Shown: in pieces, positions 1-31,211 of the stretch | Position numbering within the stretch: the stretch's first letter is position 1 | Layout of the letters: the number at the start of each line of letters is the position of its first letter | From: a virus | Strand: one strand, 5' to 3' | Virus record (IMG/VR): IMGVR_UViG_3300029914_000093 | Span: 1 to 31,211 of that record | DNA length: 31,211 nucleotides | Notes under the pieces: model-generated | Seen by the model: the letters and a program-made list of their open reading frames with translations, nothing else | What the model was told of the DNA's origin: nothing | Database searches by the model: none | Program-made: the position numbers and the translations under genes

Positions 1-285
1 CAACCATGAAGGATTCCAGATGGTCAGAATTATTCCCTTCTCGTCGCCAGCGAAGTCCTTCCAAACCCTCGGAAGATCAGGAACACTCCACGCTTCAAGT
101 CTGGAAATCTGATACTGCGGCCACTTGAAGCGGCTGGAATAGTTCCCCCCGTAGCCCAGTGTTGCCAGCCGGAAGGTGTCCCCCAGGTTCTCGTGGATGC
201 GGACTGCAAGCTCTCGCGTGATCCTGCCAAGCCCTGTTGGGGCCGCAGGGGAGTCGCTAACAAGAAGGAGGGGAATAGGTGCCAT
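1..285 (-). CDS. Glycosyltransferase, N-terminal part (cut by window start)
   Basis: The reading frame is open for 95 codons from the ATG at 285 to the window edge, so the C-terminal part is missing. The N-terminus reads MAPIPLLLVSDSPAAPTGLG followed by RITRELAVRIHEN, the pattern of a hydrophobic strand, an SDSP turn, and a TGxGR(I/V)TREL helix seen at the start of GT-B fold glycosyltransferases (family 4/1-like) that phages often carry. A later LATLGYGGNYS segment fits the same fold. Such enzymes transfer sugars from nucleotide sugars, in phages often to DNA bases or host surface glycans; the acceptor is unknown here. The start overlaps the RNA ligase stop as TGATG, so the two are probably translated together. 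The fold assignment is good, the substrate is not known. Confidence 0.72.
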   Translation of the reverse strand, partial: MAPIPLLLVSDSPAAPTGLGRITRELAVRIHENLGDTFRLATLGYGGNYSSRFKWPQYQISRLEAWSVPDLPRVWKDFAGDEKGIILTIWNPSWL

Positions 286-1256
286 CACTTCTCCTTTTCC
301 AGATAAGTGTTGCTAACCAACTTGAGATGGATGCGGCCAAGGTGTTCATGGATGCGCTCGGGGATAGGTCGCACTACAATCCCCTCTCGGCAGTGGTTCG
401 CTCCCGGTATCAAACTTGGTCCGTCTGATAACTTAACGAGCATGTCGAAATCAAACGCTCCACCATAGACCACCGGGACGCGATGATCTGCCGAGATGTA
501 TTGAGTCCAGTCGTTGTACTCTCTCCATGCGCTGCCTCTCAGCACGTCAAAAGCTCGGAAGAACACCTCTCCCGGCCCGGCTCCGTACTTGAGACTCTGG
601 ACATTTCCAAACACTTCTCCGTAAAGCACGTCACCTGGAAATTGGCGGCAGAACTCCTCAATCCAAGGATTCGTTTTAAGTGCCTTCCACCAAATGTCAG
701 CAGGGTTCGGAGCTTTCCACTCACCGCGGCTTCCGCAATACATCCGATCCTCGGCTTGTGCGAACACGAAACGACTGTTGGCTCCGTGAATCTTCTCGGT
801 TGCTACAACAAGCTCTCTTGGCTCAAATAGGCGCTTATAGCGGTACATTGACTCCACATCATACTTTGGAGCCCAGATGCCGACAGGACCGCCCTCGACC
901 TCGCCACAGCGTTCTCCAGGGATCGGAGGCTCATAGTGGGTAACGCCGAAATGCTCTGCCAAATCGTCGCCTTCTTGCGCTCCATCGGGAGCGGGAAGCA
1001 AGAGTCCCATCGAAACCACCCCGCGCAACTTCTTCACGCGGATGCGCTCATGCCCCACTAGAAACTCAAATTCCGGCCGCGCCGAGTCTACAACCGAGTC
1101 CGGTTGGACGTAGGCGGCAAGTTGTCCGTCTTGGAATTGGCCTCTGGCTACACAACAGGTAAACCCAAAGATTCGGGCAACATCGAGGCGATCTGCATTG
1201 GGATGCGCTTCGATCTGAATACGCACGACTTCTACTTTGTGTGTCTGTGTCCCCAT
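285..1256 (-). CDS. RNA ligase, DRB0094/Rnl5-like
   Basis: Predicted 323-aa RNA ligase that would adenylylate itself and seal RNA ends. The N-terminal ~110 residues (KVEVVRIQIEAHPNADRL onward) look like the OB-type domain found at the N-terminus of Deinococcus radiodurans DRB0094 ligase. The nucleotidyltransferase motifs follow: motif I as EKIHGAN, with the lysine as the expected adenylylation site, YGEVFGNVQSLKYG as motif III/IIIa, REGIVVRP as motif IV and LKLVSNTYL as motif V. I chose the ATG at 1256 because GGAGGAAGTAC lies directly before it; a further ATG at 1271 is in frame but has no well-placed site. A terminator-like hairpin lies just upstream. Phage RNA ligases usually repair tRNAs or other RNAs cut by host defence nucleases; that role is inference here. 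Confidence 0.88.
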   Translation of the reverse strand: MGTQTHKVEVVRIQIEAHPNADRLDVARIFGFTCCVARGQFQDGQLAAYVQPDSVVDSARPEFEFLVGHERIRVKKLRGVVSMGLLLPAPDGAQEGDDLAEHFGVTHYEPPIPGERCGEVEGGPVGIWAPKYDVESMYRYKRLFEPRELVVATEKIHGANSRFVFAQAEDRMYCGSRGEWKAPNPADIWWKALKTNPWIEEFCRQFPGDVLYGEVFGNVQSLKYGAGPGEVFFRAFDVLRGSAWREYNDWTQYISADHRVPVVYGGAFDFDMLVKLSDGPSLIPGANHCREGIVVRPIPERIHEHLGRIHLKLVSNTYLEKEK

Positions 1257-1279
1257 GTACTTCCTCCCCATCTTCCCCC

Positions 1280-1306
1280 AAAAATCGGGGGTCTATCAAG
1301 ACCCCC
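1280..1306 (-). terminator. Intrinsic terminator before the RNA ligase
   Basis: A perfect 8-bp stem (1287-1294 with 1299-1306, arms GGGGGTCT and AGACCCCC) with a 4-base loop is followed on the minus strand by GATTTTTGG. This has the shape of a rho-independent terminator for the minus-strand genes at 1332-4079. It sits between the 85-aa gene and the RNA ligase, so the ligase and glycosyltransferase would need readthrough or their own promoter. Confidence 0.7.
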
Positions 1307-1331
1307 AAGGTCGCGCTTCGCGTTTCGTGGT

Positions 1332-1589
1332 TTAAGTGTCCGTCCCCAAAGATGGTTTGTCAAGATGACTTCTATGATGATCCCTCCTCAACCACTCCAT
1401 CTTCATCACCGTCCACCACTGCGGAGTCCCCGGCTGGCCGTTGAACCGTACCAGAACTTCCCCCTCCCGCAACTGACGAACCGGCTTCACTCGACCGTTC
1501 GAGATAAGAACCAAATCGTCCTCCTCGAAGATGTCCTCTGTGTCCTTCCAACCCAAAGGCCCCATTGCTGTGATCCTTACTTTTCGCAT
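1332..1589 (-). CDS. Hypothetical protein (85 aa)
   Basis: Small soluble protein of unknown function. It begins MRKVRITAMGPLGWKDTEDI, followed by EEDDLVLISNGRVKPVRQLREGEVLVRFNGQ, a strand-rich pattern like a small beta-barrel. No catalytic motif is visible. Its ATG overlaps the 3' end of the upstream 93-aa gene by 13 bases, with AGAAGGTGCAGGT before it. It is the last gene before the terminator-like hairpin at 1280-1306. I do not recognise a family. Confidence 0.68.
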   Translation of the reverse strand: MRKVRITAMGPLGWKDTEDIFEEDDLVLISNGRVKPVRQLREGEVLVRFNGQPGTPQWWTVMKMEWLRRDHHRSHLDKPSLGTDT

Positions 1590-1858
1590 ACCTGCACCTT
1601 CTCTCCCTTGCGCTTAACCTCGTAGCGAAGCCGCAGCAACTCATCCGCCCGCGCTGGGAAAATCTCTCCCCGATTCACCATTTTCTCCACTTCCTCGCGG
1701 CTGTAGACGGCATCGTTGACCGGCCACTCGCCAAGCAGATAGTGCTTTGCGAAGTACATGGGATCGCGGTACGCCCGCTCTTGCGCAGTCTCGGGAGGCA
1801 GTATCTCCGTCTTGACCACCTTCGGCTCCATCCACTTGTCATAGACCCAGTTGCTCAT
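1577..1858 (-). CDS. Hypothetical protein (93 aa)
   Basis: Charged, mostly helical protein of unknown function, starting MSNWVYDKWMEPKVVKTEIL and ending in a lysine-rich tail (LRLRYEVKRKGEKVQV). The frame is open 85 codons further upstream, but that part is arginine-rich shadow sequence overlapping the next gene, so the ATG at 1858 is preferred; it falls right after the TGA of the 66-aa gene. No domain recognised. Confidence 0.68.
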   Translation of the reverse strand: MSNWVYDKWMEPKVVKTEILPPETAQERAYRDPMYFAKHYLLGEWPVNDAVYSREEVEKMVNRGEIFPARADELLRLRYEVKRKGEKVQVCEK

Positions 1859-1860
1859 TG

Positions 1861-2061
1861 TCACCCCCTCGGCTTCTTGTCGGCAATCACGTGAGCTTGA
1901 GCCATGAATACCGACTTGATTGCAGACTCGATGCTCTGTGCCGCCTGTTGGTAACAGCACATAGCGCTGACGTTTTTGTGGATAAACTCTTCCCCATAAG
2001 CCTGAGCACAGCAATCTTTGTGCGCCCGAAGGAGAAGTCCAAGGATGCTCTCGTCGCTCAT
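1861..2061 (-). CDS. Hypothetical protein (66 aa)
   Basis: Small helical protein beginning MSDESILGLLLRAHKDCCAQ and containing MCCYQQAAQSIESAIKSV. Two CC pairs are present but not in a zinc-ribbon spacing. Its start overlaps the stop of the upstream 90-aa gene as ATGA, which supports the call and suggests translational coupling. Function unknown. Confidence 0.7.
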   Translation of the reverse strand: MSDESILGLLLRAHKDCCAQAYGEEFIHKNVSAMCCYQQAAQSIESAIKSVFMAQAHVIADKKPRG

Positions 2062-2330
2062 CGCACTTCCTCGTCAAGTATCGCCGTCCCCGGCGGTATC
2101 GCTGCACAAGCATCCACGAACACCATCCGAAGCATTAACTCCATCTTCTCGATCAACAGGCGGTCGTAGTATTCGCTCTTCTCTGGCGACTGAAATGGCT
2201 GTGGGCTCATCGTGGTGTACACCGAAAAAGGCTTACCTCCTACATCCACAAGTAGCCAGCGGACATCGCCGAAAGTCGCTCCCCTTGTCGTGGCGAAACG
2301 GAAGTCTTCGAGTTCTAGTTTGATCTTCAT
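2058..2330 (-). CDS. Hypothetical protein (90 aa)
   Basis: Begins MKIKLELEDFRFATTRGATF and contains GDVRWLLVDVGGKPFSVY, alternating strands, then a helical C-terminal half (SEYYDRLLIEKMELMLRMVF). No known motif. It is linked by ATGA overlaps to the genes on both sides (2330-2327 and 2061-2058), so this run of small genes is probably a single operon. Confidence 0.72.
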   Translation of the reverse strand: MKIKLELEDFRFATTRGATFGDVRWLLVDVGGKPFSVYTTMSPQPFQSPEKSEYYDRLLIEKMELMLRMVFVDACAAIPPGTAILDEEVR

Positions 2331-2572
2331 GCTGAAACCCTCCCTATCCTCTCCCTGCGGCCCCTGAGCGCCCGGCGCCAGTTCGGTCTAGCCTCGGCCC
2401 AGTAATCGCAATGGCGGGCCTTCGCGGTCTTCGGAGCGTGCATCCAGCCGAAGATTCCTCCTGTGCGGCCCCAGACCCTCTTAAACACCCCCGCCGGCTG
2501 GTGAATGTCGAGCAGCCAACCCTCGCGGGTATCCGGCACAATCTTCTCTCCGCAGTATCGGCAGGTAATCAT
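2327..2572 (-). CDS. Hypothetical protein with a CxxC pair (81 aa)
   Basis: Starts MITCRYCGEKIVPDTREGWL. The CRYCGE knuckle near the N-terminus looks like half of a zinc ribbon; the other ligands could be the histidines and the cysteine further on (HAP, RHCDYW), but this is not certain. The C-terminus is arginine-rich (RALRGRRERIGR). The ATG overlaps the stop of the 61-aa gene as ATGA, and the GGAG of palindrome copy A lies 6 bases before the start. Confidence 0.68.
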   Translation of the reverse strand: MITCRYCGEKIVPDTREGWLLDIHQPAGVFKRVWGRTGGIFGWMHAPKTAKARHCDYWAEARPNWRRALRGRRERIGRVSA

Positions 2573-2754
2573 CGTGACTCCAAATTTTGGACTCGCGGCC
2601 CCGGCTCAATGCGCTCGTAAAGAACTGCGTCGTAGTAGTGATCCTCTCCCGTTGGAAGGCTGTTGAGGATACTTCTAGCAGCAGCCGTGCCTTCAGGGGT
2701 ATCGCGGAGCGTCGTGATCGGCTCATGGTCGCGTTCTAGTATCCAAACTTTCAC
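2569..2754 (-). CDS. Hypothetical protein (61 aa)
   Basis: Short protein beginning MKVWILERDHEPITTLRDTP. No family recognised. Its last codons (RVQNLESR) are encoded by palindrome copy A at 2577-2593, so here the element is read as coding sequence rather than supplying a stop. It overlaps the upstream gene by 32 bases and the downstream one by ATGA. Confidence 0.6.
   Translation of the reverse strand: MKVWILERDHEPITTLRDTPEGTAAARSILNSLPTGEDHYYDAVLYERIEPGPRVQNLESR
2577..2593 (-). repeat. 17-bp dispersed palindrome, copy A
   Basis: On the minus strand it reads AGTCCAAAATTTGGAGT, followed by CACG and ATG. The right arm gives GGAG in ribosome-binding position for the gene starting at 2572, while the element itself encodes the end of the 61-aa gene. 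One of eight copies in the window. Confidence 0.85.
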
Positions 2755-3154
2755 AGCCTACCCTCCCCGCTTCGTTCTCAGTCTTCCACTCCGTCTGTGT
2801 AATCCTGTGACGCTTGTTGAACGCATCAAACAGAGAGCAAGGCCCCTCGGTCATGCTCCACTCACCTGTAGCGCCAAGATAGTTGATGATCTCCAACGCT
2901 TCCGCCCAGGTAAAAGACGCCGCATTCCAGCACCAATTCCCATACCACTCTTTGTATGCCAGCGAGGTCGTCTGCTTCTCTCCGACCGTGACGTTCCCAT
3001 AGCCGCCACGAGTAGGGAAGTCGAACTCAACTGAAGTCTCACTTCCCTCGAACTCCATGTGAAGATCCCCGGCGTCTAAGTCCATCCGGTCGAAGCGGCC
3101 TACAAAGTTCCCGTTGTCGGGATCGTTGCAGGCGAAGTTTAGTGTGATTGCCAT
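2723..3154 (-). CDS. Hypothetical protein (143 aa)
   Basis: Beta-rich protein beginning MAITLNFACNDPDNGNFVGR, then MDLDAGDLHMEFEGSETSVE and a helical region around WAEALEIINYLGATGEWSM. The start is preceded by GAGGTAGTT. It could be a small DNA- or ligand-binding fold but no motif decides this. The C-terminus overlaps the 61-aa gene by 32 bases. Function unknown. Confidence 0.72.
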   Translation of the reverse strand: MAITLNFACNDPDNGNFVGRFDRMDLDAGDLHMEFEGSETSVEFDFPTRGGYGNVTVGEKQTTSLAYKEWYGNWCWNAASFTWAEALEIINYLGATGEWSMTEGPCSLFDAFNKRHRITQTEWKTENEAGRVGCESLDTRTRP

Positions 3155-3156
3155 AA

Positions 3157-3402
3157 CTACCTCTTTCCCCGATGCTTCCTGAAATACCGCTCTCCGCTGA
3201 GAACCGCTGCGTTAACAGTAGGCATCACCGATGCCATCGTAGGCCGCCCTGCGCTCTCCCAGGCTTCATCTGCCGTGCTCCCCTGCCCAAGCAACGGCCC
3301 GACCGCAAAGAAAGCATCCCACGCGACGACTATGAATATCTCGCCGTGATGGATGCACTTTGCTCTTGGATGCTCCGGTAATCTTTTCTCTTTTCCCACC
3401 AT
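3157..3402 (-). CDS. Hypothetical protein (81 aa)
   Basis: The chosen ATG at 3402 has GAGGAGGATTGTTCA before it, a strong ribosome binding site. An alternative GTG at 3480 overlaps the HNH stop as GTGA and would add 26 residues. The protein reads MVGKEKRLPEHPRAKCIHHG, then IFIVVAWDAFFAVGPLLGQG with a glycine-rich turn and a helix STADEAWESAG. No family recognised. Confidence 0.62.
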   Translation of the reverse strand: MVGKEKRLPEHPRAKCIHHGEIFIVVAWDAFFAVGPLLGQGSTADEAWESAGRPTMASVMPTVNAAVLSGERYFRKHRGKR

Positions 3403-3476
3403 TGAACAATCCTCCTCTTTTCCTCTATGGTTGCGCGTATTCAACACGCCATGCTTTTTCTCCGCTGCGCTAGGCT

Positions 3477-4079
3477 TCACATGGTCCCTACTTCAGATTG
3501 TTCCTTGTCTTTGCTTACGTCAACCCCCCACTTTTCCGGTTCTTTCTTTCGGTTGCGCATCACGGCACCAATATACTTCACCAATTTTCTAAACTCATCA
3601 CATCCGTAGAACTGACCACGAAGATATGGAAGAGTCGCAATTTTGATTGCTTCCGCTATCTCTTCTGCTCCGTATTGCGCAATCCAGGGAAGGAGTAAAA
3701 AGTTGCTCGGCTCGTTCTTTGGAGTGAGAGATTGGCACCACAAGTCCCGCAACGCATCGCAGAGTTGATCGTTCAACTCGTCCTGTCTTTTCTTCGCCTC
3801 AAGGAATCTCTGAACCTCCGCAATCTCCTGCTGTGTCTTCAAAAATGCAAGATCAGCGTCGGGCCTGGGCGCCACCTCCGAGATTACCTTAGCTGACTTC
3901 CCGCGGTTGCAGTCAAAGCAAGATGTGATAAGGTTCGTCAGATCATTCTTGCCGCCCTTCGACTGAGGGTGGATATGGTCACATTCCAAAACCACATCTG
4001 GAGGCCGCCGGCCGCAATACTGGCAGGTGAACCCATCTCTTGCGAAGACCTCAAACCGAACCGACTTCGACAATCCCAT
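3477..4079 (-). CDS. HNH endonuclease
   Basis: Predicted 200-aa nuclease that would cut DNA using a beta-beta-alpha-metal fold. The N-terminal domain shows FARDGFTCQYCGRRPPD, ECDHIHPQSKGGKNDLTNL and SCFDCNRGKSAK: the two CxxC knuckles bind a structural zinc, the DH pair and the following asparagine are the catalytic HNH residues. The C-terminal 130 residues are helical with a basic end (MRNRKKEPEKWG) and could bind DNA. In phages such proteins are either free-standing homing endonucleases or packaging-associated nucleases; this one is far from the terminase and next to a long non-coding stretch, which favours a mobile role. That choice is inference. Confidence 0.88.
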   Translation of the reverse strand: MGLSKSVRFEVFARDGFTCQYCGRRPPDVVLECDHIHPQSKGGKNDLTNLITSCFDCNRGKSAKVISEVAPRPDADLAFLKTQQEIAEVQRFLEAKKRQDELNDQLCDALRDLWCQSLTPKNEPSNFLLLPWIAQYGAEEIAEAIKIATLPYLRGQFYGCDEFRKLVKYIGAVMRNRKKEPEKWGVDVSKDKEQSEVGTM

Positions 4080-4203
4080 CTTCCCTCTCTTTCCCTCTTA
4101 GACAGAGCGCGGCTTCCCTAGGGATAAGCTCCTAAGTGGCCGCTATTCTCTACGTGGCTGAAGCGTCTTGACGACCGGGTGAAGGCTTAGTATGCGAAAG
4201 GGC

Positions 4204-4296
4204 TCACGCCCAATCCCGTAGGACCAGGGCGTAGCCGCGTATGCAGGAGTCAACCACCTGCCCGTTGCCTGGGTTTCGCCATTCCCGTGTCGTCAT
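4204..4296 (-). CDS. Possible micro-ORF (30 aa)
   Basis: Reads MTTREWRNPGNGQVVDSCIR and ends RDWA. Its ATG overlaps the stop of the preceding micro-ORF as TGATG, the same junction used by real genes here. No clear ribosome binding site. Very short, so it may be chance. Confidence 0.25.
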   Translation of the reverse strand: MTTREWRNPGNGQVVDSCIRGYALVLRDWA

Positions 4297-4397
4297 CAGT
4301 GCCTATGTCTGTACGCTTTCACTGCAAAAGCGGCCCGTTGCTTCTTCGGAGTAAGGAGTGCCGCGAACCCACCGGCCAGCATAAAGCTGGCTGCCAC
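4296..4397 (-). CDS. Possible micro-ORF with hydrophobic segment (33 aa)
   Basis: With a GTG start at 4397 the peptide begins MAASFMLAGGFAALLTPKKQ and ends in a basic tail (YRHRH), a short hydrophobic helix with positive C-terminus. An ATG at 4382 would shorten it to 28 aa. It is joined by TGATG to the next micro-ORF. The only support is this junction and the membrane-like pattern. Confidence 0.22.
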   Translation of the reverse strand: MAASFMLAGGFAALLTPKKQRAAFAVKAYRHRH

Positions 4398-4505
4398 GTA
4401 TCAGCTTGCCGGGTACAAATGAATGGGGGAATGAGAGGCACTTTCCTGCATCTCAATTTTCCGCATCAACCTCGACGAATTCACAGTAATTCAACGCGAT
4501 TTAAT

Positions 4506-4535
4506 TTGCAACTACTTTCTAAAATCATGTATCTT
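4506..4535 (+). promoter_or_regulatory. Candidate sigma70-type promoter
   Basis: TTGCAA (4506-4511) and TATCTT (4530-4535), each 4 of 6 to consensus, are 18 bases apart in the most AT-rich part of the region. Transcription would run rightward toward the hairpin at 4598-4627. The match is modest and no gene start directly follows. Confidence 0.3.
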
Positions 4536-4597
4536 ATGAGTGTGGTCGCCACGGCCGCCGTCTCTTTTCCGATCCCTCGACAGTTTCGCTAAGAGCG

Positions 4598-4640
4598 CAC
4601 CCAGCCCCTCGAAAGAGGGGTTTGGTGTTTGCATTTTTAT
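4598..4640 (+). terminator. Plus-strand intrinsic terminator candidate
   Basis: CCCCTC-GAAA-GAGGGG (4605-4620) forms a GNRA-capped stem, extended by CACC/GGTG (4598-4601 with 4624-4627), and is followed by a T-rich run including GCATTTTTATTT. It points rightward although no plus-strand gene precedes it, so it may end a small RNA started near 4540. Confidence 0.55.
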
Positions 4641-4721
4641 TTGACCCGGTGTACTCTTCAATCTACGGCGACTGGAGTTCGGGTCGCATACTCCGCTGGT
4701 TGTTCATTCTCCCTCCTTCTG

Positions 4722-4758
4722 CACCACGGCCTCCGGCTTGCCTCCGGGGGCCGTGGTG
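4722..4758. other. Large inverted repeat upstream of the deformylase
   Basis: CACCACGGCC (4722-4731) pairs exactly with GGCCGTGGTG (4749-4758), with an inner CCGG/CCGG pairing. On the plus strand it is followed by TGTTTGGTGT, only a weak T tract. It could be a leader structure, an operator or a weak terminator. Confidence 0.5.
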
Positions 4759-4921
4759 TGTTTGGTGTACAATTCCTTCAACAGCCAGCTCCACTTGAAA
4801 TTCCGCGCAGCACAGTCCCGCCTCGAAGTCTCATTCTTGCAAACCAAATCATCCTCTCTTGCTGGCACTCATCCGGCAGGAATGCCGGCTGTGCTATATT
4901 CTTCGGCATGGGGGAATGGGG

Positions 4922-5404
4922 ATGAAACGACCAATAATCATTTTTCCAGACGACCGCTTGACCACCGTCTGCGAGCCTGTGAAGTCTTTCGATAAACAAC
5001 TCAACGACCTGGTGGAAGACCTCTTCCAGACAATGTATTCCAGCGACGGCGTGGGCCTGGCCGCGCCACAGATCGGGGAATTGAAGCGTATCTTCGTCAT
5101 GGACGTTCGCAACAGCAAGAAGCCCCACAACCCACTCGCGTTCATCAACCCGCAACTTGAGGCCGCAACGGGTAGCGCCGTCGATGAGGAGGGCTGTCTC
5201 TCGATGCCTGGGCTCTTCCTGAACGTCCGCAGGGCAACCTACCTGCACTTCGTCTCACAGACGCTCTCTGGAGACGTACACTGGGGCTCCCTCCGTAACT
5301 TGGAGGCTAGGGTGTTTCAGCATGAACTCGATCATCTGGACGGGGTTCTGTTCTCGGTACGAGCGGGCTTGGAAGAGTTCGCCACAGCCGCAGGAAAGCA
5401 GTAA
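4922..5404 (+). CDS. def: Peptide deformylase (first copy)
   Basis: A 160-aa peptide deformylase, which removes the formyl group from the N-terminal methionine of new proteins. All three motifs are present and intact: GVGLAAPQIG (motif 1), EEGCLSMP (motif 2, with the metal-binding cysteine) and FQHELDHLDG (motif 3, with the two metal histidines and catalytic glutamate). The length is close to that of short phage-type enzymes. I chose the ATG at 4922 (MKRPIIIFPDDRL), with GGGGGA six bases upstream; an ATG at 4916 is also possible. It is one of only two plus-strand genes in the window and overlaps the next gene as TAATG. Phage deformylases are known, especially in cyanophages. A second, quite different copy lies at 22670-23257. 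Confidence 0.93.
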   Translation: MKRPIIIFPDDRLTTVCEPVKSFDKQLNDLVEDLFQTMYSSDGVGLAAPQIGELKRIFVMDVRNSKKPHNPLAFINPQLEAATGSAVDEEGCLSMPGLFLNVRRATYLHFVSQTLSGDVHWGSLRNLEARVFQHELDHLDGVLFSVRAGLEEFATAAGKQ

Positions 5405-5619
5405 TGAGAAGACTCTTCCCTTGGAGCAAGCGCATGAGCATACGCCACTACCTTAGACCCATCCCCAACTCGGATCACCGGCCACAGGAGGGCTTGAGGA
5501 TATTTGAAGCCCCTCGCTGCGAAGATGTGTTTGTGATTGTCGAGTCGCCGCTGCTGGAGTTCACTCAGAAGGATCTGGTGTTCCTGCGAGAGCGGGGGAT
5601 TGATCCGTTCCGAGAATAG
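5404..5619 (+). CDS. Hypothetical protein coupled to deformylase (71 aa)
   Basis: Begins MRRLFPWSKRMSIRHYLRPI and continues to CEDVFVIVESPLLEFTQKDL; an alpha/beta pattern with no motif I recognise. The ATG overlaps the deformylase stop (TAATG), so its translation likely depends on it. Its TAG stop (5617-5619) is formed together with palindrome copy B. Placement suggests a joint role with the deformylase, but that is only context. Confidence 0.68.
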   Translation: MRRLFPWSKRMSIRHYLRPIPNSDHRPQEGLRIFEAPRCEDVFVIVESPLLEFTQKDLVFLRERGIDPFRE

Positions 5620-5634
5620 TCCAAATTTTGGAGT
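5618..5634 (+). repeat. 17-bp dispersed palindrome, copy B, between convergent genes
   Basis: Reads AGTCCAAATTTTGGAGT. Its first two bases complete the TAG stop of the plus-strand 71-aa gene, and the TAG stop of the minus-strand membrane protein lies one base beyond the other end. It therefore marks the meeting point of two convergent genes. Confidence 0.85.
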
Positions 5635-5635
5635 C

Positions 5636-5842
5636 CTATCTCCCCAACGGACGCCCCAATCCACCGCCAAGGCCGCCAGCAAGCGGCAACAGCATGTAGA
5701 TCAACCAAATACAAAAAATCACGACCACGACAACGCGCACGATCTGTGCGAAGGGTGGTGGCAGGGGAATCTGTGTGAGAATCCACCAGATCAACGCGAA
5801 GATGATGCAGACCACGAGAATAGTTATAAGCAGCGAAAGCAT
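5636..5842 (-). CDS. Small membrane protein, two transmembrane segments (68 aa)
   Basis: Two hydrophobic stretches are clear: residues ~4-23 (LLITILVVCIIFALIWWIL) and ~33-54 (IVRVVVVVIFCIWLIYMLLP), joined by a proline-rich linker TQIPLPPPFAQ. This pattern (short tryptophan-containing helix, IP linker, valine-rich helix) is common in small phage and bacterial inner-membrane proteins. It comes last after the virion genes, where a holin would be plausible, but no endolysin is adjacent. Start at 5842 with CGAGGTG upstream. Membrane location is solid, holin role is a guess. Confidence 0.75.
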   Translation of the reverse strand: MLSLLITILVVCIIFALIWWILTQIPLPPPFAQIVRVVVVVIFCIWLIYMLLPLAGGLGGGLGRPLGR

Positions 5843-5899
5843 AAGGCACCTCGGGTTGAGTAGATGCCCTTTAGGAAACTGAAGGATGTTCCAGATTGC

Positions 5900-6778
5900 T
5901 CACTGCATATTGGGATCTTCGATAACCGCTTCGAGGAATATCTTCGAGATTTTGCAGCCCACTTCGTAGCGGCCGTTCCAGAACCTCGCCAGAGCCGGAG
6001 AGGACTGCTCCCCATCTTTGGAATAAGCGAACTCAAGCACACGGGCTTTGACGTAGACAAGGAACGGATCAGACACTAAGAACCCATCACCCAGCCCCAT
6101 CGTCTCCTGGCCGCGCTGCTGGTACACGATCTCCACTGGAGTAGTGTTTGCCTGCACGGGCCAGATCCCGAAGTTCTGCACTCCAATCTTGTCCCGGTAG
6201 TAAACCATGGGAGGATTCCCGGTCTCCATCATCCACCTGTAGTCCACTCCGTCGAGATTGCTCTGTGAGGTCTCCCTCAAACCGATGCCAAAGGCGCTTA
6301 TACGCACCGGGAGCATACAGTCCGAAGGTAGAGCCGTGAACTGCTGCGTTGGCGGCATGGAGATGGCATCGGTGACGTTGTAAACCAACGGTACGGCAAG
6401 TAGGAACTCGTTGACGGCGTTGGAGAGGTACTGAAGCATCTCGGCCTGGGTAAAGAATGGATCGCCGGCCGTGTTTTGAACCGGGAAGGTAGCTCCTATG
6501 ATCGCTTCCCCTGCAATGTGCGGAACAGTGAAGGTAGCCGTGAAAGAGACGCCAGGCACCGTGGCTGTTAACGTGACTACCTCTAAATTGCCTCCAAGCA
6601 CCCCTACAAGCACTTGGGCGCCTACGTAGAGGCTTGCATCCCATACGTTGACCGTCTGTGAGCCTGCGCCTATGCCACCTGCCGGGATGATGGTATTTAC
6701 GCACGGCTCGATCAGCCAGAACGCCACATCGGTCAAAATGTCATTGGCGATGAGGGCGCCAACACCTTGCACGGGCAT
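5900..6778 (-). CDS. Virion protein, adaptor/connector-like (292 aa)
   Basis: Beta-rich protein, MPVQGVGALIANDILTDVAF at the start, with a run of strands (VVTLTATVPGVSFTATFTVP) that looks like a jelly-roll or Ig-like insertion, and a C-terminal part with WRMMETG-like and YYRDKIGVQNFGIWPVQ segments typical of phage head-tail adaptor proteins that report position on a lattice of strands. The ending ARFWNGRYEVGCKISKI resembles the C-terminal helix of such adaptors. It shares general architecture with the 326-aa gene at 8825. Its ATG overlaps the upstream stop as TAATG. The structural role is inferred from pattern and position. Confidence 0.68.
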   Translation of the reverse strand: MPVQGVGALIANDILTDVAFWLIEPCVNTIIPAGGIGAGSQTVNVWDASLYVGAQVLVGVLGGNLEVVTLTATVPGVSFTATFTVPHIAGEAIIGATFPVQNTAGDPFFTQAEMLQYLSNAVNEFLLAVPLVYNVTDAISMPPTQQFTALPSDCMLPVRISAFGIGLRETSQSNLDGVDYRWMMETGNPPMVYYRDKIGVQNFGIWPVQANTTPVEIVYQQRGQETMGLGDGFLVSDPFLVYVKARVLEFAYSKDGEQSSPALARFWNGRYEVGCKISKIFLEAVIEDPNMQ

Positions 6779-7473
6779 TAGACTACCTCTCTACGATTGA
6801 CCGCTGCTCGGGCTCCGTAAGTGTTCGTCATAACCAAACTGTCGATTCGGCCTTGGAAGATCGAGAGAGCCTTCATCTGCTCCATATACTCGTTCAAGAC
6901 GGTGCTGGCCGCTTCCGCTTCCAATCCGAGTTCTTTCGTCCTTAACATCACCGCCGCGTACTCAGGAAAGGCCGACGAGAACTCCTCCTGAAAAGGAACT
7001 GCTATCGCCGTCGTGTACGGCCTGGCCGCGGTGGTTGGAGCCACAATGAAGTCCATCACCGCAATCTGTGAGTAGGCCAACTGCGGATAGATTCCAAACT
7101 GGGACACCCCGAGAGGAAACCACGCCCTCAACTGATACGCCGGTGCCTCGTTCTCCCACCCTGGTATCACGTCACTCAACCCCTTCAGTGTCGTCTTCCT
7201 GATCGGCCACGGCAACCTTAACCGCAGGGCCGCAATCACGCCCGCTGGTATGCCGATGGCTGTGTTGTTCTGGAGGGAGATGAAGGTGGTGTTAGCCGGA
7301 AGGGTGACCGGCACATTGATAGCCTGCACGGTCCCTGTTATCAGCGCGGCCTCGAACATTGCATCTACGAGCGCCGGAAGAACCTCGTAAGTCTCATTCC
7401 AGAAAACGGGAGGATTTTCTTCTTCTATCCTCCCGAGTACGTCTGGAAGAAGTGTCGCCAGCGTCGTCGCCAT
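6778..7473 (-). CDS. Virion protein, probably head-tail region (231 aa)
   Basis: Starts MATTLATLLPDVLGRIEEEN with a helical N-terminus, then alternating strands (INVPVTLPANTTFISLQNNT) and a C-terminal helix with RTKELGLEAEAASTVLNEYM. The mix of a short helical start, a strand core and an end rich in alanine fits small connector or neck proteins. No sequence motif decides the role. It is coupled by TAATG to the 292-aa gene. Confidence 0.65.
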   Translation of the reverse strand: MATTLATLLPDVLGRIEEENPPVFWNETYEVLPALVDAMFEAALITGTVQAINVPVTLPANTTFISLQNNTAIGIPAGVIAALRLRLPWPIRKTTLKGLSDVIPGWENEAPAYQLRAWFPLGVSQFGIYPQLAYSQIAVMDFIVAPTTAARPYTTAIAVPFQEEFSSAFPEYAAVMLRTKELGLEAEAASTVLNEYMEQMKALSIFQGRIDSLVMTNTYGARAAVNRREVV

Positions 7474-7484
7474 TCATACCCACC

Positions 7485-8024
7485 TTAAATGATCTCAGCC
7501 CCAGCGTAGTACGAGTCGCTCGCCGAGCCCGCAATCCATATGTCATCAGTCCTGACCGGATTGAAGGCTATGCTGTTCGTTGCCCTGAAGATGTTCGGCA
7601 TCGTTCCTGCGGCGACCTTCAAGAGCTTATAGAACGTGTTTCCGCCGCCGCCAGCCGTCACTGTGTTATCAGAACCAAGGTAGACTTGTCCTTGCCCTCC
7701 ATCTAAGGGCTCGATAATCAACTCCCCTACGGAAATTGATAAACACATAACTGCACTGGAAGCATGAGCATGTTGCGGAGCGCCTCCCTGAGATGTGACC
7801 TGCATGGTCGTGGAGGTGAGGATCTTGCTCACCATCAACGTGTCTTGGTTCGCCGTATAGGGATCAAAAGTGATCCTGTCGCCAACTTGGTAGATGGCTG
7901 TGTTCGCTACCTGCGCTATCGCATCCACTCCCGCTTGTGGGATTGGCATGGCCGCAGTCAACTTGTCGCCAAACAACGGCTGTGAAACTCCCGTCAATGC
8001 TTGAAGTCCAAAGGTTCTGAACAT
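7485..8024 (-). CDS. Virion protein (179 aa)
   Basis: Beta-rich protein from MFRTFGLQALTGVSQPLFGD to SASDSYYAGAEII. The segments YQVGDRITFDPYTANQDTLM and VSKILTSTTMQVTSQ are typical of small strand-rich head or decoration proteins, and GNTFYKLLKVAAGT and SDSYYAGAEII recall capsid fibre or stabiliser proteins. It follows closely after the 107-aa gene. Structural role inferred from composition and place. Confidence 0.65.
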   Translation of the reverse strand: MFRTFGLQALTGVSQPLFGDKLTAAMPIPQAGVDAIAQVANTAIYQVGDRITFDPYTANQDTLMVSKILTSTTMQVTSQGGAPQHAHASSAVMCLSISVGELIIEPLDGGQGQVYLGSDNTVTAGGGGNTFYKLLKVAAGTMPNIFRATNSIAFNPVRTDDIWIAGSASDSYYAGAEII

Positions 8025-8026
8025 GG

Positions 8027-8350
8027 CTATTCGATCTCCTTACTGAAAGACATGGGCGTTTCCCATGACGGCCGCGGCGCCTTACTCCTTGTCGGATTCG
8101 TCGCCGGAATGAGAATCCCTTTACGGTCCTCGACCAACACGGACTCGTTACTGCTGTCGTCCCCGTGCCCGAGACAATACCGGCTCTGCCGGCCGCCGCT
8201 AAAGTCAACGTCACACGCCTCGTTGAACGGTATGGCGTTCGTGGTCCCCAGGTCCGTCCCCGGCATTGGGAACTGCCTTGACGATGTATCGTGCGTTTCG
8301 ATCGCGCTTTGGCTTGTCTTTCGTTTCACGGTTACGTCTCCTTCGGCCAA
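8027..8350 (-). CDS. Hypothetical protein (107 aa)
   Basis: Begins MAEGDVTVKRKTSQSAIETH; hydrophilic, low in hydrophobic clusters, with an aspartate/serine-rich middle (GHGDDSSNESVLVEDRKG). Its stop is two bases from the ATG of the 179-aa gene, fitting an operon. It may be a partly disordered virion-associated protein. No family recognised. Confidence 0.58.
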   Translation of the reverse strand: MAEGDVTVKRKTSQSAIETHDTSSRQFPMPGTDLGTTNAIPFNEACDVDFSGGRQSRYCLGHGDDSSNESVLVEDRKGILIPATNPTRSKAPRPSWETPMSFSKEIE

Positions 8351-8362
8351 TAGGCCGCTTCC

Positions 8363-8767
8363 CTACCGCTGCCACTCGCCTGATACCCGAGAGCCTTTGT
8401 CCATCCGCCCCATCTCGCTTGCCTTACCTATGAACCTTGCAAGCTCGGCATTCATCGGCTCCGGCCGCGAGGATGGTGAAATATCCCAATGTGCATGATC
8501 GTTGTGAAAAGCCTGATTCGAGACTCCGAACTGCTTCTCAAGCCGCTGCAAGTGGGCCGCATCCCGAACGTGGATCTTCTCACCGTTGAAGTGGGTCGTG
8601 GTGAAGTCCCACAAATTCTTCGCTGAGTTCATTACTGGAGGCCCGGCTCGAAAGCACTCGGGGCAGTAGAATCCTCCCCTCTCAGCCGAGAACACAAACT
8701 CCCCACCTTTGCTCTCTGTGTGCCACCGGCATCCGGGGTCCGCACAATACATCTTCTGAAACGGCAT
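8363..8767 (-). CDS. Zinc-ribbon-like protein (134 aa)
   Basis: Start chosen at ATG 8767 because GAGGAGTACAAG precedes it; a GTG at 8815 would add 16 residues but has no site. The N-terminus MPFQKMYCADPGCRWHTESK and, 20 residues later, FYCPECFRAG form a CX4C...CxxC arrangement that could bind zinc. The rest is hydrophilic with histidines (FHNDHAHWD). The protein lies between two virion genes, but nothing shows that it is in the particle. Confidence 0.7.
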   Translation of the reverse strand: MPFQKMYCADPGCRWHTESKGGEFVFSAERGGFYCPECFRAGPPVMNSAKNLWDFTTTHFNGEKIHVRDAAHLQRLEKQFGVSNQAFHNDHAHWDISPSSRPEPMNAELARFIGKASEMGRMDKGSRVSGEWQR

Positions 8768-8824
8768 CTTGTACTCCTCAGAATGATTATGCGTCCCCGA
8801 GGCTATGAGTGCCACTGGATTCTG

Positions 8825-9805
8825 CTAGGCGTCGTGCGACTGAACCCAAGTTGAACCGGGTCCGAATCCAACGCGGCCCTCTTCCGCCCCGTACCGCCAG
8901 GTAACATCTTGTTGGTCAAGCATGTTTGAGGCGTTCTGCATCTGCTCAAGGGTAGAGTAGAACTCTTTCATCTTCTGCCCGGCCACGAGTGGATCGTAGT
9001 ATTTGCTCTGCCGGCCGCCAAAGAGCTTGGCATCGGCAATGGCTCTCCGCACGAGCACATCTGCACGGATGAAGGATACCGGCGAGTCGTTGTCCAGCAT
9101 CATGTCTGGTGGCTGAATGTATGCTTCAAAAGGAAACACCTGCGGCTGATAAGGCGTCGGCCACATCTCGATCTGAAATTGTCCGTCGGGAGTCGGTGGA
9201 AGCGTTGCGAAGTACGTTGTCCACCCGAGAGATACTCTCCACACATCCCAGGCGTCGATCGTTTCCTGGTTGCCGTTGACTTCGATCGGCCATCCTTGAT
9301 TTTGGTTCCTCGCGTGAAGGAGATATTTGACGTTGGCGCCGAGCATTGCGTACACGCATTGACATTGGTAGCCCCCTGTCCGAGTGGCGCCACCGTAAGG
9401 CGTGTCGATCGTCAACTGCTGAGTGATGGCGTTGACATTGTTGATTGTTCGCCACGGCCCCTGAAAGCCGCCACGGAACTGAAAGCCGATGAGAGAGTTT
9501 GTCCAAGCTGTTCCGATGCCTTGAACGATGTTGCTCCCGGTTGTGAGGATGCAAGTCCCAGTCGTGGTGATCTTGGGGATATTGATGTTCCCGCGCACCT
9601 TGAGGGCATACCATTGGTAGCTGTCAATCACCTCACGGTAGGCGTCGTTGATGAAACGGCCGGCCCACATCGGGTCTAGGTCTGGGTTCCAAGCGCAGAC
9701 CTGATTTATCATTTGTCTGAATCCGAGCTGTTGGACGTATGCCTGCGTCCCATTTGGTCCGACTTGATATGGGAACTGCGGATTTTGTGTGATTACAACA
9801 GGCAT
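8825..9805 (-). CDS. Virion protein, adaptor/connector-like (326 aa)
   Basis: The N-terminal region (LGFRQMINQVCAWNPDLDPM, then FINDAYREVIDSYQWYALK) has the helix pattern of phage head-tail adaptors that start by docking to the portal. A strand-rich insertion follows (TTTGTCILTTGSNIVQGIG, an Ig-like or GTxW motif shared with other adaptors), and the C-terminal domain (FQIEMWPTPYQPQVFPFEAY, then IRADVLVRRAIADAKLFGG) closes with helices. The order strand insert plus 'EMWPTP' segment is frequent in this type of protein. Palindrome copy C supplies GGAG seven bases upstream of its ATG. Role inferred with fair confidence. Confidence 0.74.
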   Translation of the reverse strand: MPVVITQNPQFPYQVGPNGTQAYVQQLGFRQMINQVCAWNPDLDPMWAGRFINDAYREVIDSYQWYALKVRGNINIPKITTTGTCILTTGSNIVQGIGTAWTNSLIGFQFRGGFQGPWRTINNVNAITQQLTIDTPYGGATRTGGYQCQCVYAMLGANVKYLLHARNQNQGWPIEVNGNQETIDAWDVWRVSLGWTTYFATLPPTPDGQFQIEMWPTPYQPQVFPFEAYIQPPDMMLDNDSPVSFIRADVLVRRAIADAKLFGGRQSKYYDPLVAGQKMKEFYSTLEQMQNASNMLDQQDVTWRYGAEEGRVGFGPGSTWVQSHDA

Positions 9806-9810
9806 GTCTT

Positions 9811-9827
9811 ACTCCAAATTTTGGACT
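9811..9827 (-). repeat. 17-bp dispersed palindrome, copy C
   Basis: On the minus strand it reads AGTCCAAAATTTGGAGT. The preceding T makes TAG, the stop of the 55-aa gene (9828-9826), and the right arm gives GGAG before AAGAC and the ATG at 9805. A single short element thus ends one gene and serves the start of the next. Confidence 0.88.
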
Positions 9828-9993
9828 ACCGCGAACGTGTTCTCGATACCGGCAAGGCCCGCTTCACCTTTCCACGCTGCTTCTTCGGCTTCGCTGTCTC
9901 GCGCTCAGGAAGAGCCCGCTTCACCGTACCGCCCTTCCAAGTCCTTGCTTCCTCTCGATCGGGAAGCGCCTTCTTGACGGTTCTGGATGCCAT
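9826..9993 (-). CDS. Basic repeat protein with three VK(K/R)ALP motifs (55 aa)
   Basis: A strongly basic protein too short for most gene callers. It carries three copies of a short repeat: VKKALPDRE, VKRALPERE and VKRALPVSR. The ATG overlaps the stop of the 49-aa gene (TAATG) and the TAG stop is made with palindrome copy C. A role in DNA condensation or binding to the capsid interior is possible for such a peptide encoded among virion genes, but this is not shown. Confidence 0.72.
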   Translation of the reverse strand: MASRTVKKALPDREEARTWKGGTVKRALPERETAKPKKQRGKVKRALPVSRTRSR

Positions 9994-10142
9994 TACGACC
10001 TCCCCTTTCCGCGACCCTTACTGCTGCGCTTTTTGCCGCGATTGCTCTTCTTCTCCGCCAACCGCTCCGCCTTCTTCAAGAAACCAACGCTGTGCTCCCT
10101 GGCTTCGTCTGAGGGCTTCTCGTCCTTCTCGCGCTTCGCCAT
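9993..10142 (-). CDS. Small basic protein (49 aa)
   Basis: Starts MAKREKDEKPSDEAREHSVG, has a helix FLKKAERLAEKK and ends in a lysine/arginine tail (GKKRSSKGRGKGRS). It sits three bases after the 68-aa gene and overlaps the next one as TAATG. The basic tail suggests nucleic acid contact. One of four consecutive small basic proteins (9826-10744). Confidence 0.7.
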   Translation of the reverse strand: MAKREKDEKPSDEAREHSVGFLKKAERLAEKKSNRGKKRSSKGRGKGRS

Positions 10143-10144
10143 GA

Positions 10145-10351
10145 CTACCTTCCCTTCGTGCGGCCCTTAGACCGCTTTGACTTTCGCTTCTTTCCAGACT
10201 TCTTCACGACACCATTTGCCGCCCGTACTGCGGCACCTTCATCCCCTGTCCTCTCAAGAACCGAGTCGGCCACATGAGCCCACTGCCGCTTATGTTTAGG
10301 CAACTTCGCCTTCTTTGTGTGCCTCTTGGCGTCCTTGCTGCCCCACGGCAT
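10145..10351 (-). CDS. Small basic phage protein (68 aa)
   Basis: Reads MPWGSKDAKRHTKKAKLPKH, then KRQWAHVADSVLERTGDEGA and AAVRAANGVVKKSGKKRKSK. The central RQWAHVADSVLE-TGDEGAAVRAANGVV segment is a conserved pattern I have seen in many small phage and plasmid proteins, flanked by variable basic tails; its function is unknown. It sits inside the virion gene run, suggesting a structural or DNA-binding role. Confidence 0.75.
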   Translation of the reverse strand: MPWGSKDAKRHTKKAKLPKHKRQWAHVADSVLERTGDEGAAVRAANGVVKKSGKKRKSKRSKGRTKGR

Positions 10352-10354
10352 AGG

Positions 10355-10744
10355 CTACGACCTCCCTGAAGACTTCCGGCCCTTCTTATTCGTGAGCCTC
10401 ATCCCAGCCTTCCGCATGACCTTCTCGGCCTTCTTGCGCTTGCTGGCAGGGATTACACGCTCATTCTTGTGGACGATGGCTCGGCCCGTCTTGCGGACCT
10501 TGCCACCCTTGCGGTACTGGACCGGACGGATGTTTTGCGAGATCGACGATGCACGGTCGGATTCGTCTTTTCCCATGCTACTCAGGGAACTTCCAATCGC
10601 GCCCGCGGTACTCTTCGCCCTGTCGCTCTTGCCTTGTTTTGTTTCACGCTTCGTCTCTGAGACGTGTTCTCCGAGAGAGGGGCCATCGTCGTCGTAGCTG
10701 TCAAGCAACTGCATTGGAAGAAACCCGTATGCGTATCCGTACAT
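10355..10744 (-). CDS. Basic virion-associated protein with YRKGGKVRKTG motif (129 aa)
   Basis: The C-terminal half contains VQYRKGGKVRKTGRAIVHKN followed by ERVIPASKRKKAEKVM. The KxGGKVRKTGxAxVHKxERVI pattern is frequent in tail-fibre or decoration proteins of phages, where it appears near the end of otherwise variable proteins. The N-terminal half is hydrophilic, serine-rich and probably disordered. A terminator-like hairpin lies just upstream (10758-10787), so this gene may start a separate transcript. Function inferred weakly. Confidence 0.7.
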   Translation of the reverse strand: MYGYAYGFLPMQLLDSYDDDGPSLGEHVSETKRETKQGKSDRAKSTAGAIGSSLSSMGKDESDRASSISQNIRPVQYRKGGKVRKTGRAIVHKNERVIPASKRKKAEKVMRKAGMRLTNKKGRKSSGRS

Positions 10745-10757
10745 GACACCCTCCTAC

Positions 10758-10787
10758 AAACGAAAGGCCGCCCGGTAAAGAGCGGCC
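10758..10787 (-). terminator. Intrinsic terminator inside the virion gene run
   Basis: GGCCGC and GCGGCC (10766-10771 with 10782-10787) form a 6-bp GC stem with a 10-base loop, followed on the minus strand by TTTCGTTTG. A smaller GCCC-TTCG-GGGC hairpin (10799-10810) lies just before it. Together they would reduce transcription past the 117-aa gene, fitting high expression of the capsid genes upstream. Confidence 0.62.
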
Positions 10788-10810
10788 CCCCGGTAATTGC
10801 CCCGAAGGGC

Positions 10811-11164
10811 TTAGTACCCGAACAAGAAGAACTGAAACACGTACCCCGACAAGTCATAACCGTTGGCTACTTCGTTGTCTGGACCGTTTAGTGATCCATT
10901 GCAGTACACCTGCATCTTCTGCGTGTTGGGATTCCAAACAGGCTGGAATCCGCCTTGCCCACCAACCGGGATAAGGGTAAGGATGCGCCAGAGGTCGCAG
11001 TTGATGAGTTGCGGCGTGTTGTTGGTATTCGCCGTCTCCCCGCTGATGATTGCGTACCCTCCGGTGGCGTAATCCGAGACGGAATCCGACAGCGACACTA
11101 ACTCGCCGTTTAGGTTCCCCCAGCTTACATCGCCGTCGGGCTGTTTCGTGATTACGTAACCCAT
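10811..11164 (-). CDS. Virion protein (117 aa)
   Basis: Strand-rich protein: MGYVITKQPDGDVSWGNLNG, then YAIISGETANTNNTPQLINC and FQPVWNPNTQKMQVYCNGSL. Position directly after the capsid and the 223-aa gene, and before a terminator, suggests a structural protein. No family recognised. Confidence 0.65.
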   Translation of the reverse strand: MGYVITKQPDGDVSWGNLNGELVSLSDSVSDYATGGYAIISGETANTNNTPQLINCDLWRILTLIPVGGQGGFQPVWNPNTQKMQVYCNGSLNGPDNEVANGYDLSGYVFQFFLFGY

Positions 11165-11176
11165 GCTGCCCTCCGG

Positions 11177-11848
11177 TTAGAAGTTGTCGGACTCGACCAT
11201 GACATCGCAGTAGTTGGTGCTGACCAACGCTGTGAGTTGCCGGCCGAATGGACGGTAGGTTGGGGCCGTGCCGGCCGCAAGTGAGTTCGCGCTCAGGGTG
11301 CCAGCTACCGGGATGATCGAAGATCCGATACCGGGGGCTGATGTGCCTGAAATGTAGGCTCCCTTGAGGTAACCGGCCACCTGCACATACACATACCCGC
11401 CAAGCAACTGCGCCAGCGTCAACTTCGGCGCCGAGGCATAGTTGACCATCATAAAGCCGGCCGGGAAGTTCAACCCGAGAGTCGTTCCCCCCAAGGCTTC
11501 GGTGGTGATGCCGGTGACCGTGGTAAACGTGTTGTCTGTCCAGTACACAGGCGCCGGAGCATTGGCCGCCTGCCAGTTTGCCAGCGAGAGTGCCGAAGTC
11601 GCCAGATACTTCGCCTGTACGTAGACCGCCGGAGAGCCAGCCGGGTTGGAGGCTGACGGGTATCCGTAGGGATTCGTGGAAGTGTATGCCGCGGAATACC
11701 CCACGTACCTCTGGCCGAGAACCTGGATTTGCCCGAGTCCCGAATAGGCAGCCACCGCGCCGAGCCCCAAAGATGGGTTGTAGCAGTAGGTGAGTGCGTT
11801 CCCAGTGTCGATCTGGATAAGTTGATTCGACGAATTCAAAAATGCCAT
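11177..11848 (-). CDS. Virion protein, possible capsid decoration (223 aa)
   Basis: Beta-rich and rich in alanine, glycine, serine and tyrosine (GYSAAYTSTNPYGYPSASNP; YVYVQVAGYLKGAYISGTSA). Almost no charge outside the ends, which is typical of decoration or fibre-like head proteins. It directly follows the major capsid gene. An alternative frame is open across this gene and the next one (10854-11864) but is a shadow rich in Arg, His and Gly. Confidence 0.7.
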   Translation of the reverse strand: MAFLNSSNQLIQIDTGNALTYCYNPSLGLGAVAAYSGLGQIQVLGQRYVGYSAAYTSTNPYGYPSASNPAGSPAVYVQAKYLATSALSLANWQAANAPAPVYWTDNTFTTVTGITTEALGGTTLGLNFPAGFMMVNYASAPKLTLAQLLGGYVYVQVAGYLKGAYISGTSAPGIGSSIIPVAGTLSANSLAAGTAPTYRPFGRQLTALVSTNYCDVMVESDNF

Positions 11849-11873
11849 TGTCTTGTCCTCTCAATCAGGCCGA

Positions 11874-12842
11874 TTACAGGGCCGTGAATGCCTCTCTGAA
11901 CATCAAGCGAGATGCGGCAACAACCATGTTGCCACCGAACATATACTGTCCGGCCACATCGTCGGTGTTCTGCGCTTCCTTCCAGCCCGTAAATCCAAAC
12001 TGGTACTTCGGCACATCGGAGACGTACAGGTAGATGTAGTTGGTGTTGAGACCAAACATCGTGTAGGTTCCGCCCAGGACCGAGAGGTACTGGTCAACCA
12101 CCACCTGCGCACCGTTCCAGTTGAACGACTTGAAGCCAACGTGAACGTCGGAGGTCTCGTCGTTGAACCGTTGCTGCGGCTGGAGCTTGTTCCAGAACGC
12201 ATCCCACACCGGCTGCGTGGTCGGCAGCATGTCCGGCTTCTCCTGCCCAAACCAACTCGCACCAAAGGCTGTCTGGATTTGAGAAAGGTTAAAGGCCGAT
12301 GGCGCCGCATAGTAAGAGTTGATGCCAGTGTTCGCTGTGCTGGAGATGTCCGACCGGGTGATGCCACCATAAGTTGCGTAGTTCACGCCGTTGTCAACAG
12401 CCGCCGATAAACCATCCAACTCAAGAGTTGAGTTCAGCGTACCCTGGCCGTCACCGAAGACCGAGGTGCCGAGGATCTGGGCCATCGTGCCCGAAGCGTT
12501 CACCATCTTCGAGGAGACGTAACTCATCGCGGCTTCTGCGCCGCGGTTGAGAACCTGATCCACACCATACAGCGTGACGTTCACATAGGCGTACTTCAGG
12601 TTGAACTGAAGAGCCGTGTCCGTCTGCACTGCCGAGGTGTCAAAGGCTTGGCCGCGCTGGAAGAACCCGCCCTTCAGCGGCGCGTACATGATGTTATGGC
12701 GAATGGTCAAGCCGCCGGGAAATGCGAATCTCCGCTTTTTGCGGAGGCGGGTGAATACCGGCGAAGACTTGAACACGTTGTCGGTGATGATCGGAACGAT
12801 ATGATCGTTCGTTTTGCCCGTGAGATCATTCCACGTAAGCAT
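11874..12842 (-). CDS. Major capsid protein
   Basis: Predicted 322-aa capsid subunit. The N-terminal arm reads MLTWNDLTGKTNDHIVPIIT, then DNVFKSSPVFTRLRKKRRFAF, followed by GGLTIRHNIMYAPLKGGFFQ, RAAEA- and strand-rich core segments and a C-terminal domain with VHVGFKSFNWNGAQVVVDQY and KYQFGFTGWKEAQNTDD. This layout (flexible arm, then 'GG..I...I.Y', then spine helix, then 'hPWNG..VhhD..') is that of HK97-fold capsid proteins in podovirus- and siphovirus-like phages. I chose the ATG at 12842 with AAAGGGCTT upstream, although the frame is open for 44 more codons; those are arginine-rich and look non-coding. Place after the scaffold and before decoration-like genes agrees. The arm is echoed in the 99-aa protein at 24947. 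Confidence 0.86.
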   Translation of the reverse strand: MLTWNDLTGKTNDHIVPIITDNVFKSSPVFTRLRKKRRFAFPGGLTIRHNIMYAPLKGGFFQRGQAFDTSAVQTDTALQFNLKYAYVNVTLYGVDQVLNRGAEAAMSYVSSKMVNASGTMAQILGTSVFGDGQGTLNSTLELDGLSAAVDNGVNYATYGGITRSDISSTANTGINSYYAAPSAFNLSQIQTAFGASWFGQEKPDMLPTTQPVWDAFWNKLQPQQRFNDETSDVHVGFKSFNWNGAQVVVDQYLSVLGGTYTMFGLNTNYIYLYVSDVPKYQFGFTGWKEAQNTDDVAGQYMFGGNMVVAASRLMFREAFTAL

Positions 12843-13069
12843 AAGCCCTTTGCTTTCTTCGACTCGGGTTGAGCCCTTGTCGAGCGCCCTATTGGGCCAG
12901 AGATGTTTGATTACCGCGGCCTTCGCCGTTGTCGCCCTAGTCTCACAGGCTCGGCCTCTCGGCTTCCCGTTCAACTCATCCCTGCTATCCCTTCAGGCTC
13001 CGCATGGACCCATGCTTCCTTGGAGAATTGCAGTTGCGGGAACTCAAGGCGTCCCGCCTGCCTCACCAC
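12843..13069. other. Leader region of the capsid gene, no gene seen
   Basis: These 227 bases separate the scaffold-like gene from the capsid gene, by far the largest gap inside the structural run. No ORF of useful length or clear promoter is visible on the minus strand. It may hold a promoter or an mRNA leader for strong capsid expression; I cannot point to exact boxes. Confidence 0.4.
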
Positions 13070-14011
13070 CTAAAACTTGCCAACACTCCGAAGTTCGGCC
13101 GCCGCTGTTCTTGCCGCCGCCATGGTGAGTGATTCAACGTCGCCCTCACCCTCCTTGGCGCTTTGCTCCAACATCTTTTGCAGACTGCCCCTTGCTTCGC
13201 CTGTTGGGAAGTGACCCTCGCTGCCGCCGCCCGGCAAACCGCCGCGCTCGGCAATGATCTTGTTCGCCCGCTCCTCAGCCAGCCGCTCAATGTCGGCCGC
13301 CGTCTTCTTCTCGCGGACTGTTGGTTCCATGTACTTCTCCACGGCGGTCCTGGGATTGAAGTCCTTCTCCTTCGACATCAGATCGAATACTGCCTTCTGA
13401 TCTTCGTCGGTGAACTCTTTCCCGGTTTCCTTCTCAAACTTGTTCGCCATGATCGCCATGGACGTTGCGAATCCGGTCGTGAATGGAATCGTCTTTTCGT
13501 TGAAGTTCTTCTCGAACTCCGTGTACTTGGCGTTGATCGTCTCTTCCACCAACTTCTTTCCCTCGCTGGCGTAGAGGTTTCGATATTGCTCGGCGTTCAG
13601 GCTCAAGCCCGATGCCACCACGATTTCCTTCACTCGCTTGTCCAACTCTGCCGGGTCCATCTCGCCTCCAACTGCTGCCTTCTTAGCCGCTTCAAGTTCT
13701 GCTGCAAGCCTGGCCTTCTCTTCAGGCCATAACGGTTTCGATTCCTCGTCGATCACCCCTTGCTCTACAAGGGATTCCCAGATCGGAACCTTTTCGTCAG
13801 CCCACACCTTCATCTTCTGGTTGTATGCAAGAGCTTCTGTGTATTCCTTCTCTTGCGTCTGCAACTCAGTCAGTTTCCGGCTGTAGTCCGCTTGCCGAAG
13901 CCGCCCATCTTTGAACTCGGGGACTTTCTGCACGATGTTGTCAAGGAGCTTGCGTTCATCAGCACTAAGCTGCGCTGCCGATACAATTTCTTCCCACGTT
14001 TGGACTGCCAT
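13070..14011 (-). CDS. Scaffolding-like protein (313 aa)
   Basis: Helical, charged protein without strong hydrophobic core: LDNIVQKVPEFKDGRLRQAD, then coiled-coil stretches (KARLAAELEAAKKAAVGGEM; AEELRSVGKF end). The middle part has KLVEETINAKYTEFEKNFNE and TGFATSMAIMANKFEKETGK. Length, acidic helical character and the position between portal and capsid genes match phage scaffolding proteins, which guide procapsid assembly and then leave. The start at 14011 has GGAAGGAAGTTAG upstream. The assignment rests on composition and place. Confidence 0.72.
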   Translation of the reverse strand: MAVQTWEEIVSAAQLSADERKLLDNIVQKVPEFKDGRLRQADYSRKLTELQTQEKEYTEALAYNQKMKVWADEKVPIWESLVEQGVIDEESKPLWPEEKARLAAELEAAKKAAVGGEMDPAELDKRVKEIVVASGLSLNAEQYRNLYASEGKKLVEETINAKYTEFEKNFNEKTIPFTTGFATSMAIMANKFEKETGKEFTDEDQKAVFDLMSKEKDFNPRTAVEKYMEPTVREKKTAADIERLAEERANKIIAERGGLPGGGSEGHFPTGEARGSLQKMLEQSAKEGEGDVESLTMAAARTAAAELRSVGKF

Positions 14012-14096
14012 CTAACTTCCTTCCTCGCTTCCCTTTCGGGTTCCGCGAAGCTCGGGATAAGATCGCCGTTTCCGACTGCTTACCTGTTATCGTTGC

Positions 14097-14426
14097 CTAC
14101 CCCGGCATCTGCCCCGGAGTCGGTGGCGTCGGTATCTGAGGTGGGCCTCCACCTGGAGGCGGTGCCCCCATACCGGCCGACTGTGGTTGTTTTTGCTGTG
14201 CTTGCGCCAAACCTACCTTGAGGGTGGCGAGTGCCTTCTGAATGAAGGGGCGCATCGCTTCATCCTGAATCCCGTTGAGGATTTTCTCCACGGTGCCCAC
14301 GGCAAGCTCAATCGGATTCTTCCCCATCTGCTGCTGCGCCTGACCAACGCCCGCCCCAAACTGCGGTCCAGCACCCATCTGGGCTTGAACATCCGGCGCC
14401 ATCGGCGGCTGTGTCATTGGAGGCAT
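14097..14426 (-). CDS. Proline/glutamine-rich protein near the portal (109 aa)
   Basis: Low-complexity ends (MPPMTQPPMAPDVQAQMGAG and a C-terminus rich in PPPGGGPPQIP) enclose a helical middle (ELAVGTVEKILNGIQDEAM; FIQKALATLKVGLAQAQQ). This layout is known from small proteins between portal and scaffold genes in related phages; their role is not settled. Probably partly disordered. Coupled closely to the 64-aa gene. Confidence 0.72.
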   Translation of the reverse strand: MPPMTQPPMAPDVQAQMGAGPQFGAGVGQAQQQMGKNPIELAVGTVEKILNGIQDEAMRPFIQKALATLKVGLAQAQQKQPQSAGMGAPPPGGGPPQIPTPPTPGQMPG

Positions 14427-14429
14427 GGA

Positions 14430-14624
14430 CTAGAATCCGTTCTCGTTGTTCTGGAGCTTGCCGGTCTTCACGTTGACGCTCGTGCCCTTTGGCGTGGTGG
14501 TTGTCATTTCGCCTTCGTCTATGAAAGTCCCCACCTGATCGAAGGTTCCCTTGCCCAATTTTGGGCTTGGGGTAGCAAGGTAGTGGCCCTGCTCGATGTT
14601 CTCGGCCATGCCTGACTTCTTCAT
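14430..14624 (-). CDS. Hypothetical protein (64 aa)
   Basis: Hydrophilic protein from MKKSGMAENIEQGHYLATPS to TSVNVKTGKLQNNENGF. The frame contains the palindrome GCCCAATTTTGGGC (14553-14566), which is similar to but not one of the 17-bp family. It is followed after five bases by the 109-aa gene. Function unknown. Confidence 0.65.
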   Translation of the reverse strand: MKKSGMAENIEQGHYLATPSPKLGKGTFDQVGTFIDEGEMTTTTPKGTSVNVKTGKLQNNENGF

Positions 14625-14651
14625 TGGATGCTCCCCTTGAGGTGTGATGGA

Positions 14652-14670
14652 GGGGCGCTGTTAACGCCCC
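14652..14670. other. GC hairpin between small genes
   Basis: GGGGCG (14652-14657) pairs with CGCCCC (14665-14670) around a 7-base loop. There is no T tract on the minus side, so it is more likely an mRNA structure than a full terminator. It lies between the 16-aa and 64-aa genes. Confidence 0.4.
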
Positions 14671-14694
14671 CCGTTTACTGCTGACTGCCGCGAA

Positions 14695-14745
14695 CTACTT
14701 GCGGCCGTGCTTCCGTCCACCCTTGCGGCCCTTTTTGCGTGCCAT
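14695..14745 (-). CDS. Possible 16-aa basic peptide gene
   Basis: An ATG at 14745 opens a 16-codon frame, MARKKGRKGGRKHGRK, ending in TAG. It has GGAAAGGACTACACC upstream, a good ribosome binding site. The peptide is made almost only of Lys, Arg, Gly and His, like other small basic proteins in this phage (9826-10351). At this length chance cannot be excluded, but the composition and site argue for translation. Confidence 0.5.
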   Translation of the reverse strand: MARKKGRKGGRKHGRK

Positions 14746-14854
14746 GGTGTAGTCCTTTCCGGGGTTGCCCCCTGGGTTTTTTATTGCGACCGATCGCTCG
14801 GCCGGCGGCCTCCACCGCTGAGGTTGCCCCCAGGAAAGATTTGGGGCCTCTCGG

Positions 14855-14895
14855 ACAAAAGAAAAGCCGCACTCAGGATTTCTCCCTTGCGCGGC
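14855..14895 (-). terminator. Intrinsic terminator after the portal operon
   Basis: GCCGC and GCGGC (14891-14895 with 14866-14870 on the minus strand) enclose an inner AGG/CCT pairing and are followed by TTTTCTTTTG. It lies ~108 bases after the stop of the 56-aa gene and before the scaffold cluster. Direct repeats of GGTTGCCCCC around 14762 and 14822 lie between it and the 16-aa gene. Confidence 0.58.
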
Positions 14896-15002
14896 TGCTG
14901 CGGCCTCTCCGATTTCTCGGTAACCGCTACTCTTGCCCTGTGAGAATCATTATCCGCAGTCCGTGCTTCGTCAAGCGATTTCTTAACACGCCTGCAAAAT
15001 TA

Positions 15003-15173
15003 CTACTTGAAGCTCTGCTCTTTCACTAGCCGAATGTCGATGATCCCGCCGTTGTCAGTGCCTTTGATCGTCAATGTCCAATACTGTTTGGAATCAACCC
15101 CATTCTTAATCGCGGCAAGGATTCTCGGGATGTCCTGCTCGGCTATCTTTTTGCTCATTTCTGAATCGGCCAT
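15003..15173 (-). CDS. Hypothetical protein (56 aa)
   Basis: Begins MADSEMSKKIAEQDIPRILA and continues with AIKNGVDSKQYWTLTIKG and GGIIDIRLVKEQ, a helix followed by strands. Its ATG overlaps the portal stop as TGATG, strong support for a real, coupled gene although it is short. No family recognised. Confidence 0.7.
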   Translation of the reverse strand: MADSEMSKKIAEQDIPRILAAIKNGVDSKQYWTLTIKGTDNGGIIDIRLVKEQSFK

Positions 15174-17008
15174 CACTTATGCCCCGCTTTCGGTGGTGCG
15201 CCGGCTTGGGCCTGAGCCATTGCCGCGGCCTCAGCCTTCAACTCTTCATCGTTGGCCTGTTGGTCGATATTCCACTTGAGGATCTTGAATACCTGCTTCC
15301 GAGATAGGTCGCGTCCCTTGCGTAGAGCGAACGCAATCGGAACACGCTCCTGCTGCTCGACGTGGAGTAGGGTTCCGCGCTCCGTGCGATAGTGGTAGCG
15401 CCTTACGAATGCCTCTGACTGGATTCCATCAGGGATGAGCGAACCTGGCCTGTCGTCCATGTCTTCCTTCGTGAGACCGGCCATGCCCAGCAACTCCATC
15501 CGGCGCTCGGCGCTGTAGAACTGCAAGGCGTCAGCGCACCACTGTTGACCAATGTCGTCGGCAAACCATTCCACGCTGCGGCCCATGACCCGGATCGGGG
15601 TGTTCTTCGCCATCTGAATCTTGTCGAGAGAGTCTCCTGAAGGAACCTGCTTCTTCCCGAGCGCATCCCCGATTGCCGCGGCTCCAGAACTCTGCTTCAT
15701 CGATTGGAGAATCTGCGTGTAGATTTGCAGGACGTAGGTTGGCAGAACTGGAGGCGTCTGCCACGTTGGGGGATGTGGCGCGTTCTGGCTGTAGGTGATC
15801 TTCAACCCCGGCTTGGAACTGTCGATCGCCTTCATCGCGGCTGGATTGATAGCTGACTTGGCCGCCATCAAGGCAGGGTTGATCGCCTTCTTTACCGTCT
15901 GGAGCATCCCAGCCATCATCTGATTCAAGATGTCCTGCTGGCTCATCCAAGGCTTCACTACGCTCATCGCGTACTGCTGCCACGGCACTCCGTACAACCC
16001 AAGAGAGGCGAACGGCTTCTTCCGATGGAAGTAGGGGTTTGGCTGGTCGTACAGGGTGACCCGGTTGGCCCGGATGAATAAGCGGCCTCTGGGGTACAAC
16101 TTCTTCCCCGGCTCGACCCAGTATCCCCAAGGTGCGCCCTTTGGACCCATCCAAATCTTGTCTCGACCCTCATTGATCGAGTCGTCTTTCCGGTGAAACT
16201 GCTGCACTTCGGCCTGGGGGAAGTTGCTCTCGTAGGATTGTTTGTCACCTGCCCCTAAAAGCCGCTTCATGCCCGGCGATAGCGGTGGGTACAACTGCGG
16301 CGATACGCCCATCGGACTCTGTACGTCGACCGTGTACCGGCTCTTGGTCTCCTCGGCCTGAACATACTTGCCCATCGTCGGGTAGGCCCGCTTGATCCAC
16401 GCTAGCGTCCGCATCTTGCGATAGACTACGCACTCGTCTTCCTGAAGGTCTTCACCCATCCCCAACCGCAGAATCGAGCTTGGCGGCAGAGCCTCAAGGG
16501 TCAAGTCGCCGTCTTCGGGATCGCCGCTGTCTCCCCTGGCGAACGGGTTATAGTACAGCATGGCCGGCGCCGAAGTGAACATCGCCCACATGATGCAGAA
16601 CGCCATCCGGCGCTCGTACCCGGAGGTCGATACCCAGCCCTTATTCAAGTTGTTGAGGATTTTCTGAATCTCGGAATACTTGCCGTCGTTGGAGATGTCG
16701 ACGATGTGCGAGGTGGGCCGGATGTCCGTGATGAGCCCAACCGTCTCCCAGAACATCGATAAGAACTCGTTCGAGACCGGCTTCGCCCGGTAGGAAGGCA
16801 TTGCATCCTTCCACTGCATCCCTACCAGATAGTCGAGGGCGTTAGAGATGTCCTTGAGTTCAGGAACGTCCTGCTGGAGTGCTATCCCCTCCTCTACAAC
16901 CGAATCGCACCAGTTGTTGAGTTGGATGTAATACTCGGCTCGTGAGGAGGTCCGCTTATCTTCCTCGCTCGGCTTCTGCCTTATCTCGGGAAAATCGTCC
17001 AGCGTCAT
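15173..17008 (-). CDS. Portal protein
   Basis: A 611-aa portal, the ring at one capsid vertex through which DNA enters and leaves. Features of the family are the long alpha/beta body with FWETVGLITDIRPTSHIVDI, the segment YERRMAFCIMWAMFTSAPAM, the loop FHRKKPFASLGLYGVPWQQY, and a helical stem/crown region with NQMMAGMLQTVKKAINPALM and QVPSGDSLDKIQMAKNTPIR, where 'SG..L...Q' is common in P22/Podoviridae-like portals. The C-terminus (EELKAEAAAMAQAQAGAPP) is alanine-rich. ATG at 17008 is preferred over an in-frame TTG at 17023; TAGGAACTCCA precedes it. Downstream of terminase as expected. Confidence 0.85.
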   Translation of the reverse strand: MTLDDFPEIRQKPSEEDKRTSSRAEYYIQLNNWCDSVVEEGIALQQDVPELKDISNALDYLVGMQWKDAMPSYRAKPVSNEFLSMFWETVGLITDIRPTSHIVDISNDGKYSEIQKILNNLNKGWVSTSGYERRMAFCIMWAMFTSAPAMLYYNPFARGDSGDPEDGDLTLEALPPSSILRLGMGEDLQEDECVVYRKMRTLAWIKRAYPTMGKYVQAEETKSRYTVDVQSPMGVSPQLYPPLSPGMKRLLGAGDKQSYESNFPQAEVQQFHRKDDSINEGRDKIWMGPKGAPWGYWVEPGKKLYPRGRLFIRANRVTLYDQPNPYFHRKKPFASLGLYGVPWQQYAMSVVKPWMSQQDILNQMMAGMLQTVKKAINPALMAAKSAINPAAMKAIDSSKPGLKITYSQNAPHPPTWQTPPVLPTYVLQIYTQILQSMKQSSGAAAIGDALGKKQVPSGDSLDKIQMAKNTPIRVMGRSVEWFADDIGQQWCADALQFYSAERRMELLGMAGLTKEDMDDRPGSLIPDGIQSEAFVRRYHYRTERGTLLHVEQQERVPIAFALRKGRDLSRKQVFKILKWNIDQQANDEELKAEAAAMAQAQAGAPPKAGHK

Positions 17009-17019
17009 TGGAGTTCCTA

Positions 17020-17649
17020 TCAAAACCAGTTCTCTTGAAGTGCCATCCGTGTCCGCTCTTCGATCCAGAGCTTGAGTGGGGTCTCCGCATCCTTAGCCTT
17101 CGCCTGAGCGGTTGCGAACTGGTCTCCCAAATCCACGATAACCCTCCCCGGCGACCTCGACTCGTAAGCCTTTAGGTCTTCTACGGCTGCGTCCCGCTCA
17201 CCCTTGGCTTCGTCTACTTCACACATCTTCGCATAGACTATGCCAACAAGTTCACTGGAATTTGAGAACTTCTGTCCAAGGCGGTCAAACAGACGCCCTT
17301 TGTCTGTCATCCCAAGGATCATCACTTCGCCCTCGGCCATCTGTAAAAGGATGTCGGCTACCCTGGCCGAAACTGCCTCGTCACTCCCCCACTGAGCGGA
17401 TAGATCGGTCTTGATCCGCAAGGGTATCTTCAGGGTGATCGGCGTCTGCCCCTCAACAGGTGGGAACTTGGCCGGCCCTACCTTGAACTCCATTTGAGGC
17501 CCGTCTGCGTAGAAGGCCGCGGTGTCGTCCCACCGATGATTCGAGTTGGCCGGGCACGTCAACCTTCCCTCGGCGGCTGAAATCTGGTTCGACTGCCCCG
17601 TTTCACGCTTGCACTTCGGACAGCTAAATTCCGTCTTGAATGCTGGCAT
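17020..17649 (-). CDS. Zinc-ribbon protein upstream of portal (209 aa)
   Basis: N-terminus MPAFKTEFSCPKCKRETGQS followed by LTCPANSNHRW gives CPKC...C...H, a plausible zinc ribbon. The middle (ITLKIPLRIKTDLSAQWGSD) has strands, and the C-terminal third is a long charged helix (AAVEDLKAYESRSPGRVIV; KDAETPLKLWIEERTRMALQ). The gene lies between the terminase and portal, where small packaging helper proteins can occur. Its start is preceded by GGGGAGGAGAAAG right after palindrome copy D. Function unknown. Confidence 0.72.
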   Translation of the reverse strand: MPAFKTEFSCPKCKRETGQSNQISAAEGRLTCPANSNHRWDDTAAFYADGPQMEFKVGPAKFPPVEGQTPITLKIPLRIKTDLSAQWGSDEAVSARVADILLQMAEGEVMILGMTDKGRLFDRLGQKFSNSSELVGIVYAKMCEVDEAKGERDAAVEDLKAYESRSPGRVIVDLGDQFATAQAKAKDAETPLKLWIEERTRMALQENWF

Positions 17650-17664
17650 CTTTCTCCTCCCCTT

Positions 17665-17681
17665 ACTCCAAAATTTGGACT
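17665..17681 (-). repeat. 17-bp dispersed palindrome, copy D
   Basis: Minus strand AGTCCAAATTTTGGAGT. With the preceding T it makes the TAG stop of the 101-aa gene (17682-17680); the ribosome binding site of the 209-aa gene begins a few bases after it. Together with copy E it brackets the 101-aa gene. Confidence 0.88.
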
Positions 17682-17985
17682 ACGTGTTTTTGAACATCAA
17701 CTCGACCTCGACGCCGCGCATACGGTTCATGCAAGCCTCGAACTCTCTATCGAACTCTTCGACTGTTACCTTCGGAACTTTTGTTTCCTCTGCCAAGAAC
17801 CGCTTCCACTTATCATGTAGCCACCCGCCGGGAAGCCGATGAATCATTTCGGCCATTGAGAGCCGCGACACCTGATACCACATCGTCCCGTCGCTGCGGA
17901 GCCTGAAGAAACATACATGCTCAATCTCCGTGTGGCACGGGTCTTTTTTTTGAAACTGGAATACTCTACGCTTCACCCATTCCAT
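17680..17985 (-). CDS. Hypothetical protein bracketed by two palindromes (101 aa)
   Basis: Begins MEWVKRRVFQFQKKDPCHTE, includes EHVCFFRLRSDGTMWYQVSR and a helical C-terminus (VTVEEFDREFEACMNRMRGV). No family recognised. The gene is the only content of a 333-base unit from one palindrome copy to the next: copy E lies 13 bases before its ATG (with GAGGAGGGGTT between), copy D makes its stop. This looks like a gene cassette that could move as a unit; no transposase or other mobility gene is near. Confidence 0.7.
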   Translation of the reverse strand: MEWVKRRVFQFQKKDPCHTEIEHVCFFRLRSDGTMWYQVSRLSMAEMIHRLPGGWLHDKWKRFLAEETKVPKVTVEEFDREFEACMNRMRGVEVELMFKNT

Positions 17986-17997
17986 AACCCCTCCTCG

Positions 17998-18014
17998 GCT
18001 CCAAAATTTGGACT
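17998..18014 (-). repeat. 17-bp dispersed palindrome, copy E
   Basis: Minus strand AGTCCAAATTTTGGAGC. It makes the TAG stop of the Tat-leader gene (18015-18013) and lies directly before the ribosome binding site of the 101-aa gene. One base differs from consensus at the last position. Confidence 0.86.
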
Positions 18015-18333
18015 ACTGAACCCGCTTGTAAAAGTTGGTCTTCACATCTTCGATTGTGAACACATAGTGCCAGCCGCAGTTCGGGCAGATCACCGGCATT
18101 CCAAACCACCACCGAAAGCGTGTTCCGCAGCCTCGATACATCCACGGAGCCTCCTTCTGAATCTCCGTCACCTCTTCAGGCGTCAGTCGCGATGCTCCTC
18201 TGTCGCAGGTATGTTCAAACATCATCGGCCCTACGGCCTCGTCCGCAGGCTTCTCGGCTGCTACTGCCGGGATAGCTGCTGCCGCCATTACTGTTGCTCC
18301 TACTCCGAAGAACTTCCTTCTTGATACGTCCAT
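18013..18333 (-). CDS. Tat-leader protein with zinc ribbon (106 aa)
   Basis: The N-terminus MDVSRRKFFGVGATVMAAAA matches the twin-arginine signal consensus (S-R-R-x-F-F), followed by a hydrophobic stretch and an AVAAE stretch that would suit signal peptidase. The mature part has EHTCDRG, YRGCGTRFRWWFG and VICPNCGWHYVFTIED, a four-cysteine arrangement that could bind a metal. Such a protein would be exported folded across the inner membrane, unusual for a phage gene placed between terminase and portal. The frame is open upstream but the ATG at 18333 gives the signal peptide at the very N-terminus. Whether it is exported is inference. Confidence 0.75.
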   Translation of the reverse strand: MDVSRRKFFGVGATVMAAAAIPAVAAEKPADEAVGPMMFEHTCDRGASRLTPEEVTEIQKEAPWMYRGCGTRFRWWFGMPVICPNCGWHYVFTIEDVKTNFYKRVQ

Positions 18334-18335
18334 GT

Positions 18336-18542
18336 TTACGCCAACCAATCTGGTCGAATGACCGTCTTCACGTCTGCAATGAAATCTTCCTGCTTCCCGA
18401 CAATGAGAAGCGCGTTTGCCTTTCTGTGCATCAGGCCCAGTGTTGGCATCTCCACAACGAACCTCTCCTGTGGCTGTAACTTCGCCCAAATCCTGTTGTA
18501 CTGATCCAGCGTGATAAAACAGACCTTCATTTGATTTTCCAT
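18336..18542 (-). CDS. Hypothetical protein (68 aa)
   Basis: ATG at 18542 has AAAGGAGGAAACA in front, a near-perfect ribosome binding site, so it is preferred over one at 18572. The protein reads MENQMKVCFITLDQYNRIWA, then QERFVVEMPTLGLMHRKANA and LLIVGKQEDF, an alternating strand/helix fold. It directly follows the large terminase gene. No family recognised. Confidence 0.72.
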   Translation of the reverse strand: MENQMKVCFITLDQYNRIWAKLQPQERFVVEMPTLGLMHRKANALLIVGKQEDFIADVKTVIRPDWLA

Positions 18543-18556
18543 TGTTTCCTCCTTTT

Positions 18557-20719
18557 TCACTGATAAAGCCATGAATTCTCGTCATCCGAGTCCAGTTCCG
18601 CCTGATCCGCCTCGTACTGGGCTATCGCCTCTGGAGTTATCAGCTCCGGATCGATCCCGTCCTCGTACATGCGCGAAGCCGTCCCATTGCCGTCAAACAC
18701 AGGGCTGTACTCGCTATTCTGAAAATCGCTAGGTACTTTCCTTTCCCCCAATCCCTTCAGGTTGACTGTAGCGGTCGCCCCCGCCGTCCTCACGATACTG
18801 CTTCCGATGTTCTTCTTCGACACTCGCTCCGCTTCATGCTGCGAGTTCGTCGTCTGAATGATTGTACCGAATCGGTCGAGGATTTTGAATTCATTCTGCT
18901 GCTTTGTCGATTCCTGCTTGCTGGTCCCCTCCCGCATCTCGCGGTACTCAGCCTCGTGGCCGCAGTAAAGAGCGATGTGAAGACTCATCATAAGGTCGTC
19001 CCTAGCCCCGTCTCCCTCGGCTCCATCTTCAGTGAAATCATAAAACTCGTCGACGGTGAATTTGTCTGGAATGTTGAGCAAGTCATCAATCAGCGTCTTC
19101 GACATCTTCGACATCAAGGCCCGCTTGGTCTTGTCATTCGTCCAAAAGCCGATAATGTCGGTCATCCAATGAGTCAGTTTGTCGAGGTGCTTGTACCGAT
19201 AGATGTTCTCGTACTCGTACTGGCGGACCAACTTGTTGTTCGTCACCATGCCCATCGAATTTACTTCCACGGCCGCCAGAGCCTCGTTGTACATCCAGCA
19301 AATTGCTAGAGTTACATCAGCCAGCGACTCGGGATCAATATAGCCGTGCCACACTGCCACCACTTCATCCTTCGGCAGGTCTAGAGATATGTCGATTACC
19401 GTGACTGATGAGAAGTCGCCGCCGTCGTTTCCAAGGCTCACGTCCACCCCTACGACATAGACCGCGCCTGGCCGCTCACGCTTCCATACACTGAAGCGGT
19501 TGTGGTGCTTTGGATACTCCAAGTCGGCAGTCGGCTCCACTTCGCGGACCATCACCTTCGGCCGGCCAGCGTCGAAGTCGTAACTGATCTCCCCAATCCA
19601 CTTCGGGTTCAGCACTCGTTTCATCAGCTTGTTGATGATGCCCAACGGATATGCGGTGACTGCGGAGGTCTGGAAAGACTCCTCTGCGGTAAGGCTGTAT
19701 TCCTGATTGAACATTTTGTCGTCGCCATCGTTAGCGATGAATTCCTGAATCCTCTTCCGGCGCCAGTTGAAGACTTCGTTCTTCATCGCGAAGCCGTCTT
19801 TTTTGAGAACGAGGGATTTTATCTCTTCCTCGTCCTTCGTCAACGTAAAGACTTCGCCTTTGGGAATCGGCAGAGAGTACGTCTTTTCGCGCCTGTAAAA
19901 CGGAATATAGACCGGGTTCCAGTCAATGTCTCCAGCTTCCGCTTTACGCCACATATTGTGCCAAGGATTATTACGCCCCTTAGGGGTTGAAATCATTACA
20001 TAGAAGCCGTCGGGGGAGTTGAAGGTTGGGAATAGTGCTTTAGTAAGTTGGCTTGGATCGGTCCAGAACGGCAACTCGTCGAGGTGGGCTCTTGCGAAAG
20101 TTTTAGACCTCCCCACTCCGGTCGGCTTGTTCCCGTTGTCTCCGTAGATGCGCGTCTTCAGTCCTGGGCGAGTGATTCGCAGGGTTTCGTCTTTCTCATC
20201 AAAGTCGATGAATTTTCCGGCCTCTTGATAGCGAATTCGGGGACGCATCCACCACGGTAAAAAGTCAAGAGCCGCTGCGTACATATCGAGGATGTACCGG
20301 GTCACATCGGCGTCCTGAGCTACGACGATGGAGTTTACATGCTCACTGAAGATTGTTGCCGCGAAGACTTCCCCTGAGACATACGTGCTGCCCCCCATCT
20401 GTCGAGCCTTGTTGACGATTGCTTTTACGCGTCCAAACTGCTTCTCCAGCCGGCGGAATTCGTCATGCAGAATCTCCTGCGAATCCCAAAACGGGTACAA
20501 CCCGGTGAAGCCGCGGTCCTCAGTTTTGATGGCATAGTAGTTGGATAGGAAGTAACGTCGCTCAGTCATGCAGTGGAGTATCTCTGCATCTATCCAAGCA
20601 TTGTCATCTTTAGAAAGATACTCGCGGGCCTTCGCTTGATCGCCACTGTACTTTTGGAGATGGAGGTCCAACACCTCAATAATTTCTTCTAAGTGAGGAT
20701 TTGCGCGACGGATTCCCAT
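18557..20719 (-). CDS. terL: Terminase large subunit
   Basis: A 720-aa packaging motor: an N-terminal ATPase and a C-terminal nuclease domain. The ATPase shows a Walker A-like KARQMGGSTYVSG, Walker B with acidic pair in RAHLDELPFW and the coupling motif MISTPKG. The nuclease region has VVGVDVSLGNDGGDFSSVTV with the first acidic residue, AAVEVNSMGMV with the second and GARDDLMMSLHIAL with the third. It runs longer than the usual ~450-650 residues because of an extra C-terminal ~110 residues ending in an acidic tail (ELDSDDENSWLYQ). The small-subunit candidate directly precedes it. The Walker A lysine position is occupied by the usual terminase variant, not a defect. Confidence 0.92.
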   Translation of the reverse strand: MGIRRANPHLEEIIEVLDLHLQKYSGDQAKAREYLSKDDNAWIDAEILHCMTERRYFLSNYYAIKTEDRGFTGLYPFWDSQEILHDEFRRLEKQFGRVKAIVNKARQMGGSTYVSGEVFAATIFSEHVNSIVVAQDADVTRYILDMYAAALDFLPWWMRPRIRYQEAGKFIDFDEKDETLRITRPGLKTRIYGDNGNKPTGVGRSKTFARAHLDELPFWTDPSQLTKALFPTFNSPDGFYVMISTPKGRNNPWHNMWRKAEAGDIDWNPVYIPFYRREKTYSLPIPKGEVFTLTKDEEEIKSLVLKKDGFAMKNEVFNWRRKRIQEFIANDGDDKMFNQEYSLTAEESFQTSAVTAYPLGIINKLMKRVLNPKWIGEISYDFDAGRPKVMVREVEPTADLEYPKHHNRFSVWKRERPGAVYVVGVDVSLGNDGGDFSSVTVIDISLDLPKDEVVAVWHGYIDPESLADVTLAICWMYNEALAAVEVNSMGMVTNNKLVRQYEYENIYRYKHLDKLTHWMTDIIGFWTNDKTKRALMSKMSKTLIDDLLNIPDKFTVDEFYDFTEDGAEGDGARDDLMMSLHIALYCGHEAEYREMREGTSKQESTKQQNEFKILDRFGTIIQTTNSQHEAERVSKKNIGSSIVRTAGATATVNLKGLGERKVPSDFQNSEYSPVFDGNGTASRMYEDGIDPELITPEAIAQYEADQAELDSDDENSWLYQ

Positions 20720-21325
20720 TTACTCGCCCTCTTCGTCGTCATCCTCATCGTGTTCGTCGTCGGGAGAATCCTCACCCTCATCTATATGCTGAGGAACTGC
20801 CGTCACTTGTGGGGGAAGCAAGTTGAAAGCCTGAGCTTGAGCACGAAGGCGTTTCATCCTCTCTTCCGTAGTTTCAGTTGTTCCAAGGTTCACTGTTGGT
20901 TGATTGTTATTGTTCACTTGGACAGCTACCCCCGGCCCCTTCGGCTGCATCCCTATCACCAAATCCCGCACAAGACGGGTTCCCTCAAGCCGCGTCGTCT
21001 TGTCGTCGACCGTCACATACTCATCCTTGCCGGTCTTGAGGTTCTTTTTCATCACCACTTCCGTAGCGGTCAGCAAGCCGTGCAGGGTCTCTTTCGCCTG
21101 CGGGATGGTCGAGATTACCAGATCCCGCACAGCCAACTGCAACTGTCCCTCAGTGTTCTGCTGTTCGTACACCTCGATCGACTTGATCGATTCCACTACC
21201 GTCGAAAGAGACACTTTTTCCGACTTAGCAATGGCCGCAGGTGCCATCCCACCCTTCGCCTTAATGTAGCGCATGAGGTGACGGGCGTCTCTCGCTGCCG
21301 GCCGTCTTGAAATGGCTGGGCTCAT
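20720..21325 (-). CDS. Putative terminase small subunit
   Basis: Begins MSPAISRRPAARDARHLMRY and contains GGMAPAAIAKSEKVSLSTVV, a helix-turn-helix-like stretch, followed by long helices (LQLAVRDLVISTIPQAKETL) and an extremely acidic C-terminus (EGEDSPDDEHDEDDDEEGE). DNA-binding N-terminus, helical middle and acidic tail that could touch the large subunit fit small terminases, and the gene ends where the large subunit begins. The sequence itself does not prove it. Overlaps the previous gene as ATGA. Confidence 0.66.
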   Translation of the reverse strand: MSPAISRRPAARDARHLMRYIKAKGGMAPAAIAKSEKVSLSTVVESIKSIEVYEQQNTEGQLQLAVRDLVISTIPQAKETLHGLLTATEVVMKKNLKTGKDEYVTVDDKTTRLEGTRLVRDLVIGMQPKGPGVAVQVNNNNQPTVNLGTTETTEERMKRLRAQAQAFNLLPPQVTAVPQHIDEGEDSPDDEHDEDDDEEGE

Positions 21326-21810
21326 ACGTTTGCTGTTACCCCCGGCGGATTTTCCATCGGGTCAGCCTCGGGTCCAGCCGCGAACCCTTGGCCGCGGATT
21401 TCCTCGATCTGCTCTTGCTGGACAAAATCTTCGTCGGAGGTGTCGATCACTTCGGTATCCTCCACCGCCGCATCAGGAACATCAGCCGGAGACGCTACGA
21501 AAGGCTGCCACTGAGGGAATGATGGAATCGGTCCACCCCTCGGCCTCGGCTGCGCTGTAGGGTTGGCTGCTTCCCCTGGCTCTGCCTCTGGCGTCCCTCC
21601 GATCATGGCTGTCCGAAGGAACTCCAACTCCCCCGAGAAGCGATGCAAGGCCACGGCGACCTCTTGCTGAGACTTCACCAACTTTGGTATCCCGTTCAAG
21701 GCCGCCGTCAATTGCTTGGCGCCAGCGCCGATCCTTCGAGCCAACACAAAGGTTGCGTAGGCCGCTGCGAGGATCACCGCCCCGGCTAGGCCGCTGAGTA
21801 TCTGGTTCAT
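21322..21810 (-). CDS. Single-pass membrane protein (162 aa)
   Basis: One transmembrane helix lies at the N-terminus (ILSGLAGAVILAAAYATFVL), followed by a basic ARRIG and a helical ALNGIPKLVKSQQEVAVALH, then a disordered proline- and acid-rich tail. The ATG at 21810 follows GGAGGGGAT and overlaps the previous stop as ATGA. The form, short TM helix, coiled segment and long loose tail, recalls small phage membrane proteins of the i-spanin or holin sort, but placement before the terminase is not typical for lysis genes. Confidence 0.7.
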   Translation of the reverse strand: MNQILSGLAGAVILAAAYATFVLARRIGAGAKQLTAALNGIPKLVKSQQEVAVALHRFSGELEFLRTAMIGGTPEAEPGEAANPTAQPRPRGGPIPSFPQWQPFVASPADVPDAAVEDTEVIDTSDEDFVQQEQIEEIRGQGFAAGPEADPMENPPGVTANV

Positions 21811-22061
21811 ATCCCCTCCACTAGCGAACTTTTTAGAATGTCGAGATTCCAGTTGTATTTCTTGGCATGTTCTTTCTCGGCGTCCTGCATGGCCTTCCAC
21901 TGGTTTTCATCGAGATAGATGAGAGGGTCTCCGTCCATCACAAATGAAATCACATCACTTGAGCGGCTGTCGTCCATTCGCATAGTGTGTCCAGGGCAAC
22001 CCATCTGGCTGCAATCGTTGTTGCACTTGTACTTAATGTCAGGTCCGATGTTCGTACCCAT
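21807..22061 (-). CDS. Cysteine-rich N-terminus protein (84 aa)
   Basis: Starts MGTNIGPDIKYKCNNDCSQM and continues GCPGH, a CX3C-X3-C-x-x-H cluster that could hold zinc. The rest has a strand VISFVMDGDPLIYLDENQWK and a C-terminal helix. An ATG at 22067 is the alternative start; at 22061 the AGAGGG is at better spacing. No family recognised. Confidence 0.68.
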   Translation of the reverse strand: MGTNIGPDIKYKCNNDCSQMGCPGHTMRMDDSRSSDVISFVMDGDPLIYLDENQWKAMQDAEKEHAKKYNWNLDILKSSLVEGI

Positions 22062-22063
22062 AA

Positions 22064-22261
22064 TCATACCCTCTCTGTCAAAAAGTGAGGAATTAGTCTC
22101 CCGCACCCTATTGCCACCCTGAATGCCTCGTGGAGACTCGCCGATCCCCCTCTCTCAAAGATCGTTGCCTCTTCAAGCAATCCAAGGATCTCGTCATCGG
22201 CCGCCACGAACTTTTCTCCGTGATACTCGATAACTGTCCCCTTCATCCACGTCTGGTTCAT
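22064..22261 (-). CDS. Hypothetical protein (65 aa)
   Basis: Small alpha/beta protein: MNQTWMKGTVIEYHGEKFVA, then DEILGLLEEATIFERGGSAS. The N-terminal strands resemble a small beta-barrel. Its start comes directly after the stop of the 64-aa zinc-ribbon gene. Function unknown. Confidence 0.7.
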   Translation of the reverse strand: MNQTWMKGTVIEYHGEKFVAADDEILGLLEEATIFERGGSASLHEAFRVAIGCGRLIPHFLTERV

Positions 22262-22456
22262 TTAACTCCACCTCGACAAAAAACTTTCCCACTTATCTTT
22301 CACTTTCCCAACCCAAGGCGCCAACGGGTATACCTTCCCCCCAGACTCCTTAGCAGCCTCTCGCAGCTTCAAATATCCAAAGAAGCACTCTTTGCACCCT
22401 TTGGTTATCGAAGACCCAAGTTCGATTCGTGTTCCGCAGGCAGAGCATGTACCCAT
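22262..22456 (-). CDS. Zinc-ribbon protein (64 aa)
   Basis: N-terminal CSACGTRIE and KGCKECFFGY give two CxxC knuckles 18 residues apart, a compact zinc ribbon. The C-terminal half is basic and helical (GKVKDKWESFLSRWS). ATG at 22456 overlaps the previous stop (TGATG). One of several such proteins in the window. Confidence 0.74.
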   Translation of the reverse strand: MGTCSACGTRIELGSSITKGCKECFFGYLKLREAAKESGGKVYPLAPWVGKVKDKWESFLSRWS

Positions 22457-22725
22457 CACACCCTCGCTTCGGGAACCTTGACTTCGGTCCCGTCCTTCCG
22501 TATCCCCTTCATCTCCGTGTTGCTCACGTACACCTTCCGGTCAAAGCCGTAGGAGCACCCGCGCTCTTCGTTGAAACACTCGTAGCGCAATGAGTCGACG
22601 CCACGGCGCCCCATCTTGACCGTCATGGTCATTGCCTTACCACAGCCGCCGCAAATGACTGTTCCACCCTCAAGCGGTGACTGTTCGGGAATGCTGCGCC
22701 TGGGTACTGGTGGTTGCTCTGCCAT
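22456..22725 (-). CDS. Zinc-ribbon protein (89 aa)
   Basis: MAEQPPVPRRSIPEQSPLEG is a loose N-terminal tail, followed by VICGGCGKAMTMTV and YECFNEERGCSYGF, giving CxxC plus two further cysteines as possible zinc ligands. Reads like transcription-factor-type ribbons. ATG at 22725 has GAGGAGGACACA upstream. The coding region overlaps the end of the deformylase frame by 56 bases, and palindrome copy F lies between. Confidence 0.74.
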   Translation of the reverse strand: MAEQPPVPRRSIPEQSPLEGGTVICGGCGKAMTMTVKMGRRGVDSLRYECFNEERGCSYGFDRKVYVSNTEMKGIRKDGTEVKVPEARV

Positions 22726-23257
22726 TGTGTCCTCCTCGTGTGAGTCCAAAATTTGGACTCCCATTCTGTTTGAATGTGTGCTTCCACTGGTGGAACTGAT
22801 CCAACACCTTCGACTTCTCCACCACACTCGCTCTGTCTACAAAGAATGTCCCCGCCAAGTGATCTACTTCATGCTGCACCACCCTCGCATCCCTGCTGGA
22901 GAAATGCCAGTCTTTCACAACTGCCGGCTCTTCGATCGAACTCCCTATTACGTTGATGAATTGCATCCTCGCCGTAGGGCATCGGTTTCCGCCTGGAGGG
23001 CAACTTATGCAGCCTTCGGGATATTCTGTCTCCGCTCCGTACATCCTCTCGATATGAGGATTCAAAAGCGTCAACCGCTTCCCTCCCGATAACCTCACCA
23101 CTACCATCTGAATCGGAAACCCGATCTGTGGAGCGGCCAACCCCGGTATCCCAAACTCGTTGATGACCGCAAGCATGTGCGCTTCAATGTTCCGAAGGTA
23201 TTCTAACTCTTGCGGGTAGAGAATTTCGATCTCAAGATACGCCGATTGCGAAACCAT
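22670..23257 (-). CDS. Peptide deformylase (second copy)
   Basis: A 195-aa deformylase with all three motifs: PGLAAPQIG, EGCISCPPGG and VQHEVDHLAGTFF. It differs strongly from the copy at 4922, for example in having a second cysteine after motif 2 and a longer loop GNRCPTARMQFINVIGSS. Cys, the two His and Glu expected for metal binding and catalysis are present. Start chosen at 23257 (MVSQSAYLEIEILYPQ); an ATG at 23320 overlaps the small gene before it. The last ~30 residues run through palindrome copy F and into the next gene and look unlike a normal deformylase end, so the native stop may have been lost. Confidence 0.86.
   Translation of the reverse strand: MVSQSAYLEIEILYPQELEYLRNIEAHMLAVINEFGIPGLAAPQIGFPIQMVVVRLSGGKRLTLLNPHIERMYGAETEYPEGCISCPPGGNRCPTARMQFINVIGSSIEEPAVVKDWHFSSRDARVVQHEVDHLAGTFFVDRASVVEKSKVLDQFHQWKHTFKQNGSPNFGLTRGGHNGRATTSTQAQHSRTVTA
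22742..22760. repeat. 17-bp dispersed palindrome, copy F (perfect 19-bp dyad)
   Basis: GAGTCCAAAATTTGGACTC, a perfect inverted repeat with a central A, the most symmetric copy. It lies inside the last codons of the second deformylase (reading SPNFGL) and just before the ribosome binding site of the 89-aa gene. Confidence 0.86.
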
Positions 23258-23286
23258 CTCTGACCCGAAGAAATAGAGTTTCAAGG

Positions 23287-23418
23287 CTACCTCTCCACGA
23301 ACAGGCTTTGAAGTTCCCATAGCGTAACTTTCAACGCCATCAGGGATCGACGGTACTTCCCGAGACAGAGTATTTCGTCTGCCCTCTCACGCCATAAATT
23401 TCCAAGGTGGGCTTTCAT
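23287..23418 (-). CDS. Small basic protein (43 aa)
   Basis: Reads MKAHLGNLWRERADEILCLG, then KYRRSLMALKVTLWELQS, a helical, basic peptide. Its ATG overlaps the stop of the 168-aa gene as ATGA, the main argument that it is real. It ends 30 bases before the deformylase start. Function unknown. Confidence 0.52.
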   Translation of the reverse strand: MKAHLGNLWRERADEILCLGKYRRSLMALKVTLWELQSLFVER

Positions 23419-23921
23419 CTTTGCGCCGCCTTTTCCGCCGTCGGCGTTTTGGCTTCATCGAAGCACGAGACGCATCCCAGGGTGTTGCCGCAAGTTGGGC
23501 AGGCCGCTTTCTGGCCGCGGCGGTAGGCTTCGATCACTTTCTTATCAATGTCGCCACTCGTCAAGCCATTGCCAGCGTACAGCAAATCTTTGATCGCCTC
23601 CGGAACTTCCGGCTCGGGCGCGAGGAACATGCGGCGCTGCCACGCCAACAATAAGTTTTCGATCAAATGAGGATCAATTTCTCTTCCTGCCCCGAACTGC
23701 ACCGTGGCAAGAAGTTTTTTAGTCTGCTCTGGTGTCGGCACCACCGGGTTCTCCGACAGCCAGCGAAGGGCCGCTTCGAGAATAAATATCGCACCTCTAT
23801 CTGCCGTTACGTAGGCGTTGTATGCCGCTCGACCGACTTGAAGCATTCCCTCTGGAATTACGACACGTACTGGCTCCTTTGGCCCGCGCCAACCCGAGAA
23901 TGTCATCTTTGGGTTGTCCAT
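23415..23921 (-). CDS. Hypothetical protein with C-terminal zinc ribbon (168 aa)
   Basis: Mostly helical: PEGMLQVGRAAYNAYVTADR, then FILEAALRWLSENPVVPTPE and LIENLLLAWQRRMFLAPEPE. Near the C-terminus AACPTCGNTLGCVSC forms a CxxC-X4-CxxC pattern. ATG at 23921 overlaps the previous stop (TGATG), with an ATG at 23924 as alternative. No family recognised. Confidence 0.72.
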   Translation of the reverse strand: MDNPKMTFSGWRGPKEPVRVVIPEGMLQVGRAAYNAYVTADRGAIFILEAALRWLSENPVVPTPEQTKKLLATVQFGAGREIDPHLIENLLLAWQRRMFLAPEPEVPEAIKDLLYAGNGLTSGDIDKKVIEAYRRGQKAACPTCGNTLGCVSCFDEAKTPTAEKAAQR

Positions 23922-24535
23922 CATCCCCTCCCCGGCACGATGATATTCGGCTTGTTGGCCTCAGCACGCATCAACACCTCGACAGCCTCCGGCAACTGCT
24001 GCCCCTGGATCGCCTGTAACCGCTTGATGTCATCCTCCAGCCACCGCCCAGGCCCGGCCGGCCCCGGACATACCTCGCCGTGGAACTTGCACCTCCCCCG
24101 TTTGTCGCACGAACACCCCTTGAACGTGTCAAGCCGCTTCCGCGCCTCACCCGTGAAATCCGTCCCATCCTCCCACACTGGAGGCATCGCGTAGTCCGCA
24201 GTGAACAGCATCCCGTCCGACCGCAAACCCGCCGCTCGGACCATCAACACCTGATTCTGCCCGAGAGGAAGAAAAGCCACCACGTACCCGACACTCTTCC
24301 ACATCTGCACTTCGCCACGCACCGTCTTCTTGAACGGAACGACATCACCATACGTCGACGGCGGATTCTTGCACTCAGCCGCTACCGCGTTGATTGTCTC
24401 CATGTCCCCGTTCGCAATCGCCTCTGCCGCTCGTTGTGCGCGATCCTCGCAGATTTCCAAAACCGTTGGCTCTTTCGGTGCAGCCGCCTCAGCCGCCCGC
24501 TTCTCCGCCCTCTTGTCGATTATTTCCATCCCCAT
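23921..24535 (-). CDS. Hypothetical protein with Cys cluster (204 aa)
   Basis: Starts MGMEIIDKRAEKRAAEAAAP with a charged helix, then a beta-rich core (VVAFLPLGQNQVLMVRAAGL), and a cysteine/histidine cluster FKGCSCDKRGRCKFHGEVCP that may bind metal. The end is helical (IKRLQAIQGQQLPEAVEVLM). GGAGGTAAGT precedes the ATG at 24535, two bases after the metalloprotease stop. No known family. Confidence 0.72.
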   Translation of the reverse strand: MGMEIIDKRAEKRAAEAAAPKEPTVLEICEDRAQRAAEAIANGDMETINAVAAECKNPPSTYGDVVPFKKTVRGEVQMWKSVGYVVAFLPLGQNQVLMVRAAGLRSDGMLFTADYAMPPVWEDGTDFTGEARKRLDTFKGCSCDKRGRCKFHGEVCPGPAGPGRWLEDDIKRLQAIQGQQLPEAVEVLMRAEANKPNIIVPGRG

Positions 24536-24537
24536 AC

Positions 24538-24945
24538 TTACCTCCTCATCCCTCTCCGAGCCCGCACAAGAGCCTCGGCCACCGCGTCCAGGCTGTCCTC
24601 ATGTAGACCCTCCAGCCACTTGTCTTTGTCGAAAATCTCATCTACCTTCGGGTGATCCCGCCACGGCATTTCCTTGGTGTGCAATAACTCATGCACAATC
24701 ACAACTTCCAAATCGCGCCGGAAAACCGCTCGGTCTTTATCCGTCCGGTCTGCCGGATTGTACAACCGAATCTTTTGCCTGTGCCGGCCGAACGAGTGCT
24801 TGCAGTCTCCCAGGTTCCCGTTGTTGTCTTCTGGCGCCATCAAGATAATCTCGAAGTCTACGTGGTCAAGCCGCAACTCCCGTTGCCAGTACCCTAAATG
24901 CTCCCGCGCAGCCGCCAGTTCTTTCTCTTCCGCTTCTGTCCCCAT
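24538..24945 (-). CDS. Zincin-like metalloprotease (135 aa)
   Basis: VVIVHELLHTKEMPW carries HExxH, the zinc-binding and catalytic motif of zincins, in a helix preceded by a strand (RDLEVVIV). The N-terminal part (WQRELRLDHVDFEIILM) and KIRLYNP segment match small SprT/DUF45-like or phage 'putative metallopeptidase' proteins. The third zinc ligand is not obvious; HEDSLDAVAEALV further on is a candidate. Its substrate is unknown. AGGAGGT in the last codons of the upstream gene serves as its ribosome binding site. Confidence 0.78.
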   Translation of the reverse strand: MGTEAEEKELAAAREHLGYWQRELRLDHVDFEIILMAPEDNNGNLGDCKHSFGRHRQKIRLYNPADRTDKDRAVFRRDLEVVIVHELLHTKEMPWRDHPKVDEIFDKDKWLEGLHEDSLDAVAEALVRARRGMRR

Positions 24946-24946
24946 A

Positions 24947-25246
24947 TCAGTTCGACCTCCTCAACTTTGTAAATAATGGGCTTGGCTTGAATACATTGTC
25001 TGTCAGCAACGGCACGATGTAGTTGTTGGTAACCGCAGTCAAATCCTTCCACTCCAGAAACCCGAACTGATACACAGGCTCCGCAACCGCCGGGCTCCAC
25101 CCGCCAATCGGCGGAAGAAAAAATTTTGGTCCAGCCGCCACCAAAACCGCTGCCGCTCCCACCCCACGCAAGAACCCGCGTCGGCTTAGGTCGACAAACT
25201 CTTCTTCGTCCTCAATCCCGAATAGCCGCCACAGAAACTTGTTCAT
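24947..25246 (-). CDS. Tat-leader fused to a capsid-arm-like segment (99 aa)
   Basis: The N-terminal third reads EFVDLSRRGFLRGVGAAAVL followed by VAAGPKFFLPPIGG, a twin-arginine type leader after a short acidic start. The C-terminal 32 residues, DLTAVTNNYIVPLLTDNVFK then PSPLFTKLRRSN, match the N-terminal arm of the major capsid protein (DLTGKTNDHIVPIITDNVFK then SSPVFTRLRKK) at about two thirds of positions. Codons differ widely, so this is not a recent copy. A possible AVA|E cleavage site would leave roughly that segment as the mature peptide. The final AGGAGG codons double as the next gene's ribosome binding site. Function unknown. Confidence 0.78.
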   Translation of the reverse strand: MNKFLWRLFGIEDEEEFVDLSRRGFLRGVGAAAVLVAAGPKFFLPPIGGWSPAVAEPVYQFGFLEWKDLTAVTNNYIVPLLTDNVFKPSPLFTKLRRSN

Positions 25247-25249
25247 ACC

Positions 25250-25525
25250 CTAGTTCGCCTTCCCTGGTTTTACCGCCAAAGCCGCCACTGCCGCTTCCCC
25301 TGCCCTCCGGCACATCTCCGCGTTCTCCTCGTTCAACCGCGTATGTATGTCTACCACCATCAGCTTCGCCACATCCAACATCCCCATCTTCATTACAAAA
25401 TCCCCCGTTGACGACATCATCTCCAAGTCAACCTCACTGTGGACAATCACTAGCACCGTAGGATGCTGACGCACCAACGCGATCTTTCCTAAATTATCAA
25501 TCAACTCCTGAACCCCAATGTCCAT
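25250..25525 (-). CDS. Hypothetical protein (91 aa)
   Basis: Starts MDIGVQELIDNLGKIALVRQ, then HPTVLVIVHSEVDLEMMSST, MLDVAKLMVVDIHTRLNEEN and a C-terminal alanine-rich helix. Alpha/beta fold, no motif recognised. A GTG at 25531 is another start; both have GGGGGTGGGG nearby. It is the first gene of the long minus-strand run and follows the AT-rich junction. Confidence 0.7.
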   Translation of the reverse strand: MDIGVQELIDNLGKIALVRQHPTVLVIVHSEVDLEMMSSTGDFVMKMGMLDVAKLMVVDIHTRLNEENAEMCRRAGEAAVAALAVKPGKAN

Positions 25526-25690
25526 CCCCACCCCCGTCTTACCCTCTCACAAACCATACAACCCACACTCACAAAACACAATACCCTGCAACTGCTAAAT
25601 TTAAAATCTCCCACTTTTCTTGAATTGAAAATTAAAATCTCAAATTCAAAATCAAATCTATTTCCTGCCTACATCAAAAATGAGAACTCG
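25526..25690 (-). promoter_or_regulatory. AT-rich promoter-like region before the structural run
   Basis: About 130 bases (25550-25685) are strongly AT-rich in an otherwise GC-rich genome, the natural place for the promoter of the genes from 25525 leftward. TTAAAATCTC occurs twice, at 25600-25609 and 25631-25640. A TTGTGT-17-TATGGT pair on the minus strand is a weak promoter candidate. The region could also be an origin's melting site. Confidence 0.45.
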
Positions 25691-26128
25691 GTTTTGTGCT
25701 GATGGACATAGTCGCCGAAGGCGACGGGGTACCCGACCCCCTTGCCCCCACCTGTGCGCGTCGAAGGAGGGGCGGCGGCGGCGCGGCGGTCGAGCGGGGC
25801 GCGGGGCGGGCGGGCCGGGCAGGGCAGGGGCCGGGGGGCCGGGTTGAAAGCGGTGCAGCCTGCCGGGCGGGTGGCGTCGATAGCTGGCTGGGCTGGGGAA
25901 GTGCGATGTAACAGGGTGGTACTGCGGTGCCGTCTCCTACCTTATGCCTCTCTCCTCTTGGATGCTCTGCTCTTCCCTCCCTGCGGGGCTGGCGGCTGGG
26001 GCTGGCTGTGGGCGTCCTGCGGCTGGCGTTTGCCGGGTGCCGTAGTATGTCCACCGATGCGGCGGCGCGTCCTGGGGCAACGTCGTGCCTCGTTCCCTGC
26101 CGGTTCCGCCCCTGGCCGGGTTCCGGGC
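25690..26128. other. Very GC-rich stretch without a supported gene
   Basis: Long open frames exist on both strands but are of Arg/Gly/Pro/Ala composition and overlap each other, as expected from extreme GC content. The part 25770-25860 has many runs of three to six G on the plus strand. A small perfect hairpin GTCGCCGAAGGCGAC lies at 25710-25724. I see no promoter or coding signal. Confidence 0.5.
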
Positions 26129-26158
26129 AAAAGAAAGCCCCCAGCCGAAGCCGGGGGC
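26129..26158 (-). terminator. Strong intrinsic terminator after the 174-aa gene
   Basis: A 9-bp GC stem (GCCCCCGGC with GCTGGGGGC, one G-U pair) is closed by a TTCG tetraloop at 26137-26158 and followed on the minus strand by TTTCTTTTG. The C(TTCG)G loop is especially stable. It ends the accessory operon before the GC-rich junction. Confidence 0.85.
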
Positions 26159-26161
26159 GTG

Positions 26162-26178
26162 AGTCCAAATTCTGGAGT
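26162..26178. repeat. 17-bp dispersed palindrome, copy G (one base changed)
   Basis: Plus strand AGTCCAAATTCTGGAGT, one T to C change from consensus. It starts two bases after the TAG stop of the 174-aa gene and lies right before the terminator stem, on the 3' side of the gene. Confidence 0.7.
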
Positions 26179-26179
26179 G

Positions 26180-26704
26180 CTAGACGAAGTTGGCGTGATT
26201 GAGGGAGCAGGCCGGGCCGTGGCCGTCGATCTCTCCGCACTCGTCGCAGCCTGCCGCTTCGGCGTCTATTGCCGCCTCCGCCTCTGCGGCTGTGTCGTAC
26301 CAACCTATAACCTGACCGCGATGGGTTGCCTTAAACCGTGGCGTGTTGACGATCGCTGTACGCTCCTCGCATGACCGCTCCTCGCTGTGCTGCTCTCCGC
26401 ATAGATCACAACTTGGAGTGTTGCCGATCCGCGTCCTGCCGCCGTCCTGCTCCATCTCCGCTATCATCGCCCGGTTAGCTGCTTTCGCCTCTTCCGTCAC
26501 TTCTGAGGTCTCGCAGTCCTGCCGGTCGCTGGGTTCCATCAGGGCCGCCGTGTGCGCGTTGTCTGCCACTCTCAAGGCTAGCTCTGCCGCTACCTGACAC
26601 CAGCCCGCCAGTTCTACCTGTAGCAAGTGGGCCTGTGAATGGTTGCCGCGCTCTTTGAAGCATCGAGCCGCTACCAGTTTCCCTATTCTCTCCGCTGCTT
26701 CCAT
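26180..26704 (-). CDS. Hypothetical protein with zinc-ribbon pairs (174 aa)
   Basis: N-terminal helices (AERIGKLVAARCFKERGNHS; LLQVELAGWCQVAAELALRV), then CDLCGEQHSEERSCEE and, near the end, GCDECGEIDGHGPACSLNHA, two cysteine/histidine groups that could bind zinc. Between them lies RFKATHRGQVIGWYDTAAEA, a segment like those in small proteins that use a 'AxxWxxTAxEA' helix. The start has GGAGGAGATGAGGAGAC upstream. No family known to me. Confidence 0.72.
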   Translation of the reverse strand: MEAAERIGKLVAARCFKERGNHSQAHLLQVELAGWCQVAAELALRVADNAHTAALMEPSDRQDCETSEVTEEAKAANRAMIAEMEQDGGRTRIGNTPSCDLCGEQHSEERSCEERTAIVNTPRFKATHRGQVIGWYDTAAEAEAAIDAEAAGCDECGEIDGHGPACSLNHANFV

Positions 26705-26747
26705 GTCTCCTCATCTCCTCCGGGTTCGCCGGTGCCGTGCCGTTGTC

Positions 26748-27083
26748 CTACAGAATACCTGCCAGCCAGCCGAACAGGCCGCAAGCTGCCGTGAAGGTAA
26801 AGAACGCAATCGCTATCTTCTCTCCTGCCGGGAGATCAGCCACTATCCGCCTTGGTTGAATCGTCGGCGCGTAACGGCCTTCCGCTTCCAGGTGGTAACG
26901 AATCGCTCTGTCGGCGTGGGTCTGGGCGTCGAGGTTCCGCCGCTGGTCTCTCGCTTGCCGTGCAAGTGCCTCTTCTTTGTGGGCGAGGGTGCGAAGCTGG
27001 AAATCCACATCGTCTTTGTACCCTGCCGGTGGCATGACTACTGCATAAAGGTGTGTGTGGGTGATCGTTGCCAAGTTGCTCAT
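26748..27083 (-). CDS. Membrane-anchored hypothetical protein (111 aa)
   Basis: ATG at 27083 with GGAGAGGAGAAACAACCG upstream; the open frame upstream is not coding-like. The cytosolic part is charged and helical (DVDFQLRTLAHKEEALARQA), the C-terminal ~25 residues (KIAIAFFTFTAACGLFGWLA) form one transmembrane helix. A C-terminal anchor with an N-terminal helical domain is compatible with several roles, including a holin-like or anchoring protein. Confidence 0.68.
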   Translation of the reverse strand: MSNLATITHTHLYAVVMPPAGYKDDVDFQLRTLAHKEEALARQARDQRRNLDAQTHADRAIRYHLEAEGRYAPTIQPRRIVADLPAGEKIAIAFFTFTAACGLFGWLAGIL

Positions 27084-27134
27084 CGGTTGTTTCTCCTCTC
27101 CTCTTACTGTGTCCCTGTTTCCTCCTGACGGCAA

Positions 27135-27156
27135 GGGGCCAGCCGAAGCTGACCCC
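27135..27156 (-). terminator. Hairpin with TTCG loop, possible weak terminator
   Basis: GGGGTCAGC-TTCG-GCTGGCCCC forms a 9-bp stem with a U-G wobble on the minus strand. The following bases (TTGCCGTC) hold few Ts, so termination would be weak. It lies between the 62-aa and 111-aa genes. Confidence 0.48.
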
Positions 27157-27174
27157 AGTCCGTGACGGTGGCGC

Positions 27175-27363
27175 CTATTCGCAGCCAAGCCGCAGTATCC
27201 GGCGCCGCGCTCGCTGTGCCTGCTCCTGCCTGAATTGCTCTTCCTGCCGGTCGAGCTCCTGTTGATACCGCGTCTCTTGCTCCACGGCTCCCACGGTTGC
27301 CGGAATCATCCCCACGAATCCGGCGTTGATGGCGTTCGTTAAAATCCGCTCCATCATGTGCAT
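27175..27363 (-). CDS. Hypothetical helical protein (62 aa)
   Basis: MHMMERILTNAINAGFVGMI is followed by PATVGAVEQETRYQQELDRQ and EEQFRQEQAQRARRRILRLG, a hydrophobic start and then a long charged helix rich in Glu, Gln and Arg, likely a coiled coil. GGAGG lies 8 bases before the ATG. No family recognised. Confidence 0.66.
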   Translation of the reverse strand: MHMMERILTNAINAGFVGMIPATVGAVEQETRYQQELDRQEEQFRQEQAQRARRRILRLGCE

Positions 27364-27464
27364 TGCTCCTGCCTCCTCTTGCGGTTGTCATTCTGCTGGC
27401 TCTCTGTGCTCCACTCTCTGAAAGATAGGTCCAGACCCACACCAGCCGCAGGCCGGGACCGCAT
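27354..27464 (-). CDS. Possible 36-aa ORF
   Basis: Fills the gap between the 93-aa and 62-aa genes: MRSRPAAGVGLDLSFREWST and then a basic tail NRKRRQEQCT. Its stop overlaps the start of the 62-aa gene by ten bases. There is no good ribosome binding site, so it may be chance. Confidence 0.25.
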   Translation of the reverse strand: MRSRPAAGVGLDLSFREWSTESQQNDNRKRRQEQCT

Positions 27465-27509
27465 CGGCAAAGCTAACGCAACTATGCCGACAGTTAATAC
27501 ATCGGTACG

Positions 27510-27791
27510 CTACCAAAGCAGCGGGTTGTCTCCCGTCCCGAAGAATAGCGGGCTGTGCCGCTCCATCTTGCCAGATCGGGCCGAAATATCGCCTCTGGTA
27601 GACCGTAGGCGCGTCTCCATCTCCTCGCGCTGGCTAATGGCTAAGGCTGCTTCCCTGTCCTGGTCGCAGGTTTCAAGGCCGGCGAAGGTGTAAACGTGGA
27701 TGGGTGCGCCCTCCGCTTCATTGCAAATATCGCAGAGGCCGGGACGGTGGCCCATGTAATCAACTGCCGTGTATTTGTGTGGGCTGTGCAT
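27510..27791 (-). CDS. Hypothetical protein (93 aa)
   Basis: ATG at 27791, preceded by GGAGGAAGT. The protein reads MHSPHKYTAVDYMGHRPGLC, then DICNEAEGAPIHVYTFAGLE and a C-terminal charged helix. CDIC is a CxxC pair that, with nearby histidines, could hold zinc. No family recognised. Confidence 0.68.
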   Translation of the reverse strand: MHSPHKYTAVDYMGHRPGLCDICNEAEGAPIHVYTFAGLETCDQDREAALAISQREEMETRLRSTRGDISARSGKMERHSPLFFGTGDNPLLW

Positions 27792-27842
27792 ACTTCCTCC
27801 ATGCCTCAACTATCGCCCCAAACCGCTAAGGGTTCAATACCC

Positions 27843-28118
27843 CTACTTGCAGCCTTTCATGTGGACGCCACCCAACGCGCCACACTTCAAGCAGCCGCTC
27901 GACCTGGCCGCTGGTTTCGCTTCCTCTTGAATGATTATCGGTTTCGGTTTCTCTTCCTTTGAGACCACGGCTCCAGGACTCCGCGACTCTACGACCACGG
28001 GATCAACGGTCTTATCGTCACAGTTCCAGATGCGGCTCTTACACTTCGCGCACCTGACCGGCTTCGCCTCACTTATCCAACGATGCCCGCACAAATCACA
28101 CCTACACTCAAATGCCAT
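27843..28118 (-). CDS. Zinc-ribbon protein (91 aa)
   Basis: MAFECRCDLCGHRWISEAKP and VRCAKCKSRIWNCDDKT give two CxxC knuckles spaced as in a classical zinc ribbon; the last residues (SGCLKCGALGGVHMKGCK) add a third group. The middle is a disordered, Glu/Lys/Pro-rich linker. A GTG at 28139 and an ATG between are alternative starts. DNA- or RNA-binding is the most likely role of such a protein, but this is inference. Confidence 0.74.
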   Translation of the reverse strand: MAFECRCDLCGHRWISEAKPVRCAKCKSRIWNCDDKTVDPVVVESRSPGAVVSKEEKPKPIIIQEEAKPAARSSGCLKCGALGGVHMKGCK

Positions 28119-28132
28119 CACCTGTTTGTACA

Positions 28133-28170
28133 TGGACACATAGTACCACTAGGGTTGGACACATAGTACC
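28133..28170. repeat. Two 15-bp direct repeats, 23 bases apart
   Basis: TGGACACATAGTACC occurs at 28133-28147 and again at 28156-28170, identical in all 15 bases. The first copy overlaps the 5' end of the 91-aa gene's longer start options. Two tandem sites at about two helical turns suggest an operator for a regulator, or a multi-site transposase/replication protein binding region. Confidence 0.75.
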
Positions 28171-28512
28171 GTCGGCGAGTCTAACACACTCATCAACGCA
28201 TCTTGATACCTCGATACAATTGGCACTATTGCGCCATCTAAGAGGGCGCTGGAGGACGGCGAGACGAGATTACCGCCGCGTCTCTTTCGCGTCCCTGGCT
28301 CCGTGTTCGTGTTGGCTTGGGCCGCTGCGCTGGCTGTTTCGTGGATGTTTTGGGCTTTAGGTTGGCTCAGGTGGGGCTGGCGCTGAAGGGGTGAGGCTGG
28401 GGGTAGGGGGATTCTTGTATGGGGAAGGGCAGTAGAGATTAGGGGAATTTAGTATAGGGGTGGGTGGGTATCGGTGCCTGTGGTGGGGTGGTGCAACGAT
28501 ACCCGAGCCTGG
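28140..28512. other. Intergenic region with repeats and G-runs
   Basis: No gene is supported here. The left part holds the direct repeats and a hairpin GCGCC/GGCGC near 28230-28250; the right part (28382-28497) is a plus-strand G-rich tract with about ten runs of three to five G. A TTGATA/TATTGC pair on the plus strand is too weak to call a promoter. Confidence 0.55.
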
Positions 28513-28734
28513 TTAAAGGTTCCTGACAATGACTGTGTTTCGGTAGTCTTTCCGGCGCTTCCTGTTCTCTGGCTTGTTCAACCATCCCGCCGATTGCGTA
28601 GCCTTCTCTGCGATGAGTTCTCGAAGCTCGAAACCGTCCCACTCTTCTGGCATCTTCGAGATTGAATCAACTACCGTTAACTTGATGCTGTCACACAGGT
28701 CTTCGATAAAAAGCCGCTTCTCGTATCTGTCCAT
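28513..28734 (-). CDS. Hypothetical protein (73 aa)
   Basis: Helical: MDRYEKRLFIEDLCDSIKLT, then VVDSISKMPEEWDGFELREL and a basic end (NRKRRKDYRNTVIVRNL). GAGGAAAGCAA lies before the ATG. The basic C-terminus could touch nucleic acid. No family recognised. Confidence 0.72.
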   Translation of the reverse strand: MDRYEKRLFIEDLCDSIKLTVVDSISKMPEEWDGFELRELIAEKATQSAGWLNKPENRKRRKDYRNTVIVRNL

Positions 28735-28801
28735 TTGCTTTCCTCGCTTTCCTTTGAGTGCCTCTCTCGCCTTCCCTGCGGGGCTTGGCGGCTGGGGCCG
28801 T

Positions 28802-29041
28802 CTACCGGGCCGCGATTTCTTCCGGCTCCTCGTAGATCGTTCCGCATTGAGCCTTTACGATGATCCGCTCCGGCTCGTTGGCTGGTAATACCGTGTAGAT
28901 CGCGCACCAGGGCAGCTTCCAAATTCCATTTCTCAGGTATTGCCGCTCTAGGTACTGCCTCACTGCTTTGTCGCTCTCTGCCTTGTACTCGATATAGACG
29001 TGAAGCAGGTCGTAAGACATTGACACATAAAAGCTCTTCAT
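28802..29041 (-). CDS. Hypothetical protein (79 aa)
   Basis: Alternating strands and one helix: MKSFYVSMSYDLLHVYIEYK, AVRQYLERQYLRNGIWKLPW and AIYTVLPANEPERIIVKAQC. Probably a small alpha/beta protein. GGAAGGAGCACGAGAGA precedes the ATG. Function unknown. Confidence 0.7.
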   Translation of the reverse strand: MKSFYVSMSYDLLHVYIEYKAESDKAVRQYLERQYLRNGIWKLPWCAIYTVLPANEPERIIVKAQCGTIYEEPEEIAAR

Positions 29042-29233
29042 TCTCTCGTGCTCCTTCCTTCGGTTGCGGCTTGCGCCGGTTATCGGTCAGTGGGCAGGGT
29101 AGGCAGTAGGAAACCTCTCGGCCGAGTAGGGCGCTCCAATCGGTTTGTCCTAGTGCCGATGCTTTGGCAGTTCGGGCCGCGAGTCCTTTCCCAAGTCTCC
29201 TACCGCCTGCGCTGCCCACCGTCGCGGGTTGCG

Positions 29234-29821
29234 CTACGATATTTCTTGCGCCTCGGCGATCTCTTCGGCTGTGAAGAAGCGCCGGAACTTGGCGTACTCC
29301 TCCTGCACGGCGCGGTACACGTCGAACGCCTTCATTGAGTCGTCAGAGTATCCGAAATCGCCGCAAAAGTCCTTGAACGTGCCGGGCTCGTTCTTCTCGA
29401 TGCAGGCTAGGAGGTCGTAGGCTTCCGGGGTCTTCTTGGGTCCATTCATCCACGCAGACAGGCCCGCGTTCTCTGGCGTCACTGGCCGTTTGATGCGACC
29501 GTACTTGTACAGCCCCACCGCAAACCGGCCTTCCTGTTGCGCCTTCCGATATTCCGGCGAGCCGAGCGCGTTAAATTCCTCGTCCGCGTAGCTATTCCAG
29601 AAGTCAAAGTCAACGTGCCCGCGATCGGTGCCGCTGATCGTGCAGCGGTAGTGCTTGCCGTGAATGTGGCTCTTCCGGGGGAAGGTGTTTACCTTGTCCA
29701 TGTCCCGGCCTGCCTGGGCGTCTTCGCAAAACTTCGGGCAGTCGTCGCCCACAAGCACAGACCGAAATTCCAGCCCATGCGCCTTTAAGAAATTCTCTGC
29801 CTGTTCGGTGTATTCGCTCAT
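29234..29821 (-). CDS. Conserved phage/plasmid hypothetical protein (195 aa)
   Basis: The order YTEQAENFLKAHGLEFRSVL, then VGDDCPKFCEDAQ, IHGKHYRCTISGTDRGHVDF and, near the end, PEAYDLLACIEKNEPGTFKD followed by FCGDFGYSDDSMKAFDVYRA is one I have seen in many phage and plasmid proteins of unknown function. The 'TFxDFCxDFGYxxDS' part is the most conserved. It begins with a helix and ends in another (AEEIAEAQEIS). No role is established, but the family is widespread. Confidence 0.82.
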   Translation of the reverse strand: MSEYTEQAENFLKAHGLEFRSVLVGDDCPKFCEDAQAGRDMDKVNTFPRKSHIHGKHYRCTISGTDRGHVDFDFWNSYADEEFNALGSPEYRKAQQEGRFAVGLYKYGRIKRPVTPENAGLSAWMNGPKKTPEAYDLLACIEKNEPGTFKDFCGDFGYSDDSMKAFDVYRAVQEEYAKFRRFFTAEEIAEAQEIS

Positions 29822-29865
29822 GTTGTCCTCTTCTCCGTTGGTTGTGCGCTGGCTCCGCGCTGTGG

Positions 29866-30060
29866 TTAGGCTTCCTCAAATTCCGCTTTGCGGCTGAGGT
29901 AGCCGGGTTCGTGGGTGTCGTTGTACTGCTTGCAGATCGCGCGGGCGTCGGAGTATGTGACGTGCTTCCTGAGGTAAGTTTTCTTCCCCACCCCTGGCTC
30001 CCTTCCGGTTGCCGTGCGCCTCCACCAGTTGCGAACAAACACGTTGTAATAGGCTTCCAT
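29866..30060 (-). CDS. Hypothetical protein (64 aa)
   Basis: ATG at 30060 has CAGGAGGAAAG upstream. MEAYYNVFVRNWWRRTATGR is followed by KTYLRKHVTYSDARAICKQY and NDTHEPGYLSRKAEFEEA, with many aromatic and basic residues, a pattern like small RNA- or DNA-contacting proteins. It lies downstream of the candidate promoter at 30091-30118. No family recognised. Confidence 0.7.
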   Translation of the reverse strand: MEAYYNVFVRNWWRRTATGREPGVGKKTYLRKHVTYSDARAICKQYNDTHEPGYLSRKAEFEEA

Positions 30061-30090
30061 CTTTCCTCCTGTGGCTCTTGCCACTCCTTC

Positions 30091-30118
30091 ACTGTAACGC
30101 GGTTCCTGGCGTTTGCAA
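30091..30118 (-). promoter_or_regulatory. Candidate sigma70-type promoter
   Basis: On the minus strand TTGCAA (30118-30113) and TACAGT (30096-30091), both 4 of 6, are 16 bases apart, ending about 30 bases before the ATG at 30060. It would start the accessory operon that runs leftward. Match quality is modest. Confidence 0.38.
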
Positions 30119-30263
30119 TCCCCCTGCCCTGCGGCTTAAATCCTGCCTTCCCTCCCGCCGGCCTGGGGCTTCCGACGGCCGTCCTGTCCTTCGGATCTCG
30201 CCGCAAAAAGAAGGCTCCCGGCGCTCTGGAAGATTCCACGACACCAGAACACCAGAAGCCACG

Positions 30264-30280
30264 AGTCCAAATTTTGGACT
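30264..30280 (-). repeat. 17-bp dispersed palindrome, copy H (perfect dyad)
   Basis: AGTCCAAATTTTGGACT on the plus strand, the same with central A on the minus. With the preceding T it makes the TAG stop (30281-30279) of the 137-aa gene. Unlike copies C-E no gene starts close downstream. Confidence 0.87.
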
Positions 30281-30692
30281 AACTGAGCGCCGGTAACAGG
30301 CCGTCGGCTCCGGTGTTCGTGGTGTTGTTCGCGCCGAAATTCCTGTACTCCTCGACTTCTTTAGGGAGTGTTACTTCTTCCCAGTCGGTCGCCGTGAGGT
30401 CTTCGCGGGTCAGCCGTGGGAAGTCTGAGCAAATGTTGATCTGGTCGCCCCATGTCGATGTGCGGATCTCTTTCAGGCTGTCACTGCCTGCCGTAAATCC
30501 GTGCGGGTTGGCGTGCATCGGGCGCTTGAAGAGCTTCCCGCTGTGGGCGAAGTCGGCCAGTGTCTTCCCTGCCTTCGGTTCATCATTCTGCCGATGCCAC
30601 TCTGCCGCATGGCTGGTCGTCACTTTGCCGGTTCCTTCACAATAGCCGTTGCACAGGTCCGGCGTTCCTTCACATTGTGGGCATGTCTCCAT
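30279..30692 (-). CDS. Zinc-knuckle protein (137 aa)
   Basis: The N-terminus METCPQCEGTPDLCNGYCEG has four cysteines in CxxC and CX3C spacing with the glycines of DnaJ-type zinc domains (CxxCxG). The rest is alpha/beta (SHAAEWHRQNDEPKAGKTLA; GDQINICSDFPRLTRED). ATG at 30692 has GGAGGAGGGAAGA upstream. Its stop is palindrome copy H. Function unknown; the knuckle could bind nucleic acid or protein. Confidence 0.72.
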   Translation of the reverse strand: METCPQCEGTPDLCNGYCEGTGKVTTSHAAEWHRQNDEPKAGKTLADFAHSGKLFKRPMHANPHGFTAGSDSLKEIRTSTWGDQINICSDFPRLTREDLTATDWEEVTLPKEVEEYRNFGANNTTNTGADGLLPALS

Positions 30693-30721
30693 TCTTCCCT
30701 CCTCCTGCGGCTGGGCCGCGA

Positions 30722-30985
30722 TTAAAACAAACACATTTGCGGGCTGTAGACTTCTACCGGCTCCGCTTCGATCTCTTCCTCCGGCTCAGGCGTCCCGATG
30801 AATACCCACTCGATCCCGATGAACAGGTGCGGCTCGTTCTTGTGTTTCTCCATCCGCTCACAACTGGCGCACAGGTGACGGAAGGTTGCTGTCCCGTCTC
30901 CTTGGAAGGCTACGGCCATAACAAAACAGCCTACCTTGCCGCATCGCTGGCAGGCTCCTCTCGTGTTGTGTGCCGTTGCTCTCAT
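30722..30985 (-). CDS. Zinc-ribbon protein (87 aa)
   Basis: CQRCGKVGC and LCASCERMEKHKNE give two cysteine pairs with the right spacing for a zinc ribbon; strands FVMAVAFQGDGTATFRHLC lie between them. The C-terminus is acidic (TPEPEEEIEAEPVEVYSPQM). GGAGGCAGTCA precedes the ATG. Same style as other small Cys-pair proteins here. Confidence 0.74.
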   Translation of the reverse strand: MRATAHNTRGACQRCGKVGCFVMAVAFQGDGTATFRHLCASCERMEKHKNEPHLFIGIEWVFIGTPEPEEEIEAEPVEVYSPQMCLF

Positions 30986-31016
30986 TGACTGCCTCCATCC
31001 CCATAATGAAGTGAGT

Positions 31017-31036
31017 GGGCCTTAGATTCAAGGCCC
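31017..31036. other. GC hairpin downstream of the partial gene
   Basis: GGGCCTT (31017-31023) pairs with AAGGCCC (31030-31036) around a 6-base loop. There is no T tract on either side, so it is not a clear terminator. It lies between the cut gene and the 87-aa gene. Confidence 0.45.
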
Positions 31037-31040
31037 CTGC

Positions 31041-31211
31041 TTAGGCTGGCCGATGCGGAGAAAACCGCTGTGCCTCCTGGTAGGCCACTTCGTCTTCTAC
31101 TTTGACGGCCAAATCCGCCCGGTTCTCGACAATCCACTTTGCGGTCGGACCCAATTCCACGTCAGAGCAATTTTCCAGAACGCGCTCCACGTCAGAACGC
31201 CGCAACCGATC
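31041..31211 (-). CDS. Hypothetical protein, C-terminal part (cut by window end)
   Basis: A minus-strand frame enters from the window edge and is open for 56 codons to TAA at 31041: RLRRSDVERVLENCSDVELG, then PTAKWIVENRADLAVKVEDE. The N-terminus is outside the window. Mostly helical, acidic, no motif recognised. Confidence 0.58.
   Translation of the reverse strand, partial: DRLRRSDVERVLENCSDVELGPTAKWIVENRADLAVKVEDEVAYQEAQRFSPHRPA

Follow-up and report, generated by a model that had tools for sequence, protein, structure and literature searches.

The question raised by this locus is why a 17-bp palindrome with the core TCCAAA-W-TTTGGA recurs along a stretch of viral DNA. The window, that is, the whole stretch analysed, is 31,211 nucleotides long. 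An initial annotation listed eight copies, described all of them as lying at or near gene 3' ends, and offered two readings, an operator network or a conserved gene-boundary sequence for recombination. All eight copies are present at the positions given in the table, they conform to the proposed consensus with at most one other change, and a search of the window with AGTCCAAAWTTTGGACT, allowing up to three mismatches, returns precisely these eight. The count compares with 0.09 expected, and none of 100 dinucleotide shuffles reaches eight.

The repeat is real and reaches beyond the window. The window is part of a longer record from this virus (G010; 78,982 b, 99.99% identical), which carries 19 copies, against about 0 expected. 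Other copy-rich records are G039, G050 and G051 with 24, 20 and 21 copies, respectively, and lower counts are found in the 104-kb G005 (8) and the 46-kb G037 (4). Clade records longer than 45 kb hold 4 to 24 copies each. Second-order Markov copies, 10 for each of five records with 6 to 19 sites, gave an expectation of 0 to 0.1. Among 25 terminase-bearing relatives examined whole, the exact core is found in 21 and lacking in four, and the reversed control pattern is found in none; eight further records, some near-identical, all carry the core with at most one mismatch, again with no control match. Of the 18 records that the 17-mer first retrieved, 8 have a single copy. No odd-centred 6-bp half-site other than TCCAAA recurs at least three times in G010, G039, G005 and G050. 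A chance origin is thus rejected by the shuffles, the Markov copies and the half-site counts. The phages concerned form an uncultivated group seen in dozens of metagenome contigs; comparison of window positions 1-25000 with 50,697 phage records returned no megablast match, and only remote terminase and capsid matches were obtained.

Placement relative to genes was assessed with a simple caller made for this analysis, genes shorter than 120 nt being dropped from the counts. The proposed location at or near gene 3' ends holds for six window copies (5618, 9811, 17665, 17998, 26162 and 30264) and fails for 2577 and 22743, and five (2577, 9811, 17665, 17998 and 22743) lie equally 4-17 nt upstream of a start codon. 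The claim that no copy occupies a gene interior is contradicted by copy 22743 and by further intragenic copies in G010, two of them in a 3,828-codon ORF, one in a 210-codon gene and one in a minus-strand regulator-like gene. Over 11 records, which are related so that sites and P values are not independent, 52 of 127 copies fall inside called genes where 103 would be expected. An element confined to gene ends is therefore rejected by the intragenic copies. These occur within the coding regions of unrelated proteins, and all eight orthologues of the G010 72163 gene retain an internal copy. Sites are also present among head and packaging genes. A protein linear motif (VQNLD) was rejected as well, as the peptides follow the exact DNA and the sites are read in all three frames: across the 11 records, the DNA core with no more than one mismatch encodes 16 of 18 VQNLD-like and 3/3 SPNFG-like peptides. 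Judged from these sequences, the intragenic copies are maintained as DNA. Copies probably favour gene junctions because a compact genome tolerates them best there, where the stop codon is often formed in part by the site itself.

Table 1. Palindromic sites and reference genes in the window.
Feature	Position	Strand	Context
Palindromic site	2577..2593	-	Coding (-) strand reads AGTCCAAAATTTGGAGT; 4 nt before start of ORF 2327-2572; nearest called upstream stop 129 nt away
Palindromic site	5618..5634	+	Site AG completes TAG stop of + strand ORF 5404-5619, which comes after peptide deformylase gene 4859-5404; convergent region, no gene start after site
Palindromic site	9811..9827	-	Overlaps stop of ORF 9826-9993; 5 nt before start of 8825-9805
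Palindromic site	17665..17681	-	Overlaps stop of ORF 17680-17985; 15 nt before ORF 17020-17649 (p209)
Palindromic site	17998..18014	-	Overlaps stop at 18013; 12 nt before ORF 17680-17985; 333 bp from site 17665
Palindromic site	22743..22759	-	Within last 30 codons of second peptide-deformylase-like ORF (22670-23320); 17 nt before ATG at 22725, itself preceded by GAGGAGG
Palindromic site	26162..26178	-	One core change; between stop of ORF 26180-26704 and GC-rich terminator-like hairpin with T run (about 26129-26158)
Palindromic site	30264..30280	-	Overlaps TAG stop at 30279; distance to next called gene 203 nt
Terminase large subunit	18557..20719	-	Anchor for collecting relatives
p209, conserved 209-aa gene	17020..17649	-	Downstream of terminase-portal site

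Conservation at matching gene ends in relatives, which the initial annotation had made a test of its claim, is found in part only. Of 31 loci, many near-identical to one another, 26 carry a site in the interval between terminase and p209, and the junction of site 9811 has one in G031, G039 and, by eye, G022. Many individual positions turn over between relatives. When G010 was compared with 11 relatives, upstream sites coincided significantly with those of G039 only (P 0.011), and genes with internal sites coincided with those of G039, G047, G050 and G051 (P 0.007-0.041), these values being uncorrected for 22 tests. Spacing is significantly even, beyond what placement at gene junctions gives, in four of eight records tested, namely G010 (CV 0.46 against 1.03, P 0.0002), G039 (P 0.0014), G005 (P 0.015) and G051 (P 0.041), and not significantly so in G007, G047, G002 and G050 (P 0.10 to 0.47). 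Promoters are not enriched at sites, as judged by a crude sigma70-type consensus score (37 against 113 junctions, P 0.54), nor are terminators (8/109 against 18/243). The suggested role as a gene-boundary sequence for recombination finds no backing in a comparison of two mosaic relatives that share 99% identity. Each of their 12 breakpoints falls no more than 29 nt from a called gene boundary, but just two fall within 50 nt of a site, against 0.81 expected for random boundaries (P 0.19), and a recombination hot spot is rejected accordingly.

The form of the site points to double-stranded DNA. Its half-sites vary independently or nearly so, conservation stops sharply at 17 bp, and one outer letter differs between subclades, AGTCC, ATTCC and ACTCC being natural variants. 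Over 146 sites from 15 records, some with shared sites, covariation of paired positions is absent and outer-pair complementarity is at or below that of independent halves (observed against independent: 0.23 and 0.48, 0.84 and 0.85, 0.54 and 0.54, 0.29 and 0.46, the last for 7 sites). Since complementarity between the outer letters does not exceed chance, the element is taken as a site for a DNA-bound dimer and not as an RNA hairpin. Together with the copies embedded in coding sequence, these features support the operator network among the two original readings. The preferred reading, with a probability of roughly one half, is thus a dispersed operator network in which the palindrome would be the double-stranded DNA site of a dimeric DNA-binding protein encoded by the phage. 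A dimer would bind each copy, and bound dimers would act as control points over the whole genome, most simply, in the manner of stoperators, as operators or roadblocks placed at gene junctions and within long genes. They may also organise the phage genome.

To our knowledge, dispersed operator networks are known from few phage groups. Cluster A mycobacteriophages are temperate, with an integrase or parABS, and their repressor, when bound to stoperators, blocks the elongation of transcripts. The stoperators of cluster A mycobacteriophages (L5, Bxb1), to which the site was initially likened, are described in the cited account as 20-30 copies spread genome-wide, most of them not at promoters, with a motif that drifts with relatedness, and as 13-14 bp elements without dyad symmetry, to which a monomer binds and whose orientation follows transcription (PMC6550527). 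The analogy holds for genome-wide spread and for copy number (19, 24, 20 and 21 in the four richest records). It fails in that, unlike stoperators, the present site is palindromic and often intragenic. No integrase, resolvase or ParA was detected in these phages, whose records may be incomplete.

Among the alternatives, a stoperator network serving a lysogeny repressor, by which an HTH_17-like protein (G010 63221-63874) would bind the sites and silence a prophage, fares best and is still somewhat unlikely. Its gene lies on the strand opposite to neighbouring early genes in all eight records examined that hold it, and opposite to nearly all other genes; a site occupies its 3' end in four of the eight (G010, G044, G047 and G051), and a small Cro-like gene (66 aa) is its neighbour. 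The protein matches HTH_17 with E 0.0015 (19.2 bits, cut-off 27) and gives weak excisionase and transcriptional-regulator PHROG matches, but its AF2 model is too poor to interpret (pLDDT 59), and it has no homologue in G014, a member of a second phage group. No sign of lysogeny was found in the clade by searches for integrase, resolvase or terminase in genomes. No tyrosine integrase (PF00589) was found in 9/9 clade records, and neither serine resolvase (PF00239) nor AAA_31 ParA (PF13614) in any of 10 records searched, although the clade records may be incomplete; the ParA control was detected in 14/14 genomes. Pattern scanning for terminase relatives in 84,980 species genomes gave 260 matches, none confirmed. 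Terminase matches were obtained in 42 of 396 Acidobacteriota genomes, the best loci being only 23-29% identical, and the 10 loci inspected all lack the site. The lack of a PF00589 match also separates these phages from the case of the SPbeta repeated element (SPBRE), reported in the source cited as a conserved 15-bp motif found at promoter regions in several places of one phage genome and bound by the phage-encoded master repressor MrpR, which has a tyrosine-recombinase fold (PMC10516654).

Within the preferred reading of an operator network, the leading, as yet unproven candidate for the binder is the putative product of G010 75120-75854, outside the window. It is a conserved early protein with orthologues in G039 and G005. 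Its AF2 model (pLDDT 83-93 over residues 1-120) has an N-terminal domain with a predicted ParB/Noc DNA-binding fold and without the ParB_N CTPase domain, for which no Pfam match was found in this protein that begins with its HTH region. VIA-align gave Z scores of 7.8 with Noc bound to its site (6y93), 7.8 with Spo0J (1vz0) and 7.5 with ParB (6t1f), all below 8 and in the range of chance helical matches, the unrelated helical Raf1 scoring 7.3 on the same domain. The match to Noc, Spo0J and ParB spans about residues 1-127 (Z 6.0-7.8), and ParB or Noc make up 9 of the 11 listed matches covering the domain. Viral fold matches include proteins named Spo0J/ParB-like and DUF3102, none with E <0.001. 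Foldseek returned no PDB match with E under 1, and sequence searches against Pfam, PHROGs, NCBIfam and PDB returned no ParB/Noc match. A site lies within 700 nt of the candidate's own gene in only three of nine genomes. Three other conserved DNA-binding genes co-occur with it, the HTH_17-like gene on the opposite strand and two XRE genes, so that the binder is not singled out; scans with three candidate binder families returned only loci also carrying the site and therefore did not discriminate.

If such a protein were the binder, the sites might be genome-organising or centromere-like, a ParB/Noc-type protein compacting, positioning or protecting the replicating genome without a role in transcription. 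Noc and KorB sites are dispersed. The even spacing in half of the records tested, the turnover of many site positions, the copies inside an 11.5-kb ORF and the ParB/Noc-like predicted fold speak for this explanation. However, no ParA and no ParB_N CTPase domain (PF02195) above cut-off was found in any of 10 records, a single sub-threshold PF02195 match lying elsewhere in G005, so that the established mechanism of sliding and partition is unavailable, and the sites of G014 are clustered before early genes as for regulation; the explanation is unlikely. Noc-binding sites, parS and KorB operators are presented in the cited source as 13-16 bp palindromes bound by ParB-type HTH proteins (PMC7383237). 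Unlike those systems, the candidate has no CTPase domain, no ParA was found, and the site, TCCAAAWTTTGGA, is different.

The same site is found in a second, largely dissimilar phage group (G014, L204 and L205), in which one copy lies inside a gene in 3/3 members. The product of that gene gives a weak match to a partition family from Borrelia (E 0.0042, 17.6 bits, cut-off 60). In G014 the sites are clustered within about 6 kb, most of them 14-34 nt ahead of early genes, and its relative L205 has CGTCCAAACTTTGGACA sites. The protein encoded at G014 51799 is not significantly similar to the candidate binder of the clade. When it was compared with 117 clade profiles, the candidate family gave the longest alignment (70 columns, next 33) among the 14 best-scoring rows and ranked third by score when each family is counted once, again not significantly; in hmmsearch, this pairing gave the best match outside the family's own members, at E 0.055, hardly better than the next (E 0.068).

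That two largely dissimilar phage groups share the site would also fit the site of a host regulator exploited by both, and one exact copy in Terriglobus lies upstream of a gene resembling, by eye, a TetR-type regulator. This is improbable, as 257 Gb of bacterial and archaeal contigs hold 30 stretches with the exact 17-mer, about chance level by estimate, one copy each with no contig hit twice, and each of three acidobacterial genomes has a single copy of the core.

An RNA hairpin hiding or presenting a ribosome-binding site, like the start-associated sequences of cluster K, is highly improbable: 43 site-start pairs have gaps of 4-17 nt, GGAG occurs within some sites and the 17-mer on its own is more stably folded than its shuffles (z -2.3 and -4.1), but the outer positions show no covariation and, in sites of the G010 type, are complementary less often than chance would give, three sites in 51-nt context show no folding advantage over shuffles (z -0.08 to -0.27), copies lie within genes and at a convergent gene end, and an Rfam search of the window gave no match. 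Pairing, terminator counts, folding and Rfam disfavour a terminator or a translational element likewise. In phages of the N4 type, a virion RNA polymerase, the product of a giant gene, uses hairpin promoters; that system finds no support here, the 3,828-codon ORF matching helicase families and no polymerase family. As described in the cited text, the cluster K element is a 13-bp asymmetric sequence, GGGATAGGAGCCC, present in 11-19 copies just before start codons, about half with an inverted repeat upstream, and limited to the genome half with non-structural genes (PMC3203893). The present site differs in sequence, is palindromic and genome-wide, and is also intragenic.

The dispersed operator network proposed here is palindromic, evenly spaced beyond chance in several records and built into coding sequence at conserved places, which makes it well suited to the question of why control sites should be needed at intervals of a few kilobases in a phage genome. 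A doubtful but wider possibility is that lytic phages encode a ParB/Noc-type protein lacking the CTPase, which would bind spaced palindromes over the full length of the 80-100 kb genome, conserved intragenic sites included, and serve as both nucleoid organiser and genome-wide governor of transcription, with the same kind of pairing in the second, temperate group. If the binder is a ParB/Noc-type protein, the fold would be operating with neither its CTPase nor ParA, and the site and the protein would form a directly testable pair in uncultivated phages.

All eight copies of the 17-bp palindrome (core TCCAAA-W-TTTGGA) claimed in the initial annotation were recovered at their positions in the window, a number far above chance. 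An exact 17-mer scan of IMG/VR returned 31 stretches. The record G010 (IMGVR_UViG_3300031788_000007, 78,982 b) holds the window in reverse at 99.99% identity and therefore covers more of the genome of the same virus; its copies number 19 (core, at most one mismatch). Relatives whose nucleotide identity is 99% (mosaic), about 90% or about 70-75% likewise hold several copies. Among the first 18 records examined, found by the 17-mer, eight hold a single copy and may include chance hits. The terminase, used as an anchor, yielded 35 loci, and the recurrence of the site in related phages was borne out, as the exact core occurs in 21 of the 25 terminase-locus records searched whole and a reversed control pattern in 0/25. 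The four records lacking the exact core are 4.6 to 20 kb long, and two of them hold copies with one or two mismatches. Eight further records reached via other genes, some near-identical to one another, all carry the core at no more than one mismatch, with up to 21 copies. Among isolate phage records, megablast of window positions 1-25000 gave no match, and the window terminase and capsid proteins found remote matches, all below 60% identity (best rows 27% and 31%).

These phages encode terminase, portal and major head proteins, together with an RNA ligase, an HNH endonuclease, a RecT-type annealing protein, a DnaB-type helicase, exonucleases and a Holliday-junction resolvase. In G010, 105 of 108 called genes lie on one strand. 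The interval between the terminase and the conserved p209 gene differs in sequence in many relatives, and its length varies between next to zero and about 1.5 kb.

Coordinates of genes, intervals and single sites in the window and other records
Feature	Record	Coordinates	Remark
Peptide deformylase genes, two in a single genome	window	4859-5404; 22670-23320	opposite strands
p209	window	17020-17649	209-aa conserved gene
Terminase	window	18557-20719	
Terminase-to-p209 interval	window	17020-20719	looks like a variable cargo slot; same interval in L082-L115
Two extra ORFs related to terminase large subunit pieces	G010	46562-47365; 49010-49765	beside the full-length gene
3,828-codon ORF (11.5 kb)	G010 (L059/L060)	51517-63003	strawberry-notch-like helicase matches; two palindromic sites within
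Acyl carrier protein gene	G010 (L060)	68899-69138 (8899-9138)	early region; matches in four relatives
Linker-site gene	G010	72163-72795	
Candidate (a)	G010	75120-75854	outside the window
ParB_N-like match	G005	88577-88840	sub-threshold (E 2.5e-4); one clade record only
Exact 17-bp copy in Terriglobus albidus	L149	5641-5657	57 nt upstream of a called gene start; the gene resembles, by eye, a TetR-type regulator

The initial annotation had placed every copy at a gene end, which holds as a preference but not as a requirement: in a survey of 127 copies from 11 records, 52 lie wholly within called genes versus 103 expected from gene length. In these records, the first base of the site falls from 2 bases ahead of the stop codon's end to 4 bases past it in 47 stop-site pairs, and a start codon follows 4-17 nt downstream in 43 site-start pairs; 27 copies supply part of a stop codon. 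A start codon follows within 20 nt for 9/19 copies in G010, 6/24 in G039, 8/20 in G050 and 4/21 in G051, where random positions would give about 0.5-0.7. When spacing in eight records was set against random placement with equal numbers of junction and intragenic copies, it was significantly even in G010 (P 0.0002), G039 (0.0014), G005 (0.015) and G051 (0.041), and not significantly so in G007 (P 0.096), G047 (0.28), G002 (0.37) and G050 (0.47); the Fisher combination of 2.7e-6 is overstated, the genomes being related. Many individual positions turn over among G010 and its relatives, while the junctions before p209, a 326-aa gene and the exonuclease gene recur, as do two genes with internal sites. 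This placement fits a DNA word needed somewhere in each stretch and put where a compact genome tolerates it.

Each copy would be bound by a dimer, and the bound sites may most economically be read as genome-wide control points, with copies on both sides of genes as well as within very long ones. A structural role of the bound sites, in compaction or positioning of the genome, is a close rival. The recombination role initially proposed found no support, breakpoints showing no excess near sites (2/12, P 0.19). Neither promoter-like sequences (37 vs 113 junctions, P 0.54) nor intrinsic terminators (8/109 sites vs 18/243 control gene ends) are in excess, and no Rfam family matched within the window. 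An RNA element is disfavoured by the variable letter flanking the core, which does not pair across the site: complementarity between the halves is seen in 23% of 43 G010-type sites vs 48% under independence, and in 84% vs 85%, 54% vs 54% and 29% vs 46% (7 sites) in other groups. This letter is C or G in the G010 type, T or C in the G039 type, and G in G005, G002, G007 and likewise G014; just beyond the 17 bp, conservation falls to near background. A protein-level motif is rejected, since the intragenic peptides (mostly V/L-Q-N/I-L-D/E, also S-P-N/K-F-G) arise from site DNA in unrelated proteins, the site itself encoding 16/18 VQNLD-like and 3/3 SPNFG-like peptides in the 11 records. Orthologues of the linker-site gene keep a copy in the corresponding linker in 8/8 genomes despite diverged proteins, with one mismatch in the G039 copy and in one of the two G050 copies, G044 being the same as G047 there.

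Four conserved DNA-binding candidates, (a) to (d), lie in the early region, and co-occurrence with the site cannot separate them. Candidate (b) is an HTH_17-like protein, on the opposite strand in 8/8 examined records holding it, and (c) and (d) are XRE proteins. For candidate (a), sequence searches gave no family and no CTPase domain was recognised; its N-terminal 120 residues resemble, by eye, a ParB-type helix-turn-helix. The closest structures to its predicted N-terminal model are Noc bound to its site, Spo0J and ParB. Among the 11 listed rows covering this domain, nine are of ParB/Noc type (Z 6.0-7.8) and two are Raf1 (Z 7.3 and 6.0). Spo0J ranks fourth in the Foldseek PDB search (E 1.8), and in the search of viral models phage proteins named DUF3102 and Spo0J/ParB-like take ranks four, six and sixteen (E 0.03 to 1.1).

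G014 and the contigs L204 and L205, which form a second group of phages, served as tie-breaker. G014 carries an integrase and has no nucleotide similarity to G010, and seven structural proteins of the window found no match in it; two of its small proteins match the clade (E 7.5e-14 and 1.2e-4). The three members hold 4-6 copies within at most about 6 kb, one of them inside the same gene in 3/3. No significant homologue of any clade candidate binder was found in G014. Of the proteins outside the candidate (a) family, the product of the G014 gene with the internal site matches that family best (E 0.055; next 0.068); a separate profile comparison aligned the two over 70 columns, without significance. 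The match of this product to a Borrelia replication/partition family is weak (E 0.0042, short of the cut-off). This evidence points to candidate (a) as the putative binder, short of proof. In the G014-type contigs L203, L204 and L205, several sites seem, by eye, to be closely preceded by AAAAC and an inverted repeat resembling a hairpin.

The records lend no support to lysogeny of the clade phages: those searched gave no match for a tyrosine integrase, serine resolvase or ParA, and the genome searches made turned up no prophage. The Terriglobus albidus copy may be the neighbouring putative regulator's own operator, or chance. Background is provided by papers on the cluster K (PMC3203893), cluster A (PMC6550527) and SPBRE/MrpR (PMC10516654) systems and on ParB/Noc specificity (PMC7383237). 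A full-text search for both core strings returned a single paper, whose title concerns liver cancer, and the literature on ParB, palindromes, operators and phages no title resembling this element; as far as these core-string and title-level searches reach, the site network is undescribed. The control points proposed here would restrict or gate transcription, in the manner of stoperators.
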